From Oceanicoccus sagamiensis (GTDB lineage Bacteria > Pseudomonadota > Gammaproteobacteria > Pseudomonadales > Dasaniaceae), in the NCBI RefSeq assembly GCF_002117105.1, contig NZ_CP019343.1, positions 2,790,001-2,854,000 of the forward strand: 64,000 bases of DNA, in the 5' to 3' direction. Below, piece after piece: positions 1 to 64,000 of the stretch. The notes under the pieces are model-generated. The model had not been told where the DNA came from, searched no databases, and was given only the letters and a program-made list of their open reading frames with translations. Within the stretch, counting starts at the first letter, position 1. Each line of letters starts with the position of its first letter. A program made the position numbers and the translations under genes.

Positions 1-38
1 CCAGTCGGTTGTTTCGCACTAATTAGAGGAAGTTTTGA

Positions 39-1211
39 ATGAGTCAGGTTTGGCTAAAACGTTTATTGCCTGTTGCCATTATTATTGTTGCTGTGTTGAT
101 TGCCCAGGCCATGATTGCCCTGCAGACCGCTCCAGCCAAAAAGCCTAATGTCCAGCCAAGCCCCAATGTAGAAGTGAGTACCATTAAGAATGGTCCCTTG
201 ACTCTAAGTGTCCGTTCGCAGGGCACGGTAGGTGCAAGGCGAACGATAGAGTGGGCCAGTGAAGTCGCTGGACGTGTTATATGGGTATCTCCGAGTTTCG
301 TTGAAGGGGCCCATATTGAGGCGGGTACACTGCTAATGAAGCTGGACCCGACTGATTACCAAGTGGCCCTGGCTGAAGCCGAGGCCAGTGTGGCTGATGC
401 CAATCTATCCCTGACTGAAGAGCGCAATGAGTTTCGCCGGGGCACGACTTACCGCAGTAATAATAAGCAGTCAGCTACTGCCAGCTTGCGCCAGCCCAAA
501 TTGGCTTTGGTTGAAGCACGCTATAAGGCCGCTGAAGAAAAACTCAAGCAGGCAAAAGCCGATTTGGCGGCGACGGAGATCCGGGCACCCTTTGATGCCG
601 TGGTAGATAACAAGCAGGTTGATCTGGGGCAATATGTGTCCAGCAATGCCGTGCTGTTTACCTTATACAGTACCAATACCGCCGAGGTCAGGTTGCCGGT
701 CACCGCCGCTGAAATCTATTTTATTGAAGCCATCCCTGCTGAGGGTGGCGAGTTGCCCAAGGTCGAACTCAGTGCCAATTTTGGTATGACCCGCCAGCAA
801 TGGCAGGGGCGCTTGGTTAGAATAGAGCGTCGGGTTGATGCCAATACCCGCACCTTTTTTGTCGTTGCCGATGTAGACCAGCCTTATAATGCTGAGCAAT
901 ATCCGATCCCTTTATCGGTAGGCTTGTTTGTGGATGCCGTGATCGATGGTATTACGATTGAGAGTGGCGTGCGTATTCCCCGGTCGGCACTGCATGGCGA
1001 TAACTTTGTCTATGTGGTCGATAACAGCACTCTGGTATCCAGACAGGTTACGGTAGCCAGGCGTGAGCGTGATGCGATTGTGATTAGTGATGGTCTGAAA
1101 GATGGTGATCAAGTCGTTATGACCAAGCTGGACCTCATGGTAGAAGGTATGCAGATTACGGTGGTCCCGGAACAGCAGCTCTCGGTGGGTTCACCGGCCC
1201 CGGAGGCATAA
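39..1211 (+). CDS. RND efflux periplasmic adaptor (membrane fusion protein)
   Basis: The 390-residue protein has the architecture of an HlyD/AcrA-type adaptor that links an inner-membrane RND pump to an outer-membrane channel. An N-terminal membrane anchor (about residues 9-28) is followed by a lipoyl/barrel half, a short coiled-coil hairpin (about 110-180, rich in A, E, K and L), the second lipoyl half (IRAPFDAVV) and beta-barrel and membrane-proximal domains. The ATG is preceded by GAGGAAG at a good distance. Its stop codon directly abuts the ATG of the RND permease, so the two are co-transcribed and probably translationally coupled. Substrate cannot be read from the sequence. No outer-membrane partner is present in the window. 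Confidence 0.9.
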   Translation: MSQVWLKRLLPVAIIIVAVLIAQAMIALQTAPAKKPNVQPSPNVEVSTIKNGPLTLSVRSQGTVGARRTIEWASEVAGRVIWVSPSFVEGAHIEAGTLLMKLDPTDYQVALAEAEASVADANLSLTEERNEFRRGTTYRSNNKQSATASLRQPKLALVEARYKAAEEKLKQAKADLAATEIRAPFDAVVDNKQVDLGQYVSSNAVLFTLYSTNTAEVRLPVTAAEIYFIEAIPAEGGELPKVELSANFGMTRQQWQGRLVRIERRVDANTRTFFVVADVDQPYNAEQYPIPLSVGLFVDAVIDGITIESGVRIPRSALHGDNFVYVVDNSTLVSRQVTVARRERDAIVISDGLKDGDQVVMTKLDLMVEGMQITVVPEQQLSVGSPAPEA

Positions 1212-4200
1212 ATGAGTACACCTCCAGCAATACCGCCAACCCCTCCCTTGGAAACCGGCATTATCGCCTGGATGGCCCGCAACCCTGTGGCTGCCAATCT
1301 ATTGATGCTGGTAGTAATGGTGGCGGGTATCCAGTCCCTGTTCACTATCACCAAAGAAGTTTACCCCACGTTCTCTAATGAGGTGGTCACCATTACCGTC
1401 CCCTATCCGGGCAGTTCGCCGGAAGAGGTTGAGCAGGGCATTCTGATTAAAGTTGAAGAGAAAATTCAGGATATTGTCGGTATTCGGGAAATTCGCTCGA
1501 CGGCTAATGAGGGCAGTGGTGTGGTGCGGGTTGAGTTCGATCCGGGTACTGATATGTCGGCGGCGACCAGCAAAGTCAAAGTGCGGGTTGATAGTATTGC
1601 ATCCTTTCCGCTTGATGCGGAACCACCGGTTATCGAAGAGGGCATTACCCGTAACCGTGTGCTTAACCTGACCTTGTATGGTGACTTAAGAGAAGAGCAG
1701 TTAAAGCAGTTAGCCGATAATGCAAGGGATGAGTTACTGGCCATGCCTGATATTACTCAGGTCGATGTAACCGGGAGCAGGGACTATGAAATAGCCATTG
1801 AGGTGTCCAACCTTGCCCTGCGTCAATACGGTTTACAGTTTGACGATGTAGTCAATGCGGTGCGCAATCAATCGAAGGATTTACCCGGCGGTAAATTGCG
1901 CACCGATTCCGGTTCTATCAGTTTGCGTTCTATGGGGCAGGCTTATACGGAGCAAGAGTTTGAAGCGCTGACATTAGTTAGCCGGGAAGACGGCACCCGG
2001 ATAACGGTTGGCGATGTGGCCAGCGTGATTGATGGTTTTGAAGACCAGCCTTACCTGAGCCGCCTTAATGGTCGCTCGGGCATTACCCTGAAAGTTATGC
2101 GAGTAGGGCGGCAAAGCGCCCTAATGACCAGCGACCGGGTCAATGCCTATGCAGAAAGGCTGCGGCAGCGCTTGCCGGTAGGTGTTGAGGTGAGTGTTTG
2201 GGCCGATCGTACCGAGGTGCTTGAGAGTCGGATGAACCTATTGCTGAAAAGTGCGGCACAGGGTGTGTTGCTGGTCATGATAGTGCTGACACTCTTTTTA
2301 CAAACCACCCTGGCATTTTGGGTGGTGATGGGTTTGCCCTTTTGTTTTCTCGGTGCACTGTTGGTAATGAGTTTTCCGATGGTCGACCTCTCGATCAATA
2401 TTGTTTCGCTGTTTGGTTTTATTCTGGTGTTGGGCATATTGGTGGACGATGCCATTGTTACGGGCGAAAGCGCCTATAACCAGTTGGAAAAAGAAGATCA
2501 AGGCATGGAAAGTATTATTCGCGGAGTTAAGCGAGTCGCGGTGCCGACCATTTTTGGCGTGCTAACAACCATTCTTGCGTTTATGCCCTTGATGCTGATG
2601 GAAGAGGGGATTGGGCGTCTATTTAGCTATGCCGGGCCGGTGATTATTTTTTGCCTGATATTTTCTTTGATAGAAACCAAGCTGGTATTGCCGGCGCATT
2701 TACGCCATATCAAACTTAGAAATACGGCAGATAACAAGCGCGGTGTTGGCGCCAGTCTTTCCCGTGTTCAGCAGCGTATTAGTAGTGGTTTAAAGAATTT
2801 TGCCCAGTACCGTTATCAACCCGTATTAAAAATGGCGGTCACTTATCGCTATATAAGTCTGGCGATTTTTATTGCGGTATTTATTATTACCTTTGCGTTT
2901 TTCTCTTCCGGCATTTTGCGTTTTGTGTTTTTTCCTTCGGTGCCCTCCAATGGTATGAAGGTGACCTTGCAAATGCCTCAGGGTACTTCCTATCAACAGA
3001 CCCATGCTTATTCGCTGGATATTGAAAAGGCCGCTCTGGCGGTCAACGATAATTACCGTGAGCGGTGGGATAAAGATGTGATATTGGCTTTAGAGGTTGA
3101 AGCCAAAAAGGATAATGAGGCCGTTATTTCCGTCGAGTTAGTGCCGAGTACTGAGCGGGATATTACCTCGGTAGAATTGGCCAATCGCTGGCGTGAAAAG
3201 ATTGGCGACTTGCCCGGGGTTAAAGCCTTATCGGTCACGGCCAATGCCGGCTTTAGTGGCTTGCCAGTTAATATAGAATTACAGAGTAACGATTTGACTC
3301 AGCTGCGATTGGCTGCTGAAGAGGTGAAAATGGCTTTATTGCCGTTTGATGGTGTTTACGATGTTCGAGACACCTTTGATGCCGGTGGTCCTGAGGTCGA
3401 TATTCGGATCACTCCAGAAGGTCAGGCCTTGGGTTTGGGGCAAGCAGAGTTGGCACGTCAGGTACGCCAGGCATTTTTTGGTGCTGAGATTCAGCGCTTG
3501 CAACGTGATCGGCATGAAGTGCGTGTCTATGTTCGCTTCCCCGCCGAGCAGCGCCAGAGTTTGGAAACCTTGCGCTCTATGTGGATTCAGTTGCCCGCCA
3601 GTGCCAATACCACGGCAGAAAAAGTGCCCTTTGATGTGGTGGGTGAAATTATAGAAAGCACCGGAGTCAGTACGATTACCCGTATTAATCGCCATCGGGT
3701 GGTGAATGTACAGGCCGATGTCGATAAATTAAAAACCACCTCTTCTGAAGTGGTTGCCACCCTGGAAGCAGAAACCCTGCCAGGTATTTTAGCCAAATAC
3801 CCCGCTGTAGATTATCGCCTCAGTGGTGAAGCCGAAGAGCAGGCAGAAAATACCAACAGTCTGGTGATTGGTACACTGGTGATGTTGATTATGGTCTATG
3901 CCGCTTTGGCGATTCCCTTAAAGTCCTATGGTCAGCCCTTAATCATAATGTCAGTAATTCCTTTTGGTGTGGTGGGGGCATTTCTGGGGCATATGATTAT
4001 GGGCATGCCCATTAGTATTATTTCTTTTATCGGTATCGTGGCTTTAAGTGGTGTGGTTGTTAATGACAGTCTGGTGCTGGTGGATTATATCAATCAGCGT
4101 GTGCGGGAGGGTATCGGCTGGTGCGATGCGGTACTGGACGCCGGTGTCAGGCGGTTCCGGGCTGTTATCCTGACTTCGGTAACGACCTTTGTCGGGCTGC

Positions 4201-4415
4201 TGCCGATTCAGCTGGAAACCTCCATCCAGTCACAGTTCCTAAAACCGATGGCGATATCAGTGGCCTTTGGTGTGTTATTCGCCACGGTAGTGACGTTGTT
4301 GCTGATTCCGGTGCTGTGTTTTATTGTGGATGATATCCGTCAGCTTATGCGGCGGGCCAAAGGCCTTTATTCGTCGACCCAGACTTCCCTTAGCGGCTCA
4401 CCAAAATCGTCATAG
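1212..4415 (+). CDS. RND family efflux permease (AcrB/HAE-type)
   Basis: At 1067 residues this has the full length of an inner-membrane proton-driven RND pump. An N-terminal helix (about residues 24-44) precedes a large periplasmic loop, then a block of TM2-TM6 (about 340-490) with the conserved GILVDDAIV stretch in TM4, a second periplasmic loop and a C-terminal TM block (about 880-1040) with GVVVNDSLVLV. It follows its adaptor with no gap. Its last 49 bp overlap the convergent small gene on the other strand. Family assignment is secure; drug, metal or lipid specificity is not visible. Confidence 0.93.
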   Translation: MSTPPAIPPTPPLETGIIAWMARNPVAANLLMLVVMVAGIQSLFTITKEVYPTFSNEVVTITVPYPGSSPEEVEQGILIKVEEKIQDIVGIREIRSTANEGSGVVRVEFDPGTDMSAATSKVKVRVDSIASFPLDAEPPVIEEGITRNRVLNLTLYGDLREEQLKQLADNARDELLAMPDITQVDVTGSRDYEIAIEVSNLALRQYGLQFDDVVNAVRNQSKDLPGGKLRTDSGSISLRSMGQAYTEQEFEALTLVSREDGTRITVGDVASVIDGFEDQPYLSRLNGRSGITLKVMRVGRQSALMTSDRVNAYAERLRQRLPVGVEVSVWADRTEVLESRMNLLLKSAAQGVLLVMIVLTLFLQTTLAFWVVMGLPFCFLGALLVMSFPMVDLSINIVSLFGFILVLGILVDDAIVTGESAYNQLEKEDQGMESIIRGVKRVAVPTIFGVLTTILAFMPLMLMEEGIGRLFSYAGPVIIFCLIFSLIETKLVLPAHLRHIKLRNTADNKRGVGASLSRVQQRISSGLKNFAQYRYQPVLKMAVTYRYISLAIFIAVFIITFAFFSSGILRFVFFPSVPSNGMKVTLQMPQGTSYQQTHAYSLDIEKAALAVNDNYRERWDKDVILALEVEAKKDNEAVISVELVPSTERDITSVELANRWREKIGDLPGVKALSVTANAGFSGLPVNIELQSNDLTQLRLAAEEVKMALLPFDGVYDVRDTFDAGGPEVDIRITPEGQALGLGQAELARQVRQAFFGAEIQRLQRDRHEVRVYVRFPAEQRQSLETLRSMWIQLPASANTTAEKVPFDVVGEIIESTGVSTITRINRHRVVNVQADVDKLKTTSSEVVATLEAETLPGILAKYPAVDYRLSGEAEEQAENTNSLVIGTLVMLIMVYAALAIPLKSYGQPLIIMSVIPFGVVGAFLGHMIMGMPISIISFIGIVALSGVVVNDSLVLVDYINQRVREGIGWCDAVLDAGVRRFRAVILTSVTTFVGLLPIQLETSIQSQFLKPMAISVAFGVLFATVVTLLLIPVLCFIVDDIRQLMRRAKGLYSSTQTSLSGSPKSS

Positions 4416-4690
4416 ATAATTTTCTTTCTGGGGCGACGAATGGCTGGTTTGGGTTTTTCGGGCTTCTTATTGCGCCGTGCATCAATGGCGGCGACCACCT
4501 CTGGCACATAGGTGCGGCCCTGTTTGGGCTCTTGGAAAGCGGTAGTCTGCGGCTTTAAGGGGCCGTTGGGGTTCTCCCTGCCGCTAATGCCCCGTTCGAT
4601 CTCTGCCACTTCCCCGCCTTTTTCAAGGAAGTCGGCAATTTGCTTCTCCATATCATTGCGGATATCGGCTTTGGAAATGGGTTTTTTCAC
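4367..4690 (-). CDS. Small basic conserved hypothetical protein, possibly SutA-like
   Basis: This 107-residue charged protein has no signal peptide or membrane segment. The N-terminal third contains a helix ending in FLEKGGEVAEIE, and the C-terminus is rich in K, R and P. The FLxxGGxVxEIE stretch resembles the core of the Pseudomonas RNA-polymerase-associated regulator SutA, but also many uncharacterised gammaproteobacterial proteins, so I give no symbol. The 3' end overlaps the end of the RND permease gene by 49 bp in convergent orientation. Expression is plausible because the reading frame is uninterrupted and the N-terminal motif looks conserved. Confidence 0.65.
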   Translation of the reverse strand: MKKPISKADIRNDMEKQIADFLEKGGEVAEIERGISGRENPNGPLKPQTTAFQEPKQGRTYVPEVVAAIDARRNKKPEKPKPAIRRPRKKIIYDDFGEPLREVWVDE

Positions 4691-4802
4691 AGCGTTGGCT
4701 TCACGGGTTTAGCTAAATGTGCACAGCTATTAATAAAAGGCATTAGGTAAGCATAGCAGACAATGAACGCTATGCCCCGCCTACCTCTGAGGGCGGGTCT
4801 TA

Positions 4803-4811
4803 TGCTAGAAT
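4803..4811 (+). promoter_or_regulatory. Extended -10 promoter of the FklB-type gene
   Basis: TG-C-TAGAAT fits the extended -10 pattern TGnTAtaAT and lies 35 bp before the ATG at 4846. A GC-rich inverted repeat (CCCGCC ... GGGCGGG) lies just upstream. No convincing -35 is present, as is common for extended -10 promoters. Prediction only. Confidence 0.4.
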
Positions 4812-4845
4812 GCGCGGCTTTTGATTATCCGGTTGAGTAAAACTT

Positions 4846-5466
4846 ATGTCTGAGAAATATACCACAGTAGAACAACGTGTCAGTTACGGTGTAGGCCGCC
4901 AAATGGGCGACCAGCTTGCTAGCAATCCCTTTGAAGGCCTTGATATCAATGCCGTTGCCGAGGGTGTTAAAGATGCCCTTAATGGTGCTGCTAGCGCGGT
5001 TGATAGCGAATTGCTGCGCGCCGCCTATGAAGAGATCAACCAGCGTATGCAAGCCCAGGAAGCTGAAAAATCCAAGGCCATGTCCGCTGAGGGTGATGCC
5101 TTTTTAGCTGATAACGCCAAGCGCGATGAAGTGACCGTCACTGAAAGCGGTATGCAGTATGAAGTGTTGGTAGCTGGCGATGGTGACAAGCCTGAAGCGA
5201 CTTCAACCGTCCGCACTCACTACCACGGTACTTTAATCGATGGCACCGTTTTCGATAGCTCGGTTGATCGCGGTGAGCCAACAGAATTTCCGGTTAACGG
5301 CGTGATTGCCGGTTGGACTGAAGCCCTGCAGATGATGGGTGTGGGTTCTAAATGGCGCTTATATTTGCCTCACCAGTTAGCCTATGGCGAACGTGGTGCC
5401 GGTGGTGCTATTGGGCCCTATGCGACGTTGGTATTTGATGTTGAGCTGATTGCTATTGTTGGCTAA
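4846..5466 (+). CDS. fklB: FKBP-type peptidyl-prolyl cis-trans isomerase, FklB-like
   Basis: At 206 residues it matches the length of E. coli FklB. The N-terminal half is the helical dimerisation domain typical of Mip/FklB/FkpA proteins (about residues 1-90). The C-terminal half is the FKBP catalytic domain with VRTHYHGTLIDGTVFDSS, GVIAGWTEAL and the terminal LVFDVELI strand. No signal peptide is visible, so a cytoplasmic chaperone and prolyl isomerase is likely, unlike periplasmic FkpA. A second FKBP with a very similar catalytic core lies at 8463. Confidence 0.9.
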   Translation: MSEKYTTVEQRVSYGVGRQMGDQLASNPFEGLDINAVAEGVKDALNGAASAVDSELLRAAYEEINQRMQAQEAEKSKAMSAEGDAFLADNAKRDEVTVTESGMQYEVLVAGDGDKPEATSTVRTHYHGTLIDGTVFDSSVDRGEPTEFPVNGVIAGWTEALQMMGVGSKWRLYLPHQLAYGERGAGGAIGPYATLVFDVELIAIVG

Positions 5467-5493
5467 TTTTTGGAAAGTAGCTGGGGCGGGAAC

Positions 5494-5604
5494 GGTCTGG
5501 TGTGGGCAGGTGTTTTCCGGGGGCGCTGTAAACCATCCCTGGACGCTCGGGAAAATGCCTCCCTGCATTTTTACGCCTCAGAAAACACCTGCCCACACCA
5601 GGCC
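5494..5604. repeat. Hairpin-type intergenic repeat element A
   Basis: The outer arms at 5494-5517 and 5581-5604 are inverted and match at 23 of 24 positions. The core between them holds smaller hairpins, including GCG ... CGC around ATCCCTGG and an AAAATGC/GCATTTT pair. The layout is the same as the elements at 35366 and 43773, which suggests a dispersed REP/BIME-like family. It sits between the FklB-like gene and rdgC and may act as transcription terminator or mRNA stabiliser. Confidence 0.75.
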
Positions 5605-5706
5605 TTGGTATTGAGTTTTTGACTTTTTTCAGCTGCTTTTGGTCTTGTATTCGTTGGACGCTCTCATTTATTCAGTGCCAAATCTCCATAATAGGAATTA
5701 AATAAC

Positions 5707-6630
5707 ATGTGGTTTAAAAACCTACAGGTCTACCGTTTTACCAAGCCATTCGACCTAAGCCCGGAAGCATTAAGTGAGCAGCTTGAAGAGTATGCTTTCC
5801 AGCCCTGCGGTAGCCAGGATTTATCCCGTTACGGTTGGGTGTCGCCCTTAGGCCATCACGGTAGTGAATATGTGCACGCTGCGGCTGGTTATATAATGAT
5901 CTGCGCTAAAAAACAGGACAAAGTCTTACCTGCATCGGTGGTGAATGAGCAGGTGGTTGAGAAGGCTCTGGCGATACAAACCGAAGAAGGGCGTTCAGTA
6001 GGTCGCAAAGAGCGGGCTAACCTGAAAGAAGAAATTACCTTTGAATTATTGCCCAAGGCCTTTGCTCGCTCTTCATTGCAGTTTGCTTATATTGCCCCCA
6101 AAGAAGGTTTGTTAGTGGTTAACAGTGCTTCGAGTAAGCGGGCAGAAGAGTTGATTAGTTATTTGCGGGAAACGATTGGTACAGTGCCGGTGATACCGAT
6201 AACACCTAATAATATTCCTCAGCATGTAATGACTGCCTGGCTGAAAAGCGGCCATGCACCGAAAGGCTTTGAGTTTGGCCATGAGTGCGAGCTAAAAGAC
6301 CCGACCGATGAAGGTGGCGTGATTCGCTGCAAACACCAGGACCTGACTTCCAGCGAGATTAATAACCATATCAAGGCCGGTATGTATGTCAGTAAGCTGG
6401 GTTTAAGTTTTAGTGGTGGTATTGAGTTTGTGGTTGATGATACCTTGGCGATTAAGCGATTGGCGTTTGCTGACCTGATTCAGGAAAAAGCCAATCAGGT
6501 GGATGCCCATGATGCGGCGGAGCAATTTGATGTGGACTTTGCCATTATGACACTGGAGCTGGCTGCGCTCATTGCCGCGGTGATTGAGGTCTTTGGTGGT
6601 GAAAATAGCGAAGCCATAGAGGCGGCTTAA
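5707..6630 (+). CDS. rdgC: Recombination-associated protein RdgC
   Basis: The 307 residues match the family in length and begin with the conserved MWFKNLQVYRFT. Other recognisable RdgC stretches are PCGSQDLSRYGWVSP near residue 40 and the C-terminal DFAIMTLEL segment. RdgC is a nucleoid-associated DNA-binding protein that forms a ring around duplex DNA and restrains RecA. The ATG follows an AGGAATTA ribosome site. It appears monocistronic, with the hairpin repeat element upstream and a small Dabb gene 34 bp downstream. Confidence 0.95.
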   Translation: MWFKNLQVYRFTKPFDLSPEALSEQLEEYAFQPCGSQDLSRYGWVSPLGHHGSEYVHAAAGYIMICAKKQDKVLPASVVNEQVVEKALAIQTEEGRSVGRKERANLKEEITFELLPKAFARSSLQFAYIAPKEGLLVVNSASSKRAEELISYLRETIGTVPVIPITPNNIPQHVMTAWLKSGHAPKGFEFGHECELKDPTDEGGVIRCKHQDLTSSEINNHIKAGMYVSKLGLSFSGGIEFVVDDTLAIKRLAFADLIQEKANQVDAHDAAEQFDVDFAIMTLELAALIAAVIEVFGGENSEAIEAA

Positions 6631-6664
6631 GCCGCTGATTGATAGCATAAACGAGGAAGCAAGA

Positions 6665-6967
6665 ATGATTAAGCATGTACTGTTATTTAGAATTAAAGAC
6701 GGCGTAGAAGGCCGCAGCAAAGCTGAGAGTATTGCTCAGGCAAAAACCTTGATAGAAGGTATGAACGGTAAAATACCCGGCCTGATCAAAGTAGAAGTGG
6801 GTGTGGATTTTTCCGACAGCCCCGATTCTGCCGATATGACGCTGTACTCAGAGTTTGAATCACGCGAAGCTTTGCAGGTCTATGCTGGCCATCCTGAGCA
6901 TAAGGCGGTATTACCCTTTATCAAAAGTATTATTAGCGAACGCCGCTTAATCGATTACGAAGTGTAG
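6665..6967 (+). CDS. Dabb (stress-responsive alpha/beta barrel) domain protein
   Basis: The 100-residue protein starts with MIKHVLLFRIKDG and contains SADMTLYSEFESREALQVYAGHPEHKAV, which together are characteristic of the dimeric alpha-beta barrel (Dabb) family. These small ferredoxin-like proteins are structurally related to antibiotic-biosynthesis monooxygenases, but most bacterial members have no known reaction. A GAGGAAG ribosome site precedes the start. It lies 34 bp after rdgC and 11 bp before the S1-domain gene, so it may be the first gene of a two-gene unit. Confidence 0.85.
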   Translation: MIKHVLLFRIKDGVEGRSKAESIAQAKTLIEGMNGKIPGLIKVEVGVDFSDSPDSADMTLYSEFESREALQVYAGHPEHKAVLPFIKSIISERRLIDYEV

Positions 6968-6978
6968 GCTTAAAACTT

Positions 6979-7809
6979 ATGGTGGCCATTGGGCAGTTTA
7001 ATCAACTCGACATCGTTAAAGATAGCGATGCTGGCGTATTCCTGGATGGCGGCGAGTTTGGGCATATTTTATTGCCGAAACGGTTCGTGGCGGATGAGGC
7101 CCAGCTAGGGGATCAGTTGACCGTCTTTGTTTATCTGGATTCCGATGATCGATTGATTGCCACCACAGAAACCCCCCATGCCTGTGAAGGTGATTTTGCC
7201 TGGCTGAAGGTCGTTGAGATCAATAAGGTCGGCGCATTTCTGGATTGGGGGCTGCCAAAAGATTTACTGCTGCCCTTTGCACAACAAAAATTTAGCCCGG
7301 TTGAAGGTAAGCGGGTGCTGGTTAAAGTCTATCTGGATAATAGTAACCGTTTAGCGGCATCCTCACGTATCGATAAATACCTTAAGGAAGAAACAATGGG
7401 GTATCAGGTGGGCCAGATGGTTGACCTGATGATTGCGGATAAAACCGAATTAGGTTTTAAAGCCATTGTCGATAACGCTTACTGGGGTATGCTGTACAGC
7501 AATGAACTATTCCAGCCCCTCAACAAGGGCGAGCGTATTAGCGGTTATGTGAAACGTGTCAGGGACGATAATCGTCTGGATATTACCTTGACCCAGCCCG
7601 GTTATGAAAAAATATCGGGTGTGGCTGAGCAGGTTATTGAGGTACTGAAAGAGCATGACGGCTACCTGATGATCACCGATAAAAGCTCACCGGAAACCAT
7701 TCGTTCCGTATTTAAAATCAGTAAAAAAGTCTATAAAAAAGCCATCGGGGCACTGTATAAACAGCGCCGTATTGCGATAGAGGATAAGGGTATTCGGCTG
7801 CTGGATTAA
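6979..7809 (+). CDS. S1-domain RNA-binding protein, CvfB family
   Basis: At 276 residues it has the usual CvfB/YitL length and plan: consecutive S1-like OB domains (about residues 5-60 with GVFLDGGEFGHILLPKR, and 65-130 with GAFLDWGLPKDLLLPF), a third S1 domain (about 140-205) and a C-terminal winged helix (about 220-276). CvfB proteins bind RNA, probably as post-transcriptional regulators. The gene closely follows the Dabb gene. Its downstream end is 3 bp from the convergent gene. Confidence 0.88.
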   Translation: MVAIGQFNQLDIVKDSDAGVFLDGGEFGHILLPKRFVADEAQLGDQLTVFVYLDSDDRLIATTETPHACEGDFAWLKVVEINKVGAFLDWGLPKDLLLPFAQQKFSPVEGKRVLVKVYLDNSNRLAASSRIDKYLKEETMGYQVGQMVDLMIADKTELGFKAIVDNAYWGMLYSNELFQPLNKGERISGYVKRVRDDNRLDITLTQPGYEKISGVAEQVIEVLKEHDGYLMITDKSSPETIRSVFKISKKVYKKAIGALYKQRRIAIEDKGIRLLD

Positions 7810-7812
7810 TAC

Positions 7813-8316
7813 CTAGGAGTCCGTCGCCTCAGATGTATTATCGCTTCTAAAGGCATCATATTGACTCGGTTCCAAAAACATCAATTTAATGGTGATATTT
7901 TTTATATCGCCTAATTCAAAGGCTAATACCATCACATTGAGTTGCTCATCTAATTGAGTCATACCCGGCAGGTGGACAAGCACTGAGCCGGTTTCGCTGG
8001 TCATAATATTCAGGTCGGCCTTGGCTTGAAACTTCTGGCTGATTTGCGTCAGGATGCCTTTCAGGCTGGCTTCAAAAATATCATAGTTAAAACCCGGGCC
8101 ACAAAATTCCGAATAATCCATTGCCAGCTTCAGGTTGGATTTAAGGGTCTCTTTGATGGTGACGGTGCCCAGATCCAGAGATTTACCTTGTTTCAGCTCT
8201 TTAAAGGTCGATTTGGCTTTGTCTTTAGGAGGCTTGATAAACAGGCGGTCAAACAGGTTGGCGGCCAAATTGACAAGTTCAACAAGGTTAAGGTCGAGGG
8301 TTTTGTTATCGCTCAT
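7813..8316 (-). CDS. Conserved hypothetical cytoplasmic protein
   Basis: I do not recognise a family. I place the start at the ATG at 8316 (MSDNKTLDLN...), giving 167 residues; the frame stays open upstream to 8397 but the added residues look like untranslated sequence. The N-terminal part is helical (NLVELVNLAANLFDRLF), the centre mixed, and the end acidic. No signal peptide or membrane span is visible. It is convergent with the S1 gene and divergent from the membrane-anchored FKBP. Codon use resembles the neighbours, so it is probably a genuine gene. Confidence 0.6.
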   Translation of the reverse strand: MSDNKTLDLNLVELVNLAANLFDRLFIKPPKDKAKSTFKELKQGKSLDLGTVTIKETLKSNLKLAMDYSEFCGPGFNYDIFEASLKGILTQISQKFQAKADLNIMTSETGSVLVHLPGMTQLDEQLNVMVLAFELGDIKNITIKLMFLEPSQYDAFRSDNTSEATDS

Positions 8317-8462
8317 GGTTGCGGTTTCGCTAAATAGTCTAAAACGCCATATTATCAGACTTAAGCAAAAGTGGTTAATGCATTTGAGGCTCGGCATCGG
8401 TCACTGATTTACTGTAAAATCCGTTTTCTATTTCTTGTGTTGCCATTATTTAGGGGATTGAA

Positions 8463-8939
8463 GTGTCAAAAGTTGTCATTGTTATTATCGCTATTATTAT
8501 TGTTATCTTCTGGGTGCAGCGCTCAGCGAGTAATAAAAAAGCTGCGGCAGAAAATCTTGCCAAGGGGCGGGAGTTTCTGGAGTCAAACAAGGCGGTCGAT
8601 GGCGTAACGGTACTGCCATCAGGCTTGCAATATTTAGTCTTGGAATCTGGTACTGGTGCCGTTCACCCCGGTGCCCGAGATCAGGTCAAAGTGCATTACC
8701 ACGGTACCCTGATCGATGGTACGGTTTTCGATAGTTCGGTAGAGCGTGGCCAGCCGATAGATTTTGGCCTGCATCAGGTTATTCCCGGTTGGACCGAAGG
8801 TTTGCAGCTTATGGTGGTGGGTGAAAAGGCGCGTTTATTTATCCCGGCAGAATTGGCCTATGGTCATCGAGCTATGGGCAGTATTGGCCCCGGTTCTACC
8901 TTGATCTTTGATGTCGAGTTATTGGGTATTAACGAATGA
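8463..8939 (+). CDS. Membrane-anchored FKBP-type peptidyl-prolyl isomerase
   Basis: The 158-residue protein has a strongly hydrophobic N-terminus (about residues 3-17, mostly V and I) that should act as an uncleaved anchor, then a short linker and one FKBP domain (about 45-158) with VKVHYHGTLIDGTVFDSS, VIPGWTEGLQ and LIFDVELLG. The catalytic core is very like that of the FKBP at 4846 even at the DNA level, so the two are likely paralogues with different locations. It lacks the helical dimerisation domain. Its stop overlaps the start of the globin gene as ATGA. Confidence 0.88.
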   Translation: MSKVVIVIIAIIIVIFWVQRSASNKKAAAENLAKGREFLESNKAVDGVTVLPSGLQYLVLESGTGAVHPGARDQVKVHYHGTLIDGTVFDSSVERGQPIDFGLHQVIPGWTEGLQLMVVGEKARLFIPAELAYGHRAMGSIGPGSTLIFDVELLGINE

Positions 8940-9358
8940 GTGATACGGCAGGCGATAAGGCCGTCAAACGTTACGGTGAGGGTGATACCTCTTTTCAAGC
9001 GGCGGGGGGTGAAGCCGGTATCCGGCGCTTGGCGGATGCTTTCTACGATACGATGGCCGAGCTGCCACAAGCAAAAACCATCCATGAGATGCATGGTGAT
9101 AATATCGATATTCTGCGTGACAAGCTGGCGCGATTTTTATGTGGCTGGCTGGGTGGGCCAAAACTGTTCCGGGAAAAGTATGGCCCTATCCAAATCCCCA
9201 AAGCTCACAGCCATCTGGATATTGGGCTTGAAGAAAGGGATGCCTGGCTGGCTTGTATGGAGCGGGCTTTAGCGCAGCAGCCTTACCAGCAGGATTTCAG
9301 GGATTATATGCTGAAAGAACTATTTAGGCCGGCTGATCGTAGCAGGACAAAAGATTAG
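8936..9358 (+). CDS. Group II truncated hemoglobin
   Basis: The 140 residues carry the group II (TrHbO-like) pattern: FQAAGGEAGIRRLADAFYDTM at the start of the fold, a WLGGPKLFREKYG segment, AHSHLDIG with the proximal histidine, and ERDAWLACM with the group II Trp at G8. Members bind oxygen or NO. The ATG overlaps the TGA of the FKBP gene, so the two are translationally coupled. The window also encodes a second, different globin fused to a chemoreceptor (55742-58870). Confidence 0.9.
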   Translation: MSDTAGDKAVKRYGEGDTSFQAAGGEAGIRRLADAFYDTMAELPQAKTIHEMHGDNIDILRDKLARFLCGWLGGPKLFREKYGPIQIPKAHSHLDIGLEERDAWLACMERALAQQPYQQDFRDYMLKELFRPADRSRTKD

Positions 9359-9474
9359 AGCGGCTTAAAAAGATGCCTGCACTAGTGGGTTGAACGGCGG
9401 TTATCTAGTACACTTTGCCCTATAAAGCTGCCATATAAATTGGTGCAGACAATAAAAGATCCTGGCGATTCACT

Positions 9475-11211
9475 ATGGTGTTTATTTTACATTCAGCTAT
9501 CGATGAAGGCTCAATCCGTGACAATATCGGCTTGCCTGAATATAGCTATTATTTCGTGCTAAAAGGTTTTTTGCCCGTGTTGGAAGATATGGGCGAAATC
9601 ATTACGGTAAAAGATACCGAAACACCCCTTGATGAATTGGTTAAAGCGCACCGCAAAGCGAATTCCTCACTGCTACAGCGACTATTACCCTCTGGTAACA
9701 AAGGGCAAGACCAGCCCGTGTTTCTGTCCTTTTCGCCGCCCAACCACGCTCCGGTGGATTTGGACTATAAAACGCTTTGTGTTCTAGCTTGGGAGTTTAG
9801 CAATATCCCCAGTGAAACATGGGATGATAATCCAAAGAATGATTGGCGTTATGTACTGGGTAAGCACGGTTCAGCTATTGCGCTTTCAACGTACTCCGTC
9901 ACCGCCATCAAGGAGGCTATGGGTGAGGACTTTCCTGTGGTGGCTATTCCCGTGCCGGTTTGGGATCGCTTCCAGTCCCTGCGTGATCGTTTGCAGGGCA
10001 AGACAGCGATTAATCCGGCGCAGCTGGATTTTAGCGGGCATATTGTTGACAGTCGGGAGCGTAGCCTGTCAAACGAGCAGCTTAACCCTATTGCCCAAAA
10101 AGACCAGGGGGCCTATCAGTGGAACGGTGAAGAGGTCACTCTTAACTTTAGTTTCAGAGATAAAGATTTTAATCGCCTTAATGGCTTCTATGCCCCGGAG
10201 CACTGGGGCGCATGGTCGAGGATTACCACACCCTGGGTGGAGCTGCCCTTTAATGTCAGCGGCTTAGTGGAGTTAACGGTAGAGGCCCACGGATATGGTG
10301 CCAATATTGGCCGTGAAATTACCGTATCTTTGGGGGCACAAACAGGCCAGATAACGCTAACCGATGCGCCAGTAAAACATAAGCTGATTTTTGACCTTGA
10401 TAGCCCCGCTGATAGCATCAGTTTTAGTGGGCTTGATATGACACCGGTGGAAGGGTCTGAAGATCGCAGAAAACTGGCTATTGGTATTTGCTCGGTGACG
10501 TTGGTCGAGGGAGCAGCAGAAGATCTGGTTGAAGCCAGTGCTGATGAACATGCCGATGCAGGCTTAAAGCTGGATGGGGTAGTTTACACCTCTATATTTA
10601 ACCCCAGTGATGGCCGTAAAAATTGGCTGGATATGGTGACTGCATTTTGTTGGGCGTTTAGAGATTGTGCAGACGCCACTCTGGTGCTAAAAATGACCAA
10701 TAAAGATTTGTCTAACTATATGGGTAAGCTGAATTTATTGATGTCAGAGCTGGCCCCCTACCAATGCAGAATTGTTGCTATACACGGCTTTATCGAAGAT
10801 GAAGATTATGCGCGTTTGGTGTCTGCAACCAGCTACTATGTCAATACCTCCAATTGCGAAGGTCTCTGCCTGCCTTTAATGGAATATATGTCCTGCGGCA
10901 TTCCCGCCATTGCGCCGACCAATACTGCTATGAAAGATTATGTCGATGATAATGTGGCATTTACCTTGCGCTCAAGTTTGGAGCAAAATGTATGGCCGCA
11001 GGATCCCCGTGACGCATTTAGAACGATGCGCTATCGATTGGATTGGGAGTCCTTAAGAGATGCCTATCTGGAAAGTTATCGTGTCGCCAAAGAAGATCCG
11101 GCCCGCTATCAAGCCATGTCAGACAATAATATGAATAAACTAAAACAGTATTGTTCCGATGCGGTGGTAAAAAACAAATTGCAGGATTTTTTTGCCAGCA
11201 TTGATCTTTAA
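9475..11211 (+). CDS. GT4-type glycosyltransferase with inserted GW/WGxWS module
   Basis: First gene of the plus-strand glycan operon, 578 residues. The N-terminal half (1-165) and C-terminal half (365-578) align along their length with the next gene, including SYYFVLKxFLP, AWEFxNIP and NDWRxVLGK in the first half, and NCEGLCLPLMEYMSCGIPAIAP, the GT4-type donor-binding EG...E region, in the second. Between the halves lies an extra module (about residues 230-345) that the neighbour lacks, with GFYAPEHWGAWS and a closing EDRRKLAIGICSV. Similar modules end the sulfotransferase at 15376 and the methyltransferase at 16762. No signal peptide or TM helix is visible, so cytosolic glycan assembly is likely. 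Sugar specificity is unknown. Confidence 0.8.
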   Translation: MVFILHSAIDEGSIRDNIGLPEYSYYFVLKGFLPVLEDMGEIITVKDTETPLDELVKAHRKANSSLLQRLLPSGNKGQDQPVFLSFSPPNHAPVDLDYKTLCVLAWEFSNIPSETWDDNPKNDWRYVLGKHGSAIALSTYSVTAIKEAMGEDFPVVAIPVPVWDRFQSLRDRLQGKTAINPAQLDFSGHIVDSRERSLSNEQLNPIAQKDQGAYQWNGEEVTLNFSFRDKDFNRLNGFYAPEHWGAWSRITTPWVELPFNVSGLVELTVEAHGYGANIGREITVSLGAQTGQITLTDAPVKHKLIFDLDSPADSISFSGLDMTPVEGSEDRRKLAIGICSVTLVEGAAEDLVEASADEHADAGLKLDGVVYTSIFNPSDGRKNWLDMVTAFCWAFRDCADATLVLKMTNKDLSNYMGKLNLLMSELAPYQCRIVAIHGFIEDEDYARLVSATSYYVNTSNCEGLCLPLMEYMSCGIPAIAPTNTAMKDYVDDNVAFTLRSSLEQNVWPQDPRDAFRTMRYRLDWESLRDAYLESYRVAKEDPARYQAMSDNNMNKLKQYCSDAVVKNKLQDFFASIDL

Positions 11212-11277
11212 GCTCGCTATGCTATGTCGCCCATTGTTTTATTGTGTATTAAATGGTTTTAACAGGTCATCATTGAA

Positions 11278-12555
11278 ATGATTATTATTGTGTACTCGGA
11301 AGAAAACGAAGACTCTATAAAGGATAACCTTGGTGCTCCTGCTTATAGTTATTACTTTGTCTTAAAATCTTTTCTTCCCGCGCTAGAACAGTTGGGTAAA
11401 GTGATGGTGGTTGAAAAACCACAGGACGCCGATGAAATTTATGCCAAGGCTAACGGCGAGCACTGCGTCTTTCTTTCCTTTACGGCTCCCCATGAAACAG
11501 AGATCAATCTTAAGTGCCCAACCATCCCGGTATTTGCCTGGGAGTTTTATAATATCCCTGACGAATTTTGGGATGGTGATATCAGCAATGACTGGCGTTT
11601 TGTCTTGGGTAAACTGGGTTGGGCGATAACCCATTCGCGTTTTACCGTTGAGTCAGTCCAGACTGCGGTTAGAGTTGATTACCCGGTTATCTCAGTACCT
11701 GCCCCGGTATGGGACGGTTATGCCCCTGAATCTGCTGCCGAGATTGGTCAGGTGGTGGATAATTTTAGCCTTGCGGTTGAGGGATTATCTTTCGATAGCA
11801 GAGATTGTGCTGTCGATGACCATCTGAACGGCGGTGAGCTTTCCAAGGCAATCAGCAACGAAGCTCGCCAGTTTGATATTACTGGCATCACCTATACCAC
11901 GATTTTTAATCCTATTGATGGCCGTAAAAATTGGCCTGAGCTGATGTGGGCCTTTTGCTGGGCTTTTAAAGAACAGGAAAACGCCACCCTGATTCTTAAG
12001 TTAGCAGCACACCGCGCCGACGATATGGTGGATGCTTTATTATCCGACCTGAGCCGTGCCACACCTTTTAAATGTCGGGTAATTGTTATTGCCGGTTATC
12101 TTGATCAGGTTAATTATGATGTGCTGTTAAATAATACGACATATATTGTTAACGCCTCCCGGGGGGAGGGGCAGTGCCTGCCGCTAATGGAATATATGGC
12201 CCGGGGTAAACCGGCTATTGCGCCAAAACATACCGGGATGGAGGACTATATCGATGAGTCCGCGGCCTTTATTGTACGCACCAGTCTGGAACCCAGTCAC
12301 TGGCCCCATGATCCTCGCCATTCCTATAGAACACTAAGGCATCGTATTAATTGGGAATCATTGATTGAAGCTTACGAGGCCAGTTACCAGGTAGCTGTTA
12401 ATGATCAACAAACCTATGCCAGTATGGGGCGGCGTGCCAGCGAAATACTTGAGCAACACTGCTCGCTTAGGGTCACGGTGGATAAGCTACGCGCATTTTT
12501 TGATGACCATCGAACAATGAGCGAACGCTATAAGCAGCGCCGCAATACTGGTTAG
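11278..12555 (+). CDS. GT4-type glycosyltransferase, paralogue of preceding gene
   Basis: This 425-residue protein is the compact paralogue of the preceding gene. It shares the N-terminal DSIKDNLGAPAYSYYFVLKSFLP and AWEFYNIP stretches, FNPxDGRKNW in the centre, and the C-terminal RGEGQCLPLMEYMARGKPAIAPKHTGMEDY donor-binding region. It lacks the inserted module; a short unrelated linker (about residues 155-200) takes its place. The pair therefore shows the insertion or loss of a domain at a defined point. It ends 5 bp before the MBOAT gene and belongs to the same operon. Confidence 0.82.
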   Translation: MIIIVYSEENEDSIKDNLGAPAYSYYFVLKSFLPALEQLGKVMVVEKPQDADEIYAKANGEHCVFLSFTAPHETEINLKCPTIPVFAWEFYNIPDEFWDGDISNDWRFVLGKLGWAITHSRFTVESVQTAVRVDYPVISVPAPVWDGYAPESAAEIGQVVDNFSLAVEGLSFDSRDCAVDDHLNGGELSKAISNEARQFDITGITYTTIFNPIDGRKNWPELMWAFCWAFKEQENATLILKLAAHRADDMVDALLSDLSRATPFKCRVIVIAGYLDQVNYDVLLNNTTYIVNASRGEGQCLPLMEYMARGKPAIAPKHTGMEDYIDESAAFIVRTSLEPSHWPHDPRHSYRTLRHRINWESLIEAYEASYQVAVNDQQTYASMGRRASEILEQHCSLRVTVDKLRAFFDDHRTMSERYKQRRNTG

Positions 12556-12560
12556 GTTTT

Positions 12561-14022
12561 ATGTTATTTAACTCGTATGAGTTTATTTTTCTTTTTCTCC
12601 CTATAGCCCTTTTGGGTTATTACCTGCTGCTGCGTAAAAATACTATGGCCCCTGCGATGGGTTTTCTTATCGCGGCTTCTTTGTTTTTCTACGGTTGGTG
12701 GAATGCCGCCTATCTGCTAATTATTATTGCCTCTATTATTGTTAACTATGGCCTGTCTCTGCTGTTATCCCGATTTAAAGGGGGGGCAGAAAGGCCGTGT
12801 TAATACTGGGTGTAACCTTTAACCTGTGCTTGCTCGGTTATTATAAATATGCCGATTTTCTGATTGATAACGTTGCGGCGATTGGGCTGATTGATAAAGC
12901 CACTCTGAATATTGTTTTACCTCTGGCGATATCGTTCTTTACCTTTCAGCAAATTGCGTTTTTGGTTGATAGTTACAAGTCCATCACCCATGAATATAGC
13001 TTTACCAAGTATGTGTTGTTTGTGTGCTTTTTCCCGCAGTTGATTGCCGGACCTATTGTTCACCACGCGCAGCTTATACCGCAGTTTAGCTACCAGAATA
13101 TCAAGAAGAATCTATCGACTAAAGTAGCCAAAGGGTTGTCGATTTTCACTATCGGTCTGTCCAAAAAAGTATTGATCGCTGATTCTCTGGCACCGATTGC
13201 CAATGCGGTATTTGATAATCCTGAACAGTTAACTCTGGGTTCGGTAGATGCCTGGGTGGGCGCAGCGGCTTATACCCTGCAAATTTATTTTGATTTTTCC
13301 GGCTATAGCGATATGGCCATTGGTCTGGCATTAATGTTTGGTTTGTATTTGCCGATCAACTTTAACTCCCCCTATAAAGCGATCTCCATTATTGATTTTT
13401 GGCGGCGCTGGCATATGACCTTGTCTGCTTTTTTACGGGACTATTTATATATTGCCCTAGGCGGTAACCGAAAAGGGGGGCTTAGGCGCTATAGCAATCT
13501 GCTAATTACCATGCTGTTGGGTGGGCTATGGCATGGCGCTAATTGGACCTTTGTAATGTGGGGGGCGATGCACGGGGTCTACCTGGTGATCAATCATAGC
13601 TGGCGCTATCTGTTAAATAGCCTGGGCCGGTCATCGCTGGCAGACAGCGGTATATATAAACTGTTAGCCCTGCTATTAACATTTTTCTGTGTGCTTAATA
13701 GTTGGGTTGTGTTTAGGGCTGCGTCTATAGATGATGCGATGGCCTTATACCAAAGTATGTATTCTCTGGTGCCTGGCCAGCTGTATATTGCCGATAAACT
13801 ATCTTCAGCCCTCGGCATGATTGCTGCGGCTTTAGCGGTGGCTTTTGTGATGCCCAATTCGCTGCAAATTATTCAATACCCAAAAACGACACTGCAATCC
13901 ATGATGGGGCGCTTTTTTCAATGGCGTGGCAACGCTTTATGGGGGGCTACGCAGCGATGCTTTTGATTGCCTGTACCCTTAAGCTCAACAGCTTTTCAGC
14001 CTTTTTGTATTTTCAGTTTTGA
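12561..14022 (+). CDS. MBOAT-family O-acyltransferase (AlgI-like), frameshifted twice
   Basis: Three consecutive frames encode one AlgI/DltB-type membrane O-acyltransferase of about 487 residues: 12561 to about 12785, then to about 13945, then to the stop at 14022. The first part has FLFLPIALLGYYLL and SLFFYGWWN; the second has GYSDMAIG, FWRRWHMTLSAFLRDYLYI and the presumed catalytic His in MLLGGLWHGANWT; the third ends in SAFLYFQF, a typical AlgI terminus. Breaks fall in G7 (12780-12786) and G6 (13941-13946), and one extra G at each restores a continuous frame. An undercalled homopolymer is most likely, true inactivation or slippage switching being alternatives. It probably moves acyl groups across the membrane for the SGNH partner that follows. 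Confidence 0.82.
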
Positions 14023-14024
14023 CT

Positions 14025-15325
14025 ATGAAAGCGTATTTCTATTCATTTACACTGATTGTTAGTCTGTCATTAGTCGGTTTGTCACTGACTAATTACTTGA
14101 TTAACCCCTATGGCTTTTTTCATTCGCCACTGGATACTGCGATTGCTAAGCATAAACCCTATGCCAAGCAGTACTTGCGTATTACGGTGCCTTATAAACT
14201 GGCCTTTAATGAGTTTAGTGCGCTTTTTATTGGCTCATCCCGTGTTGGTAGGGGCTTGAACTGTTCTTTTGTAGCGGCCTCAGAGGATTGCTTTAATGCA
14301 GCTATACCCAGTACCTCATCTTATGACTTATACCGTATTGCACAGCAGAAGTTAGAGTCGGGGAAGCTGGACGCTCTCTATTATGGTTTGGATTTTTACT
14401 CTTATCCCTACCAGAAACTATCAATGCAGCCTTTTGATGACTCACGGCTGGTAACCAATCAAGAAGGTGGTTTGAACGCCGGGTTCTGGCAGCAGTTTAT
14501 CACCGATTATTTCAGTGCTCTGGTGTCATTAGAGGTGACAGAACATAGTGTAAAAACGCTGGGTGCTCAGGGGAAAGTAGCGGTAAACTTTAGTGCGGGG
14601 GGATGCCCATTGTTTTTAGGCAGGGAGGGTGGGGCTTTGACACTGAGCGATTAAATCGTGAACGTCCCATCAAGGCCGCTGAACGCCAGTATCGACGCTT
14701 TATCTTTTTATATAATTTCTTTGACGATCATTATGATGAGCTAAAGTTGGAGGCAGTACGGACTGATACTGATCTATTGTCGACGATTGACCAAAATCTC
14801 ATTTGGTTAGAGAAGGTGATTGAGCTGAGTTACCAGAACGAGGTGAAGTTAAACCTGTTTATCAATCCTTCTTATGTGTTTTACCGTGAGTATCTTGCTG
14901 TTTCAGGTTTAGAAGAGGGCTTGTTGTATTGGAAGCAAAGAGTAGTAGAAATTAATGAACGTTTGGCCGGTCAGTATGGCCAGGCTGCTTTCCCGGTGAT
15001 GGATTTTTTTGGCTATCAGGCGATAATGGCCGAAGAGCTACCCTCAAAAGCTAACCAGCATAGACTCAATCCCTGGTTTCAGGACTTGGTCCACTTTAGC
15101 CCTGATTTAGGTAAAATTATGATGGCGGATTTGCAAGCGTCATGCTCTGGAGGCGAAGATTTAACGCTGGGGTTTTGCCTGAATACACAAAACCTGGAGC
15201 ACAAAAAACGCCTGGATAAGCAATCTAGAAATCGCTTTTTATCCAGTCAGTCAGAGAGTTATCAGCAGTTTGTTAAAGACGCAGAAAGCAAGCGGCAAGC
15301 AAAACAGAAAGTGCGAATACAGTAA
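14025..15325 (+). CDS. SGNH/AlgX-AlgJ-like acyltransferase partner, frameshifted
   Basis: One gene of about 433 residues in two frames: 14025 to about 14602, then from about 14603 to 15325. An N-terminal signal anchor (about residues 5-25) should place it in the periplasm. FIGSSRVGRGL resembles the nucleophile block of SGNH proteins, and DLVHFSPDLG near the C-terminus resembles the D-x2-H block. This fits the partner role that AlgX/AlgJ or DltD proteins play with an MBOAT channel. The break is in G6 at 14597-14602 and adding one G joins the frames. The MBOAT stop (14020-14022) lies 2 bp before the chosen ATG, indicating coupling. Family similarity is weak, so the role rests partly on position. 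Confidence 0.65.
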
Positions 15326-15375
15326 TATGGCCCGGCAATCTATGCCGCCTAATCAATCGTTGTTGAGGTTAGTCC

Positions 15376-16743
15376 ATGCGGATCTATTTACATATCGGTT
15401 TTCCAAAAACCGGCAGTACAGCCATTCAGGCTCATTTGGTGATGAACCGGCAATGGTTGAGTAGCCGGGGTTATGCGCTTGCCGATACCGGGCATTCAGA
15501 GGGTTATGGCCATGTGCAGCTATTTGAAGATCCGGCACTGTCGCTGCTGGATAGCTTAAAACAGGAAATTGACCAGTTGCAATCTCAAGGTATTGAGCAT
15601 GTTATTTTATCATTTGAAGGCGTGGTAACCTTAGGTCGCAAGAAACTTGAAAAAATCCATGCGGCTTTATCGGAACATGAGATTTTTATCGTCGCCTATA
15701 TTCGAGAACAGTCGGAAGTTGTGCAGTCGGGCTATTTTCAAGCGGCCAAGCAACGGCCCCAAAAAAGAATTATTGCGGATTACCATAGCAATAAAAAACT
15801 GATTACCCCAAAACATATTAATTACCAAACAACACTGGAGAAATTTGAAGGTGTTTTTGGTCGTGAAGCGCTGATAATCCATGTTTATGAAAAAGAGGCT
15901 TTAAAAGAGCAGGATGTCGTAGTTGATTTTCTCGCTATTCTGGGGCTTGAAAAAGACGATAACTTTGTTAAAGCAGCGACTTTGCAGAATATCAGTCTGG
16001 ACCCTGGGGCTGTCTATCTGTTGAATATGTTGGATGGTTATTTCAATGATGCAGAAGGGCGAGAAAAACTGGTTGATACCCTGCTGACGCGCATTGCTAA
16101 TGAAGGTGCCAAGGGTAAGTATTTTCTAAGCCGGGAAAATACCGACTATATTCGCGAATTTTATACCGCCTCTAACCGCTATGTTCAGCAGCGCTATATA
16201 AAAAGTAGTGACTATCAGGATTTGTTTTCCTACAGTAAAAAAACGCACTGTGATAATTTTGAGCAGTTTGCAGCGATGGGCTCTGAGACACTGGAGTTTC
16301 TAAACCAGTATAATAAGTTCCGTAGTTGGCAGGGGGTCGAGCTGACGGGCAAAGATTTACAGTCCTTGGCCTCTCCGGCTGATGGTTGGTCTTCTCCAGA
16401 GCCCTGGGGTGTATGGTCGGATAATGATGAATCTTTTTTACGCTTTAGATTACCGGTGACGACGACATCACCCTTTAAACACACTCTGGCTATTACATTG
16501 ACCGGTGATTATTTTGAAGGCAATGACCAGACCCGAGTGATCATTAATGATCAAATCGATGAGACGGTGTCACTGCTAGAGCATGAGTTTCGAGTATCAA
16601 TTCCGGCGCTGGATCAATATCGCACCGTGGAGATTAAGTTATGTCATCAGCATCCCACTTCGCCAGCGGATATCGGTGCGGGAGATGATATTCGACGACT
16701 GGCCTATGCCTTGAAAAAACTTAGCTACCAAGTCATAGATTAA
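15376..16743 (+). CDS. Sulfotransferase-family protein with C-terminal GW/WGxWS module
   Basis: This 455-residue protein opens with IYLHIGFPKTGSTAIQAHL, the PAPS 5'-phosphosulfate loop (PKTGST) of the sulfotransferase superfamily. A VAYIREQSEVVQSGY segment near residue 110 fits the 3'-phosphate binding helix. The catalytic domain runs to about 310. Residues 325-455 form a separate module with DGWSSPEPWGVWSDN and a closing DDIRRLAYALKKL, shared with the glycosyltransferase at 9475 and the methyltransferase at 16762. The ATG follows a TTGAGG site. Substrate is presumably a glycan under construction, supplied with PAPS by cysC/sat at 33471-35321. Confidence 0.8.
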   Translation: MRIYLHIGFPKTGSTAIQAHLVMNRQWLSSRGYALADTGHSEGYGHVQLFEDPALSLLDSLKQEIDQLQSQGIEHVILSFEGVVTLGRKKLEKIHAALSEHEIFIVAYIREQSEVVQSGYFQAAKQRPQKRIIADYHSNKKLITPKHINYQTTLEKFEGVFGREALIIHVYEKEALKEQDVVVDFLAILGLEKDDNFVKAATLQNISLDPGAVYLLNMLDGYFNDAEGREKLVDTLLTRIANEGAKGKYFLSRENTDYIREFYTASNRYVQQRYIKSSDYQDLFSYSKKTHCDNFEQFAAMGSETLEFLNQYNKFRSWQGVELTGKDLQSLASPADGWSSPEPWGVWSDNDESFLRFRLPVTTTSPFKHTLAITLTGDYFEGNDQTRVIINDQIDETVSLLEHEFRVSIPALDQYRTVEIKLCHQHPTSPADIGAGDDIRRLAYALKKLSYQVID

Positions 16744-16761
16744 GGTGACTGAAGAAACCCT

Positions 16762-18129
16762 ATGCCTAAATTGATTGATAATACGATGCTTCAGTGGCTC
16801 GCCAGACGTTTAGGTCTGGCGAGTTTATTAAGCTGCCCCTTATCTATTCCCGGCTTAGATTCATCCTTAAGGATGTTGGTGCATGGCGAGGCTGAGGAGC
16901 TGGTATCCAGGCAGATTAAAGCGCAAGGTATTTGGGAGCCGGGTGAGACTGCGCTACTAATGCATTTTTTACAGCCTGGTCATGTGTTTATTGATATAGG
17001 CGCCAATATCGGTTATTTCACGGTGCTGGCAGCGCAGCTGGTTGGTGAGCAAGGGCAGGTGATTGCTTTTGAGCCTGACCCTGATAACTTTTCTCTGCTG
17101 CAAAAAAATTGTCGGCTGAATAATAGTCGGGCGATAACGGCCAACGTAGCTCTGGCCGACTTTGAGGGAGAAGCGCAGCTGTATATCAATGAGGATAACC
17201 TGGGTGATAACGCGCTGCATAGCGCCGATCAGGCTGCCCGCTCAAGGACTATCGCCGTGACTCGGGGAGACAGCTTTTTAAGCCAGCACACAGCCAGAGC
17301 CGATTTTATAAAAATCGATACGCAGGGAGCGGAGCAGTTGGTGCTTACTGGTATGCGTAAATTTATTGCCGCCAGTGTCCCTGCCTTAACCATGATTGTA
17401 GAGTTCTCGCCGAATAGTCTTAAACGCTCTGGGGGTAGTTCTAGTGAGTTACTTGGCTTGTTAACTGATTTGGAACTGTATCTGTATGTCTTTATTGAGC
17501 AGAGCAATACCTTGCTCAGCTGCTCGCTATCGCAATTACTTGCTTGGGCAAAAATTACTGAGATGGATCATGACTCGGAGGGCTTTGTTAATTTAGTCTG
17601 TAGTGGCAAGGCGATCGAAAGCTCAGCGGCACTGCAAGTTCAACACTGTGCCGATGGCAAAGAGAATGAATTAATCGATTATCTGGTGGCAAGTATCTAT
17701 CAGCCCTGGGATGGCTCTTTATGCCCCCCCGCATTATTTGCCCAATACCTCTATTTTGTTGAGGGCTGGTCTGTGCCTGAGCCCTGGGGAATTTGGTCTG
17801 ACGGCAAACGCTCGGTGATTCGCTTCTCTGTTAGCGAATCTGTAATGACAGGGACGGTGCATCTGGCAATAAAGGGGCGCTACTATGTTGAGCAGGGCAG
17901 CACTGAACTGATAGTGAATGATAAAAGTTTGGGTGTGCAGGACCTGAGTGATTATCGTGTCGCGCTGGCTGCTACCGATTTTTTTGCGCCAGAGGTTCAT
18001 ATTGTGCTGCTACACCAAGGTACCGAGTCGCCTTTTACCCGGCAGGGGGATGACGATAAAAGAGAGTTGGGGTTTGGCCTGGAGTCTTTGTTATGGTCTC
18101 TGGATAGTGGCGGTCAGGATGCTTCGTAA
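16762..18129 (+). CDS. FkbM-family methyltransferase with C-terminal GW/WGxWS module
   Basis: Of 455 residues, about 65-285 form a FkbM-type SAM-dependent methyltransferase: VFIDIGANIGYFTVLA is motif I, IAFEPDPDNF the acidic loop, and DFIKIDTQGAEQLVL the family's conserved later motif. FkbM members typically O-methylate sugars or secondary metabolites. Residues 325-455 carry the accessory module with EGWSVPEPWGIWSDG and a closing DDDKRELGFGLESLL. The gene overlaps the acyltransferase downstream by 11 bp. A sugar O-methylation role in this locus is inference from family and neighbours. Confidence 0.85.
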   Translation: MPKLIDNTMLQWLARRLGLASLLSCPLSIPGLDSSLRMLVHGEAEELVSRQIKAQGIWEPGETALLMHFLQPGHVFIDIGANIGYFTVLAAQLVGEQGQVIAFEPDPDNFSLLQKNCRLNNSRAITANVALADFEGEAQLYINEDNLGDNALHSADQAARSRTIAVTRGDSFLSQHTARADFIKIDTQGAEQLVLTGMRKFIAASVPALTMIVEFSPNSLKRSGGSSSELLGLLTDLELYLYVFIEQSNTLLSCSLSQLLAWAKITEMDHDSEGFVNLVCSGKAIESSAALQVQHCADGKENELIDYLVASIYQPWDGSLCPPALFAQYLYFVEGWSVPEPWGIWSDGKRSVIRFSVSESVMTGTVHLAIKGRYYVEQGSTELIVNDKSLGVQDLSDYRVALAATDFFAPEVHIVLLHQGTESPFTRQGDDDKRELGFGLESLLWSLDSGGQDAS

Positions 18130-19186
18130 TTTACAGCTACTGCGTTTTATTGCCGCTTTTCTGGTGCTGGTTTACCATTCAAGAAAAGTCTTTACTGCCT
18201 TGGGTGGCGATAGCGACTGGTTGATGGCAGTGGCTCAATATGGCGGCTTTGGCGTAGATATCTTCTTTGTTATTAGTGGCTTTGTTATTTGGCACACTAC
18301 CTTTGGTCAAGCCGGTAAATCTATCCACTGTTTATCATTTGTCCGGCGTCGCCTCTTTCGTATCTATCTTGGGTATTGGCCCTATTACTTACTGGCCGCA
18401 CTGGCGCTGCTCTATATTGGTGAGCGGGACCCGGCGGTGATTGATTGGTGGCGCTCTTTCTTTTTAATCAACCCAACCATTAAGCATCAGGTCTTAGGCG
18501 TTTCCTGGAGCCTGGCCTATGAGCTGTACTTTTATGCTCTGTTTACGCCGCTGCTCTTATTATCGCGTAATACGGCGAGAAACCTGATTATTGTGATGTT
18601 GGTTGTTGTGATTGTTATCAACAAACTTGTACTCACCCATAAATTGGGTATTGGCATTGTGCTTAGCCCGTATTTGATTGAGTTTTTTGCTGGCTGTTTG
18701 ATTGCTATCTTTATGCAGCGTATGAACTCGAGGGTGGTCATAGCAGCTCTGGTGGTGGTGATGGTGGCTGCCCTGTTCTACGCCGTGAACTATGCCTCCC
18801 GCTTCAATATGGGCCGAATTGAGGGCTTTGGTGTGGTCGCCATCAGCCTGGTGGCACTGATGGTGCTATTAGAGAATCGCGGCTTATACCAAGCTGGGCG
18901 TTGGCTGACATTCCTGGGGGATAGTTCCTACTCCTTATATCTCAGTCATTTTATTGTTATTACTTTGCTGATGTCATTCCTGAAGGGGGTGGACCTGGCT
19001 CTGGGGCAGCCTCTGGTATGGATAATTTACTGGGCGTTTTTGTTATTTATCATTGCTATTAGTGCCCTAAACTATCACTATATTGAACGGCCTCTCTACC
19101 GCTATGCCTTAAAATATTGGCCGTCCCCGGCTTTAAGGCAGCGTTTGAAGGGTGTGCCTAAACCTGTTGGAAACAAGCCTGAATGA
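18119..19186 (+). CDS. Acyltransferase family 3 (OafA-like) membrane protein
   Basis: I set the start at the ATG at 18119 (MLRNLQLLRFIAAFLVLVYHSRK), which gives 355 residues and fits the family's N-terminus; the open frame extends further upstream but only inside the methyltransferase gene. About ten hydrophobic segments are visible. LRFIAAFLVLVYHSR carries the conserved R...H of acyltransferase-3 proteins, which O-acetylate or otherwise acylate surface sugars at the inner membrane. It overlaps the methyltransferase by 11 bp and the radical SAM gene by 4 bp, so it is embedded in the operon. It is the second acylation system here, after the MBOAT/SGNH pair. Confidence 0.87.
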   Translation: MLRNLQLLRFIAAFLVLVYHSRKVFTALGGDSDWLMAVAQYGGFGVDIFFVISGFVIWHTTFGQAGKSIHCLSFVRRRLFRIYLGYWPYYLLAALALLYIGERDPAVIDWWRSFFLINPTIKHQVLGVSWSLAYELYFYALFTPLLLLSRNTARNLIIVMLVVVIVINKLVLTHKLGIGIVLSPYLIEFFAGCLIAIFMQRMNSRVVIAALVVVMVAALFYAVNYASRFNMGRIEGFGVVAISLVALMVLLENRGLYQAGRWLTFLGDSSYSLYLSHFIVITLLMSFLKGVDLALGQPLVWIIYWAFLLFIIAISALNYHYIERPLYRYALKYWPSPALRQRLKGVPKPVGNKPE

Positions 19187-20124
19187 CTACAATGACTACC
19201 CATAAATTAGAAGAAACTCCCTGGCTATTTAATATTGAGTTGACTAATCGCTGTCCGCTCAAATGTGTGATGTGCGCCCGAACCGAGCATATGACGCGGG
19301 CCGAAGGCGATATCAGCATGGAACTTTATACCCGTATTGTCGATGACTTATGCGAGATTTCCCCGCCGCGAAAAATGAAAAACCGCTTGCTCAGGTTGCA
19401 TCAATTTGGCGAAAGCCTGGTGCATCCGGAATTTGACAGCATGATTCGCTATGCCGCTGACAAAGGTTTTCGCGTGGCGCTATCAATTAACCCTGTGTTG
19501 CTAAAGCCGGTTATTGCCGATCGCCTGCTCGATTCCGGCATTGATTCTTTGTATATCTCACTGGATGGTCATGATGATGAATCGTTTTTTCAACTCCGGG
19601 GTTTAAAGAATGCCTATGATGATTCGGTAGCGCGGCTGGAAGCTTTTCTGGCGAAAAAAACCGAGCGGCAATTGCCGATTCATATTGAATTATCCATGAT
19701 CGATTTTAAGCTTAACCGTGAAAGCATTGCCAAGATGCACGCTTACTGGGAGCAGCATCCGGGTATTGATGAGTTTAGAAATAAAGAATTTATGAAATGG
19801 GATGGCTCCGCTGATTCAGTCAATGCTCTGGCCGATGATGATACCGGGCGGCGTATTGAAGAGACGATTGAAAAGCGCGGTGGTTGTTCTCTGCCATGGA
19901 ATCAAATGGCGGTACTGTGGGATGGCAGGGTCGTGCCCTGTTGCTATGATTATGACGGCAAATATACCGTGGGTGATGTAAGAGAAAAGTCGTTGTTGGA
20001 AATTTGGCACGACAAGCCGATGCAGGCTTTACGCGAAGAGTTTGAGAGCAAGCAGGTAAGCAATGACTTGTGTAAAAACTGCGAATTTAGTCCGGGCAGC
20101 ATTCCGCTGACCCAATTATCCTGA
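19183..20124 (+). CDS. Radical SAM/SPASM domain protein
   Basis: At 313 residues this is a small radical SAM enzyme. CPLKCVMC (about residues 24-31) gives the CxxxCxxC cluster motif. The C-terminal SPASM-type region has CSLPW, then VVPCCYDY, then DLCKNCEF, enough cysteines for one or more auxiliary [4Fe-4S] clusters. It is the last gene of the plus-strand operon, overlapping the acyltransferase by 4 bp. No peptide precursor is evident nearby, so a sugar or glycan-intermediate modification seems more likely than RiPP maturation. That is inference; the reaction is unknown. Confidence 0.85.
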   Translation: MTTMTTHKLEETPWLFNIELTNRCPLKCVMCARTEHMTRAEGDISMELYTRIVDDLCEISPPRKMKNRLLRLHQFGESLVHPEFDSMIRYAADKGFRVALSINPVLLKPVIADRLLDSGIDSLYISLDGHDDESFFQLRGLKNAYDDSVARLEAFLAKKTERQLPIHIELSMIDFKLNRESIAKMHAYWEQHPGIDEFRNKEFMKWDGSADSVNALADDDTGRRIEETIEKRGGCSLPWNQMAVLWDGRVVPCCYDYDGKYTVGDVREKSLLEIWHDKPMQALREEFESKQVSNDLCKNCEFSPGSIPLTQLS

Positions 20125-20137
20125 GCTTAGGTTTTCA

Positions 20138-20878
20138 TTAGGCGTTGCTGGTGTTGGCGCTGTTGCTGGCACTGATTTTTTCGTTCATGGATGCGGTATA
20201 GGCAGCATATACCGTTTCCGGGTCGCCTTGCTGCAGTGATACGCCGTCTTCTATCCATACCAATCGATCACAGAGTTCTTGCAAGGTGTCATGTTGGTGT
20301 GACACCAATACCACGGTTTGATCAGAGGCTATACGTTCTTTAAGCAGTGTGCTGGATTTTTCTTTAAAGGCGCTATCGCCCACCCCTAGTACTTCATCAA
20401 TCAGCAAAATATCCGGCGACAGGTTGCTGGAAATTGCAAAGCCCAGTCTCGCGCACATACCGGTAGAATAGGTTCTAACATTTTCATGAATAAATTCACC
20501 AATATCCGCAAAGGCGATAATTTCATCGAGTAAGCCGTGCATTTCCTTGCGGCTTTTTCCCAGCAGCATACCGGAGTAAATAATATTGTCGCGGCCGCTG
20601 AGGTCGCGATCAAAGCCCACCTGTAAAGCCAGTAATTGTGTTCTTATTGATGGCGGGATGCTTATCTGCCCTTTGTCCGGGCTGATGATGCCAGCCAGCA
20701 GACGCAACAGTGTGCTTTTTCCTGCGCCATTGCCCCCGATGATACCAATGGTTTCACCGCGTTTAATGGTAAAGCTAACATCCTTTAACGCCCAGTAACC
20801 GGCGCTACGTCGCAACATCCGCTGGTAGCAAATACCAACGTTTTCTACGGAAACTAATATGCTGTTTTCCTGGCTCAT
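20138..20878 (-). CDS. wzt: ABC transporter ATPase of polysaccharide exporter (Wzt/KpsT-like)
   Basis: The 246-residue ATPase has Walker A GGNGAGKST (about residues 48-56), signature YSTGMCARLGFA and Walker B ILLIDEVLGVGD. These and the length match Wzt/KpsT/TagH ATPases that drive export of O-polysaccharide or capsule. There is no C-terminal carbohydrate-binding domain as in E. coli O8/O9a Wzt, so chain-end recognition, if any, must occur elsewhere. It is the last gene of the minus-strand operon, starting 1 bp after the permease stop. Confidence 0.88.
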   Translation of the reverse strand: MSQENSILVSVENVGICYQRMLRRSAGYWALKDVSFTIKRGETIGIIGGNGAGKSTLLRLLAGIISPDKGQISIPPSIRTQLLALQVGFDRDLSGRDNIIYSGMLLGKSRKEMHGLLDEIIAFADIGEFIHENVRTYSTGMCARLGFAISSNLSPDILLIDEVLGVGDSAFKEKSSTLLKERIASDQTVVLVSHQHDTLQELCDRLVWIEDGVSLQQGDPETVYAAYTASMNEKISASNSANTSNA

Positions 20879-20879
20879 A

Positions 20880-21641
20880 TTAACCTGCTAATCGTGGATA
20901 AACGCGGTCAAAGCGCTTATATATAAAAAGGTTGATGATAGTGAGCACGGTGCTGAATAAGGCAATACCCGCCATGGCATTAAAGGCCGGGGGAGTGCCG
21001 CTGAGCAGTACGGATCGATAAAAATTAATAATCATTAAAAATGGGTTATAGGCAAGAATATCCCTAACACGTTCATCCATTAGTGAGATATCAAAGAAAA
21101 TACCCGAGCTAAAAAATAGCATCAGCATGACATAGTTGACCACCAGTCGCAGGTCGGGGATTAAGGGCACAATAGCCGCGACTAGAAAGCCCACGGCGAC
21201 AATAAAATACATTTGTACCAGCAATAGTAATGGCAGCCATAGCCAGCTTGCCTGAATATTAGTATCCGTTAACAATAAAAAGGCTAAAAATATTGCCAGA
21301 ATAAAAATAAACCTAAAGCTGGCGGCAACAATGGCGATTGCCGGAAATATCAATTTGGGTAGATAGAGTTGGTACATAATACCGACGTTCTGGGTAATGG
21401 ATACCGTGCAAGCTTTGATACTGGCATCAAACCATTTCCACACCACCAGGCCACAGAGTAAATAACTTAAAAAGCCCTCACCACCCTGACGAAACCCCAT
21501 GCCGAACACAAAATAAAATACACCGAGATACAAGGTAGGTTCGATAACCCACCATAATAAGCCCAAATAATTTTTCGAGGCTTCTGCTTTTAAGCTCATA
21601 ACTGATCTGACAAAGATGAGTTCGGTATAGTTGATGGACAT
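20880..21641 (-). CDS. wzm: ABC-2 type polysaccharide export permease (Wzm-like)
   Basis: This 253-residue membrane protein has about six TM segments. It contains features seen in Wzm/KpsM/TagG permeases: NYLGLLWWVIEPTLYLGVFYFVFG near the N-terminus and YNPFLMIINFYRSVLL in the second half. With the ATPase just downstream it should form an exporter moving an undecaprenyl-linked glycan across the inner membrane. The glycosyltransferase gene upstream ends about 50 bp away. Confidence 0.88.
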   Translation of the reverse strand: MSINYTELIFVRSVMSLKAEASKNYLGLLWWVIEPTLYLGVFYFVFGMGFRQGGEGFLSYLLCGLVVWKWFDASIKACTVSITQNVGIMYQLYLPKLIFPAIAIVAASFRFIFILAIFLAFLLLTDTNIQASWLWLPLLLLVQMYFIVAVGFLVAAIVPLIPDLRLVVNYVMLMLFFSSGIFFDISLMDERVRDILAYNPFLMIINFYRSVLLSGTPPAFNAMAGIALFSTVLTIINLFIYKRFDRVYPRLAG

Positions 21642-21688
21642 TAAAAGGGCCTTGGTTGCTAATCGTTATTTATTGTTGCTTGTGGTTA

Positions 21689-22792
21689 TTATAGCTTGGT
21701 GCTTTGATGAAGTATGTTTAACATCGTCGCCGCGGATTTCTCCCAGTTATACTTTTGCGACTGCAGCAGTGCCGCTGCCGCTAATTGTTGGTAGTGCTCG
21801 CTGTCTGAGGTGATCTTACTTAAGGCATCACACATCTCTTCAACAGAGTAGGGGTCGACCAGTATTCCACCTGCCCCGGCAACTTCTTTCATGGCAGACA
21901 GGTTGGAGGTGATAACGGGTACACCCTGTGACATCGCTTCTACAATGGGCAGGCCAAAACCTTCATATAATGAAGGCATAAGCAGTGCATAGGCGTTCTT
22001 GTATAGTTGGGCCAATTGTTGATCTGTCACCTGACCTAATAAGCTGACGTGGGCGCTTATGCCATGTTGGGCGATAACGCTTTCAATAGATACGCCTCCC
22101 CAGCCGCTTCCGCCAGCAATTTTTAAGGGCAGGGGTTCAGGGGTCTTATCCAGATATTGTTTGTAGGATAAAAGCAGGCGATTAAGGTTTTTTCTGGGCT
22201 CCAGTGTGCTGACAAACAGAAAATAATTCTTTTGGTCCGATACGGTTTTATCCAGTGTCACTGTGTCTGGGCTTAAACAGCTGGCTCCGGTGACCACCTG
22301 AGTTTTGTTCTCGGCATAGGGAAAGTTCTGTTTAATATCACAGCGGGTAAATTCTGAGACGGCGACGACTATTTTGGAAGATGCGATGGCCCTTGGCATT
22401 AAAATAGATTCCAGAAGCCTGCCAAATTGCGTCATCGTTGAGCCATAGTGGATCCATACAAGGTCGTGGATAGTCACTACTGAGGGCGTACTGCTTGATA
22501 GCGCTAAGGGCAGATTATGGCGCGGTGACCAGAAGACATCAATCTGGTCTTTTTTTGCCCAGTGCGGAAACAGCAGTTGTGCATACAGCGTGCTGAGCTT
22601 GGGTAGTTGGTAGTTACCACAGCGGTGGTGAATATTATCCCCGCTCAGTTCAGTTTTATCATATTGCCGGTCAGAATATAAAAACCACTCGTCCCCCCCC
22701 AGGGCTGTCATTCGTTTTAACAGCTCTATGGTATAGCGGTGGATACCGGTACCAGGGTAGCAAAGAGGGCGGGCATCAACTCCGATTTTCAC
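21689..22792 (-). CDS. GT4 glycosyltransferase, candidate D-rhamnosyltransferase
   Basis: I start at the GTG at 22792, which gives KIGVDARPLCYPGTGIHRYTIELL, a usual GT4 N-terminus; the upstream ATG at 22825 is possible. Length is about 367 residues. FVSTLEPRKNLNRLL and MPSLYEGFGLPIVEAMSQGVPVI are the GT4 donor-binding signatures. Together with the next gene upstream (22976) it sits between rmd and wzm. That is where the D-rhamnosyltransferases WbpY and WbpZ lie in common polysaccharide antigen loci. Specificity for GDP-D-rhamnose is therefore plausible but not shown. Confidence 0.83.
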   Translation of the reverse strand: MKIGVDARPLCYPGTGIHRYTIELLKRMTALGGDEWFLYSDRQYDKTELSGDNIHHRCGNYQLPKLSTLYAQLLFPHWAKKDQIDVFWSPRHNLPLALSSSTPSVVTIHDLVWIHYGSTMTQFGRLLESILMPRAIASSKIVVAVSEFTRCDIKQNFPYAENKTQVVTGASCLSPDTVTLDKTVSDQKNYFLFVSTLEPRKNLNRLLLSYKQYLDKTPEPLPLKIAGGSGWGGVSIESVIAQHGISAHVSLLGQVTDQQLAQLYKNAYALLMPSLYEGFGLPIVEAMSQGVPVITSNLSAMKEVAGAGGILVDPYSVEEMCDALSKITSDSEHYQQLAAAALLQSQKYNWEKSAATMLNILHQSTKL

Positions 22793-22975
22793 AATACACT
22801 GATCCTGGCAATGGATGCAGGGCATGCAGTGATTATGGCTTTTACATTGTTGCTAGAACAATAACGGCGAAAAAAACCTAACATCCGCTGACCTTGCTGT
22901 TGTTCATAGTTGCTAACTCAATAAATGGTTTCAATTACATGTAATCAAACGACGATTATACTACAAGCGCAATAG

Positions 22976-24238
22976 CTATTTCTGTACTAAACGGTAGACC
23001 GCTGCCACATTGTTGGCGACCTCTTCCCAACAGTAGTTGGCGCTGACCTCTAAGCCTTTTGCAATGGCCTGTTCCCGCCAAGCCTGGTCATGTAACACGG
23101 TATCCAGACCGGGCATGATGGTCGCCGGGTCATGGGGGTCTACCAGATAACTGGCGCCATTGCTGACTTCCGGCAGCGATGAGACATTTGAGCATAAAAC
23201 CGGCACCCCGGAGGCCATGGCTTCCGCCACCGGCAAGCCGAAACCCTCATATAATGACAGTAGCATAAATGCATGGGCTCCCGCATACAGCAGCGGTAAA
23301 TCATCTTCATGGACGTAATTTAGATAGCGAAGGGCAGAGCGGGCTTCCCCTTCCTTGATAAGTTCCATAATAGGGGCGCTGCCCCAACCCTTGCCGCCAA
23401 TTATCACCAACGGCCGTTGGCGTGAAACTTCCTCCGGTAGTTGCAGATAACATTGGATTAATTGGGTAATGTTTTTGCGGGGTTCCAGCGTTGAAACGGT
23501 GAGGGCATAGCCGCCGTATTCAAGGTCGTAACGTTGCAGGGCCTGATGAATGTCTGGCGCTGTTCTGGGTTTAAAAGCAGGATCAACACCCAGCGGGATA
23601 GCGATCACATGCTTGGGGTCAAAATTAAAATACTCGATAACCTCAGAGCGAGTAAATTCTGAATCAGTAATAATATAGCTGGCCCGTTTCACGGATTTGG
23701 GTATGGCTTTACTGAGGTATTTTACCCGACTGGCGGGGTGACACTCGGGATATTTAAAAATTGATAGGTCGTGAATCGTAAGAATACTGGTGGCGCTGAT
23801 ATATGGCGCAACAAAATTGGGTGCGTGAAGTACCACGTCTTTTGAGGCCGGGCTATTGATAAATAATAACAGCGGCTGTAACAGCGCTTTAAGGTGTACT
23901 TTGCTATAGAGTATCCAATGCCCGATGCGGGCGATCAGGGCAAAGCAGGCCCGGAGTAAAAAGGCTGTTAGTCGATTATAGTACAGCCATCTAAAGCGGG
24001 TATAAAAGGCTTGTTTAGTCTTAGTATTGCCGGCTGTATGGGATGGTTCCGGGGCTTCGCTGACAGCATGGGGTTGCTTGGGGTCATAGGGAATCTCTTT
24101 AACCAGGCGGCCGCGAAACAGATAGCTGACCTCGTCAATATCGTCCTGCTCTGGCAGTCTTTTGGCCAGCTCATAGGTGTAGCGGCCAATACCGGTTAAA
24201 GGGGGGTGAAGCGCCGAGGCTTCCAGGATGATTTTCAA
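22976..24238 (-). CDS. GT4 glycosyltransferase, candidate D-rhamnosyltransferase
   Basis: The frame opens at 24310, inside the upstream reductase gene. A TTG at 24238, 4 bp after the reductase stop, gives the typical start LKIILEASALHPPLTGIGRYTYEL and is preferred, yielding about 420 residues. TVSTLEPRKNITQLI and LLSLYEGFGLPVAEAMASGVPVL are GT4 motifs. A less conserved insert (about residues 65-130) separates the N-terminal strands. It is operonic with rmd and gmd and resembles the WbpY/WbpZ class in position. An intact C6 run occurs in this gene (24201-24206), so not every homopolymer here is broken. Confidence 0.82.
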   Translation of the reverse strand: MKIILEASALHPPLTGIGRYTYELAKRLPEQDDIDEVSYLFRGRLVKEIPYDPKQPHAVSEAPEPSHTAGNTKTKQAFYTRFRWLYYNRLTAFLLRACFALIARIGHWILYSKVHLKALLQPLLLFINSPASKDVVLHAPNFVAPYISATSILTIHDLSIFKYPECHPASRVKYLSKAIPKSVKRASYIITDSEFTRSEVIEYFNFDPKHVIAIPLGVDPAFKPRTAPDIHQALQRYDLEYGGYALTVSTLEPRKNITQLIQCYLQLPEEVSRQRPLVIIGGKGWGSAPIMELIKEGEARSALRYLNYVHEDDLPLLYAGAHAFMLLSLYEGFGLPVAEAMASGVPVLCSNVSSLPEVSNGASYLVDPHDPATIMPGLDTVLHDQAWREQAIAKGLEVSANYCWEEVANNVAAVYRLVQK

Positions 24239-24242
24239 TGAT

Positions 24243-25159
24243 TTAGCCGTCTGTTTTTTTATACATCCATTCCAGTGTTTGGCGCAATGGAATTGGGGAG
24301 TAGTTACCAACAGTCGCCTTTAGCTTATCATTGCAGCCGACTAGTTGTTTAACTTCGTTGTCCCTGACGAAGGCCGGGTTGACTTCAACCTTAATGGAAT
24401 AGCCCGCGATGTCTCTCATCATATCCAGGGTCTCGGTCAGGGAATGACCGCTACCAGAGCATAGATTAAACACTTCACCGGCGGGTTTTGCGTCGATTAA
24501 GCCGCCATAAGCGGCAGCAATATCACGCACGTCAGAAAAGTCTCTGACGACATCGATATTACCTAATTCTATACGGTGATCCCCTCTTTGGAAATGTGAA
24601 ACAATCTTGGGGAGTAAAAAACGTTCAGATTGACCGACACCAGTATAGTTAAAGGGCCTAACGATTGTGATGGGTAATTGTTCCATCCATAAGCGCGCCA
24701 TATGTTCCATGGCCAGTTTGCTGACCGCGTAGTCGTTAGCGGGCGCGGCGATGGTCGTTTCATTTAAGACGGCTGACGGATCTAAATCCTGAGCGTGGGT
24801 ATTGCCGTAAATATTAGCGCTGCTGGCCAGTACCACCAGATCCGGGTTGACGCCAGCCTCAACCAGCGCCGATAACAGATTGCGGGTGCCGGTGATATTG
24901 GCTTGATAGATGGCATCTATATCGCCGTGTGCCACAAAGGAAATGGCGGCCAGGTGAACCACTACATCGGGCTGTATGGTCTCAACCAGCTCGCGGATCG
25001 CCTTTTGATCGGATAAATTTATCGAGTATCGGTTGTTCTGCTGCTGTGCGGACTCGGCGCCAAAGCCAAATATGTCATAACCGCGCTGGCTTAATTCTGC
25101 GGCAATATAGTCACCGGTAAAGCCGCTGATACCGGTGATAAGCGCCCGAGGTGGCGACA

Positions 25160-25160
<1 letters not shown>
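24243..25160 (-). CDS. rmd: GDP-4-dehydro-6-deoxy-D-mannose reductase
   Basis: This 305-residue short-chain/extended epimerase-type enzyme has ITGISGFTGDYIA (NAD(P)-binding GxxGxxG), a serine-rich SSANIYG strand and the catalytic YAVSK (Tyr/Lys). VRPFNYTGVGQ, LGNIDVVRDFSDVRD and VFNLCSG match Rmd-like proteins. Rmd reduces the Gmd product to GDP-D-rhamnose. Its ATG overlaps the stop of gmd as TAATG. GDP-L-fucose synthase or Tyv-type epimerase are less likely from the motif pattern. Pairing with gmd and Wzm/Wzt strongly supports a D-rhamnose route. Confidence 0.82.
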
Positions 25161-26197
<1,037 letters not shown>

Positions 26198-26208
26198 TTA
26201 CCTTGCTG

Positions 26209-27495
26209 TTAATCGGTCGGTGGTTCCAGGGTGTTGACCAATAGCTGTGATGCATCTTTAAATAAATCGATATCTTGCTCGTGGGCACACATATTACCTA
26301 TTAAGCGAGCCAGAGAGCGATCCAGAAAATGATGACTCAATCTAAGTTCTGAACAGGTCTTGGCAAATTCATACATTTGCTGTGCGTAATTGGCGCTATC
26401 GTGCTGGTGGGCTGCATATGCTTTGGCGCGGCGGCCCATGGCGGCATAATAATTCGGATTGTTAAGGAAGTCTTCTAATATTCGCTGAATGTCTTCAATT
26501 TCATGCTCGGGCTTAACATGGGCGACGGTATCGGCGGGCAGTTCGCTATACCAGCCAATCTGGGTGACCAGACTAGGCAGGCCCATATCCCAGAAACGCA
26601 GCTGGCTGGCTGAGCTCTCTCCCATGGTGGGGTAGCGTAAGTTGATGGCCAAATGAGCGGACTGCAGTGCTTGGGCAAGCTCGGATTCTGGCGCAAAACC
26701 CCGAATATCGATATAGCCTGATAAGCCATTAGTGGCGGCGGCCTCCAGTAGTGATTCCTCGTCATCAAGATGGCCAAATATCTGTAGTCGAAATTTCCCG
26801 GGTTTGCTAATAGCTCCCCAAGCTTTGAACAGGGATGTCAGCCTGCGGTTGGGGCCGGCATGGCCACAAAAAATAAGCGTGTAAACCTCGTCATCATAAT
26901 TGGCCCTGGTTAGTGCCGGTTGGCAGGGGTAGGGTAGCTTGGCGACAATAATGGGGCCGCTATAAACGGTTGAGATGATGTCCCGGGCATAATTAGAATG
27001 CACAATAATCCCCAAAGCATTCGCTAAAAAAGCTTTAAACAAAGGGTATTGCACTATGAGCTGCTCATACTGCTGTGGCGATGTCAGGCCAGCCTTGCCC
27101 AATCGCAAGGCTTCTGGACCATATTGCGCAGCCAGGTGGTGTAGCCAGTCAAAGCCGGGTATTTCTTTTGTGCAGGTTTGAGCCAGGTTAATCAGGTTGG
27201 TATCGTGTAAAACTATCAGGCCAGGCTGTTCAAACAGTTGCTTGACGATATCAGCATGGTTTCGATTATTGCCCAGATGGTAGATAGCCAATGGTGCTTC
27301 GCCCGTTGGGCTGATGGCGTTGTTGGGGCTAATATATTGCCGGGTCCATTCCGGGGTGCTGGTCTGGTCCTGTCCCGGTGAGATCGCGACGATATTGGCA
27401 TCCGTACAAGTATGCAGTGCTGCCAGCACCTGTTGGGAATATCTGGCGATCTCGGTCTGATCCGCATCCAGCGGGGAGAACCACTGTATGTCCAT
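26209..27495 (-). CDS. Glycosyltransferase, GT4-like
   Basis: A 428-residue protein with a GT-B fold pattern: N-terminal DIQWFSPLDADQTEIARYSQ, and a C-terminal half with LIFCGHAGPNRRLTSLFKAW, then HLAINLRYPTMGESSASQLRFWDMGLPSLV, the place of the GT4 E-x7-E donor region. A trailing helical tail (about 340-428) is longer than usual. Start overlaps the previous gene's stop as TAATG and the gene ends 14 bp before gmd, so it is translationally coupled. Donor sugar unknown. Confidence 0.78.
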   Translation of the reverse strand: MDIQWFSPLDADQTEIARYSQQVLAALHTCTDANIVAISPGQDQTSTPEWTRQYISPNNAISPTGEAPLAIYHLGNNRNHADIVKQLFEQPGLIVLHDTNLINLAQTCTKEIPGFDWLHHLAAQYGPEALRLGKAGLTSPQQYEQLIVQYPLFKAFLANALGIIVHSNYARDIISTVYSGPIIVAKLPYPCQPALTRANYDDEVYTLIFCGHAGPNRRLTSLFKAWGAISKPGKFRLQIFGHLDDEESLLEAAATNGLSGYIDIRGFAPESELAQALQSAHLAINLRYPTMGESSASQLRFWDMGLPSLVTQIGWYSELPADTVAHVKPEHEIEDIQRILEDFLNNPNYYAAMGRRAKAYAAHQHDSANYAQQMYEFAKTCSELRLSHHFLDRSLARLIGNMCAHEQDIDLFKDASQLLVNTLEPPTD

Positions 27496-28526
27496 TAGAG
27501 CAAAGCCTCTATCACTTTAGCCCAGTTAATATCCATGGCCTCAACCATGGTTTTGGCATGGTTGCCCAACTGCTTGGCCAGAGCGCGATCGGACCAGGCC
27601 TGGTCCAGTTTTGCCGCCAAATCGATGGCATCGGCTTTGGCGACTAAACCGGTTTGCTGGTCTTTGACAAACTCGATGGCCCCGCCGGCATCTTCCAGCG
27701 TAATAACTCCTTTGCTAGAGAACATGGCTTCCGGTGTGATATAGCCATAGTCCTCCTGGTAGGGGGTAAATAGCACCATTAAAGCATTGGCATACAGTTC
27801 AAATTTTTCTTGCTCGGAAATATGTCCCAGCCAAGTGATTTGATGCTCTACACCTAATGAACTCGCTTGCTGTTTTAGCTGTTGAAAGTAATCGTCGCTA
27901 TCTGCTTTGCCAGAAAAAACAATTTTAACCGGCTCTTGGGTATGGGCCAGAGCTTCGATGACCAGTTCCTGACGCTTAATCGGGTTGATGCGGCTAGGGA
28001 AATAAAAATAATCGTTGTACTCGCCACAGTAAAAATGCTCAATATTTCTGGGTGGGGGATATAACGCTTCTGAGCTTATGCCGTTGTACTGTAGCAATCG
28101 CTCTGAGACGGTGTTGGAGATGGTATAGATGTTTTTTTCCTGGCTGAGGGAGGCGGTATCCTCTCTGCGTATCAGGTTTCTCACTTGTTTGCCGTCTGGC
28201 ATATGATTCAGGTCAGAAAATTGTGTATTCCACAAATCATAAGCGGTTCTATGTTGGTGCAAAATCCAATAGGACTTATTGGGGTGGTTGACTAACCAGG
28301 CTGGAAATTTAAGCCCGATCACTTTATCAACGCTGCTATCGATATCGAGTAATTTACAGGCCAGAATATGATTAACCAGTGACTCTTGCGGATACCATTT
28401 AAACGGTATTGTCATTATCTCGGCGTTATGGCCTTGTTCAAGCAGAGCCGCAACAAGATCTTCCGCCAGCACTTCCGCACCGCCATAGCAGAAAGGTACT
28501 TGCGTATTCAGTATTAATATATTCAT
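27495..28526 (-). CDS. GT4 glycosyltransferase
   Basis: The 343-residue enzyme starts ILILNTQVPFCYGGAEVLAEDLVAALLEQGH, a typical GT4 acceptor-domain start. YFPSRINPIKRQELVIEAL and FTPYQEDYGYITPEAMFSSKGVI are the donor-binding motifs. TAATG overlaps on both sides couple it to its neighbours. Such enzymes usually add mannose, rhamnose or related sugars from nucleotide donors; specificity here is unknown. Confidence 0.85.
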   Translation of the reverse strand: MNILILNTQVPFCYGGAEVLAEDLVAALLEQGHNAEIMTIPFKWYPQESLVNHILACKLLDIDSSVDKVIGLKFPAWLVNHPNKSYWILHQHRTAYDLWNTQFSDLNHMPDGKQVRNLIRREDTASLSQEKNIYTISNTVSERLLQYNGISSEALYPPPRNIEHFYCGEYNDYFYFPSRINPIKRQELVIEALAHTQEPVKIVFSGKADSDDYFQQLKQQASSLGVEHQITWLGHISEQEKFELYANALMVLFTPYQEDYGYITPEAMFSSKGVITLEDAGGAIEFVKDQQTGLVAKADAIDLAAKLDQAWSDRALAKQLGNHAKTMVEAMDINWAKVIEALL

Positions 28527-29176
28527 TACTTGGGCTCTTTGTTAGGCTTTCTATTGGCCTCTTTATCAGGTGGCGCCCACGAGGCGTTGCCCGTTTCTTC
28601 AGCCAGCCATTCGGCGATACGGTTTTGGTGCTTACTTATCATGTTATCTACTTCACCGGCATCATGGCGAGTTGCTTCAATTAAACCCCGCTGATATTCC
28701 TGTTCTTCCTGTAACCGGGCTATTTTCCTCAAGCCAATGGCAAGGCGAATCAGAAAACCTATGACGGGTACTCTGCCTATACGATAAAATAAGTGGGCTG
28801 TGGCAAAGTCGCTAATGATTACCTGCTGCTGTTGTGCTTCATCGCTATTCATTAAGCTTTTGATAATCTCAATCCTTGGTACCTTGTCGACGCGCAATGC
28901 TTTCAGGATATTGCTCATGCCGGTCTTGTCGGGGGCTCTTTTAAATAACGCTTGATAGCAAAAATGGACAAATTCACCATCATACAATGTGAGAAATTCT
29001 TCCAGCTGATAGGTTTTCCTATTATCTGTTCTATCGATTTCAGAACCAGGCAAGATTAGCGCTTCGATATCAAACATAGCAGACCTGTGATTGCTGTTGT
29101 TACTCAATGGCGATGAGGGGCGCTCCTGAATATTTTTTTTCACCTGATCCAGCAGGCGGTTGCCAGTTTTATTCAT
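28526..29176 (-). CDS. DUF4214-like protein of glycan operon
   Basis: This 216-residue protein contains a DUF4214-like segment (about residues 58-112: FVHFCYQALFKRAPDKTGM ... LMNSDEA), a short module often seen beside glycosyltransferases and in surface-protein clusters. After it come a hydrophobic or amphipathic helix (VPVIGFLIRLAIGL, about 140-153), a coiled stretch and a K/P-rich tail. It overlaps the double sulfotransferase by 8 bp and the GT4 gene as TAATG. A membrane-associated assembly or scaffold role is possible; function is unknown. Confidence 0.7.
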   Translation of the reverse strand: MNKTGNRLLDQVKKNIQERPSSPLSNNSNHRSAMFDIEALILPGSEIDRTDNRKTYQLEEFLTLYDGEFVHFCYQALFKRAPDKTGMSNILKALRVDKVPRIEIIKSLMNSDEAQQQQVIISDFATAHLFYRIGRVPVIGFLIRLAIGLRKIARLQEEQEYQRGLIEATRHDAGEVDNMISKHQNRIAEWLAEETGNASWAPPDKEANRKPNKEPK

Positions 29177-30790
29177 GGGGCGCTGTGCTCACAGTTGAGG
29201 GTTTATTAAAGGTTGTTTGATACAGTTGGTAATCTTCAGGGAAGGACTCTTTGAGTTTTTGCTCTATGCTGAGATCTCGAAAACGGCTGAGGGGAAGGTG
29301 ATCATAGGGCTCTAATTTATTCGGTAAAAGGTCAACCAATAATTGATTGTTACCGTCGGCGCTAATATTATCGCAATGAGTGTCTGCGCTTTGATCTTTC
29401 AGTATGGCGATGGATTGCGACGTTATTGTTTGTAAATCCACTTGCAGCTGTTCGATCTGGTCTGATCGGTATATCTTAGTAAAATTTTTAATGCCTTTTA
29501 AATAAAAGTGCTGCGCTACCCAGTGTGGGTCCCGGGTTTTTATTGGGTTTGCAATAATGGCATCAATAAATTCCCTGAAAGTAATGCCTTTTTTATGGTC
29601 GATGGCGTCTTCGCCCTGCACGACTTTTAATACTTTGTCAGTATGAAAATGATTGATGGTGGTCATTCTATTTTCAACAAACATATCAATATAGACATCA
29701 ATCATTCTGTCCATGGGTTCTCGAATTACGGAAAATTTAAAATAGTCATCCCTGTGAGCAATTTCTCGCGCCTGTTTTAACGGAATGTCTTTTAGTTGTG
29801 CACCCGTATTAAATTGGTCGGTAACGATATCGAGACTAAAGTGCTTTAGCTGGTCTTTATGCTGGATATCACTCAGGTCAATCATCAGTTGTTTTAGTGA
29901 GGTGTTGCCGCATTTGGCGATGGGGGTGTAAAGCAGTTTGTAGGGGGTGGAGATCATTGCGCCGGCGAGTGGCCAGGGCATACCGTTGTCATTGTTCTTG
30001 CTCCAAAATTGCTCGGCTGTGATTGTTGGGGCTTTTATAAAGTTGCCCATCTGTTGGTATTTTAATGGGTCTTTAATGGTGTTGATCAGTCTGTCGCTGT
30101 TTTCGCAAACAAAGTTATAGAGTTTAATGTCTTCCTGGTTAAGCTGTTTAATCAGGGCGGATGTCTTGTCATCAATACTGATTTTGTGGGTATAGTTTTG
30201 TTTGCTGTTATTGACATTGTCTAACAGGATGGAGTCCATATTCAGTAGGCGAGCAATTTCTGTTTGAAACGGTAGCAGGTGGCCGGCATCACCAATCAGG
30301 CAATCATGTTTTTTCAGCGTTTTTTTCACGCCTTCAAAGCTGGCGCTGTAGCGGGATAGATAACTGCACTGAATATTCCTTATTTCTTTGCGAAATGATC
30401 GGCAGTTTTTGATGGAGTTATACAGGCTGTCTGGGTCAATGCCTTTTTTAATCCAACGCGCCAGTTGCTTTTCTCGCTCTGCCTTTGCTTCCACTGTTGT
30501 CGCAAGGTCCGGGCGGGTGTAGTAACTATAAAGGGAGATAACGCGGTCTATAGGGTTTCTAACGATGGCGCAGTAAAGGGGGTTTAGCTTGCGTGGATAA
30601 AAAGCAATGCCTTTATGGCCCCCATCAGCAGTTTATTAGCGACTTTTAATCTGGGGTAGAAAAAATGAGGTGGCCTTGAATCGAGGCCCAACCAAAACAG
30701 CTTGTCATTATCCAATACGTCATACAATGTGCGGCGCAGGCTGGTGCCAGCTGACTTGGGAATATGTAAAAAGACGATTTTTGGATTCAT
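29169..30790 (-). CDS. Two-domain sulfotransferase-family protein, frameshifted
   Basis: One gene of about 540 residues read in two frames: 30790 to about 30620, then on to 29169 (an open frame from a GTG at 30494 marks the second part). Joined, residues 1-280 carry a sulfotransferase domain (FLHIPKSAGTSLRRTL, then GGHKG, then VRNPIDRVISLY at 77-88). A second domain at about 280-540 has YTPIAKCGNTSLKQL (288-302) and FSVIREPMDRMIDVY (353-367). Both have the 5'-phosphosulfate loop and 3'-phosphate helix. The break is at C5 on the plus strand (30619-30623); adding one C restores the GGHKG motif, which argues the sequence and not the gene is wrong. First gene of the minus-strand glycan operon. 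Confidence 0.78.
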
Positions 30791-30862
30791 GCTTCACTAT
30801 TGGGTGATTTATTGCCTCGGCAACGGGCTGGCTGTTTATTCGGATGCTAAAACAGCGGGCAG

Positions 30863-30868
30863 ATTATA
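30863..30868 (-). promoter_or_regulatory. Candidate -10 box for the minus-strand glycan operon
   Basis: Read on the minus strand this is a perfect TATAAT, about 72 bp upstream of the double sulfotransferase ATG and within the gap to the amine oxidase gene. No good -35 is evident at 16-18 bp, so the call rests on the -10 alone and may need an activator. Confidence 0.3.
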
Positions 30869-30952
30869 GGATGATTCACTTTAAATGTCTTTAATTTCAA
30901 GGCTTGCTATTAAGCCAATGCTATTGCCAATAACAGGCAGTTTTATCCGGGG

Positions 30953-32356
30953 TTAAATAGAATTAATGACTTCTGGCGCACAGCGCTCGGCAGATAATAC
31001 GGCCGCTTCCATGCCGGATTTTCTCGCTTCAGTATGTTCGCCTGCAAAGTGCAATGGTCCCTCAACCAGTGGCACCGCATGGGCGAAGCGGTTGATATCG
31101 CCAGCATTATATTGAGCATAGGCGCCACGGCTAAATGGGTTGTTTTGCCAGGAAATAACCTTGCTGACTTCCAGCTTACCCGCTGCCGACGGGCGAGCCT
31201 TTTCAAACGCCTGTAATATCTGCTGGCCAATCTGCTCGCTGGGCAGGGAGTCCACTGCCATGGCGTTATTGCCCGCTAGCCAGGCCCTTACCATGGTGAC
31301 TTTTTTGTCGGGCCCCTGCTGGCTAAACACCATGCCAATAGGGGTGTCGGTCCACATATTTGGGCTTAACTCATCCTCCAGCCAAAACTCACTTTTAGGT
31401 TTAAAAAACACATGAGTGGCTCTACTGTAGTCCATAGACTTAATGGCTTGCCGTTTGGGGGCGCTAATTAATAACTGTAGATCCATCTCTCTCAAGGTAG
31501 AGAAGGGGGTTGTTACTATGCAGCGTTTTGCCGTGTAACTACTGCCGTCCTGGCAAGTGACAACGGCTTGGGTGCCTTGCTGCTTTATTTGGCTGACTGG
31601 TTTATTGAGTTGTGGTGGTTGTTTTAAATCAGCGGCCATCGCTTCCGGTATTCTTTGGGTTCCGCCCTGAACAAATTCTGCCCCTAAGGCCCCTTTAATA
31701 ATGGCGTTTTTGCGCAGCATTTGCAGGGCAGACACTTTACTGATGTCATTGGCCATAAAATTACTATTAATTAAGCGCATGGCTTCATTACTGGCGCCCA
31801 GACTTTTCAAATGCTCGGCCAGCGGAATATCCAGATGGCTGAAGTCTGGCGATAACCACTGCTGTGGTTCGGCCAGTGTTTCGCCCTGGTTAAGGTAATG
31901 CCATAAAAGCCAATTGGGTTGAAAATCTCGCTCTGATGGCGACAGCTTATTGGCTGGGTGCTTGCCCCATGCACGGGCCCCCAATAATTGTTGGTTGATG
32001 GCGAAGGTCATACCAGGGGCCATCATGTCTGAGCCCGCTTCAAATTTTATATTCAGGCGGTTGCTGATCGCGCGCAGCACGTCATAGTCCAGGCCTACTT
32101 GATTGGCACCGGCCTCGGGGTGGCCCTCCATATCATCGAGTGTATGGACACGGCCTCCCACACGATTATTGGCCTCTAAGACCAGGACATTGGCCCCTTG
32201 TTGCTCCAATAAATAAGCGGCATGCAAGCCGGATAAACCGGCCCCGATAACAATTACATCGTATTGGCTGGGGTTGGCCCACAGAGGATGAATCAGACCG
32301 CTGGCGGCAACGGTACTGGCAGTTTTCAGAAAGTCTCTGCGATTAAACGGCTTCAT
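30953..32356 (-). CDS. Tat-exported FAD-dependent amine oxidase (monoamine oxidase family)
   Basis: At 467 residues it opens with a twin-arginine signal: NRRDFLKTAS followed by a hydrophobic stretch to about residue 28. Next comes VIVIGAGLSGLHAAYLL (FAD Rossmann motif, about 34-50), then LEANNRVGGRVHTLDD. LHFAGEHTE near the C-terminus is the usual second FAD contact of flavin amine oxidases. It should be exported folded with FAD to the periplasm. Substrate could be an amine, a polyamine or an amino acid. It is divergent from trmH and separated from the glycan operon by about 160 bp. Confidence 0.85.
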   Translation of the reverse strand: MKPFNRRDFLKTASTVAASGLIHPLWANPSQYDVIVIGAGLSGLHAAYLLEQQGANVLVLEANNRVGGRVHTLDDMEGHPEAGANQVGLDYDVLRAISNRLNIKFEAGSDMMAPGMTFAINQQLLGARAWGKHPANKLSPSERDFQPNWLLWHYLNQGETLAEPQQWLSPDFSHLDIPLAEHLKSLGASNEAMRLINSNFMANDISKVSALQMLRKNAIIKGALGAEFVQGGTQRIPEAMAADLKQPPQLNKPVSQIKQQGTQAVVTCQDGSSYTAKRCIVTTPFSTLREMDLQLLISAPKRQAIKSMDYSRATHVFFKPKSEFWLEDELSPNMWTDTPIGMVFSQQGPDKKVTMVRAWLAGNNAMAVDSLPSEQIGQQILQAFEKARPSAAGKLEVSKVISWQNNPFSRGAYAQYNAGDINRFAHAVPLVEGPLHFAGEHTEARKSGMEAAVLSAERCAPEVINSI

Positions 32357-32491
32357 AGTCGGTCTCTCAGTCTTATTGGTTAAGCCAGCTTACTGCGCAC
32401 GATTGAGGCTGATCTTTGTTATTTATCAAAACGACGTTGTATCATGCTCTTACAACCTATAATAGCTGCTTTTAGCAGGCCCATTAATACC

Positions 32492-33211
32492 ATGACCCCA
32501 GAACGTTTTAACAGACTACGTGCAACCCTTGATAAGCGCCAGCCCGATTTAACGGTGCTGACTGATTACGTCCATAAGGGGCGGAATTTATCCGCTATTG
32601 TCCGTACCGCAGATGCCGTGGGAGTGGGAGATGTGCACTGTGTGATTGGCGATAAAGATTACCGCTCTTTTCGGGGGACGGCTTTAGGCAGCCATCGCTA
32701 TGTCAAGGTGCACCGGTATCGTGAGCTGCAAAGCCCGGTCAGTGAATTAAAAGCCAAGGGCTTTCAAATTGTGGCGGCGCATTTATCCGAGCAGGCGGTG
32801 GATTACCACGATGTGGACTTTACCAAACCGACGGCTTTGTTGATGGGGGCGGAGAAGGACGGTATCAGTGATGAGGCCAGTGAGTTGGCTGATATTCATG
32901 TAACGGTGCCGATGGTGGGCATGGTAGAGTCATTTAACGTATCGGTAGCGGCGGGTATTATCCTTAGCGAGGCCCGACACCAGCGTGAATTGGCGGGGCT
33001 GTATCAACAGCAGCGAATCGATCAAGCGGAGTATGAGCTGTTGTTCTTTGAGTGGGCCCATCCCAAAATCAGGGACTTTTGCCGCAGCCATAACTTTGCC
33101 TATCCACCTTTAAGGGAGGATGGCGAAATTATTGATGCCTCTGGCTGGTACGCGCAAAAGCGGGAAATTCTGGCCCAGCGTCGGGAAGAGCAACGGATAG
33201 GAGCGGTTTGA
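32492..33211 (+). CDS. trmH: tRNA (guanosine(18)-2'-O)-methyltransferase TrmH
   Basis: I choose the ATG at 32492 (MTPERFNRLRATLDKRQPDLTVL), which matches the family's start; the frame is open from 32444. About 239 residues. This is a SpoU/SPOUT knotted methyltransferase: HKGRNLSAIVRTADAVGVGDVH, then LLMGAEKDGIS and VPMVGMVESFNVSVAAGI are motifs 1-3 containing the SAM pocket. It methylates G18 of tRNAs. The TGA overlaps the ATG of a tiny membrane protein gene. Confidence 0.93.
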   Translation: MTPERFNRLRATLDKRQPDLTVLTDYVHKGRNLSAIVRTADAVGVGDVHCVIGDKDYRSFRGTALGSHRYVKVHRYRELQSPVSELKAKGFQIVAAHLSEQAVDYHDVDFTKPTALLMGAEKDGISDEASELADIHVTVPMVGMVESFNVSVAAGIILSEARHQRELAGLYQQQRIDQAEYELLFFEWAHPKIRDFCRSHNFAYPPLREDGEIIDASGWYAQKREILAQRREEQRIGAV

Positions 33212-33393
33212 TGAGCAATTTGTTGTTGATCCTGGGGGTTTTATTCGTCGCTCTGGTCGTTGTGGTCAAGCTAACAGAGCGATTTGCCAAGCCCGTGGAT
33301 GAGCGGCAGCAGGCAAATATGTCCCGTTTAGCCATGGTACTGATTATGCTGCTGTTGGTGCTCGGCTTAATTCGGCACTGGATGGGGGGGTAA
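33211..33393 (+). CDS. Small two-helix membrane protein, hypothetical
   Basis: About 60 residues with two hydrophobic segments (about 3-20 and 42-58) separated by a charged loop (KLTERFAKPVDERQQANMSR). Its ATG overlaps the trmH stop (TGATG), so coupled translation is likely. No family recognised. It ends with a G7 run just before the TAA that does not disturb the frame. Confidence 0.6.
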   Translation: MSNLLLILGVLFVALVVVVKLTERFAKPVDERQQANMSRLAMVLIMLLLVLGLIRHWMGG

Positions 33394-33398
33394 AGCCT

Positions 33399-33428
33399 TT
33401 GGCTATATGCGGCCAAATCATGTACAAT
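33399..33428 (+). promoter_or_regulatory. Sigma-70-like promoter of the cysC-sat unit
   Basis: TTGGCT (33399-33404) and TACAAT (33423-33428) are spaced by 18 bp and lie about 43 bp upstream of the cysC ATG. The -10 is a good match, the -35 fair. No regulator operator is obvious. Confidence 0.42.
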
Positions 33429-33470
33429 CCGCGCTCCAAAAATCTAACAAAGCAGCCTTGAGATACCAGC

Positions 33471-34088
33471 ATGACTGAACAAAAAGCAACCAATGTCCAT
33501 TGGCATGAGGGTGAAGTTACCCGCGAAGACCGCAACAAAATCCTTAAGCAAAAAGGCGCTACCCTATGGTTTACTGGCCTTTCTGGCAGTGGCAAAAGCA
33601 CTGTAGCCGTGGCTCTGGAGCAGGCCTTGGCGGCAAAAGCTAAGCTGACTTACCGTTTAGACGGTGACAATATCCGTTTGGGTATCAATAAAAACCTGGG
33701 CTTTAGCGCCGAAGACCGCACCGAAAATATTCGCCGCATTGGTGAAATTTCAAAATTATTTGTTGATGTGGGTGTTATTACCCTGTCCAGTTTTGTCAGC
33801 CCCTATCGTGCAGACCGTGATCTGGTTCGTGAGTTACACGAGGCGGCGGGTATGCAGTTTATCGAAGTGTTTGTTGATGTTCCTCTTGATGTGGCTGAAA
33901 GTCGCGACCCCAAAGGCTTATACAAAAAAGCCCGCGCCGGTGAAATTCCAAATTTCACCGGTATTTCTGACCCCTATGAAGAGCCGCTAAACGCAGAAGT
34001 GGTGCTTAATAGCCACGAAATGTCTCTAGAAGAGGAAGTGAATGTACTGCTTGCTCTCTTGGAAGAGCGCGGCCTTTTAGACGCCTGA
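33471..34088 (+). CDS. cysC: Adenylylsulfate (APS) kinase
   Basis: The 205 residues have TLWFTGLSGSGKSTVA (P-loop, about 33-48), then LDGDNIRLGINKNLGFS and DRTENIRRIGEISKLF, all hallmarks of APS kinase. It phosphorylates APS to PAPS. It lies 42 bp upstream of sat, making a PAPS-forming unit. PAPS is both the reducing-pathway intermediate and the donor for sulfotransferases. With several sulfotransferase domains in the neighbouring locus, the second use is the attractive one. A CysDN system is not present in the window. Confidence 0.95.
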   Translation: MTEQKATNVHWHEGEVTREDRNKILKQKGATLWFTGLSGSGKSTVAVALEQALAAKAKLTYRLDGDNIRLGINKNLGFSAEDRTENIRRIGEISKLFVDVGVITLSSFVSPYRADRDLVRELHEAAGMQFIEVFVDVPLDVAESRDPKGLYKKARAGEIPNFTGISDPYEEPLNAEVVLNSHEMSLEEEVNVLLALLEERGLLDA

Positions 34089-34130
34089 TAACACGCCTTC
34101 GCCCATTATTTTAACGTTAAAGGAAACACA

Positions 34131-35321
34131 ATGATTAAACCCCATGGCGCAGACGAGCTAAAGCCATTATTCGTCTATGATACTGAGCAGCACAGCGCTC
34201 TTACCGCTGAAGCACAAACACTGCCTTCACTACTGCTAAGTTCAGCTGCTGCCGCCAACGCAGTGATGTTGGGTGCTGGTTACTTCACACCCTTAAGCGG
34301 TTATATGAACCTGGCAGATTCACTGGCCGTGGCTGAAAACCTGCACACGGTTGATGGCTTATTCTGGCCCGTGCCCATTGTTAATCTGGCTAACGATGTC
34401 AGCAGTATTGGCGATGCCAGGCGTATTGCACTGCGTGATCCCAATGTTGAAGGCAATCCTGTGCTGGCAATTATGGATGTTGATGCGATTGAAACGGTTA
34501 GCGATGAGCAAATCGATTTTATGGCAGAGAATATCTTCGGCACCTTGGACCCGGAGCACCCCGGTGTGGCTGCTTTTAAAGGTCAGGGCAACAACTTATT
34601 ATCCGGCGCTATTCAGGTATTAAACTTTAGCTATTTCCAGACTGATTTCCCCGATACGTTCCGTACTGCGGTAGAAATTCGCAACGAAATGGCAGAGCGC
34701 GGCTGGAATAAAGCGGTAGCTTTCCAAACCCGTAACCCCATGCACCGGGCCCACGAAGAACTATGTCGTATGGCACAGGAAGATTTGGGCAGCGACGGCA
34801 TTTTGATTCATATGCTGTTAGGTAAATTGAAGCCGGGCGATATCCCTGCGGATGTTCGCGATAACTGTATTCGTAAAATGGTTGAGGTGTACTTTCCGGA
34901 GAATACCGTGATGATCACTGGCTACGGTTTCGATATGTTATACGCAGGCCCGCGTGAAGCCGTATTACATGCTGTATTCCGTCAAAACTGTGGTTGTACA
35001 CACTTTATTGTGGGTCGCGATCACGCCGGTGTCGGCGACTATTATGGCGGCTTTGATGCGCAAACCATTTTTGATGAGAAAGTACCTGCCGGTGCTTTGG
35101 ATATCGAAATCTATCGCGCTGACCACACAGCTTATTCTAAAAAGCTGGATAAAGTGATTATGATGAAAGATGCACCTGACCACAGCAAAGAAGATTTTAT
35201 TTTGCTGTCCGGTACTAAAGTGCGTGAGATGTTAGGTAATGGTATTGCGCCACCGCCTGAGTTTTCTCGCCCTGAGTGCGCCAGGATTTTGATGGATTAT
35301 TATCAGAGTTTGGATGCTTAG
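34131..35321 (+). CDS. sat: Sulfate adenylyltransferase (ATP sulfurylase, Sat type)
   Basis: At 396 residues this is the single-chain Sat enzyme, not the CysDN heterodimer usual in enterobacteria. AFQTRNPMHRAHEELCRMA holds the QxRNPxHxxH active site, and GRDHAGVGDYYGGFDAQ the second nucleotide-binding stretch. It makes APS from sulfate and ATP. The ribosome site is AAAGGAAAC. It forms a unit with cysC upstream. A hairpin repeat element follows and may end the transcript. Confidence 0.95.
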   Translation: MIKPHGADELKPLFVYDTEQHSALTAEAQTLPSLLLSSAAAANAVMLGAGYFTPLSGYMNLADSLAVAENLHTVDGLFWPVPIVNLANDVSSIGDARRIALRDPNVEGNPVLAIMDVDAIETVSDEQIDFMAENIFGTLDPEHPGVAAFKGQGNNLLSGAIQVLNFSYFQTDFPDTFRTAVEIRNEMAERGWNKAVAFQTRNPMHRAHEELCRMAQEDLGSDGILIHMLLGKLKPGDIPADVRDNCIRKMVEVYFPENTVMITGYGFDMLYAGPREAVLHAVFRQNCGCTHFIVGRDHAGVGDYYGGFDAQTIFDEKVPAGALDIEIYRADHTAYSKKLDKVIMMKDAPDHSKEDFILLSGTKVREMLGNGIAPPPEFSRPECARILMDYYQSLDA

Positions 35322-35365
35322 GGTTTTAGGGGTGGCATTTTTTTGAGCTCCGTAACGAGCTGAGC

Positions 35366-35460
35366 TGGGTAGGGCTTTCTGGGACACGCTACAAGTTTGT
35401 CCCTGAAAGCTCTTCAAAATCATCCTCGATTTTGACGGTCCCAGAAAGCACTGCTCACCC
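35366..35460. repeat. Hairpin-type intergenic repeat element B
   Basis: Imperfect inverted arms meet as GGGCTTTCTGGGAC on the left (around 35372-35385) and GTCCCAGAAAGC (35438-35449) on the right, with two smaller hairpins inside, including an AAAATC/GATTTT pair. It has the same architecture as elements A and C. The stop codon of the minus-strand gene at 35455 lies in its right arm. Confidence 0.65.
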
Positions 35461-36747
35461 CAACCCCAAACCAGACAACTCCTTTACCCTCAAACTCAAC
35501 TCAGCCATACGCTTATTCCCTGAAAACGCATACCCCCCTTCCAGCCACCGTAAATAACTCACTTCTTCCAACCCTTGATCACGTAATAAGTGAATAAACT
35601 TCAGGGTCTTAAAACCATCAAACCAATGCTGCAAGTGCTGCAATCGAATAGCCGGTGTTTTACCTTGTTTATAACAATGCTCAAGTGCTTTTGAAATGCT
35701 TAGCTGATCTGAAATACGCAGTAATAAATCACTATCCAGACTTTCCGGTGGAGCCAGTTGTTCAACTGCCTGCTGAATATCTACCGGCTGCTGTGCCAGT
35801 TGTTCTAAGAGTTCGAGAAAATATCGCAGATAACTAAAGCTGTCTGGGTGGTAAAGTGGCATAGTTAATGGCTGCTCGCTGGCGGCCAAATTAATAACGG
35901 CCGGGCCAGTACCAAAAGGAACGCGGGTTGACTCTCTGGCTTGTAAGTCAATGCTTGGCTGCTTGAGTGAAACAATAGCACCGGTTTTAGCGAGCTTACT
36001 TAATAGATAAAAATCCTCAGCCCCAGCGCGTTTAGGAAAACCGCGCACCATCGCATAATGCTGATAATGAATGGCTATCGTGCTGCCCAGCGTTTGGTAG
36101 GCATAAGGTGAGCCCGCCCATTGCAAACCGGCGACATAATAATGCAGGGAAAATTCATACAATATTGTGGGCAGCTTGGGTGTATCGTCGATAAAAATAT
36201 GTTGGTAAGGAAAAACCAGAGCAGCGGCGGTAGAGGACTGCTGTTGCAGGCTGGAAAAATAGGTCTGGGGCAGAATGGCATCGGCATCGGTATTGGCAAT
36301 CCATGGCGAACTGACTTTAGTGTCTGCCATTAACTGGCAAACAATATCGGCGCCAATTTTTCTGGCGAGTCCAACGCCGTACTCATCATCAATGGCAAGC
36401 CCATGGAGGCAGCGGTCGACTAAAAGCAAGCCGGATTGATTCTCCAACTCAATCAGGCGAAGCAGGCTATCTGTTGATTGCCATAGCGTTTTTCCCTGAC
36501 GAACAGGCGGACCTGTTAGCAGTTGTTGTGCCCACTGAGTATCACTGTCAGATTGCGGGCGATTGATCACCACTACCAGCAAGCAGCGGCCCTGATCTGC
36601 TGCAAGGTTACAAAATCGCTGCAGGCTTACGGGGGGCTCCCGATAAAAGGGAATTACAACTGCCTGTGAATACTGTGTCGGAAAGCTGCTTAGCTGTTGT
36701 GTTTCCGGCTCGGCATAGGTGCTTAAGTATTGGGTTAGCGCCTTCAT
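35455..36747 (-). CDS. Putative GT2-like glycosyltransferase
   Basis: Of 430 residues, the N-terminal half looks like a GT-A domain: AVVIPFYREPP (about 29-39) in the first strand, and WIANTDADAILPQTYF (about 150-165) giving a DxD-like metal site. AGAEDFYLLSKLAKTG near 250 resembles the ED acidic motif after the acceptor region. The C-terminal part is helical. No TM segment is visible. It is 5 bp upstream of nothing on its own strand except the repeat element; miaE precedes it by 5 bp, so the two may be co-transcribed. Substrate unknown; the glycan locus lies about 5 kb away. Confidence 0.65.
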   Translation of the reverse strand: MKALTQYLSTYAEPETQQLSSFPTQYSQAVVIPFYREPPVSLQRFCNLAADQGRCLLVVVINRPQSDSDTQWAQQLLTGPPVRQGKTLWQSTDSLLRLIELENQSGLLLVDRCLHGLAIDDEYGVGLARKIGADIVCQLMADTKVSSPWIANTDADAILPQTYFSSLQQQSSTAAALVFPYQHIFIDDTPKLPTILYEFSLHYYVAGLQWAGSPYAYQTLGSTIAIHYQHYAMVRGFPKRAGAEDFYLLSKLAKTGAIVSLKQPSIDLQARESTRVPFGTGPAVINLAASEQPLTMPLYHPDSFSYLRYFLELLEQLAQQPVDIQQAVEQLAPPESLDSDLLLRISDQLSISKALEHCYKQGKTPAIRLQHLQHWFDGFKTLKFIHLLRDQGLEEVSYLRWLEGGYAFSGNKRMAELSLRVKELSGLGLG

Positions 36748-36752
36748 GGTGC

Positions 36753-37331
36753 TTAATGCAGGGCGGCGCGAATGGGTAGGGCGGCAACAATACCGGCTTC
36801 AATCTCAATCAATGCTTGCAGACGTGCCATCACTTCAGCCCGATCAAAATACAACAGCGCCATATCGACCATAAGACCTTCATGACGTTGTTCGGAGCGA
36901 GTGATCGAGCTATAGAAATTTTTCAGTAGGCCGGGTTCAAGTGCCTCGGCAATCAAGCCAAACCGTTCGGCCCCTCGGGCTTCGATAATGCCACCAATTA
37001 ATAATCGGTCCAAAAAATACAGATCGGCCCCTTTGCGTAAGGCATTGCGGAACTGATTAACATAGGGGTCTTTTTCATCTTTTGCGGTGATGTTATTACG
37101 GCTATGGATTAGCTTAACCACCTCGCGATAATGGGTCATTTCTTCAACGGCGAGGTCTGCCATCGCTTCAACCAGTTCAACACGGTCCGGGTAGTGAGAG
37201 AGCATGGATACCGCCATGCCGGAGGCTTTCTTTTCTGCGGCGGCATGATCGAGCAAAAATCGGTCAAAATCTGCCAGCACGGCTTCAGTCCATGCGCTGG
37301 GGGTCGCGTAAGCTAGTTTAATGTGACTCAT
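36753..37331 (-). CDS. miaE: tRNA-(ms2io6A37) hydroxylase
   Basis: The 192 residues contain the ferritin-like diiron motifs expected of MiaE: DHAAAEKKASGMA, VEEMTHYREV (ExxH) and ITRSEQRHEGL (second ExxH). It hydroxylates the isopentenyl group of ms2i6A37 in tRNA using O2. It ends 5 bp before the GT2-like gene and is divergent from fabV. Length and motif spacing match the family. Confidence 0.93.
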   Translation of the reverse strand: MSHIKLAYATPSAWTEAVLADFDRFLLDHAAAEKKASGMAVSMLSHYPDRVELVEAMADLAVEEMTHYREVVKLIHSRNNITAKDEKDPYVNQFRNALRKGADLYFLDRLLIGGIIEARGAERFGLIAEALEPGLLKNFYSSITRSEQRHEGLMVDMALLYFDRAEVMARLQALIEIEAGIVAALPIRAALH

Positions 37332-37477
37332 ATTCGTTAGGGCTAAACCGGGTAATTAACAGACAAGGCATTATAAAGGGGTGGTTTACTCACGCAAGGC
37401 GTCTATAATATCGAGCCATTGATTTTGGTATTGTTTACCGCTTAATGTTCTGTCCCATAAACCAATAAGGACTCTTT

Positions 37478-38668
37478 ATGATTATCAAACCTCGTGTGCG
37501 CGGTTTCCTTTGTGTGACCACTCATCCTACTGGGTGTGAAGCCAATGTTAAAAGCCAAATCGACTATGTAAAGGCCAACGGCCCGGTTGAGAATGGCCCC
37601 AAAAAGGTTTTGGTTATCGGGGCATCTACTGGCTATGGTCTGGCTTCGCGCATTACTGCGGCCTTTGGCAGTGGTGCCTCAACCCTGGGTTTGTTTTTTG
37701 AAAAAGAAGGCACTGAGAAAAAACCGGGTACAGCAGGTTGGTATAACTCTGCCGGTTTTCATAAATATGCCGAAGCCGAAGGCCTGTATGCAAAAAGTAT
37801 CAACGGCGATGCCTTTTCTGATGAGATAAAACAGAAAACGATTGAAACCATAAAAGCGGATTTGGGGCAGGTAGATTTAGTGGTTTACAGCTTGGCTTCG
37901 CCAGTGCGCCAGCATCCTAAAACCGGTGAGCTGCATCGTTCAACCTTGAAGCCCATCGGCCAGGATATTGTGCAGCGTGCTGCCGATACCGATAAGGGTA
38001 TCCTAAAAGATGTCTCTGTCACGGCAGCCAGTCAGGAAGAAATTGATAATACCGTCGCGGTGATGGGTGGCGAAGATTGGCAGATGTGGATCGATGCGCT
38101 GGATGAGGCGGGTGTTCTGGCTGAGGGGGCAAAAACTACCGCCTATACCTATATCGGTGAGAAAATTACTTGGGATATTTATTGGCATGGCACTATTGGT
38201 CAGGCCAAGCAGGATCTTGATAAGCGGGTGATTGATATCCGTGAGAAGCTCGCTGCCAGTGGCGGTGATGCCAGAGTGTCAGTACTCAAGGCGGTGGTTA
38301 CCCAGGCCAGTTCGGCTATTCCGGTGATGCCTTTATATCTGGGGCTGCTATTTAAAGTGATGAAAGAAGACGGCAGTCACCAGGGCTGTATCGAGCAAAT
38401 TGACCTGCTATTCCGCGAAAGCCTCTATGGTGCAAGCCCCAAGCTCGATGATGAAGGTCGCTTGCGGGCCGATTATCTGGAACTTCGCGCCGAAATTCAG
38501 GATAAAGTGGAAGACCTGTGGGCGAATATCAACGACGACAACCTGTTTGAATTTAGCGATATGGCTGGCTACAAACACGAGTTTTTAAAACTGTTCGGCT
38601 TTGAAATTGAGGGTGTTGATTACGAGGCAGATGTTAACCCCGTCGTGCCTATCAACAATTTGGTGTAA
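37478..38668 (+). CDS. fabV: trans-2-enoyl-ACP/CoA reductase FabV
   Basis: The 396 residues begin [20 protein letters not shown], diagnostic for FabV, with [16 protein letters not shown] as the nucleotide-binding motif. YSLASPVR and the [22 protein letters not shown] stretch contain the conserved Tyr and Lys of the active site. FabV is a triclosan-tolerant enoyl reductase of fatty acid synthesis. The gene is preceded by AGGACTC and followed by a strong terminator. Confidence 0.96.
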
Positions 38669-38711
38669 GCGCGGTTTAACGACCACAAGCACCATTCAAC
38701 AAACCACAAGC

Positions 38712-38750
38712 ATAATAAAAACGGGATACTATTTATCCCGTTTTTATTAT
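38712..38750 (+). terminator. Rho-independent terminator after fabV
   Basis: Perfect 17-bp inverted repeat (arms 38712-38728 and 38734-38750, loop 5 nt) with GGGAT core and A/T-rich base; the T-run lies within the right arm. Confidence 0.85.
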
Positions 38751-38762
38751 CGGTGAATCGCT

Positions 38763-39602
38763 ATGAGCAAGACCATCGTACCGGGCGAAGTGATACAGGT
38801 TAGTGGGCGGGTAAGGCGTATTACTGCTCCTAACCCCGGTTTAATGACCGGGCCTGGTACCAATACCTATCTGGTGGGCGACGACGAGATTGCCGTGATT
38901 GACCCGGGGCCTGCAGAGCCTGCTCATATCGAGGCCATACTGGCAGCCTGCGGCGATAAACTACGCTGGATTTTAGCCACCCATACCCACCCTGATCACT
39001 CACCCGCGGCGGTGGCACTGGCAGAAGCTAGTGGTGCTGTGGTGATGGGGAATACACTCAGCCAGAACGATGGCTTTCAGGATGATAGCTTTGCGCCGGT
39101 AAAATCGTTTGCCCATGACGAGTGTTGGGTAACCAAGGAATTTACTTTGCGTGCCTTGCATACCCCCGGTCATGTCAATAACCACCTCTGTTTTTTGATT
39201 GAAGAAGATGGCCTGTTATTGACCGGTGATCATATTATGCAGGGTTCAACCGTGGTGATTATCCCACCCCATGGTGATATGAAAGACTATATCCAGTCGC
39301 TGACTTTGCTGCTTGATTATCCACTGCGCGCTCTGGCGCCGGGGCATGGCCATATTATTGATGACCCGGTTGCCCAGATAGAGGGCATTATTAAGCACCG
39401 GCTTGGCCGCGAGTCCAAGTTGTTAGCGACCCTGCAAAAAACCGGGGTGATTGATATTGAGCGTTTAACTTCCTATGTCTACGACGATGTTGACCCCAGT
39501 TTGCACCCTGTTGCCCAGCATTCTTTACTGGCCCATTTGTTAAAGCTTGAAAAAGAGCTGCGCGCCGCGCGAGATGGGGATCTTTGGCACCTGACCGGAT
39601 AA
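38763..39602 (+). CDS. Metallo-beta-lactamase-fold hydrolase, LACTB2-like
   Basis: The 279-residue protein has the HxHxDH zinc motif in ATHTHPDHSPAAV (about residues 77-89), then LHTPGHVNNHL and LLTGDHIM, which supply the further zinc ligands. GPGTNTYLVG near the N-terminus and a C-terminal winged helix-like region (about 215-279) fit the LACTB2/endoribonuclease-like subgroup. Substrate not known; family members include RNA hydrolases and thioesterases. It starts 12 bp after the fabV terminator. Confidence 0.82.
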   Translation: MSKTIVPGEVIQVSGRVRRITAPNPGLMTGPGTNTYLVGDDEIAVIDPGPAEPAHIEAILAACGDKLRWILATHTHPDHSPAAVALAEASGAVVMGNTLSQNDGFQDDSFAPVKSFAHDECWVTKEFTLRALHTPGHVNNHLCFLIEEDGLLLTGDHIMQGSTVVIIPPHGDMKDYIQSLTLLLDYPLRALAPGHGHIIDDPVAQIEGIIKHRLGRESKLLATLQKTGVIDIERLTSYVYDDVDPSLHPVAQHSLLAHLLKLEKELRAARDGDLWHLTG

Positions 39603-39833
39603 TTATTCCCTGTTTTCGGGTGATCTTCTTGTCGAAAAAGCTTACATGTTAGCTGAGCAGTGCTTAGCAAAACCCCTAAAAAACCGCCTGAAATTCTTAT
39701 TGTTTTGCAAACTATTTACATTATTAGCAGCCCTTTTTGTTATAACTAAAAATAGTGTCGGCTATTCTTACAAATCACAGTTTTATACCATCGAAAATTC
39801 CATAAGCTACTGAAATATAACAATAAATTATAT

Positions 39834-39849
39834 TGGCCTGGTTATTGCA
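39834..39849 (+). promoter_or_regulatory. Sigma-54 (RpoN)-type promoter before PEP-CTERM gene
   Basis: TGGCCT-N5-TTGCA has GG and GC at the invariant -24/-12 spacing. It lies 36 bp upstream of the PEP-CTERM ATG at 39886, with an AAGGA ribosome site in between. PEP-CTERM genes elsewhere are known to be sigma-54 controlled through the PrsK/PrsR system. Confidence 0.6.
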
Positions 39850-39885
39850 ATATAACAAGGTAATCAGTATTTAAGGATTTGTACG

Positions 39886-40419
39886 ATGAATAAGAAAATA
39901 AAAAGTGCCCTCCCTTCGAAGCTACTAATGGCTTCCATGCTATTGGCTACGGCTTCCATGGCTCAGGCAGCTACCGTCACAGTGACTCTGTTTTTGTCGG
40001 CTACCGAAGGTGGTGTGCCTTTGGTCTCATTCGACCCTTTTGGCACCTCAAGCAACCTGGTGTATGACGATGCGGCTTTCAATAGCGGCACGGCCGGTTC
40101 TGTGATTGCCGACTCTTATTATATTGATTATGTCGATGGTGTCGGTGCCCCAGTGCCCGGTGAGTATATCGATGAAAGCTTTGGTGACGCGACTATTTAT
40201 CATGATGGTTTAGGCAATATGGTTAGCCTGGACTTAACCGTTGTTATTGATGCCAGCAATACCATTAACGTTGAACTTGATCCGATATTAAGTGGCGATA
40301 AAGAGTGGCACGGTCACTTTGAAATAGCCCCTACCGCCGTGCCTGTACCCGGTGCTGTCGTGATGTTTTCTTCTGCTCTGGTCGGTTTATTCGGTGCCAG
40401 AAAATTACGCAAATCATAA
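39886..40419 (+). CDS. PEP-CTERM-type sorted surface protein (VPVPG variant)
   Basis: A 177-residue exported protein with signal peptide (about 1-28, ending AQAA). The C-terminus has the three-part sorting tail: VPVPG, a hydrophobic helix (AVVMFSSALVGLFGA) and a basic end (RKLRKS). This targets the protein for exosortase processing. The mature part is acidic, rich in D, G, S and T. It is likely an extracellular matrix or surface protein. A sigma-54-like promoter precedes it. No exosortase gene is in the window. Confidence 0.82.
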   Translation: MNKKIKSALPSKLLMASMLLATASMAQAATVTVTLFLSATEGGVPLVSFDPFGTSSNLVYDDAAFNSGTAGSVIADSYYIDYVDGVGAPVPGEYIDESFGDATIYHDGLGNMVSLDLTVVIDASNTINVELDPILSGDKEWHGHFEIAPTAVPVPGAVVMFSSALVGLFGARKLRKS

Positions 40420-40434
40420 GTGGTTATTGTTTGA

Positions 40435-40452
40435 ATCGGTTGTTTAACCGAT
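40435..40452 (+). other. Small hairpin between the two PEP-CTERM genes
   Basis: Arms ATCGGTT (40435-40441) and AACCGAT (40446-40452) flank a 4-nt loop without a U-run, 51 bp before the second PEP-CTERM start. It might influence mRNA stability or differential expression; it is not a clear terminator. Confidence 0.35.
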
Positions 40453-40503
40453 ACATTGGGTTTGGCCTAAGGCTTTGAGCTCAATATCAACGGAGTTTTT
40501 TTA

Positions 40504-41292
40504 ATGTTCGGAAGTAGTATCAAAAAGCTGTTTTTACTGGGACTTGCTCAAGCCTGTATCGGTTTGAGTGCGGCTCAGGCTGTGGTGATTGATGATAATT
40601 ATATCGGTGCTGCCGATGACCCGTTTACCGATTGGGGTATTGGGCGCGATGTATTGGGCGGTAATATCTATGAAGTGTATGGCATGGAGGTCACTTTTAC
40701 AGAGACCTTGATGACCGTCACCGTCAACACCGATTTTATCGAGAGCCATGAAGAAAATTACGACAACTATATAGCCGGTGATCTCTTTATCAGCACCGAT
40801 GGCTGGTCGCCCTTCGGCAGCGCAGCTAATGCCTATATGTATGATGACTCCTATAATGGAGAGGACTGGGAATTTGCCTATGACTCATCCGCTGGTGTCG
40901 TTATCGAGATTAGCAACCCCGGTTATATCGATGTGATTGGCAATGACCCAGAATGTTGTCGTCATGGTCAGGAAACCATGGTTGAGGGCTATTTGGCCTC
41001 TGATATTACCAATGCTGGTGTTAGTTATACAGAAGCGGCTGTCGCCACCTCAGGTTTAGGCGGTGTCTACGATTATACCTATGTTATTAATTATGAAGAG
41101 CTGGGTATTATGGCCGGTGACGAGCTGGGCTTGCACTGGGTGATGAGCTGCGGCAATGATGTTATTGAAGGGATGGTGACGGTTCCCAGTGGCAGCAACC
41201 CTACCACTGGCACAGTTCCTGAGCCCGGCAGTTTGGTGTTATTGGCCATCGGTGTAGTGGCGCTGGTAGTGACACGAAGAAAGCCCGCTTAA
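40504..41292 (+). CDS. PEP-CTERM sorted surface protein
   Basis: 262 residues with signal peptide (about 1-24, LSAAQA) and a canonical C-terminal PEP tail: VPEPG, hydrophobic helix (SLVLLAIGVVALVV) and TRRKPA. The interior is rich in D, E, Y, G and N, beta-type, with a Cys pair (PECCR). No enzymatic motif visible. It follows the VPVPG protein by 84 bp and is probably expressed with it. The tail is for exosortase/archaeosortase-like processing to the cell surface. Confidence 0.82.
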   Translation: MFGSSIKKLFLLGLAQACIGLSAAQAVVIDDNYIGAADDPFTDWGIGRDVLGGNIYEVYGMEVTFTETLMTVTVNTDFIESHEENYDNYIAGDLFISTDGWSPFGSAANAYMYDDSYNGEDWEFAYDSSAGVVIEISNPGYIDVIGNDPECCRHGQETMVEGYLASDITNAGVSYTEAAVATSGLGGVYDYTYVINYEELGIMAGDELGLHWVMSCGNDVIEGMVTVPSGSNPTTGTVPEPGSLVLLAIGVVALVVTRRKPA

Positions 41293-41306
41293 ATTAAGCT
41301 GGTTAA

Positions 41307-41351
41307 CCAGACATAAAAAAACCCGGTAATGCCGGGTTTTTTTATGTCTGG
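41307..41351 (+). terminator. Bidirectional Rho-independent terminator after PEP-CTERM genes
   Basis: Perfect 20-bp stem (arms 41307-41326 and 41332-41351) with loop TAATG; A7 on the left and T7 on the right let it act in either direction. Confidence 0.88.
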
Positions 41352-41525
41352 GATTTATGCGCAATAAGACAGCCGATGCGCTCTGCTAACGTGCTAAAAT
41401 ACCTGCCCGCCATTGTTCTGTTTTAATTGTGGCTGGTGCCAAAACACTGCGAGGCCCAAGCTAGACACCGATGGAAATCAGTGTTTTTGCTGATGTTGGC
41501 TATTCAATCAATCCCTGGACGCTCC

Positions 41526-42728
41526 ATGCCTCAATTCTTAAAGAAAGAATCGCCGCAGTTGCTCTTTCTGCTGGCTGCGTTTGTTGCTTTAGGGCCCCTG
41601 TCGACGGATATGTATCTGCCTGCGCTGCCGACCTTAGTTGCCGTGATGGCTGCGGATATTACCCAGGTTCAGCTCACATTAAGCCTCTATCTGGCAGGCT
41701 TTTCATTGTTTCATCTGGTCTGCGGGCCGCTGTCCGATCGCTTTGGCCGTAAACCGATTTTGGCCGGAGGCATGCTGATTTTCTTTGTCGCTTCTCTGGG
41801 GTGTTCGCTAGCGACCACAGTAACGGAGTTAAGTGCCTGGCGATTTCTACAGGGGGTAGGGGCCTGTGTCGGGCCGACTCTGGCCAGGGCGATGGTCAGG
41901 GATATGTACCAACCACTAAAGTTGCCCAAAGCCCTGGCAACCATGAATGCCATTATGGCGCTGGCACCGGTGATTGCCCCTATTTTGGGTGGCTTTATGT
42001 TGTTGTTTTGGCCATGGCCCAGTATCTTTTTCTTTTTAGCGTTTTATGCGTTATTAGCCCTGTTGATGCTGGTATTTAAAGTGCCGGAGTCACTGAAAAA
42101 AGCGCAAAGTCTAAAGCCGGCTAATATTCTGGCCAATTATTGGTTGCTGATTAAAAATACGCGCTTTCGCACGGCGATATTGGCGGCCTCATTTCTCTAT
42201 GCCGGAGCTTTTGCCTTTGTTTCAGGCTCAAGCTTTATCCTGATTGAATTTATGCAGGTACCTAAAGATCAATTTGGTTACTGGTTTGCGTTTATTGTTG
42301 CCGGTTACTTTTTGGGGAATATGTTTACCATTCGCTACTCCCATCGCTTTGCCGTCCAGCAGCTAATGCTGACTGGTGCCCTGCTGGGTTTGCTGGCAGG
42401 GGTTGTGATGGTGGTTTTATCCTGGTTACAGATTTATCATCCCTTGACCATTGTACTGCCGATTGCGCTCTATACCGGAGCCGTGGGTATTACACTGCCA
42501 CAGGCAACCGCAGCTGCTCTGGTGCCGTTTCCGCATATGGCCGGAACCGCCTCGGCATTAATGGGTTTTGCGCAAATGGGGGCGGCCTCGTTAGCCGCTG
42601 CCATCGTAGGGCTGTCTCTAACCGGTGAACCAATGCCGCTGGCGTTAACGCTGACCGGCTGTGGTTGTTTATCATGGGTATTATTTTATCGCTTAAGCCG
42701 GATACTTCTGGCTGAGCCAAATCGTTAG
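41526..42728 (+). CDS. Bcr/CflA-family MFS drug transporter
   Basis: The likely start is the ATG at 41526 (MPQFLKKESPQLLFLLAAFVALGPLSTDMYLPALP), giving 400 residues; the frame is open further upstream from 41427. LGPLSTDMYLPALP is the Bcr/CflA family signature in TM1, and GPLSDRFGRKP the MFS loop 2-3 motif. Twelve TM segments are apparent. The family exports drugs such as bicyclomycin or sulfonamides. Downstream, the SGNH-like gene follows at 11 bp. Confidence 0.9.
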   Translation: MPQFLKKESPQLLFLLAAFVALGPLSTDMYLPALPTLVAVMAADITQVQLTLSLYLAGFSLFHLVCGPLSDRFGRKPILAGGMLIFFVASLGCSLATTVTELSAWRFLQGVGACVGPTLARAMVRDMYQPLKLPKALATMNAIMALAPVIAPILGGFMLLFWPWPSIFFFLAFYALLALLMLVFKVPESLKKAQSLKPANILANYWLLIKNTRFRTAILAASFLYAGAFAFVSGSSFILIEFMQVPKDQFGYWFAFIVAGYFLGNMFTIRYSHRFAVQQLMLTGALLGLLAGVVMVVLSWLQIYHPLTIVLPIALYTGAVGITLPQATAAALVPFPHMAGTASALMGFAQMGAASLAAAIVGLSLTGEPMPLALTLTGCGCLSWVLFYRLSRILLAEPNR

Positions 42729-42739
42729 CAGGAAAGATT

Positions 42740-43492
42740 ATGCGTATGAAAAGTATTAGGGTCGCGATTATACTGTCGTTGATTCTAGTGATGATTCTCA
42801 CTTATTTATTTTTACAAATACGTGAGCAAGGGCTAAAAATGCGCAGTGATGATCCCCGCGTTTGGGATAGCGTGATTGCCGAATTTGAAGCGCAGGACGC
42901 GAGTGAGCCACCGTCAGCTAATGCGCTTCTGTTGATTGGTGATGCCGGTATTCGGCTGTGGGATTCAGTGGCTGATGATATGCAGCCCTTCAATGTCGTG
43001 GCCCGAGGTTTTGGCGGCGCCAAGATTATTGACCTTAGTTATTATGTAAACCGTATCGTTAGCCCCTACCAGCCAAAAGCGATTGTGGTTTATATCGGCA
43101 GCAATGATTTTACCGCAGCCTATGGCAATACACCGAAAAGTCTGGAGCAGGCAAAACCGTTATATTTACAATTAGTCGATCGGCTGGAAGAGGCTGCGCC
43201 CGATGCTGCCATTTTTATTGTCGCCTTAAAACCCAGTACGCACTTTTGGGCGTTATGGCCGGAATTTACGGTGGTTAATCAATATTTACAGCAGTTGGCT
43301 GCCGGGCGTGAGGGTGTTTTTTTTATTGATGCCAATGCGGGTTTATTTACTGAACAGGCAGAGCCCAACCCCGATTTATTATTGTTTGATGGTATGCATA
43401 ATAATGACGAGGGTTATGCTGTTTGGGGAGCGGCCATAAAATCTGTTGTATTAGAAGCCATAAAATACCCATTATCGAAAAAAAACGGCTGA
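42740..43492 (+). CDS. SGNH/GDSL-hydrolase-like protein lacking the usual nucleophile
   Basis: A 250-residue membrane-anchored (TM about 10-28) protein of the GDSL/SGNH fold. The other blocks are intact: RGFGGA (Gly of block II), YIGSND (Asn of block III) and FDGMHNNDEGY (Asp and His of block V). Block I reads LLIGDAGIRLWDS, where relatives usually have GSSSIRLW, so the expected catalytic Ser appears to be Ala. It may be a pseudoenzyme or use another residue. It follows the MFS gene by 11 bp and is likely co-transcribed. Fold assignment good; activity doubtful. Confidence 0.75.
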   Translation: MRMKSIRVAIILSLILVMILTYLFLQIREQGLKMRSDDPRVWDSVIAEFEAQDASEPPSANALLLIGDAGIRLWDSVADDMQPFNVVARGFGGAKIIDLSYYVNRIVSPYQPKAIVVYIGSNDFTAAYGNTPKSLEQAKPLYLQLVDRLEEAAPDAAIFIVALKPSTHFWALWPEFTVVNQYLQQLAAGREGVFFIDANAGLFTEQAEPNPDLLLFDGMHNNDEGYAVWGAAIKSVVLEAIKYPLSKKNG

Positions 43493-43659
43493 TAAAAGAT
43501 CGGTTATTTATTACAGCCATACAGGGTCTTACTTGCAGCGGCTTTATTGCTGGATATCTACTCTGCTAAGCGAGTGGCTTTTTCACTGCGTTCTTATCGC
43601 TCTTTATAGGCTGGGACGAGCTGCCCAGCATAGCTCTAGCATTACCTTTACGCTTTCTT

Positions 43660-43732
43660 CGTAGGGTGGATTATAATCCACCGCTCTATGGCAGTTTATG
43701 GCTGGGCTTGGTGGATTGTAATCCACCCTACG
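43660..43732. repeat. MITE-like palindromic repeat with GTAGGGTGGATTATAATCCACC arms
   Basis: Arms at 43660-43682 and 43710-43732 are inverted copies matching at 22 of 23 positions, each arm being itself a near-palindrome (GGTGGATT-ATAATCCACC type). Copies of this GTAGGGTGGATTA-type sequence are common in gammaproteobacterial and other genomes and look like small non-autonomous mobile or REP-like elements. Confidence 0.75.
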
Positions 43733-43772
43733 ATACTGGTTTCAACAGACGTGAAAGCATGTGTGATCTTAA

Positions 43773-43866
43773 GGTAGTGAGGTGTCTGTTTTAAGGGGCG
43801 TCAAAATGCAGCGAGGACGGCTGCGAGATACTAGAGCCGTCCCCGGAAAACAGGCACCTTACTGCC
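43773..43866. repeat. Hairpin-type intergenic repeat element C
   Basis: Outer arms at 43773-43792 and 43847-43866 match at 17 of 20 positions and all three differences are compatible with G-U pairing, so an RNA hairpin is preserved. The interior has an inner stem (GGACGGCT / AGCCGTCC). Architecture resembles elements A and B. Confidence 0.65.
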
Positions 43867-43968
43867 GGATGTAAATATAGCCTGCCACGGGTTTCGGGGT
43901 GGGGGATTGCAATCTATTCTGTAACTACTAAGCTCAGGTTTATACCTCTTTGAGACTAAAAGTTTTAA

Positions 43969-43996
43969 TTGCCGTTAGCGTCATAGTGGTTACAAT
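43969..43996 (+). promoter_or_regulatory. Sigma-70-like promoter of the OmpA-type gene
   Basis: TTGCCG (43969-43974) and TACAAT (43991-43996) are separated by 16 bp and lie 52 bp before the ATG at 44049. Prediction from consensus only. Confidence 0.42.
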
Positions 43997-44048
43997 AGCC
44001 AGCTTACAACCATATAAAGTGATTTATAAAAACTATCAGGGGCGACTT

Positions 44049-45143
44049 ATGAAAACTTATCTATCAGCAACACTGTTAGCTAGTGTTATAGCGGCGACAT
44101 TATCCACAACGGCCGCCGCCAATGACGGTACCTGGTACCTGAATCCGGCTATTGGTTATCAGGATTTTGATAGCGATAGAGATTTGGATGGTGAGCCCTT
44201 GCTCTCAATCGGTGCCGAATACCGTTACGGTGAGCACTGGGCATCCGAAATTCGTATTATGGATTCTTCCCCTGATATGGATAGTGGCAACGGTGATGTA
44301 GATCTGCTGCAATACGGTATTGATGGTATTTACTATTTTGGTCGCATGGACAAATTTGACCCCTATGCCGCAGTCGGTATTGGTCATGCCGAGTTTGATG
44401 GCGATGCCGGTGAAGACAATGAGACCCAGTATGATGCGGGTCTGGGTTTTCGTTATGCCTTTACTGACCGCTGGTCATTAAAAGCTGATGCCAAGATGAT
44501 CTATGGTCACGATGATGACACTCAGGATACTTTATTATTGGTAGGCCTCAGTTATGCCTTTGGCGGCGCGGCTAAACAAGCTGAGCCTGTTGATGGTGAT
44601 GCGGACGGTGATGGTGTCAGTGACTCTCAGGACCAGTGCCCTAACACGCCAGCGGGTGCCGCTGTTGATGCTAACGGTTGTGCTCTGGATAGCGATGGTG
44701 ACGGTGTGCCCGATTATAAAGACGAGTGCCCTGACACCCCGGCCGGTCGCCAGGTGGATGAGCGCGGTTGTAAATTTGTTTTAACCTCAACGGAAGAGTT
44801 GGCGATTAATGTTACCTTTGCTACCGATTCCAGTGAAGTAACTGATGCCTATATGGCGGAAGTAGAAAAAGCGGCCGATTTCTTAAAGCAATATGCTGAT
44901 GTTTCGGCAGTGATTGAAGGCCATACCGATAATACCGGTCAAGCCAGCTATAACGAGTCCTTGTCACAGCGTCGTGCTGATGCCGTGATGGCGGTATTGA
45001 TTGAGCGTTTTGGTATTGCTGCTGACCGCTTAAGTGCCAAAGGTTATGGTGAAGCCAATCCGATTGAGAGCAATGATACCGCCGCTGGCCGTGCTGCCAA
45101 CCGTCGCGTGGTTGCGGTGATGAAAGCGGAAGTTGAAGAGTAG
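44049..45143 (+). CDS. OmpA-family outer membrane protein with calcium-binding repeats
   Basis: The likely start is the ATG at 44049 (MKTYLSATLLASVIAATLST), preceded by AGGGGCGAC; the frame is open from 43950. About 364 residues: signal peptide to about 25 (AAA-ND), an OmpA-type beta-barrel (about 28-180), a linker with two D-x-D-x-DG type 3 repeats (GDADGDGVSDSQDQCPN and DSDGDGVPDYKDECPD), then an OmpA peptidoglycan-binding domain (about 245-360) with IEGHTDNTGQASYN, LSQRRADAV and AANRRV. It anchors the outer membrane to the wall. A terminator follows. Confidence 0.92.
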   Translation: MKTYLSATLLASVIAATLSTTAAANDGTWYLNPAIGYQDFDSDRDLDGEPLLSIGAEYRYGEHWASEIRIMDSSPDMDSGNGDVDLLQYGIDGIYYFGRMDKFDPYAAVGIGHAEFDGDAGEDNETQYDAGLGFRYAFTDRWSLKADAKMIYGHDDDTQDTLLLVGLSYAFGGAAKQAEPVDGDADGDGVSDSQDQCPNTPAGAAVDANGCALDSDGDGVPDYKDECPDTPAGRQVDERGCKFVLTSTEELAINVTFATDSSEVTDAYMAEVEKAADFLKQYADVSAVIEGHTDNTGQASYNESLSQRRADAVMAVLIERFGIAADRLSAKGYGEANPIESNDTAAGRAANRRVVAVMKAEVEE

Positions 45144-45166
45144 GCAATAGTGATTGCCAGATAATT

Positions 45167-45204
45167 AAAAAGGGTTTTTACCGCAGGGTAAAAACCCTTT
45201 TTTT
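45167..45204 (+). terminator. Rho-independent terminator after the OmpA-type gene
   Basis: Arms 45167-45182 and 45187-45202 form a perfect 16-bp stem with loop GCAG and continue into a T-run. Confidence 0.85.
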
Positions 45205-45231
45205 ATAGATTATTAGCTCGAGGACCAAGCC

Positions 45232-45492
45232 TTGAAAAAATTAAATAACGAAGCAGAGTTAGTTAAAGAAGCGATTAGGGTAGGGGATGTCTACGCCCAA
45301 AAACGCGGGGTAGGTAAGTTTGAAGGAACCGATTCCTCCCACGATAAAATCGCCTATATTTATCGCTTATTGGTACATGATAAATTAATTCAGCCCCTGG
45401 CCAAGGGCGAAGACAAAGAACCGGCAATGAAGCATAAACTCGCGCTTTGGATTCACCGGCAGTTACCGGAAGACCATCCGTTAAAAAAGTAG
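45232..45492 (+). CDS. DUF5062 family protein
   Basis: An 86-residue charged protein beginning MKKLNNEAELVKEAIRVGDVYA with ...YRLLVHDKLIQPLA... and LALWIHRQLPEDHPL, which I recognise as the DUF5062 pattern known from Vibrio and relatives. Function unknown, no membrane segment. Monocistronic between the OmpA terminator and a convergent small membrane-protein gene. Confidence 0.8.
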   Translation: MKKLNNEAELVKEAIRVGDVYAQKRGVGKFEGTDSSHDKIAYIYRLLVHDKLIQPLAKGEDKEPAMKHKLALWIHRQLPEDHPLKK

Positions 45493-45505
45493 CCGGCTAA
45501 TCGCT

Positions 45506-45757
45506 TTAGTCGCGCTTGCCCATATGTTGAAAGCGATAAATAATTAAAAACAGTTGTGCGGTCAGGGCAATGATAAAGCCGCTGCCGCTAATGAGCAGCC
45601 CCAGCAGGGCGTAGCCTTCCTGTGCTATGGATGGCTCCATCAATTTGTCCGCCGATTGGATAAAGCCAATACCAATAAAAAACAATAGCGCCCCCAAGGC
45701 ATAAAGCCTTAAGGTCTTACGTTGATTATTGATCAGTGCCTGCAAGGTTTTGCGCAT
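45506..45757 (-). CDS. Small membrane protein, hypothetical
   Basis: 83 residues with a basic N-terminus and two hydrophobic helices (about 20-36 and 48-72). No family recognised. It lies 12 bp downstream of rlmA on the same strand and may be co-transcribed with it. Confidence 0.6.
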   Translation of the reverse strand: MRKTLQALINNQRKTLRLYALGALLFFIGIGFIQSADKLMEPSIAQEGYALLGLLISGSGFIIALTAQLFLIIYRFQHMGKRD

Positions 45758-45768
45758 AAAAAAACTCG

Positions 45769-47746
<1,978 letters not shown>

Positions 47747-47967
47747 AAGGGGCCTGAGTGTGGTGGTTATTGGGGACTATTCTATCAGGGGGCGGGGGTG
47801 TCGGAAATGATTTATTCCGCCCGATATATGCCTGCTTATTAGCCAGATACCTAACAGGGTTTTATAGGTGAAAAATCCCGCTCTATTCTGGCGATTAGGG
47901 ATAAAACTTCTATACTAAAATATTCATAAAAAGCGTCTACTCAGGTAGGTGAAGCGGAGTATTACCC

Positions 47968-48459
47968 ATGTTTGATGAGTCAGAATATATCCTGATAAAA
48001 ACAGATCAGCAGTTAACTATTTCCTATACCAACCAAACCTTCCAGCAATTAATAAACACTCCTGAAGAGCAATTGATTGGCGAAAATTTTGAACATGTAT
48101 GGCGCCCTGATATCCCGGCGAGCATACAGCGTTTTAGCAGCCAGCAACTGAAAAAATTAGGTTTTTATAACGGTTATGCCAGCTACCCATTGGCGGCCAA
48201 TACGAAAAGCCGGGAGTGGATTTTCTTTGATTTTGGTAAGCGCTATAGCACCGACGGTACCTGGTTGGGTTATGAATATATCGGCTATTGCCCTTCGGTG
48301 CAGGGGATAGATCACTTTGATCGTTTGTTTGCCGAGCTCGCCGAGTTAGAAGACGGCAGCTCTGATGGGCTCGAAAAAGCCCAGCAGCACCTACATAACA
48401 ATATTGAGTCAACGGGGATGGGCTATGAAGAGCTTGTATGCATTTTGCAAGACTTATGA
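47968..48459 (+). CDS. PAS-domain protein, Aer-like sensor part
   Basis: 163 residues forming one PAS domain (about 5-110: [33 protein letters not shown]... [24 protein letters not shown]) and a helical tail. Its 3' end overlaps the start of the transmembrane chemoreceptor downstream by 35 bp. In Aer-type receptors PAS, membrane and signalling parts form one chain, so this looks like a receptor split into two coupled genes. Ligand unknown; FAD-binding features are not clear. Confidence 0.7.
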
Positions 48460-49927
48460 TGAAAAGTTTATTGCGGTATTACTATTCCTAAGCATTGCTT
48501 ATATTTTTTTCCGCCTTGGCTTCGATATTATATTTATCGCACTATTGATTCCTTTTCTTGGTTTTCGTTGGGTGCGTTACCTCCGGCAGCAGGATGAAGC
48601 AATTTTACGTGCGCGTATTGCCGAGCAGATTGAAAAAATGGCCAATGGAGATTTGGATTCCCGCCTGGTTTTGCCAGAGGGCAGTGAGAGCCAGCGTCTG
48701 GTAGTTGAAAGCCTCAATAAAGCTCTGGATCAAATTGAATTAACCATGAAAGAAATTGGTAAAGTGTTAGTCAGTGCCGCGTCAGGGAAATCCTATCGCA
48801 AAGTTTTTCCATCACTGATGCCCGGTAACTTTGGTCGTATGTTAGGGCGGGTTAATGCCAATGCCGGTACCGTGTCTGAAAGTATGCAGCGGCAAAAGAA
48901 AGATAGCGTTAGCTCACAGTTGGGTGATCTGCGCGCCGATAAAATGTTATCTCTGATGAAGGGCAATCAAAACGATTTACGTTTTGTGACCGGTGAATTA
49001 GAAACAACCGAAACCGATACCCAGCGCGTGGTCAGTGTTTCTGCCGGTGGCGTAAAAAGCGCCGGTGATATTGTTACTACTATGGGGTCATTAAGTGACA
49101 CACTGGATAAAATGACCTCGGCATCATCGGTGTTGGATAATCATACCTCGGCCATTAATGAGATGGTGGCTGCCATCGGTAGCGTGGCGGACCAAACCAA
49201 TCTATTGGCACTCAATGCGGCGATTGAGGCAGCTCGTGCCGGTGAGCATGGCCGCGGTTTTGCCGTGGTAGCAGACGAAGTCAGAAATCTGGCAGAAACC
49301 ACCAAGAAAACCACTGAGCAGATTGCCAATATGGTGGCTGGTATTGTGGATAGCGCCAAGGATGTGGTCGAAGGCACCGCCGAGATGAGCGATGCTACGA
49401 CACGTTTCTCAGAAGTGGCCCATGAGTTTTCCAGCAACTTTGATGAGTTCTCCGGTTTATCACTGACTATTTTTGAGCGTATTAGTCAGGCACGCATGCT
49501 CAACCTGTTTAATTTATTAAAACAGGAGATGATTATTTTCTTGCAGGATGGCTACCGGGTTTTAGAGTCGGGGCCAGACAGTGAAATTGCCCTTAAATTA
49601 CAGCAGCCGCTAGAGCAAACTCCCCTGGGGCAGTGGCTTTTCGGTGAAGGTAAAACAGAGTATGGCTATTTGCCGTCTTTCCAGTATTTATTTTCCCCCT
49701 ATGAAAATATTTACAACCGTTATCAGGAAGTATTGAGCGTGATTAAAGACCCGGCCTGGGGCTATAAGCAGGATAAATTGGAACAGGTATTACTATTATT
49801 TACGGATATAGAAAGCTTAAGTTCCGAGTTTGTTTCAATGGTCGATAAATTGGTGGAAGAAAAACGTCAGTTTGAAAGTTCTTATAGCGATGATGCCAGT
49901 GTGGGAGGGGAGGTCGAGCTATTTTAA
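48425..49927 (+). CDS. Methyl-accepting chemotaxis protein with degenerate CZB-like C-terminus
   Basis: I start at the ATG at 48425 ([22 protein letters not shown]; about 500 residues); the frame opens at 48365. Two hydrophobic helices (about 15-50) lack a sizeable periplasmic loop, as in Aer. A HAMP-like region follows, then a signalling domain with [38 protein letters not shown]. Toward the C-terminus [10 protein letters not shown] resembles the Cx(L/F)GxW motif of CZB domains, but Cys and the usual His ligands are absent. It ends in EVELF, a tail shared with the MCP at 51906 and CheD. The preceding PAS gene overlaps by 35 bp. Confidence 0.82.
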
Positions 49928-49993
49928 GTGGTACTTCACAAGCCACTATCCTTGCCATCAATGACAGGAGAGTGACTTGTGAGGTTTGGGTAC

Positions 49994-51031
49994 TTAGTTG
50001 TTAGCGTGTAGCTCTTCGTTTAATTCAACCGACGATTTATTGGTTAAGCACTCGACGGTACCGGTAGCAGAGTTACGACGGAATAATAAATCCGATTTGC
50101 CCGCCAGATCCCGCGCTTTGACACTGTCCACTGCATTATTCTGGTCATCTAACATGCTGACTTTGGTACCGGCAGTAATATAAAGTCCCGACTCAACAGT
50201 ACAGCGATCACCCAGAGGAATGCCGATACCGGCATTGGCGCCTAACAGGCATTCTTTACCGACAGAGATAATAATATTACCGCCGCCAGACAAGGTTCCC
50301 ATTGTCGAGCTGCCGCCGCCCAGATCAGAACCTGAACCGACAAAAACGCCCGCAGAAATACGGCCTTCAATCATTCCCGGACCATCAGTGCCGGCATTAA
50401 AGTTAACAAAGCCTTCATGCATAATGGTGGTTCCCTCACCAATATAGGCACCCAGTCTAACCCTTGCGGTATGGGCAATACGTACACCCGATGGCACGAC
50501 ATAGTTAGTCATCTTGGGGAATTTATCGACGCAGTCTACGCTCAGTAGTTCGCCATTAAGGCGCGCTTGGAGCTGGGCCTGTGGCAGCTCTTCTAAATCA
50601 ATAGCGCCCTGATTGGTCCAGGCGACATTGGGCAATGCACCAAATAAGCCGTTAAGGTTGATAGCGTGAGGTTTAACCAAACGGTGGGAGAGTAGTTGTA
50701 GCTTCAGGTAGCCTTCTGGAACAGAGGCTGGGTTATCATCGCTGGCCAGTACGGTGGCGACTAAGGGTCTGCTGCTATTTTTAAATGCACTGACGATAGC
50801 TGCTTGCTCGCTCTCACCGGCAGCACTTAAGGCGGATTCCAGAGTACCTAGTTGGGCTTTATCCAGCACAATTGCCTGGTTGCCGCCCTGGTAATCAAGG
50901 CTGCTGGTCACAGCGTCAGCCAGCGCTGCGCCGGGGTTAAGTACTGGTTGGGCATAATAAACCTCTAACCACTCACCTTTGGCGTTTTGGGTACCTACGC
51001 CTAATCCAATACTAAAAAGTTGTTCGCTCAT
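49994..51031 (-). CDS. dapD: 2,3,4,5-tetrahydropyridine-2,6-dicarboxylate N-succinyltransferase
   Basis: 345 residues, the length of the long DapD form found in actinobacteria and many gammaproteobacteria. The left-handed beta-helix hexapeptide repeats are evident (RIAHTARVRLGAYIGEGTTIMHEGFVNFNAGTDG and GSGSDLGGGSSTMGTLSGG). It makes N-succinyl-2-amino-6-ketopimelate in the succinylase route of lysine and diaminopimelate synthesis. dapE and a dapC-like end are in the same window. It follows the ArsC-like gene on the same strand. Confidence 0.92.
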   Translation of the reverse strand: MSEQLFSIGLGVGTQNAKGEWLEVYYAQPVLNPGAALADAVTSSLDYQGGNQAIVLDKAQLGTLESALSAAGESEQAAIVSAFKNSSRPLVATVLASDDNPASVPEGYLKLQLLSHRLVKPHAINLNGLFGALPNVAWTNQGAIDLEELPQAQLQARLNGELLSVDCVDKFPKMTNYVVPSGVRIAHTARVRLGAYIGEGTTIMHEGFVNFNAGTDGPGMIEGRISAGVFVGSGSDLGGGSSTMGTLSGGGNIIISVGKECLLGANAGIGIPLGDRCTVESGLYITAGTKVSMLDDQNNAVDSVKARDLAGKSDLLFRRNSATGTVECLTNKSSVELNEELHANN

Positions 51032-51058
51032 GTTGCACCTGTCAATGTCAAAAAATGA

Positions 51059-51400
51059 TTAAAAAAGATCCTGATAAATACTGGCTTTAAAGCCCACCGT
51101 AAAACTACCGTCGATATCCAGTAAAGGTCGCTTTACCAGTGTCGGGTTGTCGAGTATGGCGGCGATAGCCGTGTCCTGATCCATGCTGTTACGCTGGGCT
51201 TCGCTAAGCTGCTTCCAGCTAGTACTGCGTTTATTGACTACCGTATCCCAGCCTAGTTGGCCAATCCAGGCTTCAACTTGAGCCTGGGTAATCGGGGTAG
51301 CGCGAAAGTCATGGAATTGATAGTCGGCGTTATGGTCGTCTAGCCATTGGCGGGCTTTTTTCACGGTGTCGCAGTTTTTAATGCCGTACAGGGTGGTCAC
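51059..51400 (-). CDS. ArsC/Spx-type thioredoxin-fold protein, YffB-like
   Basis: 113 residues. YGIKNCDTVKKARQWLDDHN near the N-terminus has the single redox Cys of the YffB/ArsC family, and RSTSWK, then TLVKRPLLDIDG are further markers. YffB-like genes frequently accompany dapD/dapE in gammaproteobacteria, which is the case here: dapD starts 28 bp downstream. Biochemical role is not established. Confidence 0.88.
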   Translation of the reverse strand: MTTLYGIKNCDTVKKARQWLDDHNADYQFHDFRATPITQAQVEAWIGQLGWDTVVNKRSTSWKQLSEAQRNSMDQDTAIAAILDNPTLVKRPLLDIDGSFTVGFKASIYQDLF

Positions 51401-51550
51401 TGGATTACTCGCGTTGGTGGCTTATTTAATGGCCGGCAAGGATAGCAGATTATGGAGGCAGAGTGGAGGGGGAGACTACAATAGAAGGTACAGCCATCCG
51501 CTGGCTGCTGTGTTAATGCCTGTAGCAATAAAGTAGGTTTAGCTGGCGGC

Positions 51551-51844
51551 TTAAGTAATATGAAATTTCTGCTCAAAGCGGGAAATTAGCAAGATTTTCT
51601 TCACTTGGGTGCGGCAATTGATCAGGCTGATTTTTTCCGCAGCCCCTTCGAGGTGGCGCTTCATATTCAGTAGCATGCCCAGACCTGAGCTATCCATATA
51701 TTCGGTGTCCCGAAAGTCAACGATATATTCTTTAGCAGTCTGGCTGCTATAGGCTTTACGAAATTCTTCCACAGCACTGAAATCAAAGGTTGAGCCTAAG
51801 GTAATGGTGGCGATCTTGTCATCGGTTACGGCATGAATGGTCAT
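51551..51844 (-). CDS. STAS-domain anti-sigma factor antagonist-like protein
   Basis: 97 residues with VDFRDTEYMDSSGLGMLLNMKRH (about 44-66), the DSSG loop with a phosphorylatable Ser of SpoIIAA-like STAS proteins. The partner kinase is not in the window. It lies downstream of the receptor gene at 51906 at the distal end of the chemosensory operon, mirrored by a second STAS gene at 62636 at its proximal end. Confidence 0.85.
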   Translation of the reverse strand: MTIHAVTDDKIATITLGSTFDFSAVEEFRKAYSSQTAKEYIVDFRDTEYMDSSGLGMLLNMKRHLEGAAEKISLINCRTQVKKILLISRFEQKFHIT

Positions 51845-51905
51845 AATATCTCGTTTTCAAATAAGTGGTGATGCAATACCTGTTAAGTGGCCAGAGGTAT
51901 TCATC

Positions 51906-53087
51906 CTAGAACAGTTCAATTTCCCCTTCTTCCATAGAGCTCTGTTCGACTTTTTTCTCCAACTTTTGGTCCGTAAAGTTGATCCGTAAATGGGTTAGGG
52001 TATCGCTTATATTATCGAGTTGCTCCGCCAGTTCAGCATCGTCGGGGATATCCATGGTGACATTGGCAATCTCGTTAATATGTTCAATACGCTCTTCAGC
52101 ATGGGTTGCCAGCTGAGTAATAATATCTTCAAATTGCAGTGCCCGAATGGCGTTATTAATTTCCTGATTGATCGCTTCTGAGGCGCTGGACACATCCTCC
52201 ATCACATACTTGGTTTCGTGACTCTGCTGGTTAAACTCTTCCAGCATGATATCAATATTGGCCTTACCCTCAATCGCTGTATTCATATCCAGGCTGGCAA
52301 TTTCGCCCACCACATTATTAACTTCCGCCATACGGGTTTTGGCCTGCTCAATATTGATGCGAATCTGTTCGTTCAGGCTGGAAGAGGCCACAGACAGTGC
52401 CCTGACTTCATCCGCTACCACCGCAAAGCCTCTGCCCACTTCCCCGGCACGAGCGGCTTCAATGGCTGCGTTTAGGGCTAACAGATTGGTTTGGTCCGCC
52501 AGCTTTTGCACATCGTCTAACATATGGAACATACCTTCCATATGCTGGGTCATATCTTCAATATGGTGAATTGCGCCGACACTTTTATCACTGACCACCA
52601 CCATAATCTCTACATAGTGCTGGAGAATATTATCGGTCTTGGCAATAAACTCTTCCACGGGTGTGGTATCCGGAGTGGGTTCGTCTCCCTGCCTGCCGGT
52701 GGCGCGGTCGATCAACTCCATCGACATCCTGGTTTGTTCCTGGGTATTGCTAACCACATTGTTAAAACTGCTTTGCAGTACCAGAATGGAGTCACCGACC
52801 AGTTCTTTAATGCGGGTTAGGTGCTCACTAATATGGCCGGATTCTTCGGCCAGAATATCATGCAGTTGATTGCCTACATGACGGGCCTGGCTGGACAATG
52901 GTGAGCTTTCAGTTTCGACTGGGGCGGGAGTGCTGTTGGCCCGGGATGTGACCCATGGCCAGCTGCAAAGGCCTGCCAGAGCTGCCACCAGATTGATGGG
53001 TGTTGACATATCGACCCCAATAATGACCAGCGCAATAATACTAGCGGCTACTGCGATGCCATACTGCTTGATAAAGGGCTTGATCAT
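51906..53087 (-). CDS. Short methyl-accepting chemotaxis protein
   Basis: 393 residues with two N-terminal hydrophobic helices (about 9-24 and 30-47) and no periplasmic sensor, then a linker and a signalling domain with [37 protein letters not shown] (hairpin tip). The HAMP domain is not evident. It ends GEIELF, as in the receptor at 48425 and CheD. It sits downstream of cheB. It may form part of the array or signal from a partner. Confidence 0.83.
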
Positions 53088-53143
53088 TATGGGTTCCGTT
53101 TAAATTAACTCTCTAAAGTATAGGAGAGGTCTCAGTAATATCT

Positions 53144-54202
53144 TTATTTGTAACAGCTATTTACTAAAAACTGGCCGATTTTTTCCAGCGGCAGTATTTC
53201 AGCGGCGGCGTCTCTTTCTACCGCGGCTCTGGGCATACCCCACACCACACAACTGTTTTCATCCTGAGCAATGGTCAGGCTGCCGTTATCCCGCATATTT
53301 TTCATACCGCTGGCACCATCGATGCCCATGCCGGTCAGCAAAATGGCGACATTGTTATTGCTGCAATGTTGAGCCAGAGAATTAAATAACACATCCACTG
53401 AGGGTTTGTGCCGATTTACCGGGTCCGAGTCCTCTACACCGGCGAAGTATTGCCCCTGCTTTTCACTGATGACCATATGCTGATCGCCATTGGCAAGATA
53501 GGCATGGCCAGCGGTCAGCGGTAGACGTTGCTCAGTTAACTCTCTGACGCTAATGCCCGTGGTCTTGTTCAGGCGCTCGGCAAAGGATTTGGTAAACCCC
53601 GGTGGCATATGCTGCACAATGACAATCGGTGGCATATCGGTAGGCATGGACATCAAGACTTGTTTGATCGCTTCGGTGCCGCCGGTCGAAGCGCCAATGG
53701 CGATCAGCTCGATTTTTTGATTGCGCTGTTGTCCTGCTTTAACGGCGACAGTGCTGGAAAATTGCTCGCGATTAAAGATCCGTTCCAGTGCCTGTACATT
53801 GGCTTTGGCTGCCAGTTTTATTTTGGCATTAATCTCTTTACTTAGGGTGGGTAGAGCTTCATTAACTTTAACCTTGGGTTTGGCAATATAATCAATCGCA
53901 CCCAGCTCCAGTGCCTGTAGGGTAATATCAGCGCCTTTTTCAGTCAGCGTTGAGATCATTATTACCGGCATAGGTTTAAGGCGCATTAAATTGCTTAAAA
54001 AAGTAATGCCGTCCATACGGGGCATCTCGACATCCAGAGTCAGCACATCCGGGTTGAGTTGTTTGATTTTTTCCCGCGCGTCAAACGGATCAGTCGCTGT
54101 GCCGATCACTTCAATACGCTCATCACTGGAGAGAATTTCTTCCAGCAAATGACGGATTAATTGTGAGTCATCAACAATGAGGACTTTGATTTTTTTGCTC
54201 AT
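53144..54202 (-). CDS. cheB: Chemotaxis response regulator methylesterase/glutaminase CheB
   Basis: I prefer the ATG at 54202 (MSKKIKVLIVDDSQL), about 352 residues; the frame starts at 54217. The receiver domain has VDDSQL, LTLDVEMPRMDG with the phospho-Asp, and KPKVK. The C-terminal catalytic domain (about 160-350) has GASTGGTEAIKQVL with the nucleophile Ser and HMPPGFT with the His. It demethylates and deamidates receptors. It follows cheD by 30 bp. Confidence 0.94.
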   Translation of the reverse strand: MSKKIKVLIVDDSQLIRHLLEEILSSDERIEVIGTATDPFDAREKIKQLNPDVLTLDVEMPRMDGITFLSNLMRLKPMPVIMISTLTEKGADITLQALELGAIDYIAKPKVKVNEALPTLSKEINAKIKLAAKANVQALERIFNREQFSSTVAVKAGQQRNQKIELIAIGASTGGTEAIKQVLMSMPTDMPPIVIVQHMPPGFTKSFAERLNKTTGISVRELTEQRLPLTAGHAYLANGDQHMVISEKQGQYFAGVEDSDPVNRHKPSVDVLFNSLAQHCSNNNVAILLTGMGIDGASGMKNMRDNGSLTIAQDENSCVVWGMPRAAVERDAAAEILPLEKIGQFLVNSCYK

Positions 54203-54232
54203 ACGACTTCGTTGCAACGCTGCATAAAAAAT

Positions 54233-54880
54233 TTAAAATAATTCGATATCGCCATCGACCGAGTCGTGTGCGATATGGTCTTTATATTGTTCTTCTCGGC
54301 TAAAGATGGTTTCGTTATGAATTGGCGTAATACGCTTCATAAAGGCCTTGCCGTTTGTCGGGTCAAAAAATACCTTACGCGGATAATCTCGGGATAAATC
54401 CTGAGCGAGTATAGGGATTTTTTCAATCTGTAAATAATCGAGTACAAAGGCACTATTTTTCTCACCGACGTCGCTCATATTAGCAATAATTTTACCGCCG
54501 CCAAAAACTTTTGCCTTTAAATTATGACGTTCGCCGCCGTTTTTTAATATTTCATTAATCAGGTGTTCCATCGCATAATTACCGTAGCGGGTGGCGTCGC
54601 TGGTGGCATTGCCCCAGGTTACCGCGTGGCTCTCTTTTACGGTGATTGGCAGCATAAAATGGTTCATCCCGCCAATAGCGTTAACTTCATCCCAGATGCA
54701 GGCGGAAACACAGGAGCCCAAGACCGTGGTGATGCCTTTATCTTCACGGCTGACATAAAACTCCCCTGGCAAAATTTTTGCCACATACATTTTACGGTGC
54801 TTGTCCCAGTAGCGATTAACATGCTCAAAGCCCCGTAGGCAACGAGGTTTTCTGGGTTTGTTGGCTGCATTAACTGTCAT
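54233..54880 (-). CDS. cheD: Chemoreceptor glutamine deamidase CheD
   Basis: 215 residues. GSCVSACIWDE (catalytic Cys) and IGGMNHFMLP (catalytic His) are the CheD signatures. The gene overlaps cheR by 11 bp. The C-terminus extends beyond the catalytic core and ends DGDIELF, closely resembling the tails of two receptors in the window (GEVELF and GEIELF). A shared docking tail is possible. Confidence 0.92.
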   Translation of the reverse strand: MTVNAANKPRKPRCLRGFEHVNRYWDKHRKMYVAKILPGEFYVSREDKGITTVLGSCVSACIWDEVNAIGGMNHFMLPITVKESHAVTWGNATSDATRYGNYAMEHLINEILKNGGERHNLKAKVFGGGKIIANMSDVGEKNSAFVLDYLQIEKIPILAQDLSRDYPRKVFFDPTNGKAFMKRITPIHNETIFSREEQYKDHIAHDSVDGDIELF

Positions 54881-55757
54881 TGCTTAAACTGCCAGACAGA
54901 GGGTCAATCTTTTGAAAAATAGTTTTACCCATAGCGGTAAATTTTTCCTGCATTTCACCCAGCCCTTCACTGTGCCCAATAATCAAATAACCGCCGGGCT
55001 TAAGCATATCGTAGTAGTGCTGGAATAAGCTTTGCTGGGTGGGCTTATCAAAATAAATCACCACGTTGCGGCAAAAAATAATATCGAAGGGGCCTTTCAT
55101 TGGCCAGGGTTCCAGTAGGTTAAGCTGTTTAAAAGTGATTAATTCCCCCAGTTCTGTCGCGGTTTTCACCCTGCCGTTTTGCGGGTTTTTCTTAAACCAG
55201 CGCTTAATCATTTTTGTATCCAGGCCATCAATACGTTCGGCTTTATAGATCCCTGCTTTACCGGTGGCCACTACGTCACTGTCCAGGTCGGTAGCAAGAA
55301 TTTTGGCATCCCAGCTATTAAGCCGGTTGCCCATCGCCTCTTTTAGGGTGATAGCAATGCTATAGGGCTCTTCTCCGGTTGAGCAGCCGGCCGACCAGAT
55401 GCGCAGGCGGCGCTGTTGGCTTTGAGCCAGTAGCTCCGGAAGTACCGTGCTTTTTAAAAACTCGAAATGATGGTTCTCCCGAAAAAAACTGGTCAGGTTG
55501 GTGGTAATCGCATTGATAAATTTAGGCGACTCTTCAGGGTTGCTATTTAAAAAGTTTAAATACTCTTTAAATGATGGCAGCCTGGTTTCCCGGGTGCGGC
55601 GCATAAGACGGCGATACACCATTTCACGCTTGCGTTCGTCGAGTACAATCCCCGTGGCGTCATAAACAAACTTACAGATATACCGGAAGTCTTTATCGCT
55701 TAGGGTGTGCTCATCTCTTCGGCTTTGATCTCCCGCTCGACTCAAAATTCTTCCCAT
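54870..55757 (-). CDS. cheR: Chemotaxis protein methyltransferase CheR
   Basis: 295 residues with an N-terminal helical domain ([29 protein letters not shown]), then [23 protein letters not shown] (SAM motif) and [17 protein letters not shown]. It methylates glutamates on the receptors. It overlaps the receptor's end by 16 bp and cheD's start by 11 bp, so translational coupling is expected. Confidence 0.95.
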
Positions 55758-58700
55758 TCATCATCTTGCGATGAGACCGCTTTTAGCCGTGCTGGCGAGG
55801 CTGCCTTGCGGGTTGGGGACCCGGCACGTTGGGTTGGGCTAACGATAGGGCCTCGGCCCTGATCGCCAATTTTAAAGAAGTCGACCTGCTCCAATAGCCC
55901 CTGAGCCTGATCTTCCATGGCTTTACTGGAGGCGCTGGCTTCTTCCACCAGTGCCGCATTTTGCTGGGTCATTTCATCCATCTGTGCCACGGCGGAGCTG
56001 ACTTCGTTAATACCGGCAGCCTGTTCTCTGCTGGCACTGTCGATATCGGAAATCATATTGACCACTTCCTGTACCGCGCCGACTAACTCTGTAAAGGTTT
56101 GGCCGGTTTCATCAACCAGTTTGGTTCCTTTGCCAACGGCATCGACACTGTCGTTGATCAGGCCTTTAATTTCTTTCGCTGCTGCGGCGCTGCGCTGGGC
56201 AAGGTTTCTTACTTCGGCGGCCACTACCGCAAAGCCCCGACCCTGCTCACCGGCTCGAGCGGCTTCTACCGCGGCGTTTAGTGCCAGCAAGTTGGTTTGG
56301 AAAGCGATTTCATCGATAACGCCGATAATATCTGCAATTTTCTTACTGGAGCTATTAATTTCTTCCATCGCTTCAACGGCACTGCTAACCACTTCGCCGC
56401 CACTGCTGGCTTTATCCATGGCACTGCTGGATAGTTTGGAGGCTTCGGAAGCATTCTCGGCATTTTGCTGCACCGTGGTGGTTAACTCTTCCATGGCGGA
56501 GGCCGTTTCTTCGAGGTTGGAGGCCTGTGTTTCGGTCCGTTGGCTAAGGTCGTTATTGCCCTGGGCGATTTCCCTGGCGGCGCTAAAGACATTGGTCGAG
56601 GCGTTGCGTATTTCTTCTACCATATCCCTCAGGTTAGTGATGGAGGAGTTAACACCATTGGCCAGAGCTAAAAATTCTCCGCCGTACTCACCATCCATAC
56701 TGCGGCTAAGGTCACCTTCGGATAGGGCCTGGGTAACATCAATCGCAGAAGCCAGTGGCTCAACAATATTATCGATCAGGCTGTTAATACCATCGCCTAG
56801 TCCTGCCATAAAACCCTGGTAGTTGCTGGTGTCGATACGGTTATCCAATTCGCCGCGAATAGCGCCGGAAATCAAACCTTCAATTTGGCGTTGGGCATCT
56901 TTTTCTTCCGTGGTATCGATCCACTGGACACCGGAGCCAAGGTGGTTGCCCTCTTCATCGGTTAGGGCGATAGCGGTGAGATTAAATTCTAATTCGGCGA
57001 CGGCAATATCTGCGCTATAAGGCATATTGGCGGGGTTGCCCAACAGGTTTTGCTGGTGTGCCGGGTTTTTATGGAAGATATCAAAGTTGGAGCCGACCAC
57101 AGTATCCACACTGAACGAAGGCAGGGCGGTACGCAGTTGGGCTTCACGGCGTCTTAACATGGCGGTAACCGCCGGGTTCATATAAACAATATTACCCTGG
57201 GTATCAGCCATCATTACGTTGGTGGTCATCCCCTCAACCGCAGAGCTTAAACGTCCGACTTCAATTTGGTTGGCGCGCTCGGCGGTCATATCCTGCCATT
57301 CCAGTGCACAGCCAATATGGTTACCATCAAGATCAACAATACCGGTAATATTTAATTGAATGGTCAGGTGTTCTATTTTGATATCTGCCTGCCAGGGCAG
57401 GTTGTTAATGTCCCCCAGAATTTTCCGCTGGTGCGCCGGGTTAGTATGGAAGCCATCAATACAGGCCCCCATCAAAAACTCTTCGCTAGCTTTAAAACCA
57501 GGCCAGCGCGTCGCAAAGGTGGCTTCATGGGTTTTTAGCAACGTCATGGTGGACTCATTGAAATACGTAATATTGAGGTCGCGGTCAATCATCATGGAGG
57601 CGGTACCGGATTGATCGATGGCGCCTTGTAGCTGGGCGGCTTTGTTCGCTTCAGCTCGGGCGGCGGTGACATCCTGCCATTCCAGTGCGGCGCCGATATG
57701 GTTGCCCTGCAGATCGACAATACCGGTGATATTAAGTTGGATCGTTAGATGTTCAATCTGGATATCCGCCTGCCAGGGCAGGTTATTAATATCATCTAAA
57801 ATTCTACGCTGGTGTGAGGGGTCGGTATGAAAGCCGTCAATACAGGCTCCCATCAGAAATTCCTCAGTAGCTCTAAAGTCTGGCCAGCGTTTTATAAAGG
57901 TTTCTTCGTGGGTCTTTAGCAGCTCCAGTGTGGAGGCGTTGTAGTAGGTAATATTCAGGTCGCGGTCGATCATCATTGAAGCGGTGCCAGACTGGTCGAT
58001 AGCGCCTTGCAGTTGTGCGGCTTTATTTGCCTGCGCTCTGGCCTCGGTGACATCCTGCCATTCCAGTGAGTTACCAATGTAGTTACCGGCGCTATCCATA
58101 ATGCCAGTCACATTTAACTCAAAGGTAAGGTGCTCAATTTGAATATCGGCAATCCATGGTAAATTGTTGGGGTCGTCCAAAATGCGGCGCTGGTGGGCAG
58201 GGTCTTTATGGAAACCATCAATACAGGCCCCGATAATCGCATCGGCATCGGCGACAAAGCCCGGGTATTTCTTTTGGAAGGTCGCTTCATGGGTTTTTAG
58301 TAACTCCATGGTGGCGTTGTTGGCGTAGGTGATATTTAAATCTCGATCAATCATCACGCTGGCAGTGCCAGATTGTTCAATGGCACCCTGGAAGAAAGCT
58401 GAATTGTCGGTATGTGTGTTCATGTTGCTACCCCTGGCATTGCTTGAATTGGATGAGTTTGAATCGTTGGCGGCGGCTTGCATGGTATCGGCAAGTACAC
58501 CGTAAACGGTGGTCCAGGCTTGTTTGACGGAGTCGTCAAAATAACTGCCAAGGCCTGCATCTAAGGTGTGCAGCAGGGCTGCACCCACGGTGTCGTAATG
58601 GCTGTCTTTAACGCCATAGCCACCATGTCGGACACCGAGTTTTTGTACAATGGGAACGAGTTTTTCCAGGTTATCTAATAGGCCAACAGCGGCGCCTATC

Positions 58701-58870
58701 ATTTCCATTAACCTGGCGCCTTGCTCCTGCATATCGCCGTCGTTAAAAAGAGGTTTTATTGTTGGGTCCATTTCAAACAAGGTGGTGTAGAAGATATCCG
58801 CCGCTTGCTCTGCAATCGGCTCTACTTTTTCCCAACTTTCCTGTACCAGTTCTATCTGTTCGGGGTTCAT
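55742..58870 (-). CDS. Soluble globin-(PAS)4-methyl-accepting chemotaxis receptor
   Basis: 1042 residues without TM helix. Residues 1-135 are a globin of flavohemoglobin/VHb type: [21 protein letters not shown], and [20 protein letters not shown], where H82 aligns with the proximal His. Four PAS repeats follow at an exact 127-residue spacing (Gly at 162, 289 and 416, Ser at 543), with second and third nearly identical. About 655-760 is HAMP-like, then a signalling domain with [38 protein letters not shown]. The C-terminus ends DDEWEEF, a CheR/CheB-docking pentapeptide-like tail. An internal ATG with a strong ribosome site (58423) sits at the globin/PAS junction. It is probably a cytoplasmic oxygen or redox receptor. 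Confidence 0.88.
58431..58435 (-). promoter_or_regulatory. Internal ribosome-binding site at the globin/PAS junction
   Basis: On the minus strand AGGGG lies 7 nt before an in-frame ATG at 58423 (residue 150 of the receptor). Spacing is ideal for an independent start. It would give a PAS-only receptor of about 893 residues. Whether it is used is unknown. Confidence 0.4.
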
Positions 58871-58928
58871 AAGTCCATTCCATATCGGTGATTATGAGGT
58901 GCTGTTTTAAAGCGTTATCGTCACATAA

Positions 58929-59414
58929 TTACGATGCTGCTTTACTAATACTGTTGTTAATGGTGTATAACTGCTCAACATCCAATAACTTATCGGAGTC
59001 CAGCAGGATAATAAGTTTTTCTTCGATGGCGGCCATGCCTTTAATAAAGCGGCTATCAATATGGCTGCCAAAATCCGGTGCTTTGCGAATATCTTTTTCG
59101 CTGACTTTGTAGACATCGGATACTGCGTCCACCACGATGCCGACGACGACCTGTTCGTTGTTGATCACAGCACGTAAAATAATGACCACGGTAGTGGCGT
59201 TATAATCGATAGCCTGTTTATCAAAGCGCTCACGTAAATCGACAATAGGAACAATGACGCCGCGTAGATTCACCACGCCTTTCAGGTAGTCGGGTGTGTT
59301 GGGGATTTCGGTGACCGGTGACCAGACTTTTAATTCCTGGACACAAAGAATATCCACACCAAATTCTTCGCCATCGAGAATAAATGTCAGGTACTCTTGC
59401 TCAATTTCATTCAT
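58929..59414 (-). CDS. cheW: Chemotaxis coupling protein CheW
   Basis: 161 residues with YLTFILDGEEFGVDILCVQELKVW and PIVDLRERF, the CheW core. It links receptors with CheA. It overlaps a second CheW gene upstream by 8 bp and precedes the globin receptor by 58 bp. The two CheW proteins share motifs but differ in sequence, suggesting non-identical roles. Confidence 0.92.
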   Translation of the reverse strand: MNEIEQEYLTFILDGEEFGVDILCVQELKVWSPVTEIPNTPDYLKGVVNLRGVIVPIVDLRERFDKQAIDYNATTVVIILRAVINNEQVVVGIVVDAVSDVYKVSEKDIRKAPDFGSHIDSRFIKGMAAIEEKLIILLDSDKLLDVEQLYTINNSISKAAS

Positions 59415-59931
59415 TGTTTTCGTTTTCCAAACGCTGTAAGGCTTCGGTGCTTAAGATGGTGACGACATCGTTACCAACATTGACAATACCTTCTACATAA
59501 TCGGGGCTAACATTGGCCTGGAACAGGGGCGCTTTTTTAATTTCATCGTCTTCTGCATTGAGTACATCAGACACCGCATCTACCACATAGCCCATGGTGC
59601 GGCTGCCTTGCTCGTCGTCCAAAGCTAAAACGATGACTACGGTGGTGGGGTTGTAACTGGCTTCGCCAACCTGAAAGCGCACCCGCAAATCAATAATGGG
59701 TACGATTAAGCCGCGCAGATTAACCACGCCTTTAACATAGCTCGGTGAATTGGGGATTAAGGTGGGTTTATCCCAGCCCCTGATTTCCCGCACGCAGAGA
59801 ATATCGACACCATAATGTTCCTGACCCAGAGTAAAGGTGAGGTACTGGTTACCGCTGGCAATAAAATCGATACCTTCCAGAGAAACTTCGGTTTCAGCGG
59901 CGACAGCAATAGAATCAATATCAATGGTCAC
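59407..59931 (-). CDS. cheW: Chemotaxis coupling protein CheW, second copy
   Basis: 174 residues with YLTFTLGQEHYGVDILCVREIRGW, PNSPSYVKGVVNLRGLIVPIIDLR and a short acidic N-terminal extension (about 1-25). It overlaps the other cheW by 8 bp and lies 10 bp downstream of cheA. Two adjacent cheW genes between cheA and the receptor is the order known for Vibrio cluster III. Confidence 0.92.
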   Translation of the reverse strand: MTIDIDSIAVAAETEVSLEGIDFIASGNQYLTFTLGQEHYGVDILCVREIRGWDKPTLIPNSPSYVKGVVNLRGLIVPIIDLRVRFQVGEASYNPTTVVIVLALDDEQGSRTMGYVVDAVSDVLNAEDDEIKKAPLFQANVSPDYVEGIVNVGNDVVTILSTEALQRLENENNE

Positions 59932-59941
59932 AGTATTCTCC

Positions 59942-62124
59942 TCAGGCTGCTCTGCCGTGGTTATTCTGGGCGCGCCTTGAGGCTCCTTGGATCAGCCCCG
60001 GTATATCCAAAATCATGGAGACTGAGCCGTCCCCGAGGATAGTCGCCCCGGAGATACCTTCTACACGTTGGTAGTTACTTTCTAAGCTCTTAATCACTAC
60101 CTGCTGTTGGGCCAGTAAATCGTCAACCAATAGGCCAATTTTATTGCCGCCGTCTTCAACTACCACCAGTAGCGCATCCGCCAGTTCTGTATTGTCAGCT
60201 TCAAGTCCAAATTCCTGGTAGATGGGTATTACCGGTACGTTATCTTCTCGCAGGCGATAGAGCACCATGCCCCCTGAAACTTCATTGACCTGCTCGCTTT
60301 TAATTTGTAGGGATTCGACAATGGAAATCAGTGGAATAATATAAGTCTCGGTGCCTACACGAACCAGTTGGCCGTCGAGTATGGCCAGAGTTAATGGCAG
60401 ATGAACCCGGAAGGTGGAGCCTTTGCCAATCTCCGATTCCACTTCAATACGACCGCCCAAATCCTGAATATTTCTACGCACCACATCCATGCCGACACCG
60501 CGGCCTGAAATGTCACTGACTACCTCAGCGGTTGAAAAACCGGCTTCAAAAATCAGGCTGAAAATATCTTCTTTGGATAATTGTTCGCTGGGATCGACTA
60601 CGCCTTTTTCAATCGCTTTGGCGAGGATTTTTTCCGGATTAAGGCCGCGACCATCGTCGCTGATCTCAATCACAATCGAGCCACCTTTGTGAAAGGCGTT
60701 CAGGTGAATACTGCCTTCGGAATGTTTCCCCTGAGCCTGACGCTCTTCGGCGGGTTCGATACCATGGTCAATGGCGTTGCGGACCAAATGCACCAGCGGG
60801 TCGCCAATCTGCTCCATTACGGTTTTATCCAGCTCGGTTTGCTCACCGCTGAGTTTAAGTTCTACTTGCTTACCGGTTTTTGCGGCCAGATCACGAATCA
60901 TTCTTGGAAAGCGGTTAAAGGCAAAGCTGATTGGCAGCATGCGAATCCGCATCACGCTTTCTTGTAACTCTTTGGTATTTTGCAGTAGTTGTTCCAGACC
61001 ATTTGAGAGGCGGTCCAGTTTTTCCATTTCAAAATTATTGCCCAGCTCCGAGAGCATCGATTGGGTAATCACCAGTTCACCGACCAGATTGATAAGGCTA
61101 TCGACTTTATCGATACCAACCCGGATTGACGAGCTGGCGGCGGGCGCGGGTGGCGCAGCTTTACTGGTCTTGGCTTCAGCTTCGATATCAGTGCTGTTGT
61201 CTGCGGTGATTACAGGCTGTTGAACTTCGGGGCTAGCTTGTGGCTCCGATACTGGGTCAGGTTTCACTGCTGCGGGCGTTTCAGCTGCGGCGGGTGCAGC
61301 GCCAGACAGTTGAGTAATGGTTAGTTTGCATTCATCCAGCACCCAGTCAAATACCTCTAAAATATCGTCTTTGCTGGCACCGGACTCTAGTGTCAGTGTC
61401 CACTTGATAAAGCACTCGTCGGGAGTTATTTCTTCAAACGCAGGCAGGGTAGAGGTATCGGCAACGGCAGTCAGAGTGCCTAGTGAGGCCAGTTCACGAA
61501 AAATACGGGAGGGCTCATTACCGGTTAATAGGATTTGTGGCTCTGGAATAAATTCTATCTGCCAGTGACTGTCAGCGGCGGGTTCAGGGGGGCTTGGCTA
61601 GCGGGTTCAGCCTCGTTATTGCCGCCGCTTAATAGATTGTCGATAGAGTTAGCGAGGATATCTCCGTGGTCATTACTAGCAGTAGTGGTTGTGACTTCAG
61701 CGGCGGGTTCCGGCACGGGGGCAGCAGCGGTTGGTGTAATACCCAGTAATCTTTCAAAGTGCTGTACCAGAGGTTTCGAATCGGCATTATCAATGCTTTG
61801 TCCGGCCTGCAGGGCGGAAATCATATTGCGCAGGCAATCACAGGATTGCAGCAATAGTTCAATAATTTCGGGGGTTAATTCGCGCTTATTATCCCGCACC
61901 TCATCCAGCAGGGTTTCCGCAACATGGGTAAATTCAGTTATCGCGTCAAAACCGAAGGTGCCGCTGCCACCCTTGATAGAGTGTGCTGCACGAAAAATTG
62001 TATTAATAGCCTCAGAGTCTGCACCGCTAGAGTCAATGCTCAGCAGTGTTTGCTCCATGCCGTCCAGTCCTTCCAGGCTTTCTTCAAAAAAAACCTGATG
62101 GAATTGCTCCAAATCTATAGCCAT
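59942..62124 (-). CDS. cheA: Chemotaxis histidine kinase CheA, frameshifted
   Basis: One gene of about 727 residues, read in two frames: 62124 to about 61592, then on to 59942. The first gives the P1 Hpt domain (AAHSIKGGSGTFGF with phospho-His). The second holds the rest of the linker/P2-like region, dimerisation helices, the ATPase (LVHLVRNAIDHGIE N-box, GRGLN G1, FSTAEVVSDISGRGVGMDVV G2 region) and the CheW-like regulatory end (LVVVEDGGNKIGLLVDDLLAQQQVV). Break: G6 at plus-strand 61587-61592. One added C turns the early stop into a continuous linker (PEPAADSHWQIEF). A sequence error is likely since nothing else in the operon is damaged. Confidence 0.9.
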
Positions 62125-62227
62125 TGCCTGCCTTTATCGGTGCTTACAACATATTGAAAGAACAGCTTACCCTCAACCGCGAGGTTGATGAGGCTTGCCA
62201 GTGGCCGTTTTTAGTAGGCTGTGGTCT

Positions 62228-62590
62228 TTAGCCCAATACGCGGTCCACCGTTGCCAGTAGTTTCTCGGGGTTAAACGGCTTTACTAGCCACCCTGTTGCT
62301 CCTGCCTGTTTCCCTTCTGCCTTTTTTTCCGCCGATGACTCCGTAGTTAGCAGTAACATCGGAGTGTATTTGTAGTTCGGCAGAGTTCTTAAATTCTTAA
62401 TTAAATCAATACCATTCATTACTGGCATATTGAGGTCGGTGATAACTGCGTCGTAGCTGCCACTTTTGGCTTTGGTCAGTGCATTTTGGCCATTGTCAGC
62501 ATCGGCGACCTGGTGGCCGGATGATTGCAGGGTTGCAGAGACCATATTGCGCATCGATGCTGAGTCATCAACGATTAAAATATTTGCCAT
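62228..62590 (-). CDS. cheY: Chemotaxis response regulator CheY
   Basis: 120 residues, a single receiver domain: ILIVDDSASMRNMV, VITDLNMPVMNGIDLI with the phospho-Asp, TTESS (switch Thr) and KPFNPEKL (Lys). Sits 100 bp before cheA. No output domain. Confidence 0.94.
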   Translation of the reverse strand: MANILIVDDSASMRNMVSATLQSSGHQVADADNGQNALTKAKSGSYDAVITDLNMPVMNGIDLIKNLRTLPNYKYTPMLLLTTESSAEKKAEGKQAGATGWLVKPFNPEKLLATVDRVLG

Positions 62591-62635
62591 TGTTTGAAAA
62601 GCTCCATTAGCGTTTTAGCGTAGTCGGTTAAATAA

Positions 62636-62920
62636 TTACGTGTTTTCTAGCATCAGAGCCTGGCTTAAGCCTAGCTGCTGTGCTGTGGTTAATAGGGTGT
62701 CGCTGGGCTTTTTCCAGATTAGGTGGCCACCTCTGCGGGTGACTTCTATGGCGAGAGCCGCTAGTAGTTGCAACCCGGCGGTATCCGCCTTGCTGACTTT
62801 GTCGGCTTTAAGTTCTATAACAGCTGATTTTTGCAGGGATTTTTGCAGCCGCTGATGCATGCTATTGGCATGGGCGATATCAAGGTTTTCACCGCATGAG
62901 AAGCTGGTACGGTTCGTCAT
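62636..62920 (-). CDS. STAS-domain protein at head of chemosensory operon
   Basis: 94 residues with IELKADKVSKADTAGLQLLAALAIE (about 36-60), the STAS fold region. The position usually occupied by Ser in the DSSG loop reads DTAG, so the phosphorylatable residue may be Thr. First gene of the minus-strand chemosensory operon. The more downstream STAS gene at 51551 keeps DSSG. Confidence 0.83.
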   Translation of the reverse strand: MTNRTSFSCGENLDIAHANSMHQRLQKSLQKSAVIELKADKVSKADTAGLQLLAALAIEVTRRGGHLIWKKPSDTLLTTAQQLGLSQALMLENT

Positions 62921-63169
62921 ATAAATCCTTTACATTACCTAAATCAGGGCCGGTACAACACAATCACTTAGTCGGCTTCAGTAAATATAGTCTACTTTAA
63001 TACGCTAGTTCAAAAATGTCGGCCGGGCAATCAAATACTTTAGTCTTTTGGTGGGCTATTATTATTAGCGGAGGTCCGCATACCGTCTTTTTAGCCAGAT
63101 TTTAAGTATTGGCCAAATCTGGAAAATGAGTATAAGTACATACACTTACATAAGGTAGAAAAGTGATAT

Positions 63170-63823
63170 TTAAGGCTTTTTGACTTTTTTAGGGTGTTTG
63201 CGGTTGGGGTAGCAGGTGGTGCAAATCTCGCAGACAGTGCCATCACAGCCTCGGGCGCTGCAATATTCACGGCCATAATAAATGATTTGCAGATGCAGGG
63301 CATTCCAGCTCTCGATAGGGAATAGGCGCTTTAAGTCTTTTTCGGTCTGGGTGACATTTTTGCCATTGGTCAGGCCCCAGCGCTGGGCCAGGCGGTGGAT
63401 ATGGGTATCAACCGGAAAAGCTGGCACTCCAAAGGCCTGTGACATCACCACACTGGCGGTCTTATGACCTACACCGGGCAGTTCTTCCAGTGCGTCCATA
63501 TCCTGCGGGACTTCACCGTCATAGCGTTCTACCAGCATGCCCGATAGAATTTTTATGGCTTTGGATTTTTGCGGTGACAGACCGCAGGGACGAATAATGG
63601 CTTTGATCGCCTCGACAGTTTGCTCAGCCATATCGAAGGGGTTGTCGGCTAGCTCAAATAGCGCAGGAGTGACCTGGTTAACCCGCTCGTCAGTGCACTG
63701 GGCTGATAGTAATACGGCAACCAGCAGCGTGTAGGGGTCTTTATGGTCCAGCGGGATAGGCTGCGTAGGGTAAAGTGTTTGCAGCTTTTGCTGGATATAT
63801 TCAACCCGTTGTTGTTTTAACAT
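63170..63823 (-). CDS. nth: Endonuclease III (DNA glycosylase/AP lyase)
   Basis: 217 residues with LLSAQCTDERVNQVTPALF, ELPGVGHKTASVVMSQAFGVPAFPVDTHIHRLAQRWGL (helix-hairpin-helix with catalytic Lys and then Asp). The C-terminus has five Cys in a spacing unlike the E. coli C-x6-C-x2-C-x5-C cluster motif (REYCSARGCDGTVCEICTTC). It excises oxidised pyrimidines. The dapC-like gene lies upstream on the same strand, 9 bp away. Confidence 0.9.
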   Translation of the reverse strand: MLKQQRVEYIQQKLQTLYPTQPIPLDHKDPYTLLVAVLLSAQCTDERVNQVTPALFELADNPFDMAEQTVEAIKAIIRPCGLSPQKSKAIKILSGMLVERYDGEVPQDMDALEELPGVGHKTASVVMSQAFGVPAFPVDTHIHRLAQRWGLTNGKNVTQTEKDLKRLFPIESWNALHLQIIYYGREYCSARGCDGTVCEICTTCYPNRKHPKKVKKP

Positions 63824-63832
63824 GGATCAGCG

Positions 63833-64000
63833 TTATCCCTGTTGTAAAGTGTTTACAAATTCCTTAATCCGCTGTGCTGCGCTAATACACTCTTCCAGCG
63901 GTGCTACCAAGGCCATTCTGACACGATTTTCCCCGGGGTTTAAGCCGTCAACAGTTCTGCCGATATAGCGGCCCGGCAGCACCGTAATATGCTGTTGGGC
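63833..64000 (-). CDS. dapC: Partial succinyldiaminopimelate aminotransferase-like protein (3' end)
   Basis: Only the last 55 residues are in the window; the gene continues beyond 64000. ITVLPGRYIGRTVDGLNPGEN, then RVRMALVAP and LEEC fit the C-terminus of the DapC-type class I aminotransferase. The context with dapD and dapE in the window is consistent. Assignment rests on a short segment. Confidence 0.7.
   Translation of the reverse strand, partial: AQQHITVLPGRYIGRTVDGLNPGENRVRMALVAPLEECISAAQRIKEFVNTLQQG

Follow-up and report, generated by a model that had tools for sequence, protein, structure and literature searches.

The common polysaccharide antigen (A-band D-rhamnan) of Pseudomonas is encoded by a locus comprising gmd, rmd, wzm, wzt and wbpXYZ, and a sulfated O-polysaccharide structure, which could be a precedent for the present case, is said to have been published for Poseidonocella sedimentorum. 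Sulfated capsular polysaccharides with proven structures were described for Cobetia marina KMM 1449 and Vibrio sp. KMM 8419; the rhamnose there is L-rhamnose derived from dTDP-Rha, the exporter is of the kps type and PAPS genes lie within the clusters, those of Vibrio being second copies (PMC11766843, PMC11641403). The ABC-dependent O-antigen cluster wbsalmo of Aeromonas salmonicida has an ORF with a sulfotransferase domain beside wzt, a Wzt of 438 aa and a polymer of L-rhamnose, glucose and ManN in which no sulfate was found (PMC4483657). No sulfated D-rhamnan was reported in the titles and abstract openings searched, including PMC11355966, a search that most subscription papers fall outside.

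In this study, we analyzed a 64,000-nt stretch of the Oceanicoccus sagamiensis genome (NZ_CP019343.1, 2,790,001–2,854,000; hereafter the window). Its polysaccharide locus resembles the Pseudomonas antigen locus and other gmd-rmd loci in the Gmd-Rmd pair, the adjoining GT-B transferases and Wzm/Wzt, but it adds sulfotransferases, two acyltransferase genes, an FkbM gene and a radical SAM gene, and its Wzt lacks the carbohydrate-binding domain. With the Cobetia and Vibrio clusters it shares a predicted rhamnose-containing, ABC-exported polymer and sulfotransferase genes in the cluster, but it has neither PAPS genes nor KpsC/S (PF05159, 0 matches genome-wide). With A. salmonicida it shares a Wzm/Wzt-dependent O-antigen type of cluster combined with a sulfotransferase-domain ORF. 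We consider it probable, though far from certain, that the locus is an acquired island for a surface polysaccharide of the D-rhamnan type that is ABC-exported and most likely forms an LPS O-chain, and that the island's sulfotransferases use the common PAPS pool.

Island Borders and Gene Content

A 24.7-kb island was delimited by blastn and gene order (Table 1). In the genus relatives L051 and L053 it is replaced by 15 bp, and the flanks (5692–7804 and 32490–35315) align to these genomes at 80–81%; as L051 and L053 are themselves 99.8% identical, the absence of the island is defined by two near-identical relatives. The GC content is 0.468 in the island and 0.494 and 0.484 in the flanks, and the island was probably gained horizontally rather than lost elsewhere. 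The segment 30953–33211 encodes an amine oxidase and SpoU, unrelated to polysaccharide; this point, like the radical SAM/SPASM and DUF4214 genes, went unmentioned in the original prediction.

Table 1. Features of the polysaccharide locus and its flank, in window coordinates.
Feature	Position	Strand	Basis or remark
Island	7805..32489		blastn and gene order; 15 bp at matching site in L051/L053
GT-B glycosyltransferase with internal DUF7024 module (aa 214–343)	9475..11211	+	Pfam
Glycosyltransferase, similar by eye to the 9475..11211 gene, no DUF7024 match	11278..12555	+	just below Pfam cut-offs
MBOAT O-acyltransferase, two frames	12561..13966	+	Pfam; frame shifts near G7 tract at 12780
MBOAT-partner-like protein, two overlapping frames	14019..15325	+	frame shifts near G6 tract at 14597
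ST1, sulfotransferase-like N domain and C-terminal DUF7024 module	15376..16743	+	FPKTGST P-loop, family profile
FkbM methyltransferase with DUF7024-like C-terminal module (weak, 13.2 bits)	16762..18129	+	Pfam
OafA-type acyltransferase	18119..19186	+	Pfam Acyl_transf_3; start picked by eye within ORF 17948–19186
Radical SAM/SPASM protein	19183..20124	+	family match
Wzt ATPase, 246 aa, without Wzt_C domain	20138..20878	-	passes Pfam cut-off
Wzm permease	20880..21641	-	passes Pfam cut-off
GT3, GT-B glycosyltransferase	21689..22825	-	Pfam
GT4, GT-B glycosyltransferase	22976..24310	-	Pfam; homologues near rmd elsewhere
Rmd-like GDP-4-keto-6-deoxy-D-mannose reductase	24243..25160	-	PDB sequence matches, rmd-locus comparison
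Gmd, GDP-mannose 4,6-dehydratase	25160..26194	-	TIGR01472 match
GT-B glycosyltransferase	26209..27495	-	Pfam
GT-B glycosyltransferase	27495..28526	-	Pfam
DUF4214 protein	28526..29176	-	family match
ST2, tandem sulfotransferase gene, frame-broken	29169..30790	-	break near G5 tract 30619–30623
cysC, APS kinase	33471..34088	+	core-genome flank, outside island
sat, ATP sulfurylase	34131..35321	+	core-genome flank, outside island

This gene content supports the predicted locus for an ABC-exported polysaccharide of D-rhamnan type, equipped with sulfotransferases and further decoration genes. Gmd reaches 466.5 bits against the TIGR01472 equivalog cut-off of 415, the claimed Wzm- and Wzt-like proteins, OafA-type acyltransferase and FkbM methyltransferase all exceed their Pfam cut-offs, and the at least six glycosyltransferases were recovered as six GT-B proteins (five above the Pfam cut-off, 11278–12555 marginally under it). 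The claimed MBOAT/SGNH pair held in its first half: MBOAT passes the Pfam cut-off, and a Pfam search up to E 1 gave 14019–15325 no family match passing a cut-off, SGNH included.

Export would proceed through Wzm/Wzt, after which a WaaL-like enzyme would attach the chain to the LPS core. Elsewhere in the genome three Wzy_C, two Glycos_transf_4 and five NTP_transferase matches provide candidates for WaaL, WecA and ManC, which suits the preferred reading. A second Wzm/Wzt pair, with Wzt_C, adjoins rmlBACD at 1.55 Mb, so the main O-chain may be the rmlBACD-linked one. A Kps-type capsule was rejected, the genome being without any PF05159 match.

Comparison With Other rmd Loci

The original prediction had suggested a search for the same gene set in other marine genomes, and we compared 80 named rmd loci, including those of Pseudomonas, Burkholderia and Massilia, with up to 10 kb of DNA on each side. 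Gmd of at least 400 bits stands beside the reductase in 76 of the 80, and 50 have a GT4 homologue no more than 3 kb from rmd; of 23 Wzt matches, 21 have at least 405 aa, well above the length of the island Wzt. Sulfotransferase and cysC-sat genes, whose absence from homologous loci the original prediction had named as grounds for its own refutation, proved largely absent: a sulfotransferase-like protein occurs in 3/80 loci, CysC in 1/80 and Sat in 0/80. The other 77 loci gave no sulfotransferase-like protein by regex and Pfam, which divergent ones may escape; all three positives came from the regex, and phmmer with ST1, ST2 and the ST2 paralogue found nothing in the 80 loci. This survey weakens the idea of a conserved sulfated D-rhamnan system but leaves the case for the O. 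sagamiensis genome unaffected.

Two gmd-rmd loci of Dyella (L103 and L131) are similar to the island in that Gmd, Rmd, Wzm and Wzt are encoded together with a sulfotransferase-like protein on a stretch of some 13 kb. They differ in that their sulfotransferase-like portion forms a fusion protein with a Wzt_C domain, which is homologous to the Wzt_C of the local Wzt.

Sulfotransferases and Decoration Genes

The claim of three sulfotransferase domains in two proteins was upheld for the second domain of ST2, which matches PF03567 (Sulfotransfer_2; aa 180–358 of the open part 29169–30494, 1.5e-19), and needs qualification for the others. The first domain of ST2 is split, with a P-loop piece upstream in a different frame, and its remaining part shows homology to a tandem paralogue at 857 kb that is intact; ST2 had no match among PDB sequences up to E 0.1. 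ST1 had no Pfam sulfotransferase match and was assigned by its family profile (7 rows), which matches the solved sulfotransferase 3rnl at 6.9e-6. Because the AlphaFold model of the ST1 N domain is of low confidence, we make no fold claim for it. In named genomes, 22 pattern matches to ST1 contained 0 relatives by tblastn, and in PHROGs neither ST1 nor ST2 had a match up to E 0.01, the 857-kb paralogue giving one weak match (0.0086).

ST1, the FkbM methyltransferase and one glycosyltransferase (9475..11211) share a DUF7024-type module, on which our literature search found no paper. A structure search suggested a CBM35/CBM6-like fold for the ST1 module; the 50 matches listed span residues 317–455, so the lack of a sulfotransferase chain among them says little. 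Toxin matches to the module were taken to reflect the shared beta-sandwich fold only. The CBM-like modules may tether these three enzymes to the growing chain.

As assembled, three decoration genes (MBOAT, its partner and ST2) are frame-broken near G tracts, a feature missed in the original prediction. For MBOAT there is an unbroken 517-aa homologue in G002 (57% identical). We considered phase variation, but assembly errors are as likely and may explain the breaks, because a conserved batB-like gene far from the island, a single open frame in two relatives, is also broken in the same assembly.

Sulfation of the chain would fall to ST1, and to ST2 if that is expressed intact, both drawing on the general PAPS pool; since ST2 is frame-broken as assembled, sulfation may depend on ST1. 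The alternative that survives best is an unsulfated D-rhamnan-type O-antigen, with sulfotransferase genes that are in decay or serve a different glycan, for instance the LPS core. Besides the broken ST2 and the 77 rmd loci lacking a sulfotransferase-like protein, it draws on one of the genome's further sulfotransferases, which lies in an LPS-core locus that two relatives also have, and on A. salmonicida, in whose polymer no sulfate was found (PMC4483657). Against it, ST1 is a single open frame with a carbohydrate-binding-like module, flanked by glycan-modifying genes, and the breaks may be artifacts, as in the distant batB-like gene; we hold this alternative to be possible but somewhat unlikely.

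Identity of the Sugar

GDP-mannose made elsewhere in the genome would be converted to GDP-D-rhamnose by Gmd and the Rmd-like enzyme, and the GT-B enzymes would assemble the chain on a cytoplasmic lipid carrier, with D-rhamnose (6-deoxy-D-mannose) as its probable main sugar. A sulfated polymer of another sugar, in which the reductase yields GDP-6-deoxy-D-talose or D-rhamnose is a minor part of a mixed chain, appears unlikely. The best PDB match of the reductase, 4lw8 (1.7e-90), is named a "putative epimerase", six glycosyltransferases would exceed the need of a simple homopolymer, and a radical SAM/SPASM gene is present, all of which would suit such a polymer. However, the second match, 2pk3 (1.5e-42), is a GDP-6-deoxy-D-lyxo-4-hexulose reductase, and Gmd and GT4 homologues accompany the reductase in most of the 80 loci. 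The predicted Rmd thus stands as a member of the reductase family, within which these comparisons do not separate Rmd from a 6-deoxy-D-talose reductase.

PAPS Supply

The predicted cysC-sat pair was confirmed in identity, but not as a dedicated PAPS supply. These two genes are the sole APS kinase and ATP sulfurylase genes of the genome, with no second copy, and the pair occurs in 5/6 genus relatives at 87–97% conservation, those five having no ST2 match. CysH looks PAPS-type, and therefore cysC-sat should be required for cysteine synthesis. As single-copy core genes beyond the island border, serving an apparently PAPS-type CysH, cysC-sat are not dedicated to the island; these housekeeping genes would make PAPS primarily for cysteine, with ST1 and ST2 sharing that pool. 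That the island is a sulfated D-rhamnan locus supplied with PAPS by a cysC-sat pair of its own is thus very improbable, even though cysC starts 2.7 kb past the ST2 start and the Cobetia and Vibrio clusters do contain PAPS genes (PMC11766843, PMC11641403), because the pair is also present in relatives without the island and the second copies of Vibrio have no counterpart here. Neighboring cysC-sat genes are accordingly no marker of a sulfation locus unless they are an extra copy.

Implications for O-Chain Modification

A more speculative extension, which we think doubtful, is that built-in binding modules (DUF7024/CBM35-like here, Wzt_C in Dyella) steer the modifiers of ABC-exported, D-rhamnan-type O-chains, including sulfotransferases, and that sulfate is a mark that reads chain end or length. 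For Dyella, sulfate would act as a cap, with the same kind of binding domain on exporter and sulfotransferase; in the island, as Wzt lacks Wzt_C, marking would not depend on export. The Wzt_C-sulfotransferase fusions and the module-tagged enzymes give rise to a specific hypothesis, open to testing, on how modifications of the O-chain are positioned. If the preferred reading of a sulfated D-rhamnan-type O-chain is true, a sulfated antigen of the A-band type would amount to an uncommon form of surface chemistry, likely to affect phage binding and attachment.

Results

Two convergent gene groups occupy ~9.4-30.8 kb of the window. The plus-strand group comprises, in order, a glycosyltransferase bearing a DUF7024 module, another glycosyltransferase, an MBOAT gene, an MBOAT-partner-like gene, ST1 (a sulfotransferase-like N domain with a DUF7024 module), an FkbM methyltransferase, an OafA-type acyltransferase and a radical SAM/SPASM protein. 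The minus-strand group runs from ST2, a frame-broken tandem sulfotransferase gene, through a DUF4214 protein, two GT-B enzymes, Gmd and the Rmd-like reductase to two further GT-B enzymes, Wzm and Wzt. No tRNA genes were detected within the window.

Locations of the features discussed (bare coordinates, window; L-numbers, DNA stretches compared)
Feature	Location	Remark
Island borders	7804 and 32490	15 bp between them in G002/G006 (blastn)
MBOAT frame change	12780	near G7
Partner frame change	14597	near G6
ST1	15376-16743 (+)	P-loop FPKTGST
Radical SAM/SPASM protein	19183-20124	inside island; no specific family assigned
ST2	29169-30790 (-)	frame change near G5, 30619-30623
PEP-CTERM protein	40504-41292
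PF03567 matches	window; 857 kb; 1.566-1.568 Mb (two); 4.34 Mb (weak)
Tandem ST2 paralogue	856,957-858,594 (L004:625-2262 (-))	intact, 546 aa
batB-like gene	4.39 Mb (L042 ~2277)	name by eye
LPS-core-cluster sulfotransferase, this genome and two genus relatives	L184:17867-18613 (-), L186:8727-9470 (-), L188:9673-10440 (+)
G002 MBOAT and partner	L186:5285-7907 (+)	MBOAT intact
G058 triple/double ST1-type genes	L159:7144-14057 (+)
Dyella acidisoli sulfotransferase-like fusion	L103:12316-14088 (-)	26.8 bits, above cut-off 22
Dyella sp. sulfotransferase-like fusion	L131:12311-13981 (-)	16.6 bits, under cut-off 22
Burkholderia anthina sulfotransferase-like protein	L102	20.1 bits, under cut-off 22
Pseudomonas jinjuensis CysC homologue	L075:20371-20862	~10 kb from rmd

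ST1 has no Pfam sulfotransferase match, and its N part as query gave matches in 10 of 369 genomes of the class, its own genome counted. A family profile combining ST1 with six pieces, drawn from five of the other nine matching genomes, matched a sulfotransferase of known structure (PDB 3rnl, 6.9e-6). In one of these matching genomes, G058, three ST1-like domains lie within one protein and two within another, neither of which Pfam calls a sulfotransferase; these proteins are flanked by ManC- and phosphomannomutase-type genes and GT4-like glycosyltransferases, and the same neighbourhood encodes an inositol-phosphatase-family (CysQ-like) protein, an APS kinase and a CysN-like protein (by eye), as well as a PAPS_reduct-domain (CysD-like) protein. 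The latter, of 504 aa, carries an N-terminal extension; the stretch up to the CysN/CysD-like genes is covered by L159 and L168. No Gmd or Rmd orthologue was found among the 54 kb examined there. Judged from this gene neighbourhood, ST1-type proteins do occur in predicted polysaccharide loci adjoining putative PAPS genes.

The second domain of ST2 is PF03567 (1.5e-19), and the first is split over two frames, a piece containing the P-loop IPKSAGTS lying in one and the remainder, containing the usual 3'-phosphate-binding motif, in the other, on either side of the G5 tract. Residues 56-486 of the 857-kb paralogue match ST2 at 36% (2.3e-62); an integrase-like gene (by eye) lies on the same 38-kb stretch as this paralogue. 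The six genus relatives (G001-G006) yielded no ST2 match at E 0.001. Among ~17 genes of this genome compared with relatives, the batB-like gene was the sole two-frame case, being in one frame in two relatives; its frame change is likewise near a G tract. The frame breaks may reflect assembly error, phase variation or decay. Beside its LPS-core locus, G002 has an MBOAT gene (57% to that of the window) and a partner gene for which no Pfam match was found.

In G002 and G006, homologues of window 4367-7809, left of the island, are followed directly by SpoU-cysC-sat. As they are 99.8% identical here, these genomes count in effect as one case of island absence, and the island may conceivably have been lost from them rather than gained here. 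No island-ORF match at 1e-8 was found around SpoU-cysC-sat in G001, G003 and G005 (20-38 kb each). G+C is 0.468 within the island versus 0.494 and 0.484 outside, and the top match of the Rmd-like protein among the six relatives was in G003 (1.3e-22, 81 bits).

An Rmd-alignment scan of named genomes gave at least 593 stretches, at least 580 of them relatives. Of the best 80 loci, 76 had a Gmd (≥400 bits) no more than 3 kb from rmd, and 50 had, over that same distance, a homologue (≥150 bits) of GT4, a GT-B glycosyltransferase of the island; Wzt (≥140 bits) occurred anywhere in the locus in 22. At 1e-3, CysC was found in one of these 80 loci, that of P. jinjuensis, and Sat in none. Screening of 3,357 ORFs from the best 80 and five further loci by regex and phmmer, with plausible matches checked against Pfam, left three sulfotransferase-like proteins. 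Those in the Dyella gmd-rmd-wzm-wzt loci are fusions with a Wzt_C carbohydrate-binding domain, and this domain is a homologue of the one in the Wzt encoded in the same locus.

Discussion

The original prediction held that cysC-sat is a dedicated PAPS supply for the island. Across the genome, APS kinase and ATP sulfurylase were each matched once, by the cysC and sat of the window, and the pair is present in five of the six genus relatives (identity 88-95% for sat, 87-97% for cysC), with no sat match in the sixth, G004, a genome 64% complete. The single PF01507 protein (212-214 aa) is without the double-cysteine motifs that characterize APS reductases, and scores best with PAPS-reductase models, yet under their cut-offs; since it looks PAPS-reductase-like, cysC would most likely be needed for cysteine. 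A dedicated supply is thus contradicted by single-copy genes and by the presence of the pair in five relatives devoid of an ST2 match: cysC-sat is a housekeeping pair, and its proximity to the island reflects only where the island lies.

PF03567 has five matches genome-wide, one under cut-off, and matches in four of the six relatives, one of them only under cut-off. In the 1.55-1.57 Mb region there is also a second Wzm/Wzt pair, in which Wzt bears Wzt_C, along with rmlBACD-type genes and genes for a heptosyltransferase and a WaaP-family kinase. G002 and G005 each encode a counterpart of one of the region's sulfotransferases, again adjoining this kinase (assigned in G005 by sequence resemblance). 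A sulfotransferase beside an LPS-core kinase in three genomes suggests that several genus members probably draw on PAPS for LPS.

Cobetia marina KMM 1449 (PMC11766843) and Vibrio sp. KMM 8419 (PMC11641403) are reported to have sulfated L-rhamnose capsules with PAPS genes within the cluster; in the latter, cysC, cysN and cysD are present as second copies, and its authors consider PAPS and sulfotransferase genes a hallmark (PMC11641403). Aeromonas salmonicida is a counter-example to inferring sulfate from gene presence (PMC4483657). The titles and abstract openings found by literature search, most subscription papers being outside its scope, reported no sulfated D-rhamnan. The observation behind the original prediction was largely right, and the sulfated D-rhamnan-type chemistry proposed for the island is plausible but unproven; the island is a variation on an already known type of locus.
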